This document shows, one piece after another, positions 1 through 64,000 of a DNA stretch of 64,000 nucleotides. The position numbers and the translations under genes were made by a program. The first letter of the stretch is position 1. Each line of letters opens with the position of its first letter. The DNA is from Burkholderiales bacterium (lineage in GTDB: Bacteria > Pseudomonadota > Gammaproteobacteria > Burkholderiales > UBA11063), in the NCBI GenBank assembly GCA_019748155.1, contig JAIEPY010000007.1, forward strand, positions 26,350-90,349. The letters are read 5' to 3'. The notes below the pieces were generated by a model that saw only the letters and a program-made list of their open reading frames with translations, made no database searches and was not told the origin of the DNA.

Positions 1-31
1 TGCTGGTAAAAATAAACGGGTATTATTCCTC

Positions 32-3000
32 GTGCCATCGTTAGCCCTTGCCAGCCAAACTATTACTGAGTGGAGTATTGAAACCACTACGCCGATTCAT
101 GCGTTTGCGGTTTGTTCTGACGTTGACGTTGGTAAACGCAAAGCTAGTGAGGATGATATTGCCGAGGTAAATACTCATGATCTGGCGTATCCGGCGACTA
201 CCGATGCTAAAAAACTAGCCGAGAAGAATCAGCAACAATACCCAGATAAAATGACGGTGATTTTTTCAACCTACCAGTCAATCGACGTAATTAATAAAGC
301 CCAAAAACTATATGGCATGGCTGATTTTGATTTAATCATCTGCGATGAAGCACACCGTACCACTGGCGCAACTTTAGCTGGTGAGGATGATTCAGAATTT
401 GTAAAAATCCATGATAATGATTTTATCCGTGGCACAAAACGTCTGTATATGACCGCAACCCCACGCATTTATATTGATACGGTAAAAGAGAAAGCCAAAG
501 AAAACAAAGCCGAATTATACTCAATGGATGATACCGAGGTTTTTGGCACGGTATTTTATAGTTTAAAATTTGGTGAAGCGGTTGAAAAAGGCTTACTGAC
601 AGACTATAAAGTAATTGTTCTTGCTATTGATGCCAAACAAGTCAGTAGCGATATGCAGAAATACTTCAAAAGCTCAGGCGGTGGATTAGATCTTGACGAT
701 GTAGCCAAGATGATTGGTTGCTATAAGGCATTAATCAAGGAAGGCTTACAAGTTAATGATCATAAGCCAATGCAGCGCGCGGTATCATTCTGTAAAAGTA
801 TTGCTGCCTCCAAGGATTTTTCCAAAGAGTTTGGTTTAGTTGTTGATGAGTATTTAGCAATCCATCCTGAAATTGGAAACATAACTTGCCAATTAGATCA
901 TGTTGATGGCACAATGAACGCTACCGAAAAAGGCAAAAAACTATCTTGGCTAAAAGAAAATACCGAGGATACTTGCCGCATTTTGAGCAATGCCAAATGT
1001 TTATCTGAGGGGGTTGATGTACCATCACTGGATGCGGTAATGTTTATTCATGGGCGGAAATCCAAAGTTGATATAGTGCAGTCGGTTGGACGGGTAATGC
1101 GTAAAGCCCCTAATAAACAACTCGGCTATATCATTATTCCGGTGGTTATTCCCGAAGGTAAAAGCTCCGAAGAAGAACTCAAGAAAAATCCAAGTTATCA
1201 AATTGTCTGGGATGTATTAAATGCCCTACGCTCACATGATGAACGGCTAGACTCAGATATTAACAAGGTGGAGTTAGTTGATAGCTTAAAGAGTAAAATC
1301 GAAGCTATTCAAAAACACGTTGAAATTGTCGCAATGGTAGATAAACTACCCGAATATACCAAACAAAGCCAAGGCAAAAAGTCCGGCATGGGTACAGGTG
1401 GCGACTCCAAAACTAGTAATGGTGATAATGACCGCGAACGTGACACACCACAGCAAGCTGAGCTGGATTTAAGCATTGATACTGTACAAAAGGCCATGTT
1501 AGCCAAGATTGTTGAGAAATGCGGTACTCGCACTTACTGGGAAGATTGGGCGAATGATATTACCGATATTGCCAGCAAGCATATCTTACGGATCAAAACC
1601 ACATTAGAAGATAAAAGCAGTCTTGAATATCAAACTTTTATTGAATTTGTGCAGGAATTAAAAAACAACCTCAATGATTCAATTACCGAAGAAGAAGTAA
1701 TTGAAATGCTGGCACAGCATATTATTACCCGTCCAGTATTTAATGCGCTATTCAGTGATTATAATTTTGCGGATAATAACTCAATTTCTAGGTCAATGCA
1801 AAAGGTTATTGATTTACTTGATGCACATCATATTGACAACGAAGCTAAAAAACTCGATAAGTTCTACGCAAGCGTAAAACGTCGTGCTGATGGTATTGAT
1901 AATGCAGAAGCCAAACAAAAAATTATTGTTGAACTTTATGATAAATTCTTCCGTAATGCCTTTCCGCGCATGACCGAAAGGCTTGGGATTGTTTATACAC
2001 CAGTTGAATGCGTCGATTTTATTATTCATAGCGTAAACGATATACTTAAACAAGAGTTTAATCAAGAACTCGGCGATAGAAATACTCATATCATTGATCC
2101 GTTTACTGGTACAGGTACGTTTATCACGCGACTAATGCAAAGTGGTTTATTAACTAAAGAACAGCTTGAGTACAAATACAACCTACAAGATAAAACCGTT
2201 AATGGTGAAAAGATTAAAACTACCGAGCTCCATGCTAATGAAATAGTCTTACTGGCTTATTATATCGCGAGTATCAATATTGAAGCGGTTTACCATGCCA
2301 TTGTTGGCGGCAAATATCAACCATTTGAAGGTATTTGTTTAACTGATACCTTTCAACTTAATGAAAAATCAGAAGATCTAATCACTCCACAATTAGCGGA
2401 TAATAACCATCGCCGCAAAACTCAAAAAAAACTTCCGATTCGAGTATTTATTGGTAATCCGCCGTACTCAGCTGGACAATCAAATGCAAATGACAATAAT
2501 CAAAATTTAGAATATTTAAAACTTGATAGTAGTATTGAATCAACTTACGTTAAGTATTCTAATGCAGCATTATCAAAAAGCGCGTATGACTCATATATCC
2601 GAGCGATTCGCTGGGCGAGTGATAGAATTGATAAATATGGTGTAATTGGCTTTATTACTAATAATGGGTGGATTTATAAGTCAACAACAGATGGTATGCG
2701 CAAATGTATAGTTGATGAATTTAGTAGTACTTATATCTTTGATTTAAAAGGTGCAATTCGTGGTAAATCAGGTGATGTAGCAAAAAAAGAAGGACAAAAT
2801 GTATTTGATATTATGACGGGTGTAGCTATTACTATTTTCGTCAAGAACCCAGAAGCAAAGGAACAAGGTAAAATTTACTATCACGATATTGGTAATTATC
2901 TCAATAGACAAGAAAAATTAGAAAAGATTATTAATTTTAACTCTATTGAAAGCATAACCCAGCAAGGTTTATGGCAAGAGATTACTCCGGATAAATATAA

Positions 3001-4300
3001 CGATTGGTTAAATCAGCGTGATGATGGTTTTTATGATTATATTTCATTAGGTGATAAAAAAGATAAAGCTTCAGCTACCTTATTTGAAAACTATTCTCAA
3101 GGAATACTGACCAGCAGAGATGCGTGGTTATACAATGCTTCAAAAGTTAAACTCACCCAAAATATATCAAACATGATAGATTTTTATACAAGTGAGTTAG
3201 AGCGTTATAAAGTAAGTGATTTTATTAAGAATCAACCAACTAAATCAATTGAAGCTGAAAAATATGTTGCCGGTTTTGTCAATAATGATAGTAAAAAAAT
3301 TGCATGGTCTGGAAACTTAAAAGATGACTTTGCAAAAAAGAAAGTACATCAATTTAAGCATTGCTTAGTGAAGTCGACATATCGTGCTTTTAGTACGCAA
3401 TGGCTATATTATGATACAAATCTGACTGCCAGAGTTTACCAAATGCCAAAGATTATTCCAGAAAGAGGTGTTGATAATCTTATTCTTGGAACAAGTGGAA
3501 TTGGGGCAAGAACAAGATTTTCTATTTTGTGTAGCAATAACATAATTGATTATCAAACGTTAGATAATGGTCAAAGTTTTCCTTTGTACCTATATGAACC
3601 CAAAGAAGAATCAACTAATGGATTTGATTTTAGTGATGATTCTGATGTGGTTACTGCGCCAAGTGGCACGCAATATACCCGTAAAGAAGCAATTACTGAT
3701 GCTGGATTAAAGCATTTTACTGATTTTTACAGTGATGCTTCAATCACCAAAGAAGATTTATTTTATTACATCTATGGATTATTACATTCTGAAGAATACA
3801 AAACCAAATATGCCGATAATTTAACCAAAGCCTTGCCACGTATTCCACGGGTTAAAACCATTGCCGATTTTAGAGCATTTGAGCAAGCTGGACGCAAATT
3901 AGCTGATTTACATCTTAATTATGAAAATAAAGAGCTATATCCCGTAACGTTCACTAAAGATATTAGCCAATTGCAAGCCAATGATTATCGGGTTATCAAA
4001 ATGAAATTTGCCAGCAAAGCTGATAAATCTAAAATTATCTATAATGGCAAAATTACTTTAGAAAATATTCCTCTTGAAGCCTATGATTATGTAGTTAATG
4101 GTAAATCAGCTATTGAGTGGGTTATGGAACGCCAAGGCGTATCTACGCATAAGGATAGCGGCATTATCAACGATGCTAATGATTGGGCTATTGAAACCAT
4201 GAATAACCCACGTTATCCATTGGAACTACTGCAACGCGTTATCACCGTCAGCCTTGAAACCGTCAAGATAGTCAATAATTTACCAAAATTAGATATTTAA
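32..4300 (+). CDS. Type ISP-like restriction-modification fusion (helicase + N6-adenine methylase + target recognition), 5' truncated by window edge
   Basis: DEAH box (ICDEAHRTTGA), helicase C-terminal motifs, SAM motif DPFTGTGTF and NPPY motif in one polypeptide. Confidence 0.8.
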   Translation: MPSLALASQTITEWSIETTTPIHAFAVCSDVDVGKRKASEDDIAEVNTHDLAYPATTDAKKLAEKNQQQYPDKMTVIFSTYQSIDVINKAQKLYGMADFDLIICDEAHRTTGATLAGEDDSEFVKIHDNDFIRGTKRLYMTATPRIYIDTVKEKAKENKAELYSMDDTEVFGTVFYSLKFGEAVEKGLLTDYKVIVLAIDAKQVSSDMQKYFKSSGGGLDLDDVAKMIGCYKALIKEGLQVNDHKPMQRAVSFCKSIAASKDFSKEFGLVVDEYLAIHPEIGNITCQLDHVDGTMNATEKGKKLSWLKENTEDTCRILSNAKCLSEGVDVPSLDAVMFIHGRKSKVDIVQSVGRVMRKAPNKQLGYIIIPVVIPEGKSSEEELKKNPSYQIVWDVLNALRSHDERLDSDINKVELVDSLKSKIEAIQKHVEIVAMVDKLPEYTKQSQGKKSGMGTGGDSKTSNGDNDRERDTPQQAELDLSIDTVQKAMLAKIVEKCGTRTYWEDWANDITDIASKHILRIKTTLEDKSSLEYQTFIEFVQELKNNLNDSITEEEVIEMLAQHIITRPVFNALFSDYNFADNNSISRSMQKVIDLLDAHHIDNEAKKLDKFYASVKRRADGIDNAEAKQKIIVELYDKFFRNAFPRMTERLGIVYTPVECVDFIIHSVNDILKQEFNQELGDRNTHIIDPFTGTGTFITRLMQSGLLTKEQLEYKYNLQDKTVNGEKIKTTELHANEIVLLAYYIASINIEAVYHAIVGGKYQPFEGICLTDTFQLNEKSEDLITPQLADNNHRRKTQKKLPIRVFIGNPPYSAGQSNANDNNQNLEYLKLDSSIESTYVKYSNAALSKSAYDSYIRAIRWASDRIDKYGVIGFITNNGWIYKSTTDGMRKCIVDEFSSTYIFDLKGAIRGKSGDVAKKEGQNVFDIMTGVAITIFVKNPEAKEQGKIYYHDIGNYLNRQEKLEKIINFNSIESITQQGLWQEITPDKYNDWLNQRDDGFYDYISLGDKKDKASATLFENYSQGILTSRDAWLYNASKVKLTQNISNMIDFYTSELERYKVSDFIKNQPTKSIEAEKYVAGFVNNDSKKIAWSGNLKDDFAKKKVHQFKHCLVKSTYRAFSTQWLYYDTNLTARVYQMPKIIPERGVDNLILGTSGIGARTRFSILCSNNIIDYQTLDNGQSFPLYLYEPKEESTNGFDFSDDSDVVTAPSGTQYTRKEAITDAGLKHFTDFYSDASITKEDLFYYIYGLLHSEEYKTKYADNLTKALPRIPRVKTIADFRAFEQAGRKLADLHLNYENKELYPVTFTKDISQLQANDYRVIKMKFASKADKSKIIYNGKITLENIPLEAYDYVVNGKSAIEWVMERQGVSTHKDSGIINDANDWAIETMNNPRYPLELLQRVITVSLETVKIVNNLPKLDI

Positions 4301-4320
4301 CTCATCATTAAAATGGAGAT

Positions 4321-6126
4321 ATGATGTATTTATATTCATTACAAATTGAAGGATTTAGGAAATTAAATAATACAACGGTTTACTTTGGAGACTCAACTTT
4401 TTTAATCGGAGAAAACAACAAAGGTAAAAGTAGTATTTTCAAAGCATTAGAGTTAGTCTTAAACCTTAAGCAAGATATTTCAGAACATGATTATTTTTCA
4501 ATTTTTGACATTGAGGAATCAATTAATAAACAGAGTTCTGATAAAATTATTTTAACCGCGGAGTTTAGAGGATTGCCACCAGATGCTCCAACATGGAGAG
4601 GATTTAAAGGGCGTATTGCTAACGATAATGGTGAATTGATTATCAAATACAGAAAAACATTTAATAAGGGAACCATAAATGACAAGGGAACTATAAAACC
4701 TATTATTGAAATGTTACAAAATGAAAGAATTTTAAAAATTGCTAAACCAAAAAAATGGCGAGAGTTTGTATCTGAGGATATCACTGAAGAACTCATTGCC
4801 TCATGGAATAAGGATTTGGATAGTAAACCAGCAGAGCAAGAACTCGAAGAATATAATGAATTATGGGATATTGATAATAGTCAAACCTCATGGGTTAAAA
4901 ACCCGGGTGGAATTCCTCAAATCGTTTCAAGCAAATTACCTGATATATTGATTATTCCAGCTGAAGATAAAACAGAAGAGCTGGAATCAAAGGGGGCGTT
5001 GAGCAAAATACTAGAAACATTATTTAAAGATGTTAGAAATAAATCAGAAAATTTTAAAAATGCAGAGGTTTTTCTTAATAAATTATCAGCAGAGTTAGAC
5101 CCATCAGATGAAACTAGTGATTTTGGCAAATTAATGTCATCTTTAAACCAAGTTCTTGACAGCGTCTTTCCCGAATCTTCGATTATGGCAAAAGCTGACT
5201 TAAGCAAGGCTGATGATTCGATTAAAGCCATTTTTAACATAAACATGAAGAGTAATATTATTACTCCAATATCACATCAGGGGACTGGTGCAATAAGAGC
5301 TGCGGTATTTGGATTATTATTATTTAGACAGCAAAATTTATTGAGAGAACAAAGCCCTGAGAACCAAAATCTTATAGTATGTTTTGAAGAGCCAGAAATA
5401 TACCTACATCCAAATGCGGCAAATCAGATGCGTAACAAAATTTATGAGTTAGCCTCAACTAATACTCAAATAATCTGTACTACTCATTCGCCTTATATGA
5501 TTTCATTAGATCGCGAAGTCAAGCAAGTATTAAATAATTTTATTGACGATGGTAATGGCGGCACAAAATCAATAAGCTTTAATACTCATGCAGAATACCT
5601 AAAACTACAAGATAACGATAAAGAGTATATAAAAATGTTGGCACGATTTGATGACAGCTTAGCTAGAGTTTTTTTTGCTAGAAAGACTTTAATTGTAGAA
5701 GGTGATACAGAGGAAATTGTGTTAAGGGAAACCATCAATCGAATGTCTCCAGATAAGCAAAAAATTATATTATCTGAAATACAAATAATAAAAGCTCGAG
5801 GCAAAGCAACAATTATTCCACTCGTTAAATATTTAAAAGCTCTTTCCATTGATTTGTTTGTGATCCATGATTCAGATACTGGAACAGCAGGTGCAGAGAG
5901 ATTTAATGAACCTATCCTTACGGCTCTAAATGGAGACTCTTCAAAACTTCAAAAAATGGATAATTGTATTGAAGATGTTTTAGGTTACGCCCCACCATCT
6001 TCTGAAAAACCATTTAAGGCATATCAACAAACTAAAACATGGGGTGCATCATGGAGTGATGTCCCTGAAAAATGGCGCAAAATGATTGAACAAAATATTT
6101 TTAAGGAGTATTTTATAAATGACTAA
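4321..6126 (+). CDS. OLD-family ATP-dependent endonuclease (ABC ATPase + TOPRIM)
   Basis: Walker A GENNKGKS, FEEPEIYLHP, TTHSPYM, TOPRIM motif LIVEGDTEE. Confidence 0.85.
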   Translation: MMYLYSLQIEGFRKLNNTTVYFGDSTFLIGENNKGKSSIFKALELVLNLKQDISEHDYFSIFDIEESINKQSSDKIILTAEFRGLPPDAPTWRGFKGRIANDNGELIIKYRKTFNKGTINDKGTIKPIIEMLQNERILKIAKPKKWREFVSEDITEELIASWNKDLDSKPAEQELEEYNELWDIDNSQTSWVKNPGGIPQIVSSKLPDILIIPAEDKTEELESKGALSKILETLFKDVRNKSENFKNAEVFLNKLSAELDPSDETSDFGKLMSSLNQVLDSVFPESSIMAKADLSKADDSIKAIFNINMKSNIITPISHQGTGAIRAAVFGLLLFRQQNLLREQSPENQNLIVCFEEPEIYLHPNAANQMRNKIYELASTNTQIICTTHSPYMISLDREVKQVLNNFIDDGNGGTKSISFNTHAEYLKLQDNDKEYIKMLARFDDSLARVFFARKTLIVEGDTEEIVLRETINRMSPDKQKIILSEIQIIKARGKATIIPLVKYLKALSIDLFVIHDSDTGTAGAERFNEPILTALNGDSSKLQKMDNCIEDVLGYAPPSSEKPFKAYQQTKTWGASWSDVPEKWRKMIEQNIFKEYFIND

Positions 6127-6349
6127 TAAAGTTGAAATGATTAGAGTTAGCTCATCTAATGTACATAGTGTTGGTTATAATTTTGATATAAAATCAGTAA
6201 TAGTCCAATTTCTTGATGGCAGTCAATATGAGTATTATAATATTTCAGAAAAAGAATTTTTGGCATTACGTGATGCTAATTCAGTTGGTCAATATCTGGA
6301 TCAGTACTATAAAAAAGGTCATTGTTATAAGTATTCGAAAATAAGATGA
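6119..6349 (+). CDS. KTSC domain protein
   Basis: RVSSSNVHSVGYNFD...VQFLDGSQYEYYNI pattern; overlaps OLD stop by 8 bp. Confidence 0.7.
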   Translation: MTNKVEMIRVSSSNVHSVGYNFDIKSVIVQFLDGSQYEYYNISEKEFLALRDANSVGQYLDQYYKKGHCYKYSKIR

Positions 6350-6579
6350 TGGGAAATAATGTTATAACATATTCAAATTATGCCACCACAATTAATGTTA
6401 ATGAGATGATTTCTCATCGACATTGGAATAATTATAATACTTGACAATGGGTGTGATTTACTCAAAATACAGTTAATATAGATAAAAAACATTGTGCATT
6501 TCTATCTCTATTAATAATTGATGAGAGCAAAATTAACACTAACAAAGAAGCCATAAACTCCAACTTAGGAAATAATAAT

Positions 6580-6780
6580 ATGAACAAAATTATTTGCCCA
6601 CATTGTAAAAAAGCATTCAAAGTTGATGAAGCTGGATTTGCTGACATTTTAAAACAAGTTCGTGATCACCAATTTGAAGAAGAGCTACAAAACCGACTGA
6701 ATCTTGCTGAAAAAGAGAAAGATAAAGCGCGGGATAAGATAATGAAAAAATATAAGAGAAGGTTATTAGAGGCTTATTAA
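6580..6780 (+). pseudogene. Truncated DUF2130-like N-terminal fragment
   Basis: ICPHCKKAFKVDEAGFADILKQVRDHQFEEEL start followed by early stop. Confidence 0.5.
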
Positions 6781-6941
6781 AGCAGAAAACGCATAATATC
6801 TAGACTATGCGTTTTCTGATTTCCTTCCTTCAAATGAAGGATGAACTAAGCATAAATTATATATTATTTAGTAAAAATAGTCAATAGTGGTTATAATTTA
6901 CAACTGGGAGCATTATGAAATATCAAAGCATATCAGCATAT

Positions 6942-7091
6942 AAGGATCATGGAGCTGTAGATAATGCTAACGATTGGGCTATTGAAACCATGAGTAATCC
7001 ACACTGCCCATTGGAACTATTGCAGCGCGTTATCACCGTTAGCCTCGAAACCGTAAAAATAGTCAACAATTTACCTAAATTGGATATTTAA
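6942..7091 (+). repeat. Diverged 150-bp duplicate of the 3' end of the Type ISP gene (matches 4151-4300)
   Basis: NANDWAIETMSNPHCPLELLQRVITVSLETVKIVNNLPKLDI* aligns without gaps to the C-terminus of ORF 32-4300; 41/49 residues identical by eye. Confidence 0.9.
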
Positions 7092-7095
7092 GAAA

Positions 7096-8316
7096 ATGCG
7101 AATTCTAGTAAATAATAATCTTCCGACTAGTTTTCCACTTGTCGTTATTGGTGACAATAATTATTGCGAACCGATGGAGCAACTAAAAACGGTTTTTAAC
7201 TTACGTCATAGTGTATTTGATAAGTTAGAAGCCATCCCAAAATTAACTAAAGCAATGCGTTCAGATATAAAAGATATTTTCTCTTCGGAAGATATTTCAA
7301 TCTTAACAAAATTTTGTGCAGAATCACAATTTAGTACTACCACAGAGTTATTCTTAAAAAAAATAATTAAAGATAACTTTGTGTATTATAAAGATGCCCC
7401 ATTTGAAAAAGTAAATGAGATCCTTCAACGACCGGATGTAAAAAATAAAAATACGCAAAAAACATATACAACATTCACTAAATGGATAAGTTTAGCTAAT
7501 CTTGGTACACAAAAAGTGGACACTATAATTAATGATAAAATTTATATGCCTTTTCCATGTGATTTTAATGATCGATTTGATTGCCAGCTTCACTTGCATG
7601 ACAATGAAATGTTTACTCTTGGTGATAACAACGAACAAAATGTGCCATTAGTAAGATATTTACATGCAATGACAAAATACTCATTTAATGTATCTTCATT
7701 TTCATTAAATAATCCACTTTCTACAAACTCTAACCATATGTGGGGACTTTACGGTGATAATGGCTCAGGTTTTGCTTTAACATTTGAATTAGATCATTTA
7801 ATTGCTCAAGTATATAATAACCTTAATAACAACAATTCAAATGAGTTTTTATTTTTCAAACCCGTTAATTATATTGAGAACTATAATCCAATTCAAAAAT
7901 TCAAATTTTGCTTAGATGAATATCGTTATCGTGGTAAAAACAATATACAAGCTTTAAGTAATTTTTTTGAAAGCTTTGCTATTTCTAAAACACCCCAATG
8001 GCAATTTGAACAAGAGCTTAGGTTTTATAAGTTTTCATCAGCAGCATATGAAGGATTTATTTCACAATACGGTGGTGCAGTTACAGATAAAACATGTATT
8101 GAATTGTTAGAATATATAGAAACCTCAAAACAGAAAGTTAATCATGAGGTTATTTTTAATAGACCTACATCAATTGTATTGGGCTGGAACTGCAGCTTAG
8201 AAGATGAAAATATAAAAAAATTAATCCAATATGCCAGAACTAATTCAATAAAAGTTATCAAGTTGGATAAATACTTAAACTATCTCAAAAATGAATTTTA
8301 TTATGCCGAGCTATAA
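7096..8316 (+). CDS. DUF2971-like protein
   Basis: MWGLYGDNGSGFALTFE and QWQFEQELRFYKF motifs. Confidence 0.6.
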   Translation: MRILVNNNLPTSFPLVVIGDNNYCEPMEQLKTVFNLRHSVFDKLEAIPKLTKAMRSDIKDIFSSEDISILTKFCAESQFSTTTELFLKKIIKDNFVYYKDAPFEKVNEILQRPDVKNKNTQKTYTTFTKWISLANLGTQKVDTIINDKIYMPFPCDFNDRFDCQLHLHDNEMFTLGDNNEQNVPLVRYLHAMTKYSFNVSSFSLNNPLSTNSNHMWGLYGDNGSGFALTFELDHLIAQVYNNLNNNNSNEFLFFKPVNYIENYNPIQKFKFCLDEYRYRGKNNIQALSNFFESFAISKTPQWQFEQELRFYKFSSAAYEGFISQYGGAVTDKTCIELLEYIETSKQKVNHEVIFNRPTSIVLGWNCSLEDENIKKLIQYARTNSIKVIKLDKYLNYLKNEFYYAEL

Positions 8317-8348
8317 TAAAAGAGATTTTAAACTATATAAGTAAAGAA

Positions 8349-9038
8349 ATGATAACCGTTATGAAAAATATACCTACTTTAGTTCGCATTGCAGCAGAAA
8401 GCCTAATCAAGCAGGTTTCAATCCCTTGTTTAAATGTTAATGTGAATACTTTTACCGATATATATAAAAAATTTCAACAAGAAAAATTCAACTTCTTTTT
8501 AGATGAAGTTAAACGCGGAACTGCTGATATTAGCATTCAAAATCTGAATGATTATGATATTTTGCATACAGCTTATTTAACTCAGCAAACATTGCTTAAA
8601 ACTCGTCAACAAGAAAAAATCAAATTATTAGCTGATTTATTTATATCTTATTGTCACAAGCTTAAGCCAGAACATAATGAGAAACTCACTGATAAATATG
8701 AATTTATTTTGCAGATAATCGAAAACTTGTCTTTACAAGAGTTTCACTTACTTAATATTTTGTACTCTTATGAGATACAATCATTAAGTTTAGCCAGTGC
8801 AGACAATAAATTAATTGAGCTTTCAAAATACTGGGATGAGTTTATTGCCAAAGCAATAAACAATCTCAATATATCACAGGATTACGTAGAGGCATTGCTT
8901 ACTAAGTTAAATGGAACTGGTTTATATCAGACTATAACTGGAATGTATTTAGGATATACGGGTAATAAAGGACATTTAACTAAATTGTTTTATGAATTAA
9001 TTAATTTTTTACAAAAAGATCCAGACTATGCCACCTGA
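8349..9038 (+). CDS. Hypothetical protein, overlaps darT start
   Basis: Intact ORF between DUF2971 and DarT; likely ATG at 8361. Confidence 0.7.
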   Translation: MITVMKNIPTLVRIAAESLIKQVSIPCLNVNVNTFTDIYKKFQQEKFNFFLDEVKRGTADISIQNLNDYDILHTAYLTQQTLLKTRQQEKIKLLADLFISYCHKLKPEHNEKLTDKYEFILQIIENLSLQEFHLLNILYSYEIQSLSLASADNKLIELSKYWDEFIAKAINNLNISQDYVEALLTKLNGTGLYQTITGMYLGYTGNKGHLTKLFYELINFLQKDPDYAT

Positions 9039-9708
9039 TTATCCTAAATGGTTATTTAAGCAAACCAGAATTTTTCATATGACAGCAATTGATAATTTAC
9101 CTAAGATATTTACATCTGGTGGATTATTGGCAAAAAATATGTTATCTCGCAACAGTGTAGATTATATTAACGTTGCATATGAAGACATTCAAGATATGCG
9201 GCATAGAATAACATTGCCAAATGGTAATAATTTGCATGATTATGTGCCATTTCATTTTGCACCACGTTCTCCAATGTTATTTGCAATTGCTGATGGTATT
9301 ATTGCTAATTGCACAACTAAGCAAGAAGATATGATATATTTTGTCAGCTATGTAGAAAATTTTACTAACGATGATTTTATTTTCTGTGACCATCACCCAA
9401 TTATGCAGCCAACTGTAGCATGGTATAATAACCTGTCTGATTTAAATCAACTAGATTGGGATATTTTCTTTGAACGTCCACGGCTAGGAGAGTATGCACA
9501 GTTTTGGCAAGATCGATCAGATAATGTTCGATGGGCAAATCGTAAATCAAAACGACAAGCCGAGTTTTTAATCTATAATAAAGTTGATTTAACCAATATC
9601 GTTGGTTTTGCAGTCATGAATGAAAAGATAAAGCAAAAACTAGGTGTACTATGTACAGAATTTGGTATTGGATTGCCAACGGTTATAAAAAAAGAGTGGT
9701 ATAAATAA
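9028..9708 (+). CDS. darT: DarT-like DNA ADP-ribosyltransferase toxin
   Basis: IFHMTAIDNLPKIFTSGGLLAKN, FHFAPRSPMLFAIADG, QAEFLIYNKV; adjacent macro-domain gene. Confidence 0.85.
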   Translation: MPPDYPKWLFKQTRIFHMTAIDNLPKIFTSGGLLAKNMLSRNSVDYINVAYEDIQDMRHRITLPNGNNLHDYVPFHFAPRSPMLFAIADGIIANCTTKQEDMIYFVSYVENFTNDDFIFCDHHPIMQPTVAWYNNLSDLNQLDWDIFFERPRLGEYAQFWQDRSDNVRWANRKSKRQAEFLIYNKVDLTNIVGFAVMNEKIKQKLGVLCTEFGIGLPTVIKKEWYK

Positions 9709-10763
9709 TGACTATTAAATATGTTTCTGGGAATTTATTGACTTATCCAGCCGAAGCAATTATAAATACTATTAATTGTGTAGGTGTAATGGGTAAAGGT
9801 ATTGCACTACAATTTAAACAAAAATATCCTGATAATTTTAAGTATTATGTCAAAGAGTGTAAGTCTGGCCATGTAACAACTGGCAAGATGCTGGTTTATG
9901 CTTGTGGCATGTTATCCGAAAATCCACGTTATATTATTAATTTTCCGACTAAACAACATTGGCGAAATAATTCAAAAATTGAGTATATTACTAGCGGTTT
10001 AGATGATTTAATTAAAGTAATTGAACAGTATCAAATTAAATCAATAGCCATACCACAGCTAGGTTGTGGTAATGGTGGATTAGAATGGGATGAAGTTCGG
10101 CAAATTATTATTGAAAAACTATCATGCTTAGATATTGATATTAACATCTTTGCTCCAACCCCGCAAACAGATCAAGTCAACGAAAAGTTCACAGATCAGC
10201 AATTTCAAAATATAACTGTTGGACGAGCTATTCTTTTATTATTAATGTATCACTATCAGGGTTTGCGCTATGCGTTAACCAGTTTAGAAGTCCAGAAATT
10301 AGCGTATTTTATTAAAGAATCAGGTGAGCCAACGTTATCTAAACTTAACTTTGAAAAAAATAAATTTGGTCCATATTCTCCTGATTTAAAAAAAGTAATA
10401 GCTTTACTGGTGGTAAATAAATTTGTTGAAAATTTTAAAAATGATGAGAGTAATGATTATCAATACAAAGTTAGTGATCATGCTCATAGTTTGGCTAGCG
10501 CTTTTTTAGAAAACAACCACGATCTTAAATGTGTTGATAATATTCAAGCTTTAATTTCAGGGTATGAATATCCATTTGGCATGGAATTACTTTCAACTGT
10601 GCATTGGGTTGTTAATCATGAAGGTGCTGATAATATAAAATCTGCTTGCCATAAAGTCTGGAATTGGTCAATACAACATCCAGAATGGGGTGAGCGAAAG
10701 AAAGAATTAATGCCAGAAAAATATATCATAGATGCACTAAATAAACTTAATATACCGCTGTAG
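9708..10763 (+). CDS. darG: DarG-like macro-domain antitoxin
   Basis: GNLLTYPAEAIINTINCVGVMGKGIALQFKQKYP macro domain plus C-terminal extension. Confidence 0.9.
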   Translation: MTIKYVSGNLLTYPAEAIINTINCVGVMGKGIALQFKQKYPDNFKYYVKECKSGHVTTGKMLVYACGMLSENPRYIINFPTKQHWRNNSKIEYITSGLDDLIKVIEQYQIKSIAIPQLGCGNGGLEWDEVRQIIIEKLSCLDIDINIFAPTPQTDQVNEKFTDQQFQNITVGRAILLLLMYHYQGLRYALTSLEVQKLAYFIKESGEPTLSKLNFEKNKFGPYSPDLKKVIALLVVNKFVENFKNDESNDYQYKVSDHAHSLASAFLENNHDLKCVDNIQALISGYEYPFGMELLSTVHWVVNHEGADNIKSACHKVWNWSIQHPEWGERKKELMPEKYIIDALNKLNIPL

Positions 10764-10801
10764 CTCTAGCTCAAAAACCAAGTTTAGAGTATTGTCGTAA
10801 A

Positions 10802-10996
10802 ATGATTGTTGATTATCTGACTAAGTTTAAAACTGGTACCCGTGAAGATTTTGAGCGTATTATACGGGATAAACTTCCGGATATATTGAGTAACATCCAG
10901 AAGAAAAATAAAATTCGCAATGTACTCCAAACTCTGAAAGATAAAGGTCTTATTGAAATTAACAAAGGCAAATCGTGGAAATTAAAAAATGTCTAG
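10802..10996 (+). CDS. Small winged-helix-like protein
   Basis: NVLQTLKDKGLIEINKGKSWKL wing-like C-terminus. Confidence 0.45.
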   Translation: MIVDYLTKFKTGTREDFERIIRDKLPDILSNIQKKNKIRNVLQTLKDKGLIEINKGKSWKLKNV

Positions 10997-11258
10997 ATAG
11001 CGTTATAAGAAAAAATCTAGACATTTTTAAAACTTACTCCAGAACAATCTAATAGATTTTCTTAATTTATAACAATATATTAATTACACAATCCACAAAT
11101 GTCTAGCTTAGATCTAATGAAAAATCTAGACATTTTACTGCTATTATCTAAAACAAAGCTCACAATCGAACTTTTAACCACTCCCACAAACAAAGAACCT
11201 GCTAAATCAGGTATAATAACCTACTTAAAAATCTACTAAAATATAGGAAATAAATCAA

Positions 11259-12365
11259 TGCTTGAGATTGAACACATCAATGAAATCGCCAACCTACCGG
11301 CAATCTTAACTACACAACTCACCGAACTACGGGGGTTTCTTTGACTACACAGGCAAGAAGGCCAAATTGGATGAAGTAGAAAAAGAACTGGAAAATCCTG
11401 AAATCTGGAATACTCCAGACAGAGCTCAAGAATTAAGCAAACAAAAAAAACAGCTAGAAACAGTTGTGATGACACTAGAGCGTCTGGGCAATAGTCTTAA
11501 CGCATGTAATGAGCTATTTGAACTAGCCCAAATGGAAAATGATGAAGAAACCATGTTGGTTGTCGAAAGTGATCTAAAAGCTGCACAGCAAGAGCTGGAT
11601 AAGCTAGAATTTCGCCGGATGTTTTCGCACCCGATGGATCCGAATAATTGTTTTATTGATATTCAATCCGGTAGTGGTGGAACCGAGGCGCAAGATTGGG
11701 CGGATATGCTCTTTAGAATGTATCTGCGCTATGCTGATCGCAAAGGCTTTCAGGCAGAAATCCTCGAAGAACAATCTGGCGAGGTTGCGGGGATTAAGAA
11801 TGCCACGATTAAAATTTCAGGTGATTATGCCTTTGGTTACTTACGTACCGAAACTGGTGTACATCGCTTAGTGCGTAATTCACCATTTGACTCGAATAAT
11901 AAACGCCATACTTCATTTGCCAGTGTGTTTATTTATCCAGAAATTGATGACGACATTCAGATTGAGATCAATCCAGCTGACTTACGCACCGATACCTACC
12001 GCGCATCTGGTGCTGGTGGACAACATATTAACAAAACCGACTCTGCGGTGAGGATTACCCATATTCCAACCAATACCGTTGTACAATGTCAAAATGATCG
12101 TTCACAGCACAAAAATCGTGATGAGGCGATGAAGATGCTTAAGGCTAAACTCTATGAGCTTGAGCTGCGCAAAAAAGAAGCTGAAAAGCAAAAACTTGAA
12201 GATAGTAAAACAGATATTGGCTGGGGACATCAGATTCGCTCGTATGTCTTTGATCAATCACGAATTAAGGATTTACGTACCAATGTTGAGATCGGTAATA
12301 TTCGCGGTGTGATGGATGGTGACCTGGATCCGTTTATTGAAGCGTGTCTAAAACAAGGTGTTTAA
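11259..12365 (+). CDS. prfB: Peptide chain release factor 2 with programmed +1 frameshift at about 11340
   Basis: [35 protein letters not shown] then [19 protein letters not shown] motif ([16 protein letters not shown]); SD-like GGGGG before CTTTGAC. Confidence 0.97.
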
Positions 12366-13374
12366 TTTAATGAAAAGGCTATTTAAAAATGGCCTCCTCC
12401 ACCAAATAGCAGCTTTAATTCCATTGGGCATGATGCTAACTGCTTGTCCGAGTATTGCTACTATTCTACCCTCAATGGTTCCTTCAATGATACCATCGAT
12501 TAATTACAACTCAATTGATATGCAAAATCCGAATCAAATCAGCTGTAACGAAGGAGGCGTTTTTTCTTCAGAATATTGTTCAATTCCGATTAGTCGCTTT
12601 GTTGCTATTACCAGCAGCAACGCTGATCCATATTACGGTAATATTCTATTACTATACGGTAAAAATCAGAATTTCTTCTTTGACAATATTAATAAAATTG
12701 AAATTTTAGAAAGCATTAATAGCGCGTTTATTAAAAGCTACCCTGATACACAACATTTTGCCGCGCTCCCAGATGCACTACAACATCTCTATATCGTAAC
12801 TAAAGAACGTCATATCCCAAAGCGTAACTATCAGAAGCTTTTTGAAACCTACATTTATCTTTACACAATTAATGCGATGGACTTTGCTACCAACGGCTGT
12901 GATGCAACAACGCAATCCTTTTTGAGCGTTACCTCCGCCAAATATCGACAACAATATATGCTCTATAAAGCGTTTAGCATGCAGTATACCAATGATATTT
13001 TACATCATATTTCAGGATCTTTAACTGGCAAATATAGTGATGAACATGCCATTTACAATGCGGTTTATGCCGAAGTATTAAAATTAGATCCATACCAATT
13101 AGAAAATATGGCGCAAGCTATTTATGCACGCACTAGTAGCAATTTACCACAATTTGATGATAGTTTCTATAGCACGGGTATAAAGTTCGGCGAAATTGGT
13201 ACATTTAGTTGCTCGCCAATTGGCAGCATTTGGGAAAAATTTGGCTATGAATTTTTTGGGCGTGTAGTTTCGGGTTTACCACACTATGTCAAATTTAAAA
13301 ATAAAGATTCATTTAGTAGCTATGACGACACTATGATTCCAGTAGTAGAGAGCGCGATAATCCATGCTAACTAA
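12358..13374 (+). CDS. Putative lipoprotein of unknown function
   Basis: Likely start at 12370 (MKRLFKNG...); hydrophobic signal with MMLTAC lipobox. Confidence 0.6.
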
Positions 13375-13394
13375 AATTAAAGAATTGAATTTTT

Positions 13395-13422
13395 TTGGCG
13401 GAAAAGGCGGGATTCGAACCCG
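13395..13422. repeat. Distal attachment site (displaced tRNA-Ser 3' end)
   Basis: Identical 28 bp to 63654-63681 without the rest of a tRNA. Confidence 0.93.
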
Positions 13423-13627
13423 AGCACATAAAGCTACGAAATCAAGCAACAAGCTGTTATTATTATATATTTTTATTTTACACATTGTAAATAATGTACT
13501 TAAATGTACCTATTTATACTTAACTTAGTCACTGAGTGACTAAAAAATAACAAGCATTAATCATTAAGTTTTTTTACTGAGAAAATTTAATCGTTGATGC
13601 TCTTTTTTATAGAAAGAGTATTATATC

Positions 13628-13789
13628 ATGAAAATCACATCTAATCATCCCCTAGCGCACCACGGATTAATCGTTGGCGAGCAAATCAATCACAATGGCA
13701 TTAGTTATAATGTTATGTCTGACGATTTTGGAGTATACAATCTTGAGGCAGAGCGATTATGCTCATGGAAGAAGAAACACTCATCTTAA
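13628..13789 (+). CDS. Small hypothetical protein (53 aa)
   Basis: MKITSNHPLAHHGLIVGEQINHNGISYNVMSDDFGVYNLEAERLCSWKKKHSS*, followed by a GCCAACCAT/ATGGTTGGC hairpin. Confidence 0.5.
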   Translation: MKITSNHPLAHHGLIVGEQINHNGISYNVMSDDFGVYNLEAERLCSWKKKHSS

Positions 13790-13867
13790 TTTATTGCTGC
13801 CAACCATAGCAAAATGGTTGGCGTTTCAAGTAAAATACATAGCTTAAGTAACAAGTAGAAAGTTTTA

Positions 13868-14659
13868 ATGATGCTGGCATTATTTGGTGTATTTATAGTA
13901 ACAATCATTTCTGGATTAGTTGCCGTCACTGGAGGTAATGGCTTAATTCTGATGCCCTCACTTCTTATGATGAATTATGATATTAAAGAAGTAATGGTCT
14001 TAATTCGAGTTAGTGCCGTTGTATTTGTACTATTTAACTTGTTTGCATTAATTAATGGTAAACAGATACCCAAATTTGATAAACGCGATCTTACTATTAC
14101 AATCACATCATGCTTAAGTGTTTTATTGAGTGTCTCACTACTAAGCAAACTCGATAATACCAGCCTAATGTTCATCATTTCAATCATTCTAATTGGGTTG
14201 TTTTTATTAGTCATCTTTAAGCCAAAAGGCTCATATCTAGCTGGTTTCTTTATGTGTACACTGCCAATATTTGCAGGAATTTGTGGCAGTGCTGTTGGTG
14301 GTGCTGGACTTATTATCAGTATATTATATACACTATTAGGTTCCAGCCACGTTGAAGCGGTACAGAAGCGAATCATTCCCTCGTTAATTATTCAAATTTT
14401 GTCGTTTGCTACTTTTATGAGTCAAGGGATTAATATTTCAACCAGTCTACTAGTTACGGTAATTATAGCTACAGCTATTTCCGGATACCTTAACATGAAA
14501 ATATTTCTTAATTTAAGCCCAAAGAACGGCAAAAGACTATTTTATGCAAGTTTTATATTTTCTATAGCAAACCTACTAGAAGATGCCTTTGAAAATATTT
14601 TAGAAGCCAAAGGTTTAGATTGGATAAACCTTATTCATGCTTTAAAGCATATATTCTAA
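13868..14659 (+). CDS. TauE/SafE-family membrane transporter
   Basis: Multi-TM ORF with AVTGGNGLILMPSLL and AGICGSAVGGAGLI repeats. Confidence 0.65.
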   Translation: MMLALFGVFIVTIISGLVAVTGGNGLILMPSLLMMNYDIKEVMVLIRVSAVVFVLFNLFALINGKQIPKFDKRDLTITITSCLSVLLSVSLLSKLDNTSLMFIISIILIGLFLLVIFKPKGSYLAGFFMCTLPIFAGICGSAVGGAGLIISILYTLLGSSHVEAVQKRIIPSLIIQILSFATFMSQGINISTSLLVTVIIATAISGYLNMKIFLNLSPKNGKRLFYASFIFSIANLLEDAFENILEAKGLDWINLIHALKHIF

Positions 14660-14661
14660 AT

Positions 14662-15393
14662 TTAATTATACTCAAGTACTCTTGCTTCGTGAAATACGAC
14701 TTTCGAATATGGGCAAATCAGTGCACCAAAAATTGAATGATCTCCGATGCCTCTAACCGTTATAGCAATTATACTGTTTCCAGAGACCCACGCACCACCG
14801 GTATCTGTTTTATTTATTATTAAACCATCATCTAAAGTAGCTACTTTCCCTTTATGATCTATTACGTCAAAAACATTAGTTATTTTATTTTTATCATTTA
14901 TGATTTTACTATTATCTTTGTCATCAAACGCGTAGATTGTTGTAGGTCTGTCAGTATATTTTGATAATAATTGATCTGGTTTACAATATTGTGCAATATT
15001 GTATTTAGGAGTAAACGTTATTGGCTTACTAAGTTTTAGGAGTGCTAAACTTGAATTAGGAATTAATCTCCAACCAATATTTTCTTTTGTGCTAAATAAG
15101 CTAACTGTGCTGGAAAAATTGCTTCCGTATGCGATTGTAGTATTACTATCTGGAGTACTTACATCTATTTCACTCAAATCTTGATTATAAACGCATTCAG
15201 AAGAAGTTAATACGACTAATGGATCTAATAAAACTCCAAGACATGTATCACTTGATTGTACATTGGAAGTAGATTGACGATAATCAAAATTTATTTTTAC
15301 AATTCTACCATCGTTCATCACACTTTCTGCAGAAACATTAGTAATGCACATTAATGAGCTCAAAGCAAAAATTGATAGGTAATTTATACTCAT
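14662..15393 (-). CDS. Secreted trypsin-fold protein with degenerate catalytic triad
   Basis: Signal peptide; TSSEC in place of TAAHC, SSLALLKL in place of D(I/V)ALL, TDTGGAW in place of GDSGGP. Confidence 0.6.
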   Translation of the reverse strand: MSINYLSIFALSSLMCITNVSAESVMNDGRIVKINFDYRQSTSNVQSSDTCLGVLLDPLVVLTSSECVYNQDLSEIDVSTPDSNTTIAYGSNFSSTVSLFSTKENIGWRLIPNSSLALLKLSKPITFTPKYNIAQYCKPDQLLSKYTDRPTTIYAFDDKDNSKIINDKNKITNVFDVIDHKGKVATLDDGLIINKTDTGGAWVSGNSIIAITVRGIGDHSIFGALICPYSKVVFHEARVLEYN

Positions 15394-15527
15394 GGTATAC
15401 CCTTGTCTTCTAGAGTAAGTTGTAACAATTAGTTACGAATTTTAGCATATCCAAGTTTGGAACATTAACAAAGCAGGCAAACCAAATGTGATCCTCATTT
15501 GATAGTATTGACATTATTAATGCTTAT

Positions 15528-15989
15528 TTAACTATTCTGACGATACCACTCATGCCAAACAATCAAATCAGCTATACACTGTTGGTGGTTTAAGTTGTTT
15601 TCTTTCATTATCTTCAAGGCTCGATCTGGAGTAGCGGCGCTGGGGGTTGTAGCATCTGATTCGTAACTGGTGGCAATTGACAAGCGTGTTGAACTGTCGT
15701 ACAGCTTTGTAAACTGCTTGCTAATACGATTGTTATCATTAAGTAACTTAGCATTTTTAGATATTTCATTATTTAAACTCACTTCTAAAGTTGATATTTT
15801 AAGTCTTTGCTGGTTATTTGATTCAGTTACTGCTTGCAGAGTTTGACTGTATTGCACCAGCTTTACATTGTAGGTCTGTTCTGCTTTCAGTCGTTCGGCT
15901 GATTTACCTTGACGCGATCCTGCGGTATAAGTACTAATAAAAGCCAAGGATAAAATCAGCACACCGAATAGTTTGGTTTGTAAGTTCAT
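15528..15989 (-). CDS. Rz-like spanin / lysis protein
   Basis: N-terminal TM then coiled coil, next to endolysin, overlapping by 1 bp. Confidence 0.55.
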   Translation of the reverse strand: MNLQTKLFGVLILSLAFISTYTAGSRQGKSAERLKAEQTYNVKLVQYSQTLQAVTESNNQQRLKISTLEVSLNNEISKNAKLLNDNNRISKQFTKLYDSSTRLSIATSYESDATTPSAATPDRALKIMKENNLNHQQCIADLIVWHEWYRQNS

Positions 15990-16603
15990 TAAACACCTAA
16001 CTCTTTCTTATATTTCTCAGTTAACTCCAGACGCTCCTCCAATCCAATCGTGCCGCCGTTAATCGCAATACTAACTTTTGTAATATTATCAGCTCTTGCT
16101 GCTGAGCCAATTCCATTAGCTTGCCAGAACCAGATCGCTGATAAAATCGCGCCCTCTTTACTCTTGACGAACTCATCAACTTTATCCAAAGTTAAACTAA
16201 GATATTTACCGTTCTTATGCAGCCAGTTCATAAAAGCCAGATGGTTATCTGTTCCGGTTAACTGAAAGATTCCACCGCCTCGGTAGTCAAAGCCATCGTT
16301 ATCATTTGTACCGTTCCTTTCATTACCCATGCGCGAACCATAAACCGTATTGAACAACCAAGGCTGCGGACAAAAGTCATCGTCTTTAGCTTTTAGCTCA
16401 TCTTGTTTTGCTTTAATTACCGATTTTCTGTTTGGCCAGATTACTTTTGCTCTGCCAAAGCGGTATCTGGTATCTTCTGACAGTTTAGTGAATCCGGTAG
16501 ACTCATGATCTGCCTGCCCTAGAAAGTGTGCCTGTTCAAGCTTATTGGTGATACCAAAGCTGGTTAATTGTTTTATAATCTCACTTACTGTTATTTGTTT
16601 CAT
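15989..16603 (-). CDS. Endolysin, glycoside hydrolase family 19-like
   Basis: QAHFLGQADHESTGFTKLSED, YRGGGIFQLTGTDNH. Confidence 0.9.
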   Translation of the reverse strand: MKQITVSEIIKQLTSFGITNKLEQAHFLGQADHESTGFTKLSEDTRYRFGRAKVIWPNRKSVIKAKQDELKAKDDDFCPQPWLFNTVYGSRMGNERNGTNDNDGFDYRGGGIFQLTGTDNHLAFMNWLHKNGKYLSLTLDKVDEFVKSKEGAILSAIWFWQANGIGSAARADNITKVSIAINGGTIGLEERLELTEKYKKELGV

Positions 16604-16658
16604 AATTACCCTCTAATTTTATTTGACAATAAAAGCAGTCAAATTCAAGTTATTATTT

Positions 16659-17096
16659 TTAATCATCATTTCTCTTTTTATGACGAGGAGTAGACTGTCG
16701 ATCCATCATCTCAGACCACTTTTCAAAAAAGTTGGTAATCAAAGGTATCCTTAAACCATAGACCTTGTCAGCAAAAGTTAATAAAACATGGAGTTCCCAG
16801 ACAATAAAATAACTAACTATAAAGTCATAAAGAGGTAGGTCAGTATCAAACAGTTTATATTCACCTCTTAACAGCCAAATATGGGCAAAATAAAAAATGT
16901 AAGAGATAAAAGCCATGACAATAAATTTCTTAATATACTGTCGACTCTGTAATAATACTCCATTAACTATACAAATCAGCATCAGCCCAAGCATAGCTGG
17001 GATTGTGTCATTAAAAGTATCCCACGCCGTCAAGAATATAAAAGTTTCCCATGCTGTTTGGTTAACCGAGTTAAACGATTGTTTAGTTGTGTCCAT
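16659..17096 (-). CDS. Holin-like membrane protein
   Basis: Multiple TM segments, charged C-terminus, position next to endolysin. Confidence 0.5.
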   Translation of the reverse strand: MDTTKQSFNSVNQTAWETFIFLTAWDTFNDTIPAMLGLMLICIVNGVLLQSRQYIKKFIVMAFISYIFYFAHIWLLRGEYKLFDTDLPLYDFIVSYFIVWELHVLLTFADKVYGLRIPLITNFFEKWSEMMDRQSTPRHKKRNDD

Positions 17097-17152
17097 GTTT
17101 ATCCTATAGAGATTAGAGAGCTTTCTGCAAAGCCAGTTACTTGCGCGTAAAT

Positions 17153-17569
17153 TTACTCACGATTATATTGCTCAAATAAAGGTAGCTCAAGCAAATTACC
17201 ACATTTAGCTTGGCGGATTACTTCACGTAAAGCTTCTCGGTATTCTTTAACTGCAGCTCGTTTTTCTGGTGTGTATGACTCCATTTTATCGGTAGTGGCG
17301 CGGTAGTCTGAATCATCTAATATCTTCTGTGCCTGATCAATTAACCGAGCTTTCTCTTGCTCCTTAATTTCTGAAGATGAGAACCTGTCAATTATATTGA
17401 TTCGTCCATTCTTTAGTTGCAAAACTGATTTAAACTCGCACAATACTGCTTCATATTTGCTATATTGTTTATCTGTAATTTTTATAATAGTATCACTATC
17501 AATATCATCATAGCCGCTCAGCAAGTGGCTGAAAGAACCGTCTTCATTAAAAACCGCATATTTATTCAT
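17153..17569 (-). CDS. Tail fibre assembly-like protein
   Basis: Position after the tail fibre; C-terminal YREALREVIRQ pattern. Confidence 0.5.
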   Translation of the reverse strand: MNKYAVFNEDGSFSHLLSGYDDIDSDTIIKITDKQYSKYEAVLCEFKSVLQLKNGRINIIDRFSSSEIKEQEKARLIDQAQKILDDSDYRATTDKMESYTPEKRAAVKEYREALREVIRQAKCGNLLELPLFEQYNRE

Positions 17570-17580
17570 TTATTTACCTT

Positions 17581-19269
17581 TTAAATACCAGGAATTGATC
17601 CACGTTTACCCCATAGACACAAAAATTGCAGAGTAGCTGATCCTGTATTCAGGCGTGCACCAAAGGATGCAGTTGTACTGCCAAAACCGTTAAAGCTAAA
17701 ACTGGCGCGAGAGTCAGCATCATTTGAGATAACAAAGACTTGGGATAGTATAAGTACATAATTTCCAGTTGGAGCATACAGTGTTCCACCTATATTTATA
17801 CTTCCCGAAAATGTGCCACTCGTTAACCAAAGAAAGTTATTTCCACCAGCATTTACAACATCAGAATAATTAGCCAAAGTAAATAAAGCCGAATTGTTAT
17901 TATCAACACGTCCCACTACTCTTGAGCCATTCCAGCCAATCTCCATTGAATACGGACCAGCCGCATTGGGTGTATTTGGATAAACTATGCCTTGAGTGGC
18001 AGTACTCTTTCTCATGCTAATATTACCGAAGTCACTATTGCCATTTGGAGCGTACACACCTTTCGGCGTAGTAGCTACAAAGCCATAGCCATTCTGATCA
18101 CCCTTACCTGTTGATGATACACTATTAATTGCATTAATGTAGCTAGCTACAATGTTAGTGCTGTTATTTTGTAAATTAGTTGTAGTAGTGTAATCAGCAA
18201 GTGCATTAATAAGCGCTGCCATTGTTGCCAACTGATCTGATCTAGTTCCTTTGGGTGCAGTCGGTGCTGTTGGCTTATCAGTAAATGCTGGTGATTTTAA
18301 ATTAGCTTTTAAAGCCAGCAACTCTGTTAAACTTGTTGTAGCAGTGTAATCAGCAAGCGCATTAATAAGCGCTGCCATTGTTGCCAATTGGTCTGTGTTA
18401 GTCCCTTTGAGTGCCGTTGGTGCTGTCGGCTTATCAGTGAATGCGGGTGATTTTAAATTAGCTTTTAAAGCCAGCAACTCTGTTAAACTTGTTGTAGCAG
18501 TATAATCAGCAAGCGCATTAACAAGCGCTGCCATTGTTGCCAATTGGTCTGTGTTAGTTCCTTTGGCTACTGTTGGTGCTGTCGGCTTATCAGTAAATGC
18601 TGGTGATTTTAAATTAGCTTTTAAAGCCAGCAACTCTGTTAAACTTGTTGTAGCAGTGTAATCAGCAAGCGCATTAATAAGCGCTGCCATTGTTGCCAAC
18701 TGATCTGTGTTAGCCCCTTTGGGTGCAGTCGGTGCGGTTGGTTTGTCCGTAAATGCGGGTGATTTTAAATTAGCTTTTAAAGCCAGTTGGTCATTAACCC
18801 AACCTTTCACTAATTCATCTTGCTGGTTTACATATTTAACATCTGCATAGCCATCTAACTTAATGTTAAATTCAACGCTATCAATATTTGAGAACTTTGC
18901 AGCAATAGTAAATGCAATCGTGACTGCCTTGGATTTGTTGTCGCCAGATGGTTTATAAATTTCATCACAGCTGCCTATTGCAATTAAACTACCCTCTTCA
19001 TCAAAAATACCATACTCACGGATATACCAGCCACCAACATTCGCAGGGAGTACAACATTGAGTAGCATAGTGTCTTTATATTCATTATCAACGCTTGAGC
19101 TGTCTATCTCTTTACGAAACTGCTCGCTGGTAAGCTGTGTTTCTCTTCCACTTGGTATATAGCTAGCATCACCGATTGCGAAGTATTTAAGTTTTACCGT
19201 CGTACCTGCAGCTGCGGCAGCAGCAATCTTTGCCAGACCAATATCTGTTACGATGGTGTTACTTGTCAT
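17581..19269 (-). CDS. Tail fibre protein (P2 gpH-like N-terminus)
   Basis: TDIGLAKIAAAAAAGTTVKLKYFAIGD...LPANVGGWYIREYGIFDEEG. Confidence 0.9.
   Translation of the reverse strand: MTSNTIVTDIGLAKIAAAAAAGTTVKLKYFAIGDASYIPSGRETQLTSEQFRKEIDSSSVDNEYKDTMLLNVVLPANVGGWYIREYGIFDEEGSLIAIGSCDEIYKPSGDNKSKAVTIAFTIAAKFSNIDSVEFNIKLDGYADVKYVNQQDELVKGWVNDQLALKANLKSPAFTDKPTAPTAPKGANTDQLATMAALINALADYTATTSLTELLALKANLKSPAFTDKPTAPTVAKGTNTDQLATMAALVNALADYTATTSLTELLALKANLKSPAFTDKPTAPTALKGTNTDQLATMAALINALADYTATTSLTELLALKANLKSPAFTDKPTAPTAPKGTRSDQLATMAALINALADYTTTTNLQNNSTNIVASYINAINSVSSTGKGDQNGYGFVATTPKGVYAPNGNSDFGNISMRKSTATQGIVYPNTPNAAGPYSMEIGWNGSRVVGRVDNNNSALFTLANYSDVVNAGGNNFLWLTSGTFSGSINIGGTLYAPTGNYVLILSQVFVISNDADSRASFSFNGFGSTTASFGARLNTGSATLQFLCLWGKRGSIPGI
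18180..18800 (-). repeat. Tandem 156-bp (52-aa) repeats in tail fibre
   Basis: GCTGCCATTGTTGCC recurs at about 18215, 18371, 18527 and 18683, exactly 156 bp apart. Confidence 0.95.
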
Positions 19270-19835
19270 TTTCTATCCTCCATGAGTATATTAATTTTAG
19301 TTGCAAAGGCAACGTATGGTTTTGTATCAAAGTTTATATTTTGAATGTAACTTACCCAGCTCCGCGTATTTTTATATTGTTGAATGAATGAATCAAGCAA
19401 TTCTATTTTCTCGGGAGTAAATGATACGGCACTTGGTAGTGAAATCTGAAAGGTATATGGATCTCCATCATACTCAAACCATTCAAGAATATTTGCAGTA
19501 ATCCCGATCTTATTCAAAGCATACTTAACCCCGGCTTTAGTGCCTTTTAGCTTCTTGAGTTTGGTATAACTTTGAATAAAGTTAATCTTATCCTGCCTAG
19601 TTTGAATGAATACATTTTCAATTGAGTTTGCAATTCCACGCTCAACAAGTAAGTAATCCAGCGTTAAATCGTCTAACTTATCCAGACTTGTAAACAGAAT
19701 CTTAGTCGTGATAATCTCGACGATCTCATCAATCTCCGGCTGTATCGCAGCACAAATCCAGCGTATTTCATCCTGTTTGCGCAGAGTATCCGGCAGCAAA
19801 TCAATCAATTTAGTATCAAGAATGGTCGCCATCAA
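19266..19835 (-). CDS. P2 gpI-like tail protein
   Basis: LLPDTLRKQDEIRWICAAIQPEIDEI, position. Confidence 0.8.
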   Translation of the reverse strand: MMATILDTKLIDLLPDTLRKQDEIRWICAAIQPEIDEIVEIITTKILFTSLDKLDDLTLDYLLVERGIANSIENVFIQTRQDKINFIQSYTKLKKLKGTKAGVKYALNKIGITANILEWFEYDGDPYTFQISLPSAVSFTPEKIELLDSFIQQYKNTRSWVSYIQNINFDTKPYVAFATKINILMEDRK

Positions 19836-20953
19836 TAATCTTTCTCAATTCCGCCGTAGTTAATCACTAATTCGGTATTATTCCCAACCTGCAGGCAAGT
19901 CAGCTCGGTTTGCGTCGGTGCAGTAATCACTACCCGTCGCGCTCCGGCCGCCATAATCATAGCTTCGAGTCGCGAAGGATTAATTGCCCGTCCAAGCTTG
20001 GTTTTAACTGAATAAATGAAATTAGCTACCGCTTGAGCTATTGCAGCCTGAATCTGGCTGACTTCTACATCAGTCTTGGAGCTGATCCAATAACTTAACT
20101 CTATCCGATAATCAATCTGCTTGGGTGCAATAACTTCCAGCTTATCCGTTAATGGTCGCCGATCTTCGGGGTTACAGGTTTCAAGAACCAATGCCAGCTC
20201 GGCAGGAGTTGGTAAGCGTCCATCGGTCATCAGTGGAACTAACTGCACAATGCCAGGACTGGGTGAATATGGCTCAATATCAATCACCGCAGTTGATGCT
20301 TCACGCGCCCAATACTTATAAGCATTATCCGGACCAGCTGTGGAGAGTTTATCCGGTGCAGCCAAACGTCTAGCTTGAAACAGCTCATCCGATTCTTTAT
20401 CGTCACCTCCGGTAGAAGCATCAATATTAACTACTCCGCCGACGTAAGCAATCGGATCAACCAGATTGACAATCTGACCAGCCGCATAATTATTACCCGC
20501 ATCACCACCAACCGTAGCAATGCAGATAATCGTAGCTGACTCCTGTCCAGCTTTGACACTTACCGTCTCGGGTACTTCAAAGAACACCTTACTGTCTGCA
20601 GTTACTCGCGTACCAGCTTCAATCGTCAAATCGTAGCCCAATACCTGACTGAGGGTGAATACCATAGTTACCCGCGCCTTAACCGCTTTTTTACGCTCCA
20701 GATCAAAATCAGTAGCAAAAGCATCAAGGTACTCATCTTGGGCATAAGGAAGTAGATTCTGTTTACCGGTAAAATCAATCGTTGCCCGCAAGCCAACAAA
20801 CTGGGCTGTAAGCACATTGAATAACGTCATCAGTGGATCAGCTTTAGCCAGCGTGCGGTTAGATTCTTTTTCGTAACGGCGGACAAATCCATCGAGGATT
20901 TTTTGCGGATCTTTGTCCGCAAAGGTTATTGGTTTAAGATTGTTTAAATTCAT
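19832..20953 (-). CDS. Baseplate protein J-like
   Basis: GTRVTADSKVFFEVPE, IVNLVDPIAYVGGVVNID...GGDDKESDELFQARR. Confidence 0.9.
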   Translation of the reverse strand: MNLNNLKPITFADKDPQKILDGFVRRYEKESNRTLAKADPLMTLFNVLTAQFVGLRATIDFTGKQNLLPYAQDEYLDAFATDFDLERKKAVKARVTMVFTLSQVLGYDLTIEAGTRVTADSKVFFEVPETVSVKAGQESATIICIATVGGDAGNNYAAGQIVNLVDPIAYVGGVVNIDASTGGDDKESDELFQARRLAAPDKLSTAGPDNAYKYWAREASTAVIDIEPYSPSPGIVQLVPLMTDGRLPTPAELALVLETCNPEDRRPLTDKLEVIAPKQIDYRIELSYWISSKTDVEVSQIQAAIAQAVANFIYSVKTKLGRAINPSRLEAMIMAAGARRVVITAPTQTELTCLQVGNNTELVINYGGIEKDY

Positions 20954-21276
20954 AGATACTCTGCCCTAACTTCAATAAATACCTTTGGCACCAGATTGCC
21001 ATTAATCAAGTCGCTTTCAGACCAATCATAATGTGATACCCGTGCGCGTGGTTCGTAAGTCTTAACTTGTGACGACATATCAGTTTGATACATCATAATA
21101 ACTACCTCAATCCGTTCATCAATCAAGCGGCTGTCAAGCCCCATGTCGCGCTGATAAGGTATTTGCCCTTTTTTCTGAGTAAAGATATTGCGGATATTTT
21201 GCACAATCTCCTGCAACACAGTAGCTGGTGCAAAGTCTATCGGCATGGTTTCGGATAAATCAACAGCTAGTAGCAT
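20950..21276 (-). CDS. Baseplate W / gp25-like
   Basis: IRNIFTQKKGQIPYQRDMGLDSRLID. Confidence 0.8.
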   Translation of the reverse strand: MLLAVDLSETMPIDFAPATVLQEIVQNIRNIFTQKKGQIPYQRDMGLDSRLIDERIEVVIMMYQTDMSSQVKTYEPRARVSHYDWSESDLINGNLVPKVFIEVRAEYL

Positions 21277-21692
21277 CAGTTATACTCCTTGAACGTCACG
21301 GATAAATCAAGCTCAGTAATATCGCCAAAAAAATCAATATCTTTATATTTCTTGCTCAAACTGGTAATCACAAACTCGCCCAGATTTTCTGTACCGATAA
21401 AGAGATCATAAATATCACCATCATCCAAGTAGCGATTAAACAGGCGTAACTTTTCTTTAACGTTAACCCCGAAATACGATGAGAGCTTGACATTAAGTTT
21501 TACCTCATCGGCATTAGCCCCTACATACTCAAGCTTAGGCTTTGCTCCGATTATTTTATGCTCCGCGTATTCGACCGAGCGACTATGTTCAGCATCGCTA
21601 AATGTCATGGTTTCCCACGGGCGTACAGTAAAAACAATCCCACCAAATCCCCCGAGATTGCCTAAATTCTTTAATGTGTCCAGTAATGACAT
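21276..21692 (-). CDS. P2 gpU-like tail protein
   Basis: Size and FTVRPWETMTF...GEFVITSLSKKYKDIDFFGDITELDLSVTFKEY. Confidence 0.65.
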   Translation of the reverse strand: MSLLDTLKNLGNLGGFGGIVFTVRPWETMTFSDAEHSRSVEYAEHKIIGAKPKLEYVGANADEVKLNVKLSSYFGVNVKEKLRLFNRYLDDGDIYDLFIGTENLGEFVITSLSKKYKDIDFFGDITELDLSVTFKEYN

Positions 21693-21733
21693 TTATATCT
21701 CGCAATAAAAAAACCGCCCGAAGGCGGTTTTGG

Positions 21734-21856
21734 TTAATGTTGTGTTGGTTTGGTTAAGAGCAACGCTAAATCATCGGCATCAACATACAACCGATCCTCA
21801 TGTTCCAAAAAGCGAACCATTCTACCATTAAAATAATCACTGAATTTTTCTGTCAT
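21734..21856 (-). CDS. Mini BRO-N-like peptide 1 (40 aa)
   Basis: MTEKFSDYFNGRMVRFLEHEDRLYVDADDLALLLTKPTQH*; starts directly after the antirepressor stop; rho-independent hairpin follows. Confidence 0.7.
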   Translation of the reverse strand: MTEKFSDYFNGRMVRFLEHEDRLYVDADDLALLLTKPTQH

Positions 21857-21857
21857 G

Positions 21858-23015
21858 TTATGCCACCTTATTTAAAACTGCATTAATATCAATCTGATAC
21901 ACATCTTTCCATGCCTCTGCCGGATAAGAATGTACCACCCCAAATCTGTCATCAGGAATATCTTTCATCACCAAACCGTTACGGTTACAATAGCAGGTTA
22001 ATTTTAAACCATTAACTTTTAAATGTTTCAGCCGACTCTGTATTGCGAGTACCGTTGCATATTGATACTCTGGTGCAGAGTGATTTAATTTAGCCTCAAG
22101 CTGACGGACTTTATCATTGGCGCGAGCAAGTTTACCCATTACCGACGCTTCACGGCTGCTACCGATATGCCCCTTTTCTCTAATCGCTTGACTAAGTTCA
22201 GTGCCTAATAAATCATAATTACGCTGCAACAACTCTTTTTCTTCCTCGGATTTAAGCGCCAGTAACAATAAATCCTTGCGTGATAACTCAACTGCTTGTG
22301 GAGCTGCGGAAGCAGCAACCTGTCCATAGCTGCCAGTTTTGCGAATTGATGGCAAAACTTCACTAACTACAAATTCTTCAAATTTTTCTGCATCTGGTAA
22401 TTTGGAACGCATCACTAAGCGATAAACATCGCGCTCTGGAATAATTTTAGTATTACGTAGCTGACCCGTTAAATTCACGGGATAGCTTGTACTTCCCTTG
22501 CAATGCGTTCTAATTGCTTGGTCTGTGTCTTTATAACCTAACTTTTCTGCTACTTCTTTGCCAATAAACCACAGGCTGCCATCATCATGAGTTAACACCG
22601 TCAAATCACCAAATAAATCACTATGGAATTTATGGCTGTGATTATCTGGTTGTGGCTGCTCAATTTTGGCAACCGGATTAAACAGTGGCGTTAGTACATT
22701 TTTTATAAACTCAAGAATGTGAGAAATATATTTACCCTCTGGTGCATTAACAATTAATTCCCCGATTTGTGAGATACTAATAAAAAAATCTTCTCGTGGA
22801 GCAAAACCTTTGCAGTTGGTATACTGACGTAACATTGGCTTGGATAGCGCTGCTTGCACAGACTCTCTTGTATATCCTAGATGCAGGAATACCGGATAAG
22901 CGATAACCAGCTGTTTTTCAGTATCAACAAAGGTGAAACAGTTCAGAAGATTCGTCATAACGTGCTCTTTGGACGTTTTGGACGGATTTATAGCCATTGG
23001 CAGCTGTTTAGTCAT
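21858..23015 (-). CDS. Antirepressor 1 (shared N-domain + BRO-N domain)
   Basis: FGDLTVLTHDDGSLWFIGKEVAEKLGYKDTDQAIRTHCKG...EFVVSEVLPSIRKTGSYG BRO-N. Confidence 0.85.
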   Translation of the reverse strand: MTKQLPMAINPSKTSKEHVMTNLLNCFTFVDTEKQLVIAYPVFLHLGYTRESVQAALSKPMLRQYTNCKGFAPREDFFISISQIGELIVNAPEGKYISHILEFIKNVLTPLFNPVAKIEQPQPDNHSHKFHSDLFGDLTVLTHDDGSLWFIGKEVAEKLGYKDTDQAIRTHCKGSTSYPVNLTGQLRNTKIIPERDVYRLVMRSKLPDAEKFEEFVVSEVLPSIRKTGSYGQVAASAAPQAVELSRKDLLLLALKSEEEKELLQRNYDLLGTELSQAIREKGHIGSSREASVMGKLARANDKVRQLEAKLNHSAPEYQYATVLAIQSRLKHLKVNGLKLTCYCNRNGLVMKDIPDDRFGVVHSYPAEAWKDVYQIDINAVLNKVA

Positions 23016-23222
23016 GATGATTTTCCTAGTAGAAAATGTTTTGTATCAATTATCTACCTTGTGGGTAGAGCTGGAGCTTGATACCACCGCTACTAGACGG
23101 CTGCTATTTATTTGGATATTCATAGCACTCCAACCCATTGGTTGGTGCAGAAAAATAAAAAAAGCCATTGAACAGTTGGCGCTGCTAGTAGTAAATTATA
23201 GGAGGTATCAATTCCTAGCGAT
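23016..23222 (-). ncRNA. C4-antisense-like structured leader 1
   Basis: TATAAT (revcomp 23223-23228), then distal/middle/RBS-proximal complementary segments at 23185-23211, 23078-23096 and 23025-23049. Confidence 0.75.
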
Positions 23223-23294
23223 ATTATATCACATTTTCTAAATATCACCACTTTCATCTACCAATAAAAAAAGCTACCCTACGGGTAACTTTTT

Positions 23295-23543
23295 TTAAAC
23301 TTCAACAGGTTTTTTAAATATTAATAACTTAAATGTTGCTTCTTCAGCTTTTTTATTAGATCCGCACCCTGGTTGCTGTACGGAAGTAATAGAATCAACT
23401 TGCACTAGCTCCCATCCATCAACTGCAGCAGCGTTTATAATATTTTCATACTCTTTAATTACAACAGCATGACTATTCTTCCCTGATTTCCCAGTGTGTA
23501 TTTCAACTGGGACATTTACACACTTATAAACATATTGAACCAT
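23295..23543 (-). CDS. DUF4177-like protein
   Basis: YKCVNVPV...INAAAVDGWELVQVDSI. Confidence 0.5.
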   Translation of the reverse strand: MVQYVYKCVNVPVEIHTGKSGKNSHAVVIKEYENIINAAAVDGWELVQVDSITSVQQPGCGSNKKAEEATFKLLIFKKPVEV

Positions 23544-23560
23544 TAAAACCTCCTTTAAAA

Positions 23561-23767
23561 TTAAGGTAAATCATCGCCACCATTAGGATATACACAACGT
23601 GCAATTCTATCTCGACCTTTACTAACCCCTTTAATAGCGCCAAATTTTTTTACTGATAAAATCATATATTCTGAACATGTAGGCTCAAATCTACAACGCC
23701 CACGATAACGATCTGGAGTAATTTTTTGATAACACCGAACAAAAAAAATGATGACTATTTTTAGCAT
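23561..23767 (-). CDS. YidD-like membrane protein insertion efficiency factor
   Basis: RCYQKITPDRYRGRCRFEPTCSEYMILSVKKFGAIKGVSKGRDRIARC. Confidence 0.85.
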   Translation of the reverse strand: MLKIVIIFFVRCYQKITPDRYRGRCRFEPTCSEYMILSVKKFGAIKGVSKGRDRIARCVYPNGGDDLP

Positions 23768-23819
23768 AATTGATATTATTCTTTATTCTTATTTCTTGGT
23801 CTCACTATATACGTTAAGC

Positions 23820-24059
23820 TTAGTGTACCATATATTTTAATAATCCAGCAATAGCTAAGATGGTTGCAAAACCAGTTCCCGCTATCCATTTGATTAATTC
23901 AAACTTTAATTCAGCAATTGTTTTATCTAATTTTTCATTAGTAACTAAATGGTTCTTTTGCTTTTCTTCAATATCAGTCACAATTGTTGCAATTGCCGTA
24001 ATTTGCTCATCATTAAATTTAGCGTCTTTTAATTGTTTGATGTAGTCAATAGTGTGCAT
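23820..24059 (-). CDS. Coiled-coil plus C-terminal TM protein (DUF1640-like)
   Basis: Coiled coil then WIAGTGFATILAIAGLLKYMV. Confidence 0.5.
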   Translation of the reverse strand: MHTIDYIKQLKDAKFNDEQITAIATIVTDIEEKQKNHLVTNEKLDKTIAELKFELIKWIAGTGFATILAIAGLLKYMVH

Positions 24060-24084
24060 GGCTTATATCCTCTTTAATAGTTAT

Positions 24085-24114
24085 ATTCTACCCTATCATA
24101 GCTCCTTATGTCAA
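24085..24114 (-). promoter_or_regulatory. Promoter TTGACA-N18-TAGAAT with shared ATGATAGGGTAGAAT spacer
   Basis: Same motif at 46817-46845 and 47709-47737. Confidence 0.65.
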
Positions 24115-24121
24115 CAAATGC

Positions 24122-24826
24122 TTAAATGACAGCAAAAAATTTGGCGACTTTTTTAGCTTCATCTTTAAAGTTTTTTAAAATTGTTTGACCTAAATATGCT
24201 GGATGTTTATTAATCACCGAAACATTAATGTAATGAAACCCTTTTATTGGAATTTCTTCGTACTCAACTTCACTCATGTATAATTTTTGTGTGCTAGGAT
24301 ATTGTTCACTTTGGAAAGATATTTCCGCTAAATTTTTGATTTTCGAAATACCTCGCCTAGTTTTGATTGAACCAATATAGTTACCCGTCAATTCAAATAC
24401 ATGTTCTGCGTATCCATCTACTTGACTACTCATTGCAAAATGATAATCATTCAACAACTCTTCATAATCTTCTACAGTAATAACAACTATGCTTTGTGGA
24501 TCATCCAAAATATCAATATTACGAGATAAGTCTCTTAATTCATAGTAGGCTCTGCGATACCCGGATAATTCAATAAACGTATCTAATTGATGATTAACAT
24601 TTAATAGCGAAATAACATCAATAAACTTTTGACTGCACCACTCATTCATATTAACTAAATCAGTCAAATCACCCATTAACAAAGCAATTCGATGCTTACA
24701 TAAAATATTTTTATTTACACTTCCTCTACAGCTACACTTAAAAGAAACTTCTCCATTATTTTCTATTAATCGTATATCATGAATAATTCCAGTACTCCCA
24801 CGCACTTTATATTCGTAATTTAGCAT
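24122..24826 (-). CDS. SWIM-zinc-finger-like protein
   Basis: FKCSCRGSVNKNILCKHRIALLMGD (CxC...CxH). Confidence 0.55.
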   Translation of the reverse strand: MLNYEYKVRGSTGIIHDIRLIENNGEVSFKCSCRGSVNKNILCKHRIALLMGDLTDLVNMNEWCSQKFIDVISLLNVNHQLDTFIELSGYRRAYYELRDLSRNIDILDDPQSIVVITVEDYEELLNDYHFAMSSQVDGYAEHVFELTGNYIGSIKTRRGISKIKNLAEISFQSEQYPSTQKLYMSEVEYEEIPIKGFHYINVSVINKHPAYLGQTILKNFKDEAKKVAKFFAVI

Positions 24827-24891
24827 AGCTCACTCCAAGCAAATAATGTATTTTACACCTAAATATTTGCTGATGTGTTCCATTTTGTAAA

Positions 24892-25392
24892 CTAACTCAC
24901 CACACCGTCACCTGACGTACCAGAAACCTGTTTACCATCACCATCTTTATACTCTCCAGCCTTATGCTGATGCTCAAGCCATGATTTACCGTTGATGATA
25001 ACCTCGCCATTCAGGTTAATCACTTCGGCATTGATGGTTGCTTCACCTTTGCAGTCTATCGTTAGCTTATGCTCTTTGCTGTCGTAACTAATTACCGTAC
25101 CATCCGGATAAGTAGTTGAATCAATATTTTCATCGCCTTCAGGAGGCAGGTCAACTTCGTTGTAGGTAAAGCCGAGCACTACACCATCCGATAACGATGG
25201 TGCGATTAATGCCACGACTGCCTGATCACCGATTTTAGGCAAATTACGTTCGCGGTTACGTGTGCCACCACCCGTCATAATCGGCAAATCTGAGCTTACT
25301 CCATCTTGGTCTGGGAATGTTACCCGACAAGTATGCTTTACTGCATTAACCGAGTAAACCTCACCCAGTTTAAAGATGTTATTATTTATCAT
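24892..25392 (-). CDS. Baseplate assembly protein V-like
   Basis: GEVYSVNAVKHTCRVTFPDQDGVSSDLPIM...IGDQAVVALIAPSLSDGVVLG. Confidence 0.9.
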   Translation of the reverse strand: MINNNIFKLGEVYSVNAVKHTCRVTFPDQDGVSSDLPIMTGGGTRNRERNLPKIGDQAVVALIAPSLSDGVVLGFTYNEVDLPPEGDENIDSTTYPDGTVISYDSKEHKLTIDCKGEATINAEVINLNGEVIINGKSWLEHQHKAGEYKDGDGKQVSGTSGDGVVS

Positions 25393-26575
25393 TGGCTAAA
25401 TCTCCTAAAACACGGTGGGCCGTGAAGCTGGTTCGGTAAGAACTACTACCAACTGAATGCGTGGTACTCTCAATATAGTAGCGTCCGCTAAACTGCCCAT
25501 AATCGACAATATCAACGGTAATCCCAGCCATCAGTGCCGGATTCCCCATCACATCACCGCTAATCACCCATTCGCCACGGTTCTTTTTCCTGAGTAATGC
25601 CAATGCAGTAGTCTCAGCCTCTTTTGCCGAATGAAATTTCTGCCGGATATTTAAAACCTTGCCACCACCATTAATATTAGCTTGGTCCAGATAGCTTTTG
25701 GTTGTCGTTGGCTCGGGCTTTTTCTTTGCAACAGTAGTATTTGGCTTATTGGCTTTATTTGGCGTATTATGCGTAGCTGTCCATTCTGAATTATCGGTTA
25801 AGGTAAATCGAGCCTTTTTATGGCTAACACTGGCAATATGTGTTTTTTTCTTGGTCGGGTCGTAGTATGAGGCTTTAGCTTCCTTATAAAGGTTAAAGCC
25901 TTGTGCGCCAGCTCGCCGGTTATTAATGTCATATTTACTGATCAGCAGCTGTGGTGGCTGATTTTCCAGTTCTTCACGGCTGAGAACATAGAGCGTATCA
26001 TCATCAATTTTAAGCATAAAATCATTATCATCCGCAAGCTTGGCTAAAAACTGTAAATCACTCTGCTCGGTCTGATCACAGACATTAAAGTCCACATCAT
26101 CGCCACTAAAGACCAGCTTCATTTGATTCCGACTAACGATAGCCTCACAAACGGTTTTTAAGGTAGTATGTTCCCATTTATTAGTATTTAAGACACGGCG
26201 AATATTGGAATTAAAGGTTGATACTGCCTTAATCTCAAATTTATTTGGCGGACCGGATTCAGTCACCAAGTCAATCTCAAAAACTCCACAATAGAGTTCT
26301 TCTTCGCTATCATTATCAGACCAGTTATAGCATTTGATGGATACTTCAATCTTATCACCACGTTCCGGCATCCAGTCGCTGACAAACAGCTCGGCGCGGT
26401 CATCAATGGTCAAGGTAATATCATCAACCTCGGTGCTGGTCTTATCGTTGAAATTATAGCTGGTTAGATAAGGTGCCAGATCAGCACTTACATTTTTACC
26501 AGCAATTTTGATCTCAACCTTTGCCTTCCGCGCGGTTTTTGCTGTATCTAACATAATTACCCTCTTTGCTTCCAT
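25382..26575 (-). CDS. P2 gpD-like late control / tail protein
   Basis: CDQTEQSDLQFLAKLADDNDFMLKI, position between V and X. Confidence 0.85.
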   Translation of the reverse strand: MEAKRVIMLDTAKTARKAKVEIKIAGKNVSADLAPYLTSYNFNDKTSTEVDDITLTIDDRAELFVSDWMPERGDKIEVSIKCYNWSDNDSEEELYCGVFEIDLVTESGPPNKFEIKAVSTFNSNIRRVLNTNKWEHTTLKTVCEAIVSRNQMKLVFSGDDVDFNVCDQTEQSDLQFLAKLADDNDFMLKIDDDTLYVLSREELENQPPQLLISKYDINNRRAGAQGFNLYKEAKASYYDPTKKKTHIASVSHKKARFTLTDNSEWTATHNTPNKANKPNTTVAKKKPEPTTTKSYLDQANINGGGKVLNIRQKFHSAKEAETTALALLRKKNRGEWVISGDVMGNPALMAGITVDIVDYGQFSGRYYIESTTHSVGSSSYRTSFTAHRVLGDLANDK

Positions 26576-26766
26576 GGTGGTAAATTAACCGCACTTTTAC
26601 TCGTCACAATTTCTGGAATGGTTAATACCACTCCGGCATCAAATTTAACAATATTACTGTAACGCTGGTTAGCATCTATCAGCTGATTGGCGTACATTTC
26701 AGCCCCCATCATCTTTTTGGCAATGGCATCCCACATATCGCCGTGCCTAGTTGTATAAGTTGTCAT
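26557..26766 (-). CDS. P2 gpX-like (LysM-like) tail protein
   Basis: TRHGDMWDAIAKKMMGAEMYANQLIDANQ...GVVLTIPE. Confidence 0.85.
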   Translation of the reverse strand: MTTYTTRHGDMWDAIAKKMMGAEMYANQLIDANQRYSNIVKFDAGVVLTIPEIVTSKSAVNLPPWKQRG

Positions 26767-28974
26767 TTAATATGCCAATCTTGAATCATACATTTTAGTA
26801 AAATTAGCTTGCTGTTCATTTAGTGCCTCCTGAATCATGCCCTTATCAGTATTACCAGTAATATTAAAGGTCTGTACCGGACTATAGCTGATGTTTTGTG
26901 CTGCTTTTAATGATGACATCTGTTTTTGTTGCTGGGTTGTCGCTGCTTCCAAATTACCGGCAAAGTGTTTTGGCTGGCTGATTTCATGGTTAATATCAAC
27001 CTTGAATGATTTACCATCATTACCGTCAAATAAAGACTTAACCGCACCGACTACCTTCATTACCGTATCATAAAAACCTGAAAGCATTGCCCAAGCTTTT
27101 TTTAGCCAGCCAACAAAATCATCCCAATGGGTACACGCCCAGTAAATCGCACCAGCCAAAAGCGCAATACCAGTAACTATTCTAAATACTGGATTTGCAT
27201 TCATCACCACGTTAACAATCCCTTGCCAATATGACATCAACTTAGTTGCCAGCGCCGCTCTAGTTTGTAGGGGGATAAACCACAGGAGCGCCTTAGTAAA
27301 TCCACCAAACAGTCCAGAGCTCAATAACATCACGGTATTAAATACCGAGATAGCAATTCGTGCAGAGGTAAAAGCTACCGATAATCCAGCGAGAGCAATC
27401 GCCGCTTTACCCATCACCAAGAAAGCCTCTTTATGTGCTTCAATATATGGGCGTATCGTTTGATTCAGCAAGGTATTCACATCTCTTATAACTTCATTGA
27501 TAGCTGGTAAAAATGTGTTACCGATTGTAATGGCAATTGCTGCCAGATTATTTTTAAAAAGCTGCAGGGAGTTTTCTGTAGTAGATGAGCGTGAGGCAAA
27601 CTCTCTCATCATACTGCCGGAATACCTGCTTTTATCACCTACCAGTTGAATATTGCCAATCACTTCCGGCAAATTATTCATCAGTCCGGCAATCGGTGCA
27701 ATTGATTCTTCACCAAAGATTTGCTTTAAAATTGGTGCTTGTTTTTCTGGTGCAAGCTTCTTAATTCGCTGCAGGACATCAATCAATGACTCCATACCGT
27801 TTGTCTGCATACTCTTACCAAGTTTAGCCACATTTATACCTAGCTGGTCAAATGCGTTAACCTGATTTTTAGTTGCTGCAGTTGATGAGGTTAAGGTGGT
27901 CATCATCTTCTTAATACCAGTAGCTGCTATTTCAGGAGCAACACCCGCCCCAATTGAAGTAGCTGCCAGCGCAGCTACCTGAGCCTCAGTTAAGCCCGCA
28001 ATCTTACCGAGTGCACCAATACGCGTAACAACCTCACCAATTTGTGCGCCACTGGCTGCAGAATTATCACTCAGAATATTAATCTGGTCTGCCAGCGCCA
28101 CCACTTGTTGTTGGTTTAAATGAAAGCCTGAGCGCCATTTAGCCATCATATCACCAGCAGCTTCAGCGCTGACATTATATGCAACCGCCATCTGTGCCGC
28201 ATTTTCAGCAAAAGCAATCAAATCCTTTTTTGCGATACCAGCCTGAGCTGCGGCAGCAGTAATATGTCCGAGTCCCTCCACCGCCATTGGCACACGGGTA
28301 GATAGATCTTTAATCTGATTACCCATCTCGGCAAACTCTTGCGGCGTATCAAAGTGCACAAGTTTACGAATATCCGCCATCACCGATTCAAACTTAATCG
28401 CATCCGCAATTGGTTGCTGCAAAAATGAGAAGCTCTTTTTTGCCATCATAATGTCAGTCGCCAAAAAGAAACGCTTTTGTGACTCCTGCTGCAGTCGCTC
28501 CGAAACCATGCCTCTAACCTGAGTCTTAGCCATTTTACTTTGCAGCTTTTCAGTACTGGCAGCCAGTTTATTTTGTTTATCAGCCAAATTATTAATGTCT
28601 AAGCCCGCATCTTTGATTTTTTGCCGATAGTTGGTTAAACGTTCAGATTCATAAGCATGAGCTTTTGCCAGTTTATCGCTGGCTTTTTGCGCCTGAGCCA
28701 AGGCTAACGCCATCTGTCTTGTTGGCGTTCCAATTCTGCCAATTTCCTGCGTTAACTCATTGACGCCTGCTTTGGCGTGATAGGCATCAGTACCCAGTTT
28801 GGTAGTAGTTGCCTCAACTTTTTTAAATTCTTCAATCAGCTTATTTTGTTTTGACAAATTACCCAGTTGATTTTGCATCAGGGTTAATTTATCTTTGGCA
28901 CTACCAAATGCCTTGGTAAATGAATTATTTATTTGTGCCTGAATCTGAAATGATACGTCATGAATTTTTGACAT
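26767..28974 (-). CDS. Tail tape measure protein
   Basis: 735 aa; TP901-type core (VMADIRKLVHFDTPQEF...AAAAQAGI...MAKWRSGF). Confidence 0.9.
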   Translation of the reverse strand: MSKIHDVSFQIQAQINNSFTKAFGSAKDKLTLMQNQLGNLSKQNKLIEEFKKVEATTTKLGTDAYHAKAGVNELTQEIGRIGTPTRQMALALAQAQKASDKLAKAHAYESERLTNYRQKIKDAGLDINNLADKQNKLAASTEKLQSKMAKTQVRGMVSERLQQESQKRFFLATDIMMAKKSFSFLQQPIADAIKFESVMADIRKLVHFDTPQEFAEMGNQIKDLSTRVPMAVEGLGHITAAAAQAGIAKKDLIAFAENAAQMAVAYNVSAEAAGDMMAKWRSGFHLNQQQVVALADQINILSDNSAASGAQIGEVVTRIGALGKIAGLTEAQVAALAATSIGAGVAPEIAATGIKKMMTTLTSSTAATKNQVNAFDQLGINVAKLGKSMQTNGMESLIDVLQRIKKLAPEKQAPILKQIFGEESIAPIAGLMNNLPEVIGNIQLVGDKSRYSGSMMREFASRSSTTENSLQLFKNNLAAIAITIGNTFLPAINEVIRDVNTLLNQTIRPYIEAHKEAFLVMGKAAIALAGLSVAFTSARIAISVFNTVMLLSSGLFGGFTKALLWFIPLQTRAALATKLMSYWQGIVNVVMNANPVFRIVTGIALLAGAIYWACTHWDDFVGWLKKAWAMLSGFYDTVMKVVGAVKSLFDGNDGKSFKVDINHEISQPKHFAGNLEAATTQQQKQMSSLKAAQNISYSPVQTFNITGNTDKGMIQEALNEQQANFTKMYDSRLAY

Positions 28975-29046
28975 AGTAACTTACCTAAACTTTCAAACAA
29001 ATCATCGTTATATGCTATAATTTTCTCCTAATTACAGGAGTTTGTA

Positions 29047-29268
29047 ATGACATTTATTTTAAGCTGCATTCTGGCAATTACTCTCATTGCGCTTAGTGTG
29101 ATGCTATTTGCACTAGTTGCACCATTTTTATTATTTATTGCTGGAATTCTTGGACTTATTTTTGTTGTTTACCCGGGCATTATTGCCATGAGAATACTTG
29201 ACTTTCTTAATCTCACCCGTAATAAAACTAAAAAACCACTCAGGTTATTAATTCCCAAGTGGCTATAA
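29047..29268 (+). CDS. Small two-TM membrane protein, opposite strand in tail operon
   Basis: Hydrophobic 73-aa ORF with upstream TTTACAGGAG-like RBS. Confidence 0.65.
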   Translation: MTFILSCILAITLIALSVMLFALVAPFLLFIAGILGLIFVVYPGIIAMRILDFLNLTRNKTKKPLRLLIPKWL

Positions 29269-29663
29269 TTTAGACTTTAACTCCAAATACTTGTTAAGCT
29301 TCCACACTGGCACGCTTTCCCAGTAACCTACAAAACCATGCTCTGATAATACTAAGCAGGCTGTTCTGAGTTGGTCGACCCGATTGACCCTAACAAAAAA
29401 CCCTGTACCGCATATTTTAATTTGATAAATTCACCAAGCGGCAATCCGTTATAAAATTCAGCCGGAAGCTTGGTCGCATTGATAATCAGCTGTTTGGTAA
29501 ATCCGGTTTCAGCTTCAATTAGTCCAGAAAATCCGGGATTGATGCTTTTATACTGACTCTCAGCCTTTTCATAATCCAGCGTGGTGATATTTTCAATATT
29601 AATCTCCAGCTCACTATATTCTTTACCGTTAAATTGATATGGTTTAGCAAATTTATGTTTCAT
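29263..29663 (-). CDS. Tail assembly chaperone gpE plus gpE+E' frameshift product (E stop at 29352; -1 shift at 29394-29400)
   Basis: In-frame slippery T TTT TTG; -1 frame continues ...VRVNRVDQLRTACLVLSEHGFVGYWESVPVWKLNKYLELKSKL*. Confidence 0.85.
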
Positions 29664-29837
29664 ACTTATTCCTCAATAACACAATTATTTAAATTCTTAT
29701 ATAACGAGCGAAATTTTTCGCTGGTTGGATAGTTTTATCTCGGCAACATCTCACAAAGCGTCAGCAATTCTGTCCAACCACTTCTCCACGCGAGCCAAAA
29801 ATTTGGCGGACGTTTCTTTGCATCGCCAACCAGCACT

Positions 29838-30359
29838 TTAAAAATAATCCCCAAGCTTTTTAACCAGTGCCCTGCCGGCAGCTTCAAAAATGCCATTAAG
29901 TTTATCAATTTTATATAATTGTTCACCATTAAGCTTAACTTCCAATGCCGTAGCTTCCAGTGTAAATGGAACGTTAAGCATATCATTCATTTTTAGGGTG
30001 CCAAGGTTAAACCCTTTGCAACTACCACGAACTGATATATACAAACCTTGACCATTTATAGTATGATCTGCAGAATCAACACCGTTAATAACTGCTTTAA
30101 ATTCGAGCAGCTTGTTATTGAGGTTTAACAGTCTAAATGCTGGCTGACTAACAGTATTAAACTTTACCTCCAGCTCAAGCTTTTCTACTGAGCCAGTGCC
30201 GGGTATCTCAATTTCACCGAGGACACCGGTACCTTCTAAAGTAATAGATTTAAACTTAACCTCGGGTAGCTTTACTTCTGCCACCCCCAGTAAGTCATAA
30301 CCATCAATATAAACCCGGTATTCACGGGTTTGTGCACCGATAAATGTAGAATCACTCAT
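29838..30359 (-). CDS. Major tail tube protein (P2 FII-like)
   Basis: EYRVYIDGYDLLGVAEVKLPEVKFKSITLEGTGVLGEIEIPGTGSVEKLELEVKFNT. Confidence 0.9.
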   Translation of the reverse strand: MSDSTFIGAQTREYRVYIDGYDLLGVAEVKLPEVKFKSITLEGTGVLGEIEIPGTGSVEKLELEVKFNTVSQPAFRLLNLNNKLLEFKAVINGVDSADHTINGQGLYISVRGSCKGFNLGTLKMNDMLNVPFTLEATALEVKLNGEQLYKIDKLNGIFEAAGRALVKKLGDYF

Positions 30360-30360
30360 C

Positions 30361-31800
30361 TTACTCTCCAGAAACTCTGATTAAATCATTGACATTAAAT
30401 GCAACCTTGGTTGTAATGGAGGATGCGGTGGTGGAAGTACAATAATCCAGTAAAAACACCACATTGCCAGCCAGTAACGCATCCAATTGATTCTCATCCT
30501 GCGGAAATGAGATGCTGCCACTGATTAATTTACGGCTGCCAACTAAGCCATCCAGCCACGCTTGCAATTTAGATTCAACCCGAAGAATAAAAGCACGGTC
30601 GATGATCTCATCAACATTGGGCGAGCAGGCAATTATGCATGAATTAATCAGGTAATTACCGCAATCACGCACTGCAATATCAAAATCTTTGACATCATTA
30701 TTACCGGGATAACAAGCCGTGCGATTACCCCAGCATACCCATCCATTATCACTATTGATTGCCAGAATTAAACCATTACCATTGAGGTACTGAGCTTGCG
30801 CCTCATCCAAAAATACATCCTGTCCGTTGATCTGGTAACCATTAATTTCATAGCTTTTATTTGATGGATTTTGATTCGGAAATCCATTATTCTTTGCCGT
30901 AATACGTTGCTTAACGGCCGCTAGAAATGTTGATTGATTATAAACTACACCTGCAGCAAGCAGATCTCCAATACAAACATTATAATGAGGATCATTTAAA
31001 CCTGCTTTAGCCTTAACATCCACCGCATCGGCATAAGTTACTATTTTACTGGTGTCCAAATCAACCAAGGCATTAGCAATAAACTTCGTATTCAAAGCTT
31101 TGGCATTGGATAACAGTGCCTGACTAACTGAGATATCTTTGGACCATGCCGGCGCGATTAAACTTCCCGGTAGCTCACGATATTGCGGGCGACATTTCTG
31201 CACCAGTTCAATTCCACTATAGTTACCTTTATTATCAATGCCTCCAATAATATCTTGAGCCGTTACTTTTGAGGAGTCTAACACTTCATAATCAATCACG
31301 AGCTTATCTGCAGGTTTAATGCTGCCCTCACTCAAAACCTTTACCACCAAATGGTTGCTCTTATTAAAATCTAAACTATAATCGCTATCCAACACCTTAT
31401 CTACACTGCCAACCTTAACTACAACACTGGACTTAATCGCACCAAGCTGGGATAAAATAACCTGACTATTAACCTGAGTTTGCGTTTCCTGCTCTGCAGA
31501 TTTTTTATGTTTAGCAGGATCCAGTACATTCACAAAGTACACCGGAGCAACCCGAAACAGCGCAAAAAATACAAAGATAGCCTCACTAAGCGTATATTGT
31601 TTAAAGTTATCATCATAACCAAACAGTCTTACCGCTTCATTAAGATTAGTTAAACGCACCAATTTATTGACATTATTTTCATCAACCAGATTAATTGGTG
31701 CAGTACCAACAATAAAAGTAATATTCGCTTTAGTGCTTACAACTCCCTGAATGGTAGTAGCCAGCTCCTCGGCGAATGAACCATGTTTATATTCAGACAT
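30361..31800 (-). CDS. Tail sheath protein (P2 FI-like)
   Basis: 479 aa; FIVGTAPINLV...VCWGNRTACYPG. Confidence 0.9.
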   Translation of the reverse strand: MSEYKHGSFAEELATTIQGVVSTKANITFIVGTAPINLVDENNVNKLVRLTNLNEAVRLFGYDDNFKQYTLSEAIFVFFALFRVAPVYFVNVLDPAKHKKSAEQETQTQVNSQVILSQLGAIKSSVVVKVGSVDKVLDSDYSLDFNKSNHLVVKVLSEGSIKPADKLVIDYEVLDSSKVTAQDIIGGIDNKGNYSGIELVQKCRPQYRELPGSLIAPAWSKDISVSQALLSNAKALNTKFIANALVDLDTSKIVTYADAVDVKAKAGLNDPHYNVCIGDLLAAGVVYNQSTFLAAVKQRITAKNNGFPNQNPSNKSYEINGYQINGQDVFLDEAQAQYLNGNGLILAINSDNGWVCWGNRTACYPGNNDVKDFDIAVRDCGNYLINSCIIACSPNVDEIIDRAFILRVESKLQAWLDGLVGSRKLISGSISFPQDENQLDALLAGNVVFLLDYCTSTTASSITTKVAFNVNDLIRVSGE

Positions 31801-31819
31801 AATTTATCTTTCGTAAAAC

Positions 31820-32404
31820 TTATTTAAAAAATCCCTCAAAATCTCCAACGTTACCAGCTGGCATATCATAACGCCAAGTTGTGGTTAAGGTTAAGCTTGC
31901 CAGTGGATCCTGATCATTGTCATAAATCTGCCAATCCAGAGACGGTTGAAGCACATATGCCTGAGCTAAGACTTTGCGTGGTATTCGCTTTAACTGTTGG
32001 CGAATTAATTTATTTGCTAGTAATAAAAAACTGTATCTATTCTCCTGATTATATTCACTCACTAAAATCACAATATCAATCTTAGTTTCAGCGTAACTAG
32101 TACCATTGTCACTATCATCATCTTCACTGCCACCACTAGGTCTAATTATAATCGCCGGGTATAACGGTGTAGCATCAGGAGCAAACTGCTTGTCATCAGC
32201 TCTTATTCGCCTCAGCTCTGCTTTATCAGGTGTACGCTCAGGCAAATAATATTTATAAACTTTTGGTGTGGTTGACATTTCGGCAAGCGTTGGGCTTTCC
32301 GAGCTGATTTTGCTTAGCGTAAAACGGATATCTTTTACCCATTCAGTAACAGATTTTTGTAGCTGGATGACAAGACTAACCTCATTGGCTTCATGAATCA
32401 TCAA
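31820..32404 (-). CDS. Tail/completion protein (Gp37-like), hypothetical
   Basis: Position between sheath and minor tail protein. Confidence 0.5.
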   Translation of the reverse strand: MMIHEANEVSLVIQLQKSVTEWVKDIRFTLSKISSESPTLAEMSTTPKVYKYYLPERTPDKAELRRIRADDKQFAPDATPLYPAIIIRPSGGSEDDDSDNGTSYAETKIDIVILVSEYNQENRYSFLLLANKLIRQQLKRIPRKVLAQAYVLQPSLDWQIYDNDQDPLASLTLTTTWRYDMPAGNVGDFEGFFK

Positions 32405-33042
32405 ATACGCTCCTTTAACAGCCGCTCTAGCTGACGGTCAAGATTATTATCCACTTCCGCTTGAATATCTGTCCTTAAGTTGGGGCTATGCTCAAGCACA
32501 CGGTTAACCATCTGCGGTACCGAGACACTATAACGTTGATTAATAATCTCTACTTTATGCCGTTTCCCTGCTCTCCATGTGCTACGTTTTTTATTATGAT
32601 TATTTCTTGTAGTAAACTTACCAGAGCGAGTAAACACTCCCCAGTGTCCATTTTTCATTCTAGCAGTGAATGCATGCCGCCATTGATTGACTTCACCTCT
32701 AATAACTTCTGCTCTAAGAAGCTTCCCTGAATACGGTCCAAGATGTTGTCCACGTGGATTAATTCCGAAGTTATAAAGAGGTAGAGCCGCACTTTTAAAC
32801 ATAAGCATCCCTACTAAATTATCCGGTCGTGCACGCTGGGTGTCCAGCACCTTTTTACCACGAGTATTCTGTTTTTTAAGGTCAAATTCTTGGTCTATCT
32901 GTCCATAAATTTTACGGCGTGCCATCGTTAGAGAGGTATTTATCGTCCCTTGAATCGCTCGTGGCGCTCCGTTTTTGACTTCCGCCAAGACGATTCGTGC
33001 CAAATCAAGTTTTTTAGCATCAATTGTAATAAAAGCACTCAT
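32401..33042 (-). CDS. Minor tail protein Z-like
   Basis: APRAIQGTINTSLTMARRKIYGQI; position. Confidence 0.7.
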   Translation of the reverse strand: MSAFITIDAKKLDLARIVLAEVKNGAPRAIQGTINTSLTMARRKIYGQIDQEFDLKKQNTRGKKVLDTQRARPDNLVGMLMFKSAALPLYNFGINPRGQHLGPYSGKLLRAEVIRGEVNQWRHAFTARMKNGHWGVFTRSGKFTTRNNHNKKRSTWRAGKRHKVEIINQRYSVSVPQMVNRVLEHSPNLRTDIQAEVDNNLDRQLERLLKERI

Positions 33043-33395
33043 GCTGCAACCCCAACCAATTTAAGAGTACAAACACTGTCATCTTCAGCAAAGTTAATTA
33101 CTTTATAATGTACACCGTCAAATTCAATATTATTACCATAAACTATCCGATATGGATAATCATCAAATTTATAAATCACCTCAATATCATATTCAAAAAT
33201 GCCTTCATTAAATGAAGATGAGCGATTATATTGACGATTGCCAATACTGTTTGAGTTAACCACACAATCTAATTCAATACCATCAAGAATATGGTAATCT
33301 GCAAACTCATTAGTGTTGATAAAAACCTGCTTGACATCTCTAGCTAATTGCTCTTTAAATGAACTCATAGAATACCCAATAAAAAAGAGGTGCAT
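33039..33395 (-). CDS. Head-tail joining-like hypothetical
   Basis: Size and position after capsid. Confidence 0.5.
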   Translation of the reverse strand: MHLFFIGYSMSSFKEQLARDVKQVFINTNEFADYHILDGIELDCVVNSNSIGNRQYNRSSSFNEGIFEYDIEVIYKFDDYPYRIVYGNNIEFDGVHYKVINFAEDDSVCTLKLVGVAA

Positions 33396-33416
33396 TGCAC
33401 CTCCGATTAATTTAGC

Positions 33417-34586
33417 TTACTTGGTCGCTTTCTTAGGCGCATTTGCCGAGTCTGCTTCACTTTCCCGATTACCACCATCAGCTGATTTAGCCGCTAAAAA
33501 ATCCCCACCAGTACAAACCGTGGCAGTAATAAAGCCATCAATATTCGTCGGAACAGGTAGCGGTCTGGATGATAAGCGCTGCAAGAGATTTTTAGCTTTT
33601 TTATCAATAAATGTTTCTGGCACCAATGGGATATTGGTCGTGCCAAGACCATCTACCATATACAGCAAACCAAATATGATCTTATTGCTAACCTGAGTTG
33701 ATGAAATAATCACCTTGTTAACATCAATCATTTGCTTAGCTTTTGGCTGACCCAATACATCTAAATCCTGATCATCAAGATACTCCTCCTCATAGGTATA
33801 AATCTCAACCCCAAGAACAACACCAACCAACATTAAGCCTTCACTCTGAATTTTTGGTTGATAATCCCCAAGTTTAGTCTGAATATATTTTTGCTGCTCT
33901 TTCCATTCTTTGTTGGCATAGAGACGGTCAAGCGCATTGGACCCAAAAATCATAATGTCACAGGTCAGACCAGACTGCGAAACAAATTTACGCTTCCACT
34001 TTCTGATTTGCGCAAAAATATCCACTTCAAGATTATCCCAGTTAGTTTTTGGATCTTGCGTTAAATCCTGATAGTTCCAGTATCTGGACAAGTCCAGCTC
34101 CTGATCAACACCCTTACCCTTGATTGGAATCTTGCCAGTACACAGCAAGGTTGAACACATCCATTCAATCCGTCGGGTTACTGAATTACGCATTTCGACT
34201 AGGTCTTTTGCCTGAGACGCACCAAGACGGCGATTAACCCGATCTGCACCACTGCTAGCTGAGCCATCATAAATAGTTTCACCTGCCATTCGTTTCTGTA
34301 AATCTTCAACGGTAATAATCATTTCCGGTGCAATTAATGGTGGTTTGTAAGTGTCAGTAACAAAGCTATCGCGTTCGACTACTTCACCATTTACTTTCAT
34401 ATTGACAAATGGCGCTAACTTGCGTTTACCCTTGTAAAAATCAACCTCAACCGCTTCCGCAGTTGCACCGACACGTTCTTTAAAAAACGTATCCTGAATA
34501 AAGGTTAAGGGTGCAGGCAATAATTGCAATGCACGTAACATTTGACGTGGTTGATATAGACTGATTAAAGTATCATTTAACATCAT
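33417..34586 (-). CDS. Major capsid protein E-like
   Basis: FKERVGATAEAVEVDFYKGKRKLAPFVNMKVNGEVVERDSF. Confidence 0.9.
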   Translation of the reverse strand: MMLNDTLISLYQPRQMLRALQLLPAPLTFIQDTFFKERVGATAEAVEVDFYKGKRKLAPFVNMKVNGEVVERDSFVTDTYKPPLIAPEMIITVEDLQKRMAGETIYDGSASSGADRVNRRLGASQAKDLVEMRNSVTRRIEWMCSTLLCTGKIPIKGKGVDQELDLSRYWNYQDLTQDPKTNWDNLEVDIFAQIRKWKRKFVSQSGLTCDIMIFGSNALDRLYANKEWKEQQKYIQTKLGDYQPKIQSEGLMLVGVVLGVEIYTYEEEYLDDQDLDVLGQPKAKQMIDVNKVIISSTQVSNKIIFGLLYMVDGLGTTNIPLVPETFIDKKAKNLLQRLSSRPLPVPTNIDGFITATVCTGGDFLAAKSADGGNRESEADSANAPKKATK

Positions 34587-34591
34587 ATTCC

Positions 34592-34948
34592 CTATTTAAA
34601 AAAAATGCCAACCTGACGGGCACTTAGTTGATGATCTGCAGCAGTATCGCCGCCTTCAAAAATTAGCTGTGAGCTGATAAATTCCCCAGCCATATATATC
34701 GCAGCAACTACATCACTGTCTGTAGCATCGGCATCTTCTGCCGCGATTGCATAGACCAGCTGGGAGTTATCAGTTTTTGCCTTATTAACAGGAGTACACT
34801 TCTCTTCAGTTGCGATAAATCCTAAAACATGCCCTCGTTTGTACGCGAAGCCTTTTTTAAGCGTTACTGTACCCGTTGGCATTTCAATTGCACCCGCCAG
34901 TAAGTTTTCAGACAGTGATTCACTGCGTGTATTTAATTTTTGTGGCAT
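34592..34948 (-). CDS. Head decoration protein D-like
   Basis: 118 aa between capsid and protease; MPQKLNTRSESLSENLLAGAIEMPTGTVTL. Confidence 0.75.
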   Translation of the reverse strand: MPQKLNTRSESLSENLLAGAIEMPTGTVTLKKGFAYKRGHVLGFIATEEKCTPVNKAKTDNSQLVYAIAAEDADATDSDVVAAIYMAGEFISSQLIFEGGDTAADHQLSARQVGIFFK

Positions 34949-36018
34949 TATTTAACTCCCGCAAAATCTTTAACACCGGCAAAGAATGCCTCCTCGGCTT
35001 TTGCCCGAGGATCAATTCCGGCTATTGGATCAAGCTGTGCCGCAACTACTTTGTTGACAGCGTCTGCTTCACTTTGATTGACCGCCAGTAAACTGCTGCG
35101 CTGGTCTTTTTCAGCTTTGAGAATAGCAACGGCTAAACTACCCGCACTATCGCCCGTCTCAAATTTAGCTTTGGCTACCAAATCAGCATGTCCGTTGCTT
35201 TCCATCTCTTCAATATCTTTGATGCGTTGCCGTTCGGCACTGATTCCAATCTGTTTACCAGCCTCAACACCAGAGAGCTTGCCAGCTTCAAAGATTTTGG
35301 CATAAATGTCTGGGTTATCCTTTTGTAGTGCTTCAATTGTTAGCATAGTTGCTCCTTTAGGTAAAAAATTAGCTACCGGAGTAGTGGTAGCTATTTGTAG
35401 TGGTAAAAGTTGTTTGATTTTTTCCGCATAAACATTGCCAAAATCAATGCCATTTAATATCAGGTTTCCATTATCTTCATAATGAGAATCTAATTCAATA
35501 TCATCAACTACGATATCAATAAAACCAAGTTTAAGTGCTTCATCGGCGGTAAACCATGTTTCATTATTCATCATAGTTGCAATTTCGTCATGTGCTATCC
35601 CAGTTTTATTATGATAAACTGCTTGCATAGTTGCATTCATTTTTTCTAATGTCCCAGCTGCTTTAGCAAATTCTTGGCTATCACCATGAATAACAGTTGA
35701 AGCATTATGGATCATTAATAACGTATTTCTTGGCATTACTACCTTATCGCCAGCCATTGCAATGATGCTAGCAGCACTTGCAGCGAGACCGTCAATATAA
35801 GTAATTTTCTTGCCTTTGAAATTTTTGATGATACCGTAAATAACATGACCAGCAAATAAGTCACCACCTGGACTATTGATATGTATATGAAGCGTTTCTG
35901 ATTTTACTGATTTTAATTGTGAGATAAAATCTTTGGGATTATTTTCTTCCCTTCCAATAACACCATAAATATGCACTTCAGCTTCATTATTAGCTAATGC
36001 CTTAATCTCAAAATTCAT
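34948..36018 (-). CDS. Prohead protease (ClpP/S49-type) with scaffold
   Basis: INSPGGDLFAGHVIYG, GLAASAASIIAMAGDKVVMPRNTLLMIHNA. Confidence 0.95.
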   Translation of the reverse strand: MNFEIKALANNEAEVHIYGVIGREENNPKDFISQLKSVKSETLHIHINSPGGDLFAGHVIYGIIKNFKGKKITYIDGLAASAASIIAMAGDKVVMPRNTLLMIHNASTVIHGDSQEFAKAAGTLEKMNATMQAVYHNKTGIAHDEIATMMNNETWFTADEALKLGFIDIVVDDIELDSHYEDNGNLILNGIDFGNVYAEKIKQLLPLQIATTTPVANFLPKGATMLTIEALQKDNPDIYAKIFEAGKLSGVEAGKQIGISAERQRIKDIEEMESNGHADLVAKAKFETGDSAGSLAVAILKAEKDQRSSLLAVNQSEADAVNKVVAAQLDPIAGIDPRAKAEEAFFAGVKDFAGVK

Positions 36019-36083
36019 AAATACCCCAATAAAGTACCGTTATGGGAATTCCCATAACGGAAAAACCGCCCGAAGGCGGCTGG

Positions 36084-36278
36084 TTAATGTTTGGTTGGCT
36101 TGGTCAGGAGCAACGCTAAATCATCGGCATCGACATATAGTCGCTCATTATATTCCAGAAAACGAACCATCCGACCATTAAAATAATCTTGAAAAACGGT
36201 TACCTCGCCATTTTCTGCAACACTAATAACCCTAGCTGTTTCCTCTAGTTCATCATCGATAATATCTTCTTTTTTCAC
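36084..36278 (-). CDS. Mini BRO-N-like peptide 2 (64 aa)
   Basis: FQDYFNGRMVRFLEYNERLYVDADDLALLLTKPTKH*, near identical to 21734-21856 C-terminus. Confidence 0.75.
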   Translation of the reverse strand: MKKEDIIDDELEETARVISVAENGEVTVFQDYFNGRMVRFLEYNERLYVDADDLALLLTKPTKH

Positions 36279-36323
36279 TATTAACCCTTTCTTAAAAAAA
36301 AAGTTATTATAGCACTAATAAGT

Positions 36324-36440
36324 TTAAGACGATTCTTCAGCATTACGTAAATCGTTAAGGTTAACCCATTCCTCACCAGCAAAATCAGTTACGAAACGTA
36401 CTGGCTGACTACCAAAATATTCAACTCGCATTCTATTCAT
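36324..36440 (-). CDS. Mini BRO-N-like peptide 3 (38 aa)
   Basis: MNRMRVEYFGSQPVRFVTDFAGEEWVNLNDLRNAEESS*; ATGA overlap with antirepressor 2 stop. Confidence 0.7.
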   Translation of the reverse strand: MNRMRVEYFGSQPVRFVTDFAGEEWVNLNDLRNAEESS

Positions 36441-37576
36441 GAGGCTTTTCTTTCATTTAACTGGCGCTGGATTAAATTCACTGCCTCTGAAGAATAAAAA
36501 CACTGTTCAACTTCTTTGTTACTATACTGTGATTTACTTAATCTGCGTTCGCATAAATCGGAATCATCTTTCAATTTCAACAAATTAGCGATTCTGCCGA
36601 CCATATTTGCAGAAGTTCCCAGTTTTTCAGCAATTTCTTCAGCACTAAGTCGGTGCTCAATCGTGGGTAACATAGGTTCAACCGGAATACCAACTAGCTC
36701 ATGCAACAAATTTGCCCGCGCTACTTGTTTACTGTTATCATTCAATTTCATTCGGTCAATCATTTTATCGGCATAACTTAAAAATGAGGCATTGATTGCT
36801 TTGGTGCGCTCTTCAGTTTTAACAACGGGTTTAGTCGCAGGGTGTTCAATTGCAACGCTGCCCTTAGTCATGAGTTCTTCAACCCACATATCGACTTGAA
36901 CGGCAAATTTAGCATTACACCATTGAGCAACACGAATAGCAACTTTAGAATGCACCCATGTACCCTGACGTTTACCACCTTGTTTTACAATGACTAAATC
37001 CGTTACGGGAATTCCCGTAACGGAACTTAACTCTTCTAAATACTCTTTCGTAGTTTGAAGTCTTAAAAAATCATTAATTTTTTTATCATTAGCAACAGCC
37101 ATTTCTGTAGCATTAATTAGATTATGATTACCTAACTCAAAGCTAATAGGTTTTTCATTATATTGTTTAGTAATAATTTCATGTTTCATGATAGCATCCT
37201 TTTTAAAATTATCATGGTTAAATTCTAATTGTGGCTTAGTAAATAATGGTTGGAGAGTGTTTTTTACAAATTCAAGTATGTGAGAAACATATTTAGTTTC
37301 TGGCGCATTAACGATTAGTTCCCCAATTTGTGGAATACTAATAAAAAAATCTTCTCGTGGAGCAAAACCTTTGCAGTTGGTATACTGACGTAACATTGGC
37401 TTAGATAGCGCTGCTTGCACAGACTCTCTTGTGTATCCTAGATGCAGGAATATCGGATAAGCGATAACCAGCTGTTTTTCAGTATCAACAAAGGTGAAAC
37501 AGTTCAGAAGATTCGTCATAACGTGCTCTTTGGACGTTTTGGACGGTTTTATAGCCATTGGCAGTTGTTTAGTCAT
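36437..37576 (-). CDS. Antirepressor 2 (shared N-domain + KilA-N + HTH C-domain)
   Basis: NLINATEMAVANDKKINDFLRLQTTKEYLE...GTWVHSKVAIRVAQWCNAKFAVQVDMWVEEL KilA-N. Confidence 0.9.
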   Translation of the reverse strand: MTKQLPMAIKPSKTSKEHVMTNLLNCFTFVDTEKQLVIAYPIFLHLGYTRESVQAALSKPMLRQYTNCKGFAPREDFFISIPQIGELIVNAPETKYVSHILEFVKNTLQPLFTKPQLEFNHDNFKKDAIMKHEIITKQYNEKPISFELGNHNLINATEMAVANDKKINDFLRLQTTKEYLEELSSVTGIPVTDLVIVKQGGKRQGTWVHSKVAIRVAQWCNAKFAVQVDMWVEELMTKGSVAIEHPATKPVVKTEERTKAINASFLSYADKMIDRMKLNDNSKQVARANLLHELVGIPVEPMLPTIEHRLSAEEIAEKLGTSANMVGRIANLLKLKDDSDLCERRLSKSQYSNKEVEQCFYSSEAVNLIQRQLNERKAS

Positions 37577-37779
37577 GATGATTTCCTATCAGAGAAAGTG
37601 TACTAGTTACCTACCTTGTGGGCAGGGCTGGAGTTTAGTACCACCGCTGATAGACGGCTGCTATTTATTTGGATATTCATAGCACTCCAGCCCATTGACT
37701 TTGAGCATGGAAATAAAAAAAGCCTTTGAACGTGGCTAACGCTATCAGTTAAATAAAGGAGGTACTAATTCCTGAGCGA
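37577..37779 (-). ncRNA. C4-antisense-like structured leader 2
   Basis: Same architecture as leader 1 with different, co-varying pairing segments (37742-37768, 37635-37653, 37586-37606). Confidence 0.75.
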
Positions 37780-37832
37780 TATTATATCATGACAACAAAA
37801 AACCCACTGATATTATTCAGTGGGTTTTATGC

Positions 37833-38045
37833 TATAATCCTCGCCTGCTCTTCGCGCTAACCTCTTAATGGTTGGACGCCTGAGTGGTTAGTGCTTTCCG
37901 GGCAGAGAAAGGAGAGTACTATGAAAAAACTGGAAGCTATGATTGTTGTAATTTCTGCCATTACTTCAATTATTAATTTAGCAAACCAGCTTATTCAATT
38001 AATCAAATTGACTAAGTAGTTTTTTGCCACCCTTCGGGGTGGTTT
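37833..38045 (+). ncRNA. Small peptide module A: extended -10 promoter, structured leader, 32-aa ORF, terminator
   Basis: TGCTATAAT; nested inverted repeats in leader; CCACCCTTCGGGGTGGTTTTTTT terminator. Confidence 0.7.
37921..38019 (+). CDS. Small hydrophobic peptide A
   Basis: MKKLEAMIVVISAITSIINLANQLIQLIKLTK*; paralogue at 47564. Confidence 0.75.
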   Translation: MKKLEAMIVVISAITSIINLANQLIQLIKLTK

Positions 38046-38141
38046 TTTTCTCACAATATTATATCACACTTTCTAAATATTGCCGATTTCAATAATTCAA
38101 CTAACTCAACATCACCCAAATCTGAATAACTTCTTTATACT

Positions 38142-39701
38142 TTATTCAGCAATAGTCTTCCCTTTACTTTCCATTGCTCCTTTATAAACAGGTTTGGTGC
38201 TGCGCCTAGCTTTATCAAGCTGTTTTACTTCCCGTCGGTTAATTTTATGTGTCTCATCAAAATTCTGACCAGTTAACTGTGCTGTTTCATAAGTCATCGT
38301 ACTAAACCCACCATCAAAACGAGCTTTGGCTGCTGCGACTTCCTTACCCGGGTCAATTTGCGGCATCGCCGGACCATAAAAATCAGCACGACACCATGCA
38401 GCCTTAATCGCAGGGTCATTTAAAAAGCCGGGTAAATTTACCCGACCTTTAAGTACCGCTTCCGTCAGCCACTCCTCATACACTGGTTGACAAAAATGCT
38501 CAACCAACCATTTACGTCTAGCATCAAATACTTGCCACGCTGCTAAAATTGCTGCTCTAGATGCAGAATAGCTCGATTGAAAGTGTCCAAGCAAGACTTC
38601 AAAAGGAATTTCAAGGCTAACCCCAATCTGGCGTAAGATAGTATTGATAAATCCTTCATAATTGGGGTTCGGTCGTCCCGGATTTGCCACATTAACCTTA
38701 TCCCCGCGCTTTAAAGCCAAAATCATACCGGGAGTCATGCTGACATTGTCATATTTGATTTTTTCGCGAGGATCTTTCGGCCAGTCAGTAAATGGTAATT
38801 GTGCAGGATTCTCACTTTCAATAAAGACGCTTAACATTCCGGATACAACTGCTGCCATAATCTCTGCCTCTGAATAACGGCTCAGCTGTTTAAACAGTTT
38901 AATCACCGGAGATAATAACGGAATGCCACGCCGCTGTTCAGGACGTTCAACGGTAAATAAATGAATTACGTTTAAACGCCCTGACTTCTCACCACGAATT
39001 GGTATTGTCTGCCACTCAGTTGGTTGCATCTGGGCAAAGTTAATTGCATTTGGTAATTGATTAACCACATGATAATGCGTTGGCAACCCTGTTTTTTTAT
39101 CAATCTCCACACCGCCCAGAATATTTTTAGTCATATCTTTAACCGGTGGATCCTGAATCCGGTCAGATTCAACAATTTTAAGCTTTAAATCATAGATTGA
39201 ATTTGTCCGTTTAAAACTTGGCAAAAAGACAAAAACGTCACCACTCATTAGGACCGACAACAAGACCAGACGCTGCATATCATTAAAATTTAGGGTTCCT
39301 GCACTGTCACAGTTATAAGCCCTGTCCGCCCATAAGCTAAATTCAAACTCAATCTGTGCTTCAATCTTTTCTGCCTGCTTGCGCTTCATGCCTAAATATT
39401 TATGGTTAATCTGTGAGTTTAATCTCAGTCCACCACCAACTACATTACTAACAATCTTCTTTAATGCACCGTTGGCAAGTGATTCATTCATGCTTAAATC
39501 ACGGCTGCGCTGTCTTAACACCTCATGATTCATTACGATATCTGAATCAGCATTAGTGCTCAGCGGATTCCAGTCAAGCATTGAATTATCATAACCAGCA
39601 TTTCCGCTACCGTAGCCCGTTCCAGAAAAAGCGCTCAGAATATCCTTGGACAAATTATTTGGGACGTATAATCCACTGTTTCCATCAAAAATATGATTCA
39701 T
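38142..39701 (-). CDS. Portal protein (lambda gpB-like)
   Basis: RQRSRDLSMNESLANGALKKIVSNVVGGGLRL, FQSSYSASRAAILAAWQVFDARRKWL. Confidence 0.95.
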   Translation of the reverse strand: MNHIFDGNSGLYVPNNLSKDILSAFSGTGYGSGNAGYDNSMLDWNPLSTNADSDIVMNHEVLRQRSRDLSMNESLANGALKKIVSNVVGGGLRLNSQINHKYLGMKRKQAEKIEAQIEFEFSLWADRAYNCDSAGTLNFNDMQRLVLLSVLMSGDVFVFLPSFKRTNSIYDLKLKIVESDRIQDPPVKDMTKNILGGVEIDKKTGLPTHYHVVNQLPNAINFAQMQPTEWQTIPIRGEKSGRLNVIHLFTVERPEQRRGIPLLSPVIKLFKQLSRYSEAEIMAAVVSGMLSVFIESENPAQLPFTDWPKDPREKIKYDNVSMTPGMILALKRGDKVNVANPGRPNPNYEGFINTILRQIGVSLEIPFEVLLGHFQSSYSASRAAILAAWQVFDARRKWLVEHFCQPVYEEWLTEAVLKGRVNLPGFLNDPAIKAAWCRADFYGPAMPQIDPGKEVAAAKARFDGGFSTMTYETAQLTGQNFDETHKINRREVKQLDKARRSTKPVYKGAMESKGKTIAE

Positions 39702-39702
39702 A

Positions 39703-39942
39703 TTAACCTCGTGGCACTGCAGTTACAATCCTCATATACGACCCCAGATTATTTTCTAACTGAGATATTTCAATCTCAATGTCAATAATTGCCTGTCGTA
39801 CTTCTGAATAATTGGCTCTGGTTAATGTCCGATTGCCAATTACATATGATTTAGCCTGACTTAGTGCCCGGCGGGCTGCACGCCACTGTGCCAGATCCTC
39901 CCGCCGCTCATCAAGCTCAGCCTGTATATTTTTTTTGCTCAT
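39703..39942 (-). CDS. Head-tail joining gpW-like
   Basis: 79 aa between portal and terminase; IDIEISQLEN. Confidence 0.7.
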   Translation of the reverse strand: MSKKNIQAELDERREDLAQWRAARRALSQAKSYVIGNRTLTRANYSEVRQAIIDIEIEISQLENNLGSYMRIVTAVPRG

Positions 39943-39953
39943 TACTAACTACC

Positions 39954-41792
39954 TTAATATAGTTTAATTCCAGAAGAGATTAGATTTTCTTCACCATCTG
40001 CATCATCATCGTCGTCAGTTTCAAATTGTTGATTGGCTAACTGCTCTTTGATATACTCCAGATTAGGCGCAGCCATCTCATATGCAGCCAAAGCATAGAC
40101 AAAAGTGTCGAGTGCCTCGTTGCGGTCACGAATTTTTTTCCAGACAAAGCGCTTGACGCCATGCTTCAAGTCTAAAACCCGCCGCTCGGAATTCAGCTGC
40201 TTATAATATTCATCACCACACCCATGTGTAACATCTAATGGAAAATGAATATAGTTTTTACCTTTAGTATGATTACGCAGCCGAGAATAAATCACAGCCT
40301 TAGCCGCATCCACTCCAACCTTCATAACTTTAGTATGGGTTCGGTTTTTAGAGGACGGATTATTTATAATTGGAATACCTTCGCCACCAAACCCCTTTAC
40401 AGCCGCCACCCGAAGATGCTCACGTGGTGTAGTGAATTTGTAAACCCGATCTGCCAAATAACCTGAATCGACACAGCTGGCACCGATTGGTAATTTGCGC
40501 CCATCAGGAAGAGAATACCCGCGGCAGATTACACCATCCAAACTATCCCAAACCTCATCCTGTTCCGGATTACCCAAGATCATTTGATTAGTAATTACCC
40601 AACATTGATTATTTTCTCCCCAGCCAATAATTTGGTATTCAAGACGATTATCCTGAACATCTACTCCACAGGTTAAATATAAAACGCCATCTGGTAACTC
40701 AGCGTTATATACCTGCTTATGGCTTTCCAATAACGCGATATCTAAATCTTCAACTATTGCCTCAATAGGCTCACCGAGTTTTAGATTCAGAAATTCCTGC
40801 ATCTTCTCGTTACCTTCTGAATCCCCAATCTCAAGATATTCTTTTGCCAGCTCATGAAACTTAACCCATGGCGAATACAAGCTTGAGATATGAAATCCCG
40901 GCATTGTCTTGTGCTTGGCGGTTGCTATCCACTTACCGTTTGCCAATAATTCAGATTTATGTTTATCCATAATATGAAAATAGCACGCGGGACATTCGAG
41001 AAATACCGAATCAATAATTAATTCACCCTTATCATCAAGCTCCCATTTCACTTGCTCCCAGTTAAGCACGAACTCATGACCGCAGTCTGGACAAGGTACG
41101 TGATAATAACGCTTGTCGCTTTTTTCGAATAGCTCGACAATTTGAGATGTTTCTTTAATGGTTGGAGTTGAGATTGCTAAAATCTTGCGATTCCAGAAGT
41201 TAGTTGTACGCTGTAACGCCAGTTTGAATGGTGCCCCTTCTTTCTTTAGAGCCTCCAGAAACCTATCTATCTCATCGGCAATTAATATCCGGATTGCTTT
41301 ACTTGATAGCTTGGTTGGACTTTGCGCACCATAGATTGCTAGATACCCCGATGTAAATTTTTTTAGTTCGATAGTATTGTCACTGTCCTTGCTATTTGAA
41401 AATAAATTACGTAATACAGGTGTTGCCTGAATAGTTGTTTCTATCCTTGTCTTGGAGAAGTCGTTTGCCATACCATCAGTCGGCATCAAATACATTATCG
41501 GTGATGGATCCTCCACCATATAATAACCCATAATATTTAATGCAATTTCAGTTTTACCGACCTGAGAACTGGCCATTACAACCACCATATTTTCAGGAGA
41601 ATTAAATACGTCCATAATCTCGCGGGTATATGGTGCTCTGGCAGTTTTCCAGCGTCCGGGCTCAGGACCAGTTCCACGTGCGATATACCGAAACTGGTCA
41701 GACCACTGACTGATGCTTAAACGTGGTTTTGGCTTAAATGTTGCCAGTGTCTGCCGATATATCTTCCTCATTTGATTGTTCATTATATTCAT
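39954..41792 (-). CDS. Terminase large subunit (lambda gpA-like)
   Basis: VVVMASSQVGKTEIALNIMGYY, YLMPTDGMANDFSKTR, RILIADEIDRF. Confidence 0.95.
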   Translation of the reverse strand: MNIMNNQMRKIYRQTLATFKPKPRLSISQWSDQFRYIARGTGPEPGRWKTARAPYTREIMDVFNSPENMVVVMASSQVGKTEIALNIMGYYMVEDPSPIMYLMPTDGMANDFSKTRIETTIQATPVLRNLFSNSKDSDNTIELKKFTSGYLAIYGAQSPTKLSSKAIRILIADEIDRFLEALKKEGAPFKLALQRTTNFWNRKILAISTPTIKETSQIVELFEKSDKRYYHVPCPDCGHEFVLNWEQVKWELDDKGELIIDSVFLECPACYFHIMDKHKSELLANGKWIATAKHKTMPGFHISSLYSPWVKFHELAKEYLEIGDSEGNEKMQEFLNLKLGEPIEAIVEDLDIALLESHKQVYNAELPDGVLYLTCGVDVQDNRLEYQIIGWGENNQCWVITNQMILGNPEQDEVWDSLDGVICRGYSLPDGRKLPIGASCVDSGYLADRVYKFTTPREHLRVAAVKGFGGEGIPIINNPSSKNRTHTKVMKVGVDAAKAVIYSRLRNHTKGKNYIHFPLDVTHGCGDEYYKQLNSERRVLDLKHGVKRFVWKKIRDRNEALDTFVYALAAYEMAAPNLEYIKEQLANQQFETDDDDDADGEENLISSGIKLY

Positions 41793-42303
41793 GCTGTAAA
41801 TTATATAAATCGGTTAATATTTCATTCATTGAATCATCTAATGCATATTGAATCTCGGTAGCGCTTAACCCAACTAAGGTTGGTGCAATCTTGCTTGGTA
41901 AATTAATTAGCTCATTACGCACAATTTCGCAAACACCAACCACAACCTTACAAACATCATCAACAGCAATTAGATTACCCTGCATTTTTTTCAGATTGAC
42001 TTTATGGATATCACCAAGTACATTTTCTTTTTTATATTTAGCATTCAGCAGATCCTGCATTGTAACGTTAGGGTTATCAGGATCAACACCATCTGACTTT
42101 GCCAGTTCACCTGGAGCAAAAACTTCAGGCGTGACTTTTGTGTTAGGTAACCCAATTCCACTTTTAATTAGGTGATATGTCCGCTCCGCATCCGGCATAA
42201 TCAATTTTTTACCTTGGTGAGGCAGTTTATTTTTTAATTGCGAAATAGCAGATGCTGAAACGCCCATTTTTTTAGCAAAATCAGCTTGTGATATTAGAAT
42301 CAT
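41734..42303 (-). CDS. Terminase small subunit (Nu1-like)
   Basis: SQADFAKKMGVSASAISQLKNK HTH; upstream of gpA. Confidence 0.8.
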   Translation of the reverse strand: MILISQADFAKKMGVSASAISQLKNKLPHQGKKLIMPDAERTYHLIKSGIGLPNTKVTPEVFAPGELAKSDGVDPDNPNVTMQDLLNAKYKKENVLGDIHKVNLKKMQGNLIAVDDVCKVVVGVCEIVRNELINLPSKIAPTLVGLSATEIQYALDDSMNEILTDLYNLQHEYNEQSNEEDISADTGNI

Positions 42304-42312
42304 AGTTTACTT

Positions 42313-42801
42313 TCAAAATAGTCGTTGTTGAACTTCGCTCAATACTTTGTTGAGCCTAAACTGTGCTGCGCGCTTTTGTTTTTTTTGAATGGCTCCAGCC
42401 TGCCCCCAAATACTACCATTATTTTTCAATCGCTCTATATCATCATATGCAAATTTTAACCTAGCCTGATAATTATCTAACTCTAATGCTTTGCGGACAA
42501 TTTTTTGTCGCTGCTTAACTGAATAACCAGAAGTCACGATTAACGTTAACTCTTTATCTAGATAAATCATGGATATATATCCACGCTTATCATAATCAAC
42601 ACTAACATATTGTTTTAATTGATGGCTCAAATCTGAGCCATCTTTTTTAATATCATAAAGCTCACATAATATATTTACAACGTCACGAATTACATTCTTA
42701 TGCAGCTTTCCAGTCAGCTCTGATATTTCCTTACTCGACATAGTTGCATGCGATTCCAAGTGTTCTTCAAGTTTAATTAATTGCAATTTACAATTCTCCA
42801 A
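42313..42801 (-). CDS. Rha-family phage regulatory protein
   Basis: MSSKEISELTGKLHKNVIRDVVNIL...LTLIVTSGYSVKQRQKIVRKALEL. Confidence 0.8.
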   Translation of the reverse strand: MENCKLQLIKLEEHLESHATMSSKEISELTGKLHKNVIRDVVNILCELYDIKKDGSDLSHQLKQYVSVDYDKRGYISMIYLDKELTLIVTSGYSVKQRQKIVRKALELDNYQARLKFAYDDIERLKNNGSIWGQAGAIQKKQKRAAQFRLNKVLSEVQQRLF

Positions 42802-43382
42802 TGAAAAAGCCCCGGCATAACCGAGGCTTCAAAAATTAAGGCAATATATTTTATGTAATATATTGATAAATTTAAATATTACTCAACAAGTGCAAAAATG
42901 CTACAAAATAAACTTAAGGCAAACTTAAGGCAATTTTGAAACTTTGCAACTAGCGAAATCCCGCGAGTGTTCCACCCGTAAAGATTTATATTTCTCTGGG
43001 AGGACCCGCCGATTTTACTAAGTAAACAATCCAATAAAAAAGCCCCACGCAATAACTGCATGAGGCTTCCATATAACTAATACACATCAATAACATAACA
43101 ACGAAAAAAGCCCCGATATTCTCGGAGCTTTTCTATACGTACAACTGTTTCAAGTATGGGAATTATAGCTAAATTGTGCGCCAGTGTCAAATTTAATTAA
43201 AAATGTCGGTAAAGTATCAATTTACCGTACTTATGATATAATCCCTGTGTTTATTAGGTTGACACATCCCCTAATAAAGATAACAACACGCATCAAACAC
43301 GACAATTACAACTGCATTTCAGTATGTTATAAAAGAATATTCTTTTATACTTATTTTTATACTTTTTTTAAAGTAATCGAAA

Positions 43383-44554
43383 TGCCAAAGATAAAATCAA
43401 AACTACTCACTAAACAAAATATCAATGACTTTACGCAAGAATCATTATTTGGTTCATCTCTCCATGATGGTCATAACTTATACCTATTCAAAAACAAGCA
43501 TTCATGCGTATGGAAGCTGCGAACACAAAGCAGGATAGGTAATAAAACACAGTTCAGCTGGAAGCGAATTGGTGACGCCCGCGATATTACCCTAAGTAAA
43601 GCAAGAGTACTGGCGGATGAGATGCGCGATCTAATACGCCAAGGCATCAACGTCCATACTCATGGGAAAGAGCAAAGCAAGCTGGGCAAGACATTTGGTG
43701 CTGTAGTTAGCATCTATATTGATTCATGCAAACGCTCACTTAAACCACAATCCAAAGTAAAATTGGTTGCCGTACTGAATAAAGCGGCTATATTGAATAG
43801 TGCGATTATCTCCAAAATTAGCGAAACAGACGTTGCCTCTGTCATTGACCGAGTGAAACATAAATCACCATCAACTGCAGCAACTTTACTCCGCGAGATA
43901 AAAGCAATATTTAGGTTTGCCTATGATGAGAAATATATCATGCAAAAGCTTGAGATAAATATAAAAGCCAGATATAAAATAAATGTCCGCACGCGATATT
44001 TGAATGAAAAGAAATTGGGTGGATTATTTAAGAATTTATGGAGTGATAATAATACGCCAGTAACAATTAAAACAGCTATTTATGCTCTGTTTATCACCAT
44101 GCTGCGCCGCGATGAATTGCTTAGTCTGGAATGGTCTGATGTTGATCTGGATAATCAAAAAATCACCGTGAGAAATGCCAAGCGCATAGACAATTTTATT
44201 GTCCGCATACCTCTTCAGTTAGTACATAAATTGGGGGAGTTACGGCAAAAATACCCAGCGACAAAATATGTATTTAACTGTCGCGAAGGTCGCTATAGTG
44301 GCGATACACTATGCCGCTACTGTAAACAACTTGGTGAGAGATATGGAATTGGTGAATTTACGCCCCACGATGCAAGACGTACTGGAATGACTCTATTGGC
44401 TGATAATAACCACAGCTACAAAGTTATTGATATGGCATTGGGTCATGTCCAAAAAGGCGTAAACAAATCATACCTCAAGACGCACCTCAGCGAACCACGC
44501 GCCAAACTGCTGCAGGATTATGCAGATCTCATTGATTTATTGATAAGCAAGTAA
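43383..44554 (+). CDS. Tyrosine recombinase, P4-type integrase (second integrase)
   Basis: DUF4102-like N-terminus, MLRRDELLSLEWSDVDLD, HDARRTGMTLLADN, GHVQKGVNKSYLK; track ORF start 43184 probably too early. Confidence 0.85.
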
Positions 44555-44629
44555 AGCACAACAATTATTTACATTGACAAATACCCTACTAATTTAGTAC
44601 ACTATGTAAATATTTATGGAGATAAGTAA

Positions 44630-44767
44630 ATGAAAATAATACTAGCTTGGTTTGCAAAACTATTTTCTGGCTGGTTTTGCAACTCAACCTGTAAAACTAA
44701 ACTGGACCAGAAGGAGCGCGATAAAATTATCAAGCTATCCAATAATGTTGATATGGATGAATACTAA
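44630..44767 (+). CDS. Small hypothetical protein (45 aa)
   Basis: MKIILAWFAKLFSGWFCNSTCKTKLDQKERDKIIKLSNNVDMDEY*; promoter TTGACA-N18-TACACT and terminator hairpin. Confidence 0.6.
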   Translation: MKIILAWFAKLFSGWFCNSTCKTKLDQKERDKIIKLSNNVDMDEY

Positions 44768-44813
44768 GACTGAATAACCCACCATTGTTGGTGGGTTTGT
44801 TTTTACTCAATCG

Positions 44814-45146
44814 TTAATGTCCATGAGATTTCTCATATTGATTGACAAACTCCAACAGGACATCATTAATTTTAGTCTGATATTTTTTACTATGCTGCTT
44901 AAAAAAAGTCACAATCTTAGGGTCAAGCTTTAATGTTACCGGGATTTTATCCGGATCTTCTGACTTCAATGCTTTAGTTAATGCATCAAACATCATTTTA
45001 TCAGTAATCACCGTCTTTTCGTTAGCATCTGGATATAACTTTTCCCAGCCCTTAGTCTTACTCATATCAGGAATATCAGAATAATCAATACTCTCATCAG
45101 GTATTGCCGCTAACTTTTTTAATTGTGCATCTGTCATTTTATTCAT
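44814..45146 (-). CDS. brnA: BrnA-like antitoxin
   Basis: DYSDIPDMSKTKGW...VTLKLDPKIVTFFKQHSKKYQTKINDVLLEFV. Confidence 0.85.
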   Translation of the reverse strand: MNKMTDAQLKKLAAIPDESIDYSDIPDMSKTKGWEKLYPDANEKTVITDKMMFDALTKALKSEDPDKIPVTLKLDPKIVTFFKQHSKKYQTKINDVLLEFVNQYEKSHGH

Positions 45147-45414
45147 TATAATTCACCTTATCCCTTCCCGCTGGACGGGCTGAAATTAAACGGATATTAC
45201 CATTACGCTCAGTAAAGGCAACTAAAATAATTAGCACACCTCTAACTTTACCAATTAAATGAAATCTTTCCTCTGTACCAACTATCCAGTCAAATTTACG
45301 TACCGCTTTGGGATCTCTGAATGCTTCAATGGCAGTTTCAAAATCAATACCATGCTTTTTAATATTTACATGATTCTTATTATCATCCCACTCGAATTTC
45401 ATTAACGACCCCAT
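45139..45414 (-). CDS. brnT: BrnT-like RNase toxin
   Basis: KFEWDDNKNHVNIKKHGIDFETAIEAF...RLISARPAGRDKVNYNE. Confidence 0.9.
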   Translation of the reverse strand: MGSLMKFEWDDNKNHVNIKKHGIDFETAIEAFRDPKAVRKFDWIVGTEERFHLIGKVRGVLIILVAFTERNGNIRLISARPAGRDKVNYNE

Positions 45415-45473
45415 TCATTATGCTAACACCATTATAGCCTGATTATTGTAGATTGTCAATATAAATAACAATA

Positions 45474-45620
45474 TTAATTTATTGTTTTATTACCGGCATG
45501 CTCAATCATCGTTAGATCACAGGCATCACGCAAATCCTGCACACAAACATAATCCAGCCCACTATCATCAGTAAGATAACGCACCGGATTGCTCCCAAAA
45601 AACTCAGTTCTTTTTTTCAT
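45474..45620 (-). CDS. Mini BRO-N-like peptide 4 (48 aa)
   Basis: MKKRTEFFGSNPVRYLTDDSGLDYVCVQDLRDACDLTMIEHAGNKTIN*; overlaps antirepressor 3 stop. Confidence 0.7.
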   Translation of the reverse strand: MKKRTEFFGSNPVRYLTDDSGLDYVCVQDLRDACDLTMIEHAGNKTIN

Positions 45621-46563
45621 TTTGTTTGTCCTTTAATGCTTGTTGAATCATATTTACCGCCTGATTATTATAAAAATGTACGATTACGTCTTTTTTTGAC
45701 CGTTCTGAGTGCGATAGCCGCGCCTCACTGTAATTCTGATTGCCACGAATCCCCAATTTGCTGATAACATGCCCGATTGCTTGCGGTGAAACATTCATCC
45801 GCGAAGCGATTTGGGCTGGCGATAACTTTTCATCACGAATTACTGGCAGCATTAACTCCAGCGGCAACCCGGCCTGTTCATGCAGCAAATGCGCTTTCAA
45901 TACCTGACGGCTTTCGGCACTGAGCTGCATCAAGTCAATTTGTTTGATGGTAGTTTGTAAGAATGCCGCGTTCTGCGGTTTGCTGGTTTGCGGTCGTTCA
46001 ATCTGGTGGTGTGACATAGTTGGTGGAATTGTCTGCGGTTGGTAATTGGTTAACCCTCCGCGCCGATGTGCCTGCCATTCCCGAATAATAGCATGGCGTT
46101 GCGGTATTGAGTAACCAGAGGTTAAAGTTAGAGTTAATTCTTCGTTGAGATTATAGCAAGGTTTTTCACGTTTATATGCGTCTAAATAGATGGACGCAAA
46201 ATTGCGTTCATCTATATTTAGCTGTTCTAGCATGTTTTTTATATCTCGAATAATGTCAGCATGTCGTTTACCAGTTAATTGTGCAATCTCCAGACTGCTC
46301 ATAGTTTCAACATTAGTTCTTAAATTGAGCACATCTATATACTGGCGGCCAAACTCTTCGCAAAACCCTCTTAAATACTTTTCTTTAACATAAGTTTGCT
46401 CGTCAATTGTGACAAAGGCGGTTGAACCGTAAGTATAGCCAATCTCAAAGATTGCTATATCATAGCACTCCAGTATATTTACCGAAATTAGGCGTTGTTT
46501 GGGGTTGATGGTGATTGTTCTATTATTGAATAGAATAACTTTATGATCAGGTATATTAGACAT
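45604..46563 (-). CDS. Antirepressor 3 (Rha domain + HTH C-domain shared with antirepressor 2)
   Basis: SSLEIAQLTGKRHADIIRDIKNML...LTLTSGYSIPQRHAIIREWQ; C-domain VRF.QAVNMIQQALK like ORF 36437. Confidence 0.85.
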   Translation of the reverse strand: MSNIPDHKVILFNNRTITINPKQRLISVNILECYDIAIFEIGYTYGSTAFVTIDEQTYVKEKYLRGFCEEFGRQYIDVLNLRTNVETMSSLEIAQLTGKRHADIIRDIKNMLEQLNIDERNFASIYLDAYKREKPCYNLNEELTLTLTSGYSIPQRHAIIREWQAHRRGGLTNYQPQTIPPTMSHHQIERPQTSKPQNAAFLQTTIKQIDLMQLSAESRQVLKAHLLHEQAGLPLELMLPVIRDEKLSPAQIASRMNVSPQAIGHVISKLGIRGNQNYSEARLSHSERSKKDVIVHFYNNQAVNMIQQALKDKQNEKKN

Positions 46564-46816
46564 GATGATTTCCTGGTTAAAATTGTTTTGAATTACTTAC
46601 CAAACAAGTTTTGAAGTGTGAGGTAAGGCGGGAGTTCAAAACACCGTAACCAGACGGCTGGGCTTATTCCCTTTGCAGGTATTTTATTCGCCCCTCCCGC
46701 CATTGTTTTAAATGAACTTTCAAAGTTCACCTATCTAATGCGCAGGCATAAAAAAAGCCATGTTTTGCGGAATAGGCTGCACCGCTGGTTAAAGGAGTTT
46801 TGAAGTCCTAGCAGTG
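46564..46816 (-). ncRNA. C4-antisense-like structured leader 3
   Basis: Pairing segments at 46785-46804, 46635-46653 and 46573-46592; promoter TTGACA-N17-TAGAAT (46817-46845). Confidence 0.75.
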
Positions 46817-46852
46817 ATTCTACCCTATCATGGCTTTTTTGTCAATTAACTG

Positions 46853-47341
46853 TTATCTTATCACTACTGTAATCGTACATTTACATCCTAATTGTTCACC
46901 TGGAAATATCTTATTGTATCCTGATATATCATCAGGATCTGGCATCCCATTGATAATATTAAAACGTTTTCGATTTAATTTATAATGGCTTTCAAATTCA
47001 CATTTAAAGGATTTAATACAATGCCATTCTGCGATGGTATAACCTTCTTCAATATTTTCTTTTCTATAAAATTCTTTTAACCAGATATCATGATTGGGAT
47101 CATTATATGAATATGGTACATTAATATTACGGGTTGTAAAAGAGTACCCTATATTAATTACTGAATCATTATCTAAATCATCTGTTTTAAATTTATTTAT
47201 ATCCTGCTTGGTTGGAATAGTAGTATTTTCATTTGAATTTTTAATATCTAATAGATTTTTATTTTTCCTGATTTTATTTATTGACCGAAGTATCATCCAT
47301 AAACAATAAAGAATAAAAATTAGTAGTATTATAGTAGCCAT
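46853..47341 (-). CDS. Membrane-anchored hypothetical protein
   Basis: N-terminal TM; C-terminal PGEQLGCKCTITVVI. Confidence 0.6.
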   Translation of the reverse strand: MATIILLIFILYCLWMILRSINKIRKNKNLLDIKNSNENTTIPTKQDINKFKTDDLDNDSVINIGYSFTTRNINVPYSYNDPNHDIWLKEFYRKENIEEGYTIAEWHCIKSFKCEFESHYKLNRKRFNIINGMPDPDDISGYNKIFPGEQLGCKCTITVVIR

Positions 47342-47478
47342 AAAAATTCCCTAAAAATGGAGATTTATTTTATCACTTAAAGTAGATTTAGTTTGTCCAA
47401 TTTTGCGGACAAGCTCCCCATATCATGGCTTTTTTGTCAACAAAAAACCCACTGAAATAAATCAGCGGGCTTTTATGA

Positions 47479-47692
47479 TATAATCTCGGTCTGCTTGAGT
47501 CCAGCTGTTTAGTTTGGAACCCGAGCAGCTGGTCTCACTCTAGGCGAGAAAGGGGGTGATACCATGAAAAAACTGAGAGCTATGATTGTTATAATCTCGT
47601 CCATTAGCGCAATCATTACATTAGCAAATCAGCTTATTCAATTGTTAAGATTGATTAAGTAGTTTTTTCGCCGCCCTTCGAGGCGGTTTTTT
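47479..47692 (+). ncRNA. Small peptide module B: extended -10 promoter, structured leader, 32-aa ORF, terminator
   Basis: TGATATAAT; CCAGCTG...CAGCTGG hairpin; CCGCCCTTCGAGGCGGTTTTTTTT terminator. Confidence 0.7.
47564..47662 (+). CDS. Small hydrophobic peptide B
   Basis: MKKLRAMIVIISSISAIITLANQLIQLLRLIK*. Confidence 0.75.
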   Translation: MKKLRAMIVIISSISAIITLANQLIQLLRLIK

Positions 47693-47708
47693 TTGTTTAA
47701 CCAGCGCT

Positions 47709-47737
47709 ATTCTACCCTATCGTACCTCTTTTGTCAA
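47709..47737 (-). promoter_or_regulatory. Leftward promoter facing peptide module B
   Basis: TTGACA-N17-TAGAAT on minus strand. Confidence 0.65.
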
Positions 47738-47743
47738 ATTATA

Positions 47744-47914
47744 CTAATTCAAAGGCATCTGATTCGCTTCATTAATCATCGCCCAATTGGCATGTTCATA
47801 CCTATCTTCTTTTAGCGCTTGCTTTGCTTCCTTTAGTGCTTTTTTTAACGCTTTAATTTTTAATTCCACCAATTTAATACGATTATTTATCTTGAAGTAT
47901 TGAATATTTTCCAT
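47744..47914 (-). CDS. Small hypothetical protein (56 aa)
   Basis: MENIQYFKINNRIKLVELKIKALKKALKEAKQALKEDRYEHANWAMINEANQMPLN*. Confidence 0.55.
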   Translation of the reverse strand: MENIQYFKINNRIKLVELKIKALKKALKEAKQALKEDRYEHANWAMINEANQMPLN

Positions 47915-48428
47915 AATGGTTCCTTTTTAAATTTTTGATTAATAATTCCTCAATATCACTCGCCAACACCATATCAAGATCAATAAACCCAATTAGCAGC
48001 TTAGATAATTTCTGGCTACTTGAATCTGCTTCATTACTCCCAATCATCTTGCGGGCATGCCCTGCACTGCACCCTAACGCCTGAGCAATCATATGATCAG
48101 CTCTAAACTTATCTCCACGCCATTTTTTGGCAATAAGTGCACCAACATAGGTATTTTGCGGATAGACTAACTTAGCCAAGCGTAGCAGGCAGCGCGGCTG
48201 CCCTGCCAGATCCAGCCGCTGAAAATAAAACTCAAACATAGCAACTTCATCATCGCTGCACATCTTTTTGATTGCCGCAATAATTACCTTTAATTCACCA
48301 ATCAGCGCGACTCGATTCTCACGTGGCAGTGTCGAATGAATGTCCAGCATCTGCAAATAATCCACTGCCGGCAAACTACCATCAGCACACTGGCAAAGGT
48401 TATAAAGTTCTTTGCGCAGATTTATCAT
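47883..48428 (-). CDS. Hypothetical phage protein
   Basis: Intact ORF in replication module. Confidence 0.6.
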   Translation of the reverse strand: MINLRKELYNLCQCADGSLPAVDYLQMLDIHSTLPRENRVALIGELKVIIAAIKKMCSDDEVAMFEFYFQRLDLAGQPRCLLRLAKLVYPQNTYVGALIAKKWRGDKFRADHMIAQALGCSAGHARKMIGSNEADSSSQKLSKLLIGFIDLDMVLASDIEELLIKNLKRNHYGKYSILQDK

Positions 48429-48440
48429 ACTATTTGCTCC

Positions 48441-49235
48441 TTAAACTTCACCTGTAAACAGATCATTGTTAATATACTTAATCGACTCTTTATAGTAGTG
48501 CTCACTAAGCTCGACGGCTATAAAATTTCGCTGGCGTAACTTACAGGTATAAGCAACAATCCCGCTGCCGCTAAATGTATCCAAAACCAAGTCATACTCA
48601 TTGCTATAGAGCATAATCAAATACTCAATCAAACCAAAAGGCTTTGCTGATGGATGAATACCTGCAGCAGAAGATTTATTAAAGCGTAAAATTGACTTAG
48701 GATATAACATATCGTTTAGTTTCTCATAAACAATTTTTTTGGTAATTCCAGAATAGAGCTGTTTATTACTTGATACGGCTTTCACATTTTCAAGCTTAGC
48801 TTTAATCCTCTGGACACCATGATTAAAGGTATTACGTTTTAATTTTGGCTTCTCATTACGTACAAAAGTTTTACTAAAATAAAGTACCATCTCGTGATTA
48901 AGCATTGGGCGCGAGTCTGCAGATGCAAAACCAGTGGTTTTATTCACTTTATCCCAAACCAATTCATAGCGAAAATACTCTTTCATTAAATTAACCATAA
49001 AATAGGTAAACTTACCACTACTAAAAATCAAAATCGGAGCATGTGGTTTTGCTACTCGCAAAACTTCTTGCTTCCATAAATTAAAATCCAGCGTCTTTGC
49101 GGCTAACTGATCATATTCAAGATTAGTGGTCATATACGGCGGATCAGTTAAAATCAAATCAATGCTTTCATCAGAGATTTGTGCCAATATATCAAAACAG
49201 TTAGCAAAATGAATTTTGTTAATTAATTCTTTCAT
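48441..49235 (-). CDS. Site-specific DNA methyltransferase
   Basis: DLILTDPPYMTTNLEYD, DTFSGSGIVAYTCKLRQRNFIAVELSEHYY. Confidence 0.9.
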   Translation of the reverse strand: MKELINKIHFANCFDILAQISDESIDLILTDPPYMTTNLEYDQLAAKTLDFNLWKQEVLRVAKPHAPILIFSSGKFTYFMVNLMKEYFRYELVWDKVNKTTGFASADSRPMLNHEMVLYFSKTFVRNEKPKLKRNTFNHGVQRIKAKLENVKAVSSNKQLYSGITKKIVYEKLNDMLYPKSILRFNKSSAAGIHPSAKPFGLIEYLIMLYSNEYDLVLDTFSGSGIVAYTCKLRQRNFIAVELSEHYYKESIKYINNDLFTGEV

Positions 49236-49321
49236 GTTTTACCTTTCGAAGTAAGTTTTTTTGTGAGATAAACTTGCCACACACCGAAAGACAATAAAAT
49301 AGTTAGAAATTTATTTATAAA

Positions 49322-49468
49322 TTAGTTATATTGATAGCCAACACAGCGGTTTTCCCGCATTTGCTTGCCAAGTTCACGACGATTGAATCGTTCATTACCA
49401 TAGCGGCCGAACCACCATCTGCCAAACTCATAAAACGACTTAAATGTCGGATTTTCTTGTTTACTCAT
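49322..49468 (-). CDS. Small hypothetical protein (48 aa)
   Basis: MSKQENPTFKSFYEFGRWWFGRYGNERFNRRELGKQMRENRCVGYQYN*. Confidence 0.55.
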   Translation of the reverse strand: MSKQENPTFKSFYEFGRWWFGRYGNERFNRRELGKQMRENRCVGYQYN

Positions 49469-49469
49469 T

Positions 49470-50297
49470 TTACACTCCTAAATTATTAGATTCTTTTAAG
49501 CGATAATCGTCCCAATTAAAAATCTGCACGAATTTACCCTGTTGCATCCGCGAAATTATCCGGTGTCCAAGTTTGAGTTTGAGATCGTCAATAATATTGG
49601 TAATCAGCAAAGTTGGATGTTTTAGATGATATCGCGTATTGATAATATCGAATATTTCGTTGCGGTCAAAATCGCGGTTAGTAACTGCAGCTTCATCAAT
49701 AATCAGCAAATCAATATCAATGAATCGTTTGATAACCGATTGCTTACTTTGTGTTTTATTTGCAAAGGTACTCTGAATAGTATTGACAATATCGCTCATC
49801 GTTGCGAATACTGCGGTATACCCTCGTTTTATCAACTCATTAATCACCGCTGCCGCTAGGTGAGTTTTTCCGGTTCCGGTTGAGCCGGTCAGTATTCCGT
49901 GAATGTTTTTTGTTTTTGCCTGAGCAAAATTTTCTGCAAAATAGCGCAAATTATTAACAACCTTAGTTTGAATTTCACCAGCATAAACCACATAATTATC
50001 AAAAGTACAATGCTCAAATGATGGTGGAATTGCCGCACGATTTATCACGGCTTTAATCGTTGCTAATTGGTTTTTCTGCTCTTGTTCTTTCAGTTGTTTT
50101 TTATAGTCATGATCTCGCTTATGAGATACACAAACTGGACAACTGGTAGCTCTACTTTCGCCTTTTAAAGTGAACGTTGCCGACATAAATTCGCCATGCT
50201 CGGCGCAAACCAAAGTCTGGTAGTTGTAAAAATGTTTACTTTCACCTACTATTTCGCTGGTACTAATGAAATCTTTAGACATAATGGTCACTCTCAA
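49470..50297 (-). CDS. DnaC-like helicase-loader ATPase
   Basis: GILTGSTGTGKTHLAAAVINELI, LLIIDEAAV; Cys-rich N-terminus. Confidence 0.9.
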   Translation of the reverse strand: MRVTIMSKDFISTSEIVGESKHFYNYQTLVCAEHGEFMSATFTLKGESRATSCPVCVSHKRDHDYKKQLKEQEQKNQLATIKAVINRAAIPPSFEHCTFDNYVVYAGEIQTKVVNNLRYFAENFAQAKTKNIHGILTGSTGTGKTHLAAAVINELIKRGYTAVFATMSDIVNTIQSTFANKTQSKQSVIKRFIDIDLLIIDEAAVTNRDFDRNEIFDIINTRYHLKHPTLLITNIIDDLKLKLGHRIISRMQQGKFVQIFNWDDYRLKESNNLGV

Positions 50298-51229
50298 AAA
50301 CTTGCCTGATTAACTGGAACATCAAAATGTGCTTGCGCATCATCATATGACTGAGTCGATAAGTCGTGATCATTAACGGCAACCCGTTTTCGGCTTTGCA
50401 TATCCATAAACTTTTCGACATTTTCAGTTGTGCCAAAAATGTTGCTAATTTGGTTGTATGCTGTTTGGTTCGGATTTGCACCCATATGCCACCGTGATTT
50501 ACTGCAGCCAAGAATTGCGGTCTTTAGGTCTTGAACAGAAAAATCCTGCAAGCGCAGTTTAATCATCTTGCTACGTTTTGCATCGAGTTTGGCTTTATGA
50601 GTTTTCATAATTTCTTGCCAAAATAAAAAGACTTCATTTATCTCGTCTGATTTATCCAAACTTTTTTTGTTTATTTTTTTATTATCTGTATTCTCTGGTA
50701 CTTCTCTGTTATTTATAACTAAAGGCGCTTTCGCACTATCCGTAGCGGCGCTTTCCGCCTTTATTAAAGAGGCGCTTTCCGCCGTTACGTAAAGGCGGTT
50801 TAGTGCTTTACGTAACGCACCTAGATTTAGCTGATAATACGTAATTCGGTCTATTGTGGTCCAGTGAACAACTGGAGTAGTTATTTCTGTTAAATCCTGC
50901 CCTTTTTTAATTTTGGTACTAATCGCCGTGATGGCAGTATCGAACTCACGACGTGAGAATCCAAGCTCTTCGGTCCAGGATTGGTCTATCTGATAAAGTT
51001 CATGCTCACACGGTTCTTTGAATTTGTAGAATGGTGTATTTTGATGCCCACAGCGGTAAATTATCTGCTGTAAAAGAATAGACGCAGTCACGCTTCCGGT
51101 GATTCTATTAAACTCTTTGCGGTAAGGAATAATGTTGGCATCATGCACGAGTACATTTAGCACGCTAAGTTCAGTGTCTAACATAATATTTTGTCCTTTA
51201 AAACCAATAAGCAGCACCAGTAAGTCCAT
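50294..51229 (-). CDS. O-like replication protein
   Basis: ILLQQIIYRCG...SWTEELGFSRREFDTAI; upstream of DnaC-like gene; likely ATG at 51184. Confidence 0.7.
   Translation of the reverse strand: MDLLVLLIGFKGQNIMLDTELSVLNVLVHDANIIPYRKEFNRITGSVTASILLQQIIYRCGHQNTPFYKFKEPCEHELYQIDQSWTEELGFSRREFDTAITAISTKIKKGQDLTEITTPVVHWTTIDRITYYQLNLGALRKALNRLYVTAESASLIKAESAATDSAKAPLVINNREVPENTDNKKINKKSLDKSDEINEVFLFWQEIMKTHKAKLDAKRSKMIKLRLQDFSVQDLKTAILGCSKSRWHMGANPNQTAYNQISNIFGTTENVEKFMDMQSRKRVAVNDHDLSTQSYDDAQAHFDVPVNQASF
50722..50816. repeat. Candidate origin: iterons and 11-bp inverted repeat inside the O-like gene
   Basis: AGGCGCTTTCGCAC, GGCGCTTTCCGCC x2, and GTTACGTAAAG/CTTTACGTAAC. Confidence 0.6.
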
Positions 51230-51572
51230 AAAAAATGAATCTCAGGCGGTAGCTACTCCGCCCTTGACCCACAGGACACACTTTAACCATAAGACTACCG
51301 AGTACCAGCAGATATTGCCCTGCTGATATGCCAGATAGATGGTTGAAAACTGTTTGCTATTTCAAACTGAATTGAAATAAGAATTATTTACTGTGCATTG
51401 TTTACTGCTTTTTGTTCTTGTTTGCTCACTACTGAGCGTTAATTACTCAATATTTACTCATCATTGCCCAATTGTGGGCAGCAGTGAGTAATCCAACACC
51501 AAACAAGCTAAAGACGGGTACAAAATAATTTATCAAATGATAATATTTTGCATAATTCAGAAAATTTTATGA

Positions 51573-51778
51573 TATAATGGAATTATCCTGTTAATAGCAG
51601 GATTCACGATACCATAAGAGATTCTATCTCTGCTTGGTTGGAGTGCTATCAGTTTTGGTCTGCGAAAACTTTGGACTGATAGCACGAGCCCCGTGAGGGA
51701 AGAACATAATGGGCTTTCACCATTGTGCGCTTTTTGTGTTTGGGCTTGCACCAAACTGCTTTTATTAATTGGAATATT
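51573..51778 (+). ncRNA. Structured leader, possibly a fourth C4-like RNA
   Basis: TGATATAAT promoter; GTGCTATCAG...CTGATAGCAC stem; shares GGTTGGAGTGCTAT with leader 1. Confidence 0.5.
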
Positions 51779-52078
51779 ATGAGTAATCAAATTACTATAA
51801 ATAAACTTTATGACTACTTACAAGATTTAAATCTTAGCAAAAATATAGACTCTGTACAATTAGATGAATACAACTTAAATGTTTTATTTGCACAAAGACT
51901 AATTGCTAATAATAACAATGGCGAAATTTGTATAACTACTCTTGGAGAGATATCCCTTCTAGGTGGTTTAGATAATTTTGTTTCATTTTTTCAGCAAATT
52001 TATTTACAATTAAATCTAGAGGCGGCTTTAAATCGTAAAATTTCGGAACTTGAGCGCCAAATAAAGAAAATGAGTTAA
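51779..52078 (+). CDS. Hypothetical protein (99 aa)
   Basis: MSNQITINKLYDYLQDLNLSK...; downstream of structured leader. Confidence 0.6.
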   Translation: MSNQITINKLYDYLQDLNLSKNIDSVQLDEYNLNVLFAQRLIANNNNGEICITTLGEISLLGGLDNFVSFFQQIYLQLNLEAALNRKISELERQIKKMS

Positions 52079-52319
52079 ATTCTTTTATTGGAATTGGATA
52101 AATTTGAATATTTTTTGCTTGTATTTCACTAATTAGATTATTTAATCTTTTAAAGTTAACTTTATTATGGTAAACATCGCAAGTATCAAATATATCCTCT
52201 AACGTTTCTATGTAACGGTAGTTATAAAATTTGATTTGTAAATTACAAATTAACTCGGCGCAGCAATTTTTTAATTCAGCGTCCAGATATGGATATAATT
52301 CAAATAAATTTTTATTCAT
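51936..52319 (-). CDS. Hypothetical protein, convergent with 51779-52078
   Basis: 127-aa ORF with structured leader and RBS. Confidence 0.55.
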   Translation of the reverse strand: MNKNLFELYPYLDAELKNCCAELICNLQIKFYNYRYIETLEDIFDTCDVYHNKVNFKRLNNLISEIQAKNIQIYPIPIKEFNSFSLFGAQVPKFYDLKPPLDLIVNKFAEKMKQNYLNHLEGISLQE

Positions 52320-52485
52320 TTTTACCTTTCGAGCTTAACTCGATTAAACAACATTGCCGCGACCTAGCAGCATGGCTAGGGTTTACGCGGGTGGTGTTAT
52401 CGGTAGATAGCAAGAAGCTTAAAAAGCTACCGATAACGTGATTATACAACAAATATTTTTCACAATGAAATAATTTATTTAATTT

Positions 52486-53124
52486 ATGAAAACAAACCTC
52501 CAGATTCTCAATGAATATATTGAGAACAACTATAAAAATGTGCGGCAGTTTTGCTTAGCATACGATATAAATCAAGGAAACATCTCCAGCATCCTGAATG
52601 GAGTCAGGGGTTTTGATATAAAAGCGGCAAAGAATATTGAAGATAAGATATTTGCTAAAACAGGTGTACGTATTTTTTCTGCAAAAGATGAAGAGTTAGA
52701 ACCTGATACATTTCGCATACCAGAATATAATGTAAGGCTTTCAGCCGGGCATGGTGAGGAAGTTATACACCCTGAAAATATCAAACGCTATCATACTTTT
52801 AATGAAAGCTTTTTAACTGATTTTAGAGTAAAAAAAGATAACTTGGCGATTGTCCAAGTGGTCGGAGATAGTATGCACTCGACACTTTTGAGTGGTGAAT
52901 TGGTTGTTATTGATTTATCGAAAAAAGATCCATTGGACAATCAGGTATATGCAATAACTACTAAAAATCATACTTGGGTTAAACGTTACAGAATAACCCC
53001 TGCAGGTGGTAAATGGCAGTCAGATAATGAAGAATACAGAGAATATGATAATCCTCTAAACAATGGCATATCGGTTAGACCAGTTGGATTGGTGCTATTC
53101 TCGCTTGGTAGAAAGATTAATTAA
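52486..53124 (+). CDS. CI/LexA-like repressor with S24 peptidase domain
   Basis: HTH-like N-terminus; VQVVGDSMHSTLLSGELVVIDLSKKDP. Confidence 0.9.
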   Translation: MKTNLQILNEYIENNYKNVRQFCLAYDINQGNISSILNGVRGFDIKAAKNIEDKIFAKTGVRIFSAKDEELEPDTFRIPEYNVRLSAGHGEEVIHPENIKRYHTFNESFLTDFRVKKDNLAIVQVVGDSMHSTLLSGELVVIDLSKKDPLDNQVYAITTKNHTWVKRYRITPAGGKWQSDNEEYREYDNPLNNGISVRPVGLVLFSLGRKIN

Positions 53125-53139
53125 AAAGACAAGGCTTTT

Positions 53140-53472
53140 CTAATGATTATGCGCTTGTTTTTCCGCCAACATGAAAGCACGCAAAATATCATTAATTCTA
53201 GTCTGATATTTTTTCCCGTGCCCTTTAAAATATTGAACAACATCATGGTCCAATCTTAAACTCACACGGTCTTTAATTTTTGATGCTTCAATATCATCAA
53301 GTATTGTACAAACCTGTTCCCATGATAAATTTTCACTAACCATTTTAGAAAAAATATCATTTGAAACCTGCTTAAACGGGCTAAAATCCTCAACCGCTGG
53401 GATATCTGAATAGTCAATATCCTCATCTTTTATATTTTTTAAGTATTCAATTTGTTCTTGTCTGGTTTTCAT
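53140..53472 (-). CDS. brnA: Second BrnA-like antitoxin
   Basis: DYSDIPAVEDFSPF...VSLRLDHDVVQYFKGHGKKYQTRINDILRAF; start moved to internal ATG. Confidence 0.85.
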   Translation of the reverse strand: MKTRQEQIEYLKNIKDEDIDYSDIPAVEDFSPFKQVSNDIFSKMVSENLSWEQVCTILDDIEASKIKDRVSLRLDHDVVQYFKGHGKKYQTRINDILRAFMLAEKQAHNH

Positions 53473-53728
53473 AATTAGTCCTCTCTTTTTTGTTAGCTCG
53501 TCGCGCCGAAATAATTCTAACTTTGCCATCGCGTGGAGTAAAAACCACCATAATAACGATTACGCCCTCTATCTCCCCAATGACTTGGAATCGCTCTTCC
53601 TTATCTACTATTCGATTTGGAGCTATTATTTTATTTTTGTCATCAAATACATCTTTGGCAATTTCAAAACCAATGCCATGCTTAGTAATATTAGCTTTGT
53701 TTTTATTTTCATCCCATTCAAACTGCAT
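53447..53728 (-). CDS. brnT: Second BrnT-like toxin
   Basis: QFEWDENKNKANITKHGIGFEIAKDVF...VRIISARRANKKERTNYE. Confidence 0.9.
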   Translation of the reverse strand: MQFEWDENKNKANITKHGIGFEIAKDVFDDKNKIIAPNRIVDKEERFQVIGEIEGVIVIMVVFTPRDGKVRIISARRANKKERTNYENQTRTN

Positions 53729-54000
53729 TGATCTTCCTTCTTATACGACATTATTGTACTACTAGGCTGACAAATTGTCAACATAAATCCATTTCCAGCT
53801 AAGCACAAGAAATAACTTGTAGCTGTTGACAACATTGCTCAGAAGCCATAAAACGCATAGTTTGATAAGTTGCTATTTTAGTTCTATTTTTTGCGCTGCA
53901 TGATAAATATATTTCATTTTGAAAATATTTATGTTGACATTTATGTTTTCAGTGTGAAATAATAACGCCATGAAGTTGGTTTCATTGCCAACCAAACAAA

Positions 54001-54012
54001 GCTCTTTAACAA
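54001..54012 (+). promoter_or_regulatory. boxA-like antitermination element
   Basis: GCTCTTTAACAA in early-operon leader downstream of TTGACA at about 53935. Confidence 0.6.
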
Positions 54013-54166
54013 TTAAAATCTACGAGATGGAAATCCACTCTATTACAGGTGAGTGCAATATAACCTGTAATACATAGATTGCAACTAATAGCGATTATCA
54101 TTATAAAATTGGATAGTCGCTATCGTGATGTAATTTAACTATAATAATATATCAGTTAAAAGAGGG

Positions 54167-54421
54167 GTGAAAATGATAAAAAATTTTAAATTTACGCCAA
54201 GAAAGAAATCTAAATTTATCCCAAGAGGGGTTAGAAACCCCATATCAGGAATGACCTTCGATGAAATTCTAGCTATCCAGCGCTACGAAAATCACCAGCG
54301 CGAAGAAATACGTAATCTTAGAAACTCCATGGGAAACAGTATTGATGAAGCTTTAGCTATCTGGCTCTGCAGAGAGCGCTGGCTTGAAAAAATGCATAAC
54401 CCTAGAAACCCCATCAATTAA
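54167..54421 (+). CDS. Hypothetical early protein
   Basis: Small basic ORF with RBS. Confidence 0.55.
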   Translation: MKMIKNFKFTPRKKSKFIPRGVRNPISGMTFDEILAIQRYENHQREEIRNLRNSMGNSIDEALAIWLCRERWLEKMHNPRNPIN

Positions 54422-55198
54422 TGTCTCTACGTCATTTTTAGCTGGTTCTTCAGATTTATTATGAACACATTGATTCCTAATACTGGCAAGCAGAGAAATA
54501 TGCTTATATTCATTTAAAGTTATAACTTCTTCCTTTTTTAAAAATTCATTATAATCATTGATACTAGGATCTTTTTTAGAGAGCTTTAGATTATTACTTT
54601 CACATATTTGTGCAAAATGTGACTCTAGTACCACGCCAGCAATAGCTCCAGCAGCTCGATAAAAACCCTTATTTATTAGCTCTTTTGCCGCTTCAAGTTC
54701 CGAGTTAAATAAATCAGCTTGAAGCAGTCGCTTAATATCAAATAAAGAAGAATTAAATCGCTCATAACAAACTTTTAATATTGCTCGCTGTTGTATAAAT
54801 TTAGGAATTGCAGCTTCCATAACTACGACACCTTCTTGCCTAATGCCATTTAGAAAATCCTCAATAACGTATGACGAATAGTCAATTATACTTCTATTAT
54901 TAGGTGTCTTATATTGTCTAATAAAATCATCCAACCTATCAGGCAATAAGAACTTAATTATAGATAAGGATTTTGAATACCACCCTTGGTAGTCAAGGTG
55001 AAAGCTAGGTAAGCTATTAATATAACTAGCTAAGTTCTCTGGTTCTAATCTACCGCTATCACAAAATAATTTTTTAAGTTTTTTATCTGGATAACATAAA
55101 ACAAACATTGAGTCCTGAAGAAAGTATGCAAATTCTATTAAGTCAACCAAGCCAGTTTTATATTTTTCTAAATTATTATTTTTAGTAGTTACATCCAT
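54353..55198 (-). CDS. HEPN-like protein, candidate defence/abortive gene
   Basis: AAKELINKGFYRAAGAIAGVVLESHFAQIC...SIRNQCVHN (Rx4H). Confidence 0.6.
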   Translation of the reverse strand: MDVTTKNNNLEKYKTGLVDLIEFAYFLQDSMFVLCYPDKKLKKLFCDSGRLEPENLASYINSLPSFHLDYQGWYSKSLSIIKFLLPDRLDDFIRQYKTPNNRSIIDYSSYVIEDFLNGIRQEGVVVMEAAIPKFIQQRAILKVCYERFNSSLFDIKRLLQADLFNSELEAAKELINKGFYRAAGAIAGVVLESHFAQICESNNLKLSKKDPSINDYNEFLKKEEVITLNEYKHISLLASIRNQCVHNKSEEPAKNDVETLIDGVSRVMHFFKPALSAEPDS

Positions 55199-55283
55199 GA
55201 TGTTCCTTTTTTGGTGTTATTAATTTTGTTTGAGACCTCTATTATAACAATCACTAAGGGAACATCATGAATTTAACTATTTT

Positions 55284-55505
55284 TTGGAGTATTTAATGAA
55301 TGTAATGAAAGTCAATTTAAATTTAGATATAAACGAGTTAACTAAGACTCAATTTGATCAAGTGTTAATACCGTCAATCTTAGCTTTTACACATCGAGAC
55401 TACTATAATGGTATTAAAATTGAATGGTCATTTAACATTAGCTGTTCCGATCTTAAAATAGAGGATAAGCCACATTACACACCGGCGGGAGAACACCATG
55501 AGTAA
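55284..55505 (+). CDS. Hypothetical protein
   Basis: Early operon ORF. Confidence 0.5.
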   Translation: MEYLMNVMKVNLNLDINELTKTQFDQVLIPSILAFTHRDYYNGIKIEWSFNISCSDLKIEDKPHYTPAGEHHE

Positions 55506-55657
55506 AGCAAGAAATAACCGACGTGCAGCCATTCATGCTATCCAAAAAGCTGAACAAATAAGCATAAGATTATGCGCTATCGCCGAACGTCATATTATCA
55601 AGGGTCAAATCACCAACTATGACAATTTTTATCAACCAAAGAAAAGGAGAAGCGTAA

Positions 55658-55882
55658 TTGTTAGATAAATCAAAAGAAGAATGGAATAGAGAAGAAATTT
55701 GTGCCGTTTGTGGTTTCAGCATCGAATGGTTCCGACAGTTAAGAAAAGCTGGCAAAATTCCACCACCTGATGATACTAAACGCACACCATATATTTGGAA
55801 GCTCTGCAACATACTTCCATTTATTGAAAAGTGGCTTAAAAGCAAATCCACTAAAACAGAATCTCAACCACCCCAACCCTGA
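55658..55882 (+). CDS. Small HTH-like protein
   Basis: REEICAVCGFSIEWFRQLRKAGKIPPPDDTKRTPYIW. Confidence 0.6.
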   Translation: MLDKSKEEWNREEICAVCGFSIEWFRQLRKAGKIPPPDDTKRTPYIWKLCNILPFIEKWLKSKSTKTESQPPQP

Positions 55883-56042
55883 CGAAAGTCGGGGTTTTTT
55901 TATGGAAAATTAAAATGTACAAATTAATCTGGAAAATACGCCTGCTCTGGCAAAAGTTATTCCCCAAGTATCGAGACTTCTCAACTTGCGACGATTGCTA
56001 TACCACATGGTTTATTAATGAACTACAGCGAAGAAATCAGGT

Positions 56043-56138
56043 ATGAAAGGAGTGTTTGAATTAGTTTTATTTGTGGCACTAGCTATCTTGTTGATTAGTC
56101 TGGTGCTTTTTTTTGCGGTAACTATTTTTAATTTTTAA
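56043..56138 (+). CDS. Small TM peptide 1 (31 aa)
   Basis: MKGVFELVLFVALAILLISLVLFFAVTIFNF*. Confidence 0.6.
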   Translation: MKGVFELVLFVALAILLISLVLFFAVTIFNF

Positions 56139-56147
56139 GGATTAAAA

Positions 56148-57053
56148 ATGCAGAAAATAGCATGTGATATTGGTTATGGTTTTACCAAATACAAAACCGA
56201 CAAAATACTGGCAAGCTTCCCATCGGCAATTGCTCACGCTCGTAAGCATCAAGCGGATATAGCGCTGAACTTAGCTCACGAATTTGAGGGTGGACGTTAT
56301 TTACTTGGTGATGCTGCAGTTAGAAATGCGCTGACTACTCGTGATTATAGCTGGCTGGCAAAATATGCGCCATTGTTGCTCTTTGAAGCGATTAATCAGG
56401 TAGCATTCAATCCAGCTGATGAGATTCAACTAGTAACTGGGCTTAGTTTATTGAACTGGTCTAAGCGCAATGAGTTTGCCGAGCGTCTGAGCGATTTTGT
56501 TGTCGATAAAATCCGTGTGAATAACATCAAAATTATACTAGTACCACAAGGTAAAGGCGTGTATCTGGACTGTTTGGCAAGAGTTGCGTGCTTAGCTAAT
56601 CAATTATGTTTGATTGTTGACATTGGAACTAATACGCTTGACGTGATTCCCTTTGAGTCTGGCAAGGCTTTAGCGGCCGAAGCATACGCAACATGTGACG
56701 GAATGAATCAAGTTATTCAGGAAGTGCAAAAGCTAGTTAATCGTGAATTTGGTATTTCGGCTAGTGAAGCCGAAGTTACCAAAATCATCAGAACCAATCA
56801 AATTAGTATTGCTGGTGAAACACGTGATTTATCGGTGTGGATTGAAGAAGAAAAGCAGATTTATTTTGAGATGATTTTAAATCAGATTCGTAGTAAAAAT
56901 GCTGATTTATACAAACGTGCTGATCTGATTATCTTTGCCGGTGGTGGTGCTAACTATGCCCCGGATTATCTACCAGAGAATAAGCAATTTTATTTCGCAC
57001 CTGAGCCTGAAAACTCTAACGTTAATGGTTATTTTACTTTATTTGGTGATTAA
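56148..57053 (+). CDS. ParM/StbA-like actin-type partition ATPase
   Basis: CDIGYGFTKY, IVDIGTNTLDVI, IIFAGGGANY actin motifs. Confidence 0.85.
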   Translation: MQKIACDIGYGFTKYKTDKILASFPSAIAHARKHQADIALNLAHEFEGGRYLLGDAAVRNALTTRDYSWLAKYAPLLLFEAINQVAFNPADEIQLVTGLSLLNWSKRNEFAERLSDFVVDKIRVNNIKIILVPQGKGVYLDCLARVACLANQLCLIVDIGTNTLDVIPFESGKALAAEAYATCDGMNQVIQEVQKLVNREFGISASEAEVTKIIRTNQISIAGETRDLSVWIEEEKQIYFEMILNQIRSKNADLYKRADLIIFAGGGANYAPDYLPENKQFYFAPEPENSNVNGYFTLFGD

Positions 57054-57055
57054 CC

Positions 57056-57325
57056 ATGGCACGACTACAGGTAAATATAGATGATGAGGTCAGCGACATT
57101 TTAAACAGTTTTAATCGCACGGATCAAAAACGTTTATTCATTGAGTATGCAATTAAATCAGCCGCTAAAAACCCAGAAGTTTGTGAGATTTTTGGATTAA
57201 CAGATAGAGCTCAATTATCAGTGCCAGCAAAGGATAAACTACAGGTAATGGATGTTATACAAACGGTAAAAGGTGAGGTTGCACCAGGCAAAGTTACTAT
57301 TGATAATGAGTTTAGCGATGGATAA
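57056..57325 (+). CDS. Candidate ParR/StbB-like adaptor
   Basis: ARLQVNIDDEVSDILNSF...KRLFIEYAI; 2 bp after ParM-like gene. Confidence 0.55.
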   Translation: MARLQVNIDDEVSDILNSFNRTDQKRLFIEYAIKSAAKNPEVCEIFGLTDRAQLSVPAKDKLQVMDVIQTVKGEVAPGKVTIDNEFSDG

Positions 57326-57515
57326 CTGCGATAACCTAAGCTACTACATTAATTCGCGCAGTAATGGTAAGCGCTTTTTTGTTTTTTCTGCTGGAGATTT
57401 AGAACAGTATAATCAAATGGCCGCTAATCCGGTAACTATGGATCAGCTCAATTATCTGGGCTGGTATGAGGTTTGCGGATTAAAAGATCACTTGATTTAT
57501 TTGAGGAAGGAATAG
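57318..57515 (+). CDS. Hypothetical protein
   Basis: MDNCDNLSYYINSRSNGKRFFVFSAGDLEQYNQM... Confidence 0.55.
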   Translation: MDNCDNLSYYINSRSNGKRFFVFSAGDLEQYNQMAANPVTMDQLNYLGWYEVCGLKDHLIYLRKE

Positions 57516-57520
57516 CAAAT

Positions 57521-57598
57521 TTGAAGGTAATTGAAGTCTTTTTTATTCTGGCACTAGCTATCATCTTAATTAGTTTAGTGCCTTTTCTTTTGCGGTAA
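57521..57598 (+). CDS. Small TM peptide 2 (25 aa, frameshifted paralogue of 56043-56138)
   Basis: LKVIEVFFILALAIILISLVPFLLR*. Confidence 0.45.
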   Translation: MKVIEVFFILALAIILISLVPFLLR

Positions 57599-57627
57599 CT
57601 ATTTTTAATTTTTAGGAGTCTTTAATC

Positions 57628-57963
57628 ATGAAACAATTCAGTAAATTTCTTGAGGAATACCAAGGCGGTATTTTAGATGATACGCTCGGTAAAGAGTTAG
57701 CTAAGTTAACTGAAGCTGTTGGTAAACAAGGCAAAAAAGGTACTATGAGTTTAAGCCTTATTCTTAAACCTGCAGGTAATGGCAAAATGGATTTATCCAT
57801 TTCCTACGCAGCTAAGCCACCAATTGATAATACTGTCAGCGGCTTGATGTTTGTCGATGATGATAACAACTTGGTTGCTGCTGATCCAAATCAGCCAGTA
57901 TTAACCGGAATGCGGATTGTTACTTCTCAGGAAGAGCAGCAACAACCTCGCGAAGCAATTTAA
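57628..57963 (+). CDS. Hypothetical early phage protein
   Basis: Intact ORF with RBS. Confidence 0.65.
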   Translation: MKQFSKFLEEYQGGILDDTLGKELAKLTEAVGKQGKKGTMSLSLILKPAGNGKMDLSISYAAKPPIDNTVSGLMFVDDDNNLVAADPNQPVLTGMRIVTSQEEQQQPREAI

Positions 57964-57983
57964 TTTTAGCGGAAAGGAAAATC

Positions 57984-58847
57984 ATGAGCGCTGAAAAAAA
58001 CATTTTAGAAACTTTTGTCGAACATCAAAACGATGTTGATACTATTCTAAATGTACCTGGAACAGATACACCATTGCTAATTTTGCACAATGGTGATAAA
58101 CAAGCTGTTGATTTGGAAAAGTACCTGAATCAACCCCTGAAGTTACGAACAACTAAAGAGTTTCGCGATATTCGTGGATTCATTGACTATGTGAATGACT
58201 TCAAGGGTGAACATACTGTGATCTTTGCCGGTAGTGAGCAGATTACCGCAATTTTTGATTATCATAAAAAGGATGATCCTCGGTGGTGCAATCATATTGC
58301 TACATTCAAGCTATCAATCTCTAATCGCTGGAAGATTTGGACTGGTGCTCATAATGAGTGGATGCCTCAGAAACGATTCGCTGATTTTCTCGACAGTGGT
58401 TTAAATGAAATTATTGTATCAATCATTAACGGTAAATCAACTCCATCACAGGCAGAAGTTCTTAGCATCGTTAAAAACTTCAGGACTACCCAAACATATG
58501 AATATGATTCAAGCATTGACGAAGGTAGTGAAACTATTGGATTCAAGAAGATTATTCAGGGAGGCTCTTCTAAAACAGAGAAACTGGTATTACCTGAATA
58601 TGTGATGATTGCGTTACAGCCATATGAAGATATTCACGTGATTAATGACCGTTTATCTGAAGACTTACAGTTACCGGCTTATGAACTTAAAGTTAAATTA
58701 AGCTGGATGGTTCAAACCGAAGGTGAGCGCGGTGTCTTGGGCTTTAAAATACAGATTCTAAATGTTGAAAATGTATTGAATAAAACCCTTGAAAAAATCA
58801 AAAATGCCGTCGCAAACCTAACTGAAGTGAAAACCTATATCGGGTAA
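57984..58847 (+). CDS. DUF2303 (YfdQ-like) protein
   Basis: RDIRGFIDYVNDF...AIFDYHKKDDPRWCNHIATFKL. Confidence 0.75.
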   Translation: MSAEKNILETFVEHQNDVDTILNVPGTDTPLLILHNGDKQAVDLEKYLNQPLKLRTTKEFRDIRGFIDYVNDFKGEHTVIFAGSEQITAIFDYHKKDDPRWCNHIATFKLSISNRWKIWTGAHNEWMPQKRFADFLDSGLNEIIVSIINGKSTPSQAEVLSIVKNFRTTQTYEYDSSIDEGSETIGFKKIIQGGSSKTEKLVLPEYVMIALQPYEDIHVINDRLSEDLQLPAYELKVKLSWMVQTEGERGVLGFKIQILNVENVLNKTLEKIKNAVANLTEVKTYIG

Positions 58848-58857
58848 TTAATCTGCT

Positions 58858-59030
58858 CACCCATGAATTTGAGTGAGCATTTAACACACAGGACATTGAC
58901 TGCAGCGCATTTGTAAAGTGCGCTGTCTTGAATGGCTTGCAAGTGGGCTTATAGATGCTGATTCATAGATAGTCGGTAGCTTTAAGCCCATTTATCCACA
59001 GGTAGCCCACATAAGTTGTGGGTTATTACT
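58858..59030 (+). ncRNA. Intergenic structured RNA candidate
   Basis: TGCTCACcc...gAGTGAGCA, CAGCGCA...TGCGCTG, TGGGCTTA...TAAGCCCA, AGCCCACat...GTGGGTT. Confidence 0.4.
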
Positions 59031-59291
59031 TTTGTAATGACTAAAACAGGAAGTTATATGACAAATTCACAATTAAAAAAACAAGCACAAAAGCTTTTAA
59101 ATAAATGGCAAAAAACGATAAAAATTGGAGATAGAGTTAAATACTATCCGATTATGGGCGAAGCCAAGTTTCGCGAATATACTGTTCAATCAGAGGCATT
59201 TTTAACTGATGGTGGGATGGGTGCTGGTGTTTTTTTAGAAGGATTTTCTGGGTATGTATGTTTAGATCATCTGGAGTTAATCAATGATTGA
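59016..59291 (+). CDS. Hypothetical protein
   Basis: Probable start at MTNSQLKKQAQ (about 59058). Confidence 0.6.
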   Translation: MWVITFVMTKTGSYMTNSQLKKQAQKLLNKWQKTIKIGDRVKYYPIMGEAKFREYTVQSEAFLTDGGMGAGVFLEGFSGYVCLDHLELIND

Positions 59292-59324
59292 AACGGAGTA
59301 ATTAACTAATTTATTGGGGTTACC

Positions 59325-60050
59325 ATGAATGAAAAAGAAAAAGCGCTTGCCAAGATTCAAAAATGTTTGCGGCTAGCTAATAGTACTAATCCACATGAGG
59401 CAGCACAGGCACTTAAACAAGCGTACGCGCTAATGCGTAAGCACAATATTAGTGAGGGAGTAGCGATTGACTGCGGAGATATTACCATCGGCAGTGAATT
59501 AAACGCGACGAATACTAACAAAATTCCTGAATGGTTAAATCACCTAGTCAATGTGATTCAAGATACTTTTTCGGTAGTTGCAACCTGCAGGACTTATTCT
59601 GGTAGTAATTATTATGGATCTCGTACGACATATAAATCAACCATAAAATTTCACGGTGAACGCAGCGATGTTATTATTGCTGAGTATGCTTTTAATTTTT
59701 TATTACGGTTATTACGTAAAAGTAGAAGCGAATATTCTTCACAACTCAGTTCGTTTAAGCGGAATCGGACAAAATTAGCTGATCAATATGCTCAAGGTTG
59801 GTGTATTGGTGTTAATAATGCACTTAGGGATTTACGACGATTTAATCCAGACGAGCAAAAAAAGCAACGCGAAAAAATCAACAACTACATTAATACAGTA
59901 CATGGCGATTTAGATACCAAGAAAATAACCAAGCAAACCGCAACCGACATGACGTCATTAAGAGCTGGGTTTAATGATGGGCAAAAGGTTGAGATTAATC
60001 GCGGGATTAATACTACAGAGCAAACTTATTTGGAGGATAAAACAGCATGA
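59325..60050 (+). CDS. DUF2786 domain protein
   Basis: ALAKIQKCLRLANSTNPHEAAQALKQAYALMRKHNI. Confidence 0.85.
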   Translation: MNEKEKALAKIQKCLRLANSTNPHEAAQALKQAYALMRKHNISEGVAIDCGDITIGSELNATNTNKIPEWLNHLVNVIQDTFSVVATCRTYSGSNYYGSRTTYKSTIKFHGERSDVIIAEYAFNFLLRLLRKSRSEYSSQLSSFKRNRTKLADQYAQGWCIGVNNALRDLRRFNPDEQKKQREKINNYINTVHGDLDTKKITKQTATDMTSLRAGFNDGQKVEINRGINTTEQTYLEDKTA

Positions 60051-60415
60051 GAACAATTAAAGACATATTAGCAATAGACCCTAACGCTAGATTTTCGTGT
60101 GATGATGTTGAACACGGCGCGTTTCCAGGTGACGAAATTTTAGAGCAGATTGGTTATTGTGATGAAATTCCTGTGGTTACTTATTGTAAACCAAACTATT
60201 TTGCAATGGACGCTGTTGACATTCTAGAGCGCGAAGCAGAATGCTGGACTGATGCTTATGAAGACTATGAATTACATTATAGTATAGAATTAAAAGCCAA
60301 ACTGCAGGCTGTGCTTGATGAGATTGTCGAGTACGAAAAGGCAGCTAATACTTCTTATTCCTGCGGCGAAGAGTTAGATATTAGCGAGGAATGGAAACAG
60401 TTGAAAGGTGAATGA
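60047..60415 (+). CDS. Hypothetical protein
   Basis: Overlapping operon ORF. Confidence 0.6.
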   Translation: MRTIKDILAIDPNARFSCDDVEHGAFPGDEILEQIGYCDEIPVVTYCKPNYFAMDAVDILEREAECWTDAYEDYELHYSIELKAKLQAVLDEIVEYEKAANTSYSCGEELDISEEWKQLKGE

Positions 60416-60846
60416 TGATTATTTTGCTAGACGAAATGATAAATAAAGAACTTATTTATTATTATGATAGAGTTACAGAGAAGCAATATGAACATAAATC
60501 AATAATAGTTGGATTTAGTTATGATTTTAATTATGTTTTCCTTGCCTCAGAGCGACAGTATAAAGGTAGAATTTTCAGTGATTATTTAAAATATCATACT
60601 ATTTTACATAAATGTCATAACTTGGGAATGTCTGTTTTTAGGACATATGTGGGTGGACTTGTGGCAGTTGGAGGTGTTCATAAAGAATTTAAGCAAATAC
60701 AACAAATAATCTTTAATAAACGAGATAGAGAATTATTGTGTAAACAAAATACGTTGCTTAATAAACTTAAACAAATAGACGAAACGAAGCAATCCTATGC
60801 AGATGAAGTTCAACGGCTTAAAGTTTATGAGGTGAATAATGAGTAA
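60412..60846 (+). CDS. Hypothetical protein
   Basis: Overlapping operon ORF. Confidence 0.6.
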   Translation: MMIILLDEMINKELIYYYDRVTEKQYEHKSIIVGFSYDFNYVFLASERQYKGRIFSDYLKYHTILHKCHNLGMSVFRTYVGGLVAVGGVHKEFKQIQQIIFNKRDRELLCKQNTLLNKLKQIDETKQSYADEVQRLKVYEVNNE

Positions 60847-61021
60847 CACGGGATTTTGGCTTAATACTATTCAAATTGTTCTATTTGCAATACTTGGCGT
60901 TTATAGCACTTTAAAAATGAAAAAAGCAAAAGATAATAAAGATTTGTTTAAAATGCTTGATGAAATGTGTACAAGTATATTAGCTTATTTAGCAATGATG
61001 TTAACGATTTTAATGAGGTAA
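60839..61021 (+). CDS. Small TM hypothetical
   Basis: Overlapping operon ORF. Confidence 0.5.
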   Translation: MSNTGFWLNTIQIVLFAILGVYSTLKMKKAKDNKDLFKMLDEMCTSILAYLAMMLTILMR

Positions 61022-61025
61022 TCTG

Positions 61026-61397
61026 ATGGATGAGTTTATTAATGACTTAGCGGATCAAATTGCAGACTGTGTATACTGTAAAAAATGCCGCAAAGGAATA
61101 ACAATTAATATTAAATCTCTTGGATTTGCACTAGAGCGCTCGCTCGGAAAGAGTGCGTTCAAAATGTTAAAAATTGGGATTCTGCAAGATCAACTAGTGA
61201 CGCTGGGATTTGGATTTGAAAAACGAGATGCCAAATTAGACTTGTATCAAATAAATTCAATGTTTGATAAAAAACATTACCATATTATGTTTTGGAAAGA
61301 TCTTGTATTTGTGCGTGACGAAATATTTTATTACGACTCTCCGACATTTATTCAAGACGTATTAACAAAAGTAAAGGAGTTAATCAACTATGAGTAA
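61026..61397 (+). CDS. Hypothetical protein
   Basis: Operon ORF with RBS. Confidence 0.55.
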   Translation: MDEFINDLADQIADCVYCKKCRKGITINIKSLGFALERSLGKSAFKMLKIGILQDQLVTLGFGFEKRDAKLDLYQINSMFDKKHYHIMFWKDLVFVRDEIFYYDSPTFIQDVLTKVKELINYE

Positions 61398-61605
61398 GAA
61401 TAAAACACCAAAAAGCTGTGAAAACTGTTGTTATTCTAAAAGCGAATTTTGCTCTGAAGCTGGGTATAATCTACTGGTTTGCATTAACGGACTCTCTTGG
61501 GCTTGCGGAGAATATGTTTACCCAAAGTATAAGTGTGAAAGATTCCGGCAGAAGGCACCTAAATCTTGGAAAGTTGGGAAAGCGGGGGTAACTAACCATG
61601 ATTAA
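61390..61605 (+). CDS. Cysteine-rich hypothetical protein
   Basis: CENCCYSKSEFC...LSWACGEYVYPKYKCERF. Confidence 0.55.
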   Translation: MSKNKTPKSCENCCYSKSEFCSEAGYNLLVCINGLSWACGEYVYPKYKCERFRQKAPKSWKVGKAGVTNHD

Positions 61606-61795
61606 AATATCTACTATCAAAAACGGTGTGACTAATTGCACCTATTGCCAAACTGCAGCAGTTAATCGCCGCATACGGCATTTAACAGATTCAGAGCATG
61701 AGATAGTATCAACCAAACAAGCAACGCTTGCTGAACTAGCTGAGCTAGAAGCGGTTATCACTAAGCCAGCACCGATGAAGCGCAGAAGCAATTAA
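61598..61795 (+). CDS. Hypothetical protein
   Basis: Operon ORF. Confidence 0.5.
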   Translation: MIKISTIKNGVTNCTYCQTAAVNRRIRHLTDSEHEIVSTKQATLAELAELEAVITKPAPMKRRSN

Positions 61796-61814
61796 TTATT
61801 TTAAGGAAATTATA

Positions 61815-62174
61815 ATGGGAACTAGAGCAAGTATTGTAATTCAGGATAAACATGATACTATATTCTTATATCGTGGGCATGATGGATATCCATCTGAAAC
61901 ATTAACCGACTTACAAAAAACATTAGATAAATATTCTCAATACCTAGATGACGCGGTTAGTATAGCAACATGGATTTTATGGCAACAGAATCAACTAAGC
62001 TCAACGCCAGATTATGAATTAACTTCTTGCTGTCACGGTGATGAAGATTATTTATATCTAATTGATAGTAAAACCAAAAAAGTACAAGCGTATCAGACTC
62101 CGCGCAAAGATGACTGGGAGATACAAAATATAGCAAACATTATTGCTGATTGTAAGAAAATAGAGCATGAGTGA
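61815..62174 (+). CDS. Hypothetical phage protein
   Basis: MGTRASIVIQDKHDTIFLYRGHDGYPSET. Confidence 0.6.
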   Translation: MGTRASIVIQDKHDTIFLYRGHDGYPSETLTDLQKTLDKYSQYLDDAVSIATWILWQQNQLSSTPDYELTSCCHGDEDYLYLIDSKTKKVQAYQTPRKDDWEIQNIANIIADCKKIEHE

Positions 62175-62246
62175 CATACTAATCGAATACTACAGGTTGC
62201 AGCTAGATGCTGCTATTGAGTTAATGTTAAATTTATGGAGGATATG

Positions 62247-62462
62247 ATGGAAACATATGTAAAATTAGGCTGGATTAAACTAAGTGCGTTTGCAAAACTC
62301 ACTGGAATTAGTGAAATAGCAGTAAAAAGACGTAAAGAAAATGTTAATTATCCTGCTTGGCGAGTTGGTGCAGGAATGGTTAAGCTGCTTAGGGATGGTC
62401 ATTATGTCAACTATGAGGAATATTTAAAATGGGCAGAAAAACAGCCGTCAGTAGCGGCATAA
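62247..62462 (+). CDS. Excisionase-like DNA-binding protein
   Basis: VKLGWIKLSAFAKLTGISEIAVKRRKEN; overlaps integrase start. Confidence 0.7.
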   Translation: METYVKLGWIKLSAFAKLTGISEIAVKRRKENVNYPAWRVGAGMVKLLRDGHYVNYEEYLKWAEKQPSVAA

Positions 62463-63586
62463 GGGAACGTAACGGACGTATTGAAATAGACTTTTACTAT
62501 GGCGGTGTTCGTTGTCGTGAAACCTTACTACTTGAACCAAACCCTAAGAATCTAAAGTATGCGGCTCAATTAAGAGCCGCTATTCTTTTTGAAATTAGTC
62601 TGAATAAATTTGATTATGCGACATATTTCCCAAGCTCTCAACGAGTGAAGCAATTTGCTACAGCTCAAAGTTTTACAATGGATGAACTATTAAATCGACA
62701 GATTGAGCTTTATACTGGGCGGGAGTCAAACGGCAATATGTCAATTTCAACGCTGCAGGGGTATGTGAACTCAATCCAAGCTCATTTGATACCCTCATTT
62801 GGCAAATATGATATAACCGAGTTAACTCCAATGTTAATTAAAGATTGGATATATTCGCTAAATTGCTCAGCTAAAACAATTCGCAATACCTTAATCCCAT
62901 TGAGTAAGGTTCTCAAAACTGCACTCAATGATAGAGTAATCAAGTCTAATCCACTTGAAGATTTGGACTTAGACGAAATAATAAAGGATATTGCCAAGCC
63001 CTCAATCAGAGAGAAGATAGACCCATTTTCTACCGAAGAAAAAGAGTATTTGATTAATATCGCTACCGGACAGCTAAAAAATATAGTTCAATTCAATTTT
63101 TGGGCTGGGTTGCGCACTGGAGAATTAATAGCTCTACGCTGGCAAGACATTGATCTTGAAAATAGAATAATCCATGTTAAGCATAATATAGTTAGAGGAA
63201 AGGAGAAAGCTCCTAAGACTAAATCTGGAGTTCGTAAAATCATTATGCTGCCACAGGCTGAAATTGCTTTAATTCAGCAGTTTGAAATTACAGGTCGGCA
63301 AAATGATTTTGTATTTCATAATCCTACTTATAACTTGCCATGGGCTAACGACCAAGCAATTCGACAGCAATGGCAAAAATTATTCAAAGATGGTAAAGTG
63401 CGATACAGATATTTTTATCAAACTAGACATACTTATGCAAGCACCCTGTTGACTAATGGTGAAAATATTGCGTGGATTGCTACTCAGCTTGGACATATTA
63501 ACACTGAAATGGTGATAAAAAGCTATGGAAAATTTATACCCGACTCGGGCGTAATTGGAGGCTATAAGATGAAAGGTAATTACTAG
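62429..63586 (+). CDS. int: Tyrosine recombinase (prophage integrase next to att site)
   Basis: Arm-binding N-terminus; GLRTGELIALRWQDIDLE, QTRHTYASTLLTNGENIAWIATQLGH, SYGKFIP. Confidence 0.95.
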   Translation: MGRKTAVSSGIRERNGRIEIDFYYGGVRCRETLLLEPNPKNLKYAAQLRAAILFEISLNKFDYATYFPSSQRVKQFATAQSFTMDELLNRQIELYTGRESNGNMSISTLQGYVNSIQAHLIPSFGKYDITELTPMLIKDWIYSLNCSAKTIRNTLIPLSKVLKTALNDRVIKSNPLEDLDLDEIIKDIAKPSIREKIDPFSTEEKEYLINIATGQLKNIVQFNFWAGLRTGELIALRWQDIDLENRIIHVKHNIVRGKEKAPKTKSGVRKIIMLPQAEIALIQQFEITGRQNDFVFHNPTYNLPWANDQAIRQQWQKLFKDGKVRYRYFYQTRHTYASTLLTNGENIAWIATQLGHINTEMVIKSYGKFIPDSGVIGGYKMKGNY

Positions 63587-63653
63587 CTTTGGTCGCTGTG
63601 TGGTCACTGCATTATTCTGTTTTGCTTTAACTCATTGACTTACTTGGGTTTTA

Positions 63654-63681
63654 TTGGCGGAAAAGGCGGGATTCGAACCCG
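63654..63681. repeat. Integrase-proximal attachment site within the tRNA-Ser 3' end
   Basis: 28-bp repeat overlapping the T-arm/acceptor of the intact tRNA. Confidence 0.93.
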
Positions 63682-63744
63682 CGAGACGTTTTACCGTCTG
63701 CTCCCTTTCCAAGGGAGTACCTTCGGCCACTCAGACACTTTTCC
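63655..63744 (-). tRNA. tRNA-Ser (GGA)
   Basis: Acceptor GGAAAAG/CTTTTCC, anticodon loop TTGGAAA, long variable arm, T-arm GGTTCGAATCC, encoded CCA. Confidence 0.97.
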
Positions 63745-63927
63745 TGACATAAATACAGGCGTTATTATAAAGCAAGCGCTGTGTCTTCGCTAAAGTTTTT
63801 TAAAATATTTGCTCTCAGGGCTCAAATCTTGCAAAGCTAAACTAAAACTCAGTTTAAATTAATATTTGATGAATAAAAGCGACTTAACGATTAAATACTT
63901 TTAAAAATGTTGGCAATTTGCTATGTA

Positions 63928-64000
63928 ATCGGGTAAGACCGCCCTCACGGGCGGGACTTCCCACACCACCGTACGTGCGTTGTCGCATACGGCGGTTTTA
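63928..64000 (-). mobile_element. 3' end (domains V and VI) of a group II intron, truncated by window end
   Basis: Minus strand ACCGCCGTATGCGACAACGCACGTACGGTGGT (DV-like hairpin) then GTGGGAAGTCCCGCCC...CTTACCCGAT. Confidence 0.6.

Follow-up and report, generated by a model that had tools for sequence, protein, structure and literature searches.

The stretch analysed here (the window, 64,000 nucleotides) raises the question of how one prophage could govern three anti-repressor genes, each preceded by a long leader with repeated and complementary words, and to which RNA family such leaders belong. The sequence-only reading had assigned all three to a single prophage, and a 28-bp direct repeat (13396-13423 and 63654-63681), the second copy of which lies inside a tRNA-Ser as the att core, does enclose them together with genes for terminase, portal, capsid, sheath, tape measure and DnaC.

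13396..63681, no strand: prophage of about 50 kb holding the three switches, with the 28-bp direct repeat at both ends
21858..23015, minus strand: predicted copy 1 anti-repressor, Bro-N/Ant type (Pfam Bro-N, 2.3e-19; PHROG anti-repressor, 7e-40)
36437..37576, minus strand: predicted copy 2 anti-repressor, KilA-N type (Pfam KilA-N, 1.7e-19)
45604..46563, minus strand: predicted copy 3 anti-repressor, Rha type (Pfam Phage_pRha, 7.7e-13; PHROG anti-repressor, 1e-17)

The copy 2 gene sits as an insertion between the portal and head-protease genes, and the first 100 codons of the copy 1 and copy 2 genes are approximately 95% identical. In each leader, two target words (a1 and b1) lie upstream of a structured RNA domain, and a second pair (a2 and b2) lies at the ribosome site. 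Domain scores were obtained with the Rfam sRNA-Xcc1 model (RF02221) and with R2, a model of the same family built without copies 1 and 2.

23223..23231, minus strand: copy 1 extended -10 promoter TGATATAAT (from sequence; unscored by the -35/-10 scan)
23204..23211, minus strand: copy 1 upstream target a1, TTGATACC (word match)
23185..23191, minus strand: copy 1 upstream target b1, CTACTAG (word match)
23157..23182, minus strand: copy 1 weak hairpin followed by T7, terminator-like, in the b1-to-RNA interval (fold, sequence; misses the 5-bp stem rule)
23061..23136, minus strand: copy 1 antisense RNA domain (sRNA-Xcc1 family, short variant; R2 28.7 bits, genome-wide E 0.0026; fold)
23090-23096, minus strand: copy 1 RNA loop, CTAGTAG (fold)
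23078-23085, minus strand: copy 1 RNA single strand, GGTATCAA (fold)
23043..23049, minus strand: copy 1 target a2, TTGATAC (word match)
23026..23032, minus strand: copy 1 target b2, CTACTAG, adjoining the Shine-Dalgarno GGAAA (word match)
37781..37789, minus strand: copy 2 extended -10 promoter TGATATAAT (sequence)
37761..37768, minus strand: copy 2 upstream target a1, TTAGTACC (word match)
37742..37748, minus strand: copy 2 upstream target b1, CTGATAG (word match)
37715..37738, minus strand: copy 2 weak hairpin followed by T7, terminator-like (fold, sequence)
37618..37693, minus strand: copy 2 antisense RNA domain (R2 31.6 bits, genome-wide E 4.5e-4)
37647-37653, minus strand: copy 2 RNA loop, CTATCAG
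37635-37642, minus strand: copy 2 RNA single strand, GGTACTAA
37586..37606, minus strand: copy 2 ribosome-site targets a2 (TAGTAC, 37600-37605) and b2 (CTGATAG, 37586-37592) (word match)
46817..46845, minus strand: copy 3 promoter, TTGACA-17-TAGAAT (11/12, promoter scan)
46797..46804, minus strand: copy 3 upstream target a1, TTCAAAAC (word match)
46785..46791, minus strand: copy 3 upstream target b1, TAACCAG (word match)
46750..46779, minus strand: copy 3 hairpin followed by T7, terminator-like (fold, sequence)
46619..46701, minus strand: copy 3 antisense RNA, sRNA-Xcc1 (RF02221 61.3 bits; R2 70.8 bits)
46647-46653, minus strand: copy 3 RNA loop, CTGGTTA
46635-46642, minus strand: copy 3 RNA single strand, GTTTTGAA
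46608..46615, minus strand: copy 3 additional 'a' copy, TTCAAAAC, within a CTTACC..GGTAAG hairpin directly 3' of the RNA (sequence)
46573..46592, minus strand: copy 3 ribosome-site targets a2 (46585-46592) and b2 (46573-46579) (word match)

The three segments proposed for each leader were recovered on the minus strand as TTGATACC..CTACTAG / CTAGTAG..GGTATCAA / TTGATAC..CTACTAG at copy 1 and as TTCAAAAC..TAACCAG / CTGGTTA..GTTTTGAA / TTCAAAAC..TAACCAG at copy 3. At copy 2 they are also present, as TTAGTACC..CTGATAG / CTATCAG..GGTACTAA / (c)TAGTAC..CTGATAG, with a ribosome-site copy shorter than had been claimed. The simple -35/-10 scan found no -35 box for copies 1 and 2; the extended -10 of copy 1 recurs identically at copy 2 and at locus L157. 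At copies 1 and 2 the terminator-like stem is weak, with about 4 bp. The additional 'a' word behind the copy 3 RNA has a similar counterpart in relatives.

The C4 family name given to these RNAs did not survive. The C4 model (RF01695) has no match in the window, in the whole 2.67-Mb genome, at the copy 1 region (E up to 10) or at 12 family loci (E up to 1), and we reject C4 identity. Copy 3 exceeds the gathering score of sRNA-Xcc1 (61.3 vs 53 bits). Copies 1 and 2 do not reach the RF02221 gathering score, and R2 finds exactly three places in the genome, namely the three copies. Locus L157, itself an R2 seed sequence, is an intermediate form (R2 53.7 bits). By these scores, copies 1 and 2 are short, diverged variants of sRNA-Xcc1. 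The isrK (RF01394) and c4-a1b1 (RF03163) leader models, both of which match phage P1, have no match in the window leaders or the 12 family loci.

Complementarity between the middle RNA and its leader was scored as an ordered two-part (two-word) match, with windows picked after inspecting examples. The upstream matches of copies 1, 2 and 3 comprise 15, 15 and 15 bases and the downstream matches 14, 13 and 16. Dinucleotide shuffles equalled the upstream matches in 0, 1 and 2 of 2000 cases and the downstream matches in 3, 2 and 1 of 2000; the shuffled-leader comparison, set beforehand as a refuter, thus left the complementarity standing. Between the copy 1 and copy 2 RNAs, 4 of the 15 bases that pair and 4 of the remaining 61 are changed, and each pairing change is mirrored in both target copies, so that the joint shift of all three segments between copies is confirmed.

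The two-word match replaced whole-duplex energy as the swap test because the constant GCCG/CGGY stem blurs the energy signal, although that test did work on average. The proposed insulation of the three switches is favoured by calculation and is imperfect: the predicted pairing of the copy 3 RNA to the copy 1 ribosome-site target reaches -13.2 kcal/mol vs -15.3 for the cognate RNA, and the remaining cross-pairs fall at -4 to -11 vs -15 to -18 kcal/mol for cognate pairs. Cofolding of intact RNA with target leaders gave differences of -1.5 to -4.6 kcal/mol and did not separate cognate from non-cognate pairs, since this calculation leaves each RNA's own fold largely intact; it was given no weight in either direction. 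In the minimum-energy fold of the entire leader, a1-b1 is paired to the middle segment and the ribosome site is unpaired; repression would therefore require processing or action in trans.

More than 100 phage and bacterial loci show the same anatomy. In a structure alignment of sequences trimmed to the closing helix (A3), 97.2% of cells are paired and 10 of 19 pairs changed on both sides; none of 500 shuffles equals it, and slid versions are 37-49% paired. The untrimmed alignment (A1) with an automatic fold gave only the loop hairpin because MAFFT misplaced the closing helix. Loop entropy is 1.8 bits per position and elsewhere at most 0.8, except in one loop-closing column, and more than 90 different loop words occur. 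The loop is hypervariable and, by word matching, its targets track it. In the genome set, upstream matches of at least 12 were found in 80% of cognate vs 7.7% of non-cognate comparisons, and downstream matches of at least 12 in 57% vs 3.9%. At 79 non-redundant viral loci the values were 85% vs 7.8% upstream and 73% vs 5.6% downstream, a cognate excess beyond all 10000 permutations, although the loci are related by descent and such tests overstate their independence. Within 13 multi-copy genomes (up to ten copies), downstream matches of at least 13 were found for 74% of cognate and 1.3% of non-cognate pairs, leaving out two weak RF02221 matches without targets (L022 and L023). Some family matches (L007, L009 and L035) lack clear targets.

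A terminator-like hairpin lies between b1 and the RNA in 122 of 144 loci (28 in shuffled sequences), the order expected of an isrK-like decoy; the stems of the window copies are weak. An ATG lies 4-20 nt 3' of b2 in 117 of 127 loci (median 9 nt), and a Shine-Dalgarno-like stretch adjoins b2 in 102 of 114. The downstream genes are mostly of anti-repressor types, plus SymE and short genes without known function. This terminator and the wide spread of the arrangement are both additional to the earlier reading. Matches also lie in E. coli phages, including several Stx-converting ones. A plasmid search using a symE locus gave no match.

P1 and P7 are heteroimmune through c4, the words of which differ. 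C4 is a processed RNA of about 77 nt with repressing action in trans. Like the present leaders, the C4 systems run from promoter through a1-b1, terminator and RNA to a2-b2 across the ribosome site and the ATG of an anti-repressor operon; in both, the antisense words occupy a hairpin loop and the single strand beside it, enclosed by a closing helix. P1 C4, with its annotated a1, b1, a2 and b2, scores in the same two-word test and in the same order and served as our yardstick. The a1-b1 / RNA / a2-b2 order, with both target pairs complementing the two RNA words upstream of a putative anti-repressor (Bro-N, KilA-N or Rha, by position), supports well the proposed principle of C4-like antisense control with distinct specificities. 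However, the C4 model misses these leaders and the sRNA-Xcc1 family model misses P1 C4; the internal arm here has an AAUA..AAUA loop and apical stem, whereas C4 has a short hairpin; and the present prophage has three copies. IsrK of Gifsy-1 (RF01394) is likewise a terminated leader RNA with upstream words that acts on the read-through anti-repressor-operon mRNA (PMC4825925), and it is reported to raise translation; it differs in that regulation falls on orf45, a frame coupled to anrP, and in that its model misses these leaders. The CI antisense RNA of satellite phage P4, as outlined in PMC4825925, also has a complementary site on either side (seqA and seqC), but it controls replication genes at the level of transcription termination.

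We propose that each locus is very probably a self-addressed antisense switch on its own anti-repressor. A single promoter would give a transcript that opens with a1 and b1 and often ends at the terminator right behind them. The read-through transcript would carry the sRNA-Xcc1-type domain, then the anti-repressor gene with a2 and b2 spanning its ribosome site. The domain is predicted to expose word b' in its hairpin loop, with word a' in the neighbouring single strand, and is probably excised to give a stable RNA 75-88 nt long. Pairing with a2 and b2 would block anti-repressor translation and keep the prophage silent, while the short terminated a1-b1 RNA may compete for the domain, like IsrK in Gifsy-1, and set the threshold for release. 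Because the words differ per copy, each of the three anti-repressors could be held or released on its own, and incoming phages would be silenced by a resident phage only if they share its words.

A possible but less expected course is transcription attenuation, in which the middle RNA, by pairing with the upstream words, would influence the terminator next to them as in P4, the ribosome-site copy being secondary. The frequent hairpin 3' of b1 (122/144 loci) and the identical seqA / CI / seqC order are consistent with it, and the IsrK authors raise it themselves (PMC4825925), but the position of b2 beside the Shine-Dalgarno stretch (102/114), a median of 9 nt 5' of the ATG, is needed for translation control alone. 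It is improbable that the three switches are functionally joined, their differences being neutral drift in locked pairs while each RNA acts on the others: the one sizeable cross-pair (copy 3 RNA on the copy 1 target, -13.2 vs -15.3 kcal/mol) would allow it, but the other cross-pairs are weaker (-4 to -11 vs -15 to -18 kcal/mol), copies 1 and 2 differ at 4/15 pairing vs 4/61 other bases despite 95% identical coding starts, and non-cognate downstream matches of at least 13 within genomes with up to ten copies amount to just 1.3%.

Cloning of the founding sRNA-Xcc1 yielded an RNA of 88 nt (PMC2996969). The literature (PMC2996969, and work cited in PMC12189769 and PMC12444791) presents it as virulence-linked and trans-acting, with many predicted targets and with HrpG/HrpX regulation reported there for Xanthomonas only. 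That it is a virulence sRNA with many chromosomal targets, placed here incidentally, seems very unlikely to us, as its exposed words match the adjacent leader in both copies, covarying, at most loci, and a conserved remote target set would be incompatible with the hypervariable loop. Hardly credible is the idea that the words are DNA operators of a phage repressor and RNA pairing a by-product; repressors do bind repeated sites, and each word occurs twice in direct and once in inverted orientation, but the words lack internal symmetry, invariably sit in the loop and adjoining single strand of an RNA fold that covaries, come in more than 90 loop forms and keep a fixed position relative to the ATG.

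Our literature search found no paper giving sRNA-Xcc1 a1-b1 / a2-b2 targets. So far taken as a virulence regulator, sRNA-Xcc1 reads here, from its words and their placement, as a private C4-like phage switch. On balance, we think it likely that the family is a second, widespread C4-type switch lineage, mistaken in plant pathogens for a virulence sRNA, with the six-base loop word as its open-ended address (more than 90 words; up to ten non-interfering switches per genome), and that it serves anti-repressors, SymE toxins and genes of unknown function and sets superinfection specificity. This would give a curated RNA family, whose function has been unclear, a concrete and testable role as a private antisense switch for the gene that follows, at more than 100 loci. 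This offers an explanation for sRNA-Xcc1 upstream (5') of symE in Xanthomonas integrons (PMC12444791) and for the clustered copies, five in tandem, in a Xylella island (PMC12189769), currently discussed as virulence or host-directed RNAs. The loci form a natural collection of matched antisense pairs, some co-resident, for studying how specificities diverge without cross-talk, and they may provide a basis for phage heteroimmunity beyond P1/P7.

The sequence-only reading had assigned the middle RNAs of the three anti-repressor leaders (copies 1, 2 and 3) to C4, the antisense RNA of phages P1 and P7 (RF01695). This identity was not borne out, as an Rfam scan of the window returned no C4 and a C4 search of the bacterium's whole genome gave no match. 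The Rfam scan identified copy 3 as sRNA-Xcc1 (RF02221, 61.3 bits), and copy 3 was the only match in an sRNA-Xcc1 search of the genome. The apical stem of sRNA-Xcc1 is absent from copies 1 and 2. An intermediate form occurs in a sister prophage of the same genus (L157, contig JAIETT010000085.1; the same locus as on G370:C2), with the gene start and outer helix of copies 1 and 2 and a core nearer to sRNA-Xcc1. A covariance model of 25 family sequences, including L157 and one further short form and excluding copies 1 and 2, found copies 1, 2 and 3 and nothing else in the 2.67-Mb genome.

Covariance-model scores of the window RNAs
Copy 3: 70.8 bits; itself a seed
Copy 2: 31.6 bits, E 4.5e-4; not a seed
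Copy 1: 28.7 bits, E 0.0026; not a seed

The 19 pairs of the family fold make up the closing helix, a short inner arm whose end is formed by an AAUA..AAUA internal loop plus apical stem, and a hairpin that carries word b' in its loop. On the family alignment, 97.2% of the cells in these pairs are paired, and 10 pairs have changed on both sides. None of 500 shuffles equaled the real alignment, and sliding the partner column by 1–3 lowered pairing to 37–49%. Folded computationally in isolation, the window RNAs of copies 1–3 all adopt this structure. Computed folds of the full leader favor pairing of the upstream targets (a1-b1) with the middle RNA, with the ribosome site left open. This would be compatible with a decoy or with action in trans, though minimum-energy predictions for long RNAs are weak evidence.

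The pairing segments of the earlier reading were recovered on the minus strand at their places, except that word a at the ribosome site of copy 2 is shorter than written. Scored as ordered two-word matches, in which word a followed by word b must pair with the 3' single strand and the hairpin loop, respectively, of the middle RNA, the leaders reach 15 upstream in all three copies; downstream (a2-b2), copies 1, 2 and 3 reach 14, 13 and 16. This complementarity exceeds that of shuffled leaders; dinucleotide-preserving shuffles of the same stretches attained the real scores in 0–3 of 2000 cases each. When words were exchanged among the copies, the match fell to 0–9 downstream and 0–11 upstream. 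By calculation, the three switches would be insulated from one another, with one substantial cross-pair.

In the family, the target words track the RNA. For 44 RNAs from genomes, plus controls, a match of at least 12 was found in 80% of cognate versus 7.7% of non-cognate comparisons upstream and in 57% versus 3.9% downstream. The corresponding values for 79 non-redundant viral loci were 85% versus 7.8% and 73% versus 5.6%, with a cognate sum above all 10000 permutations. The strictest control was made within 13 genomes having at least two copies (43 cognate and 154 non-cognate pairs), where matches of at least 13 occurred in 88% versus 3.2% upstream and 74% versus 1.3% downstream. Loop positions are near-random across loci (1.8 bits of 2), the loop-closing column has 1.4 bits, and every remaining part of the RNA has at most 0.8 bits. 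The 144 parsed RNAs contain 108 different word pairs and 93 different loop words, although the loci are partly non-independent and the parsing overextended a few loops.

The maximum among these 13 genomes is ten switches, in the 2.3-Mb genome G383 of the same genus (L167, L178, L182, L184 and L186–L191); their word pairs are all different, and they lie mostly ahead of short genes of unknown function. Many units of the window's genus carry, besides the copy near b2, an extra word a in a small hairpin just 3' of the RNA (window 46605-46618; also L165, L167, L169, L170, L178, L179 and L187), at the place occupied by a2 in P1. Tandem units about 250–285 bp apart were also observed (L064:7043-7321 and L085:2024-2391). 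The first unit of each has no gene of its own, yet its upstream words, terminator and RNA persist, and the words used are different; such units may be either orphan switches or relics of lost genes.

RF02221 is present in 26 of the 369 sampled genomes of the class, and scanning viral contigs for the pattern yielded 110 stretches. The recurring, correctly oriented order is a1, b1, hairpin with T-run, RNA, a2, b2 and ATG. Among the 144 loci whose upstream match is at least 12, 122 have a terminator-like hairpin between b1 and the RNA, versus 28 with the stretch shuffled. The ATG falls 4–20 nt past b2 in 117 of the 127 loci having a downstream match. Among 114 non-redundant loci, 102 have a Shine-Dalgarno-like run of purines overlapping b2 or directly beside it. 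Examples include Haemophilus phage Aaphi23 (gene annotated ant), Acinetobacter phage 4316 (KilA-N gene) and Pasteurella phage Pmp3 (anti-repressor Ant). Pfam families on 124 downstream proteins, each of which may match several, were Bro-N (23), KilA-N (16), P22_AR_C (10), Rha (8), AntA (8), ORF6C (8), SymE (6), P22_AR_N (5) and ORF6N (3); many of the remaining proteins are short and unknown. The three genes downstream of the window RNAs are of the Bro-N, KilA-N and Rha types, and all match PHROG anti-repressor families.

The G370 sister prophage follows the gene order of the window prophage and has two of its three switches in matching positions, one beside the integrase gene (copy-3 site) and one in the tail region (copy-1 site); at both, its words differ from the window's. 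This sister lacks an equivalent of copy 2 at the latter's position between portal and head protease. The first 60 codons of the copy-1 and copy-2 genes are 97% identical in nucleotides, beyond which the genes diverge and encode different effector domains. Between the RNA domains of these two copies, 4 of the 15 pairing bases and 4 of the 61 remaining bases are different, every pairing-base change being matched in both target copies. From these sequences, copies 1 and 2 look like a duplication followed by recoding. Other features in and around the prophage are as follows.

32-10763, left of the prophage: large helicase-methylase fusion, OLD-like nuclease and DarT/DarG-like macrodomain pair (by eye), resembling a defence island
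37921-38019, plus strand: hydrophobic 32-residue peptide frame (MKKLEAMIVVISAITSIINLANQLIQLIKLTK) preceded by GGAGAG, resembling a type I toxin or small membrane peptide
38058-38086: second copy-2-type promoter, in the same insertion as this frame, together with a 12-bp terminator
43184-44554: integrase, conserved in the equivalent position of the sister prophage (88% identity)
44814-45146 and 53140-53529, inside the prophage: two BrnA-type antitoxin-like proteins (by eye)
62429-63586: second integrase, adjoining the tRNA-Ser att site
63928-63997, minus strand: group II intron RNA (41.9 bits), at the contig end

The c4 RNA of P1 acts on the ant mRNA by blocking translation around its ribosome site (summarised in PMC12197685), and the P1 sequence record marks a1, b1, c4, a2 and b2 in an order identical to that of sRNA-Xcc1-type loci. 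IsrK of Gifsy-1, a terminated leader, renders the read-through mRNA translatable by binding to it (PMC4825925). Because these parts stand in the same order in the window leaders, we infer by analogy that the middle RNA would be an antisense block on the anti-repressor and the leader its decoy. At the founding sRNA-Xcc1 locus in Xanthomonas, an 88-nt RNA was cloned and its ends mapped (PMC2996969), and all seven Xylella copies are visible in RNA data (PMC12189769); these RNAs support a stable middle RNA for the family, not for the window prophage. The putative promoters of copies 1 and 2 were recognized by an extended -10 alone, and the terminator-like stems of the window copies are weak.

No report tying sRNA-Xcc1 to C4-type targets was found in the literature searched, a scope outside which the 2011 sRNA-Xcc1 paper falls. 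Given the P1/P7 precedent, specificity differences as such were already known. What is new here is the identity of the family, its breadth, and the presence of several private switches within one genome.
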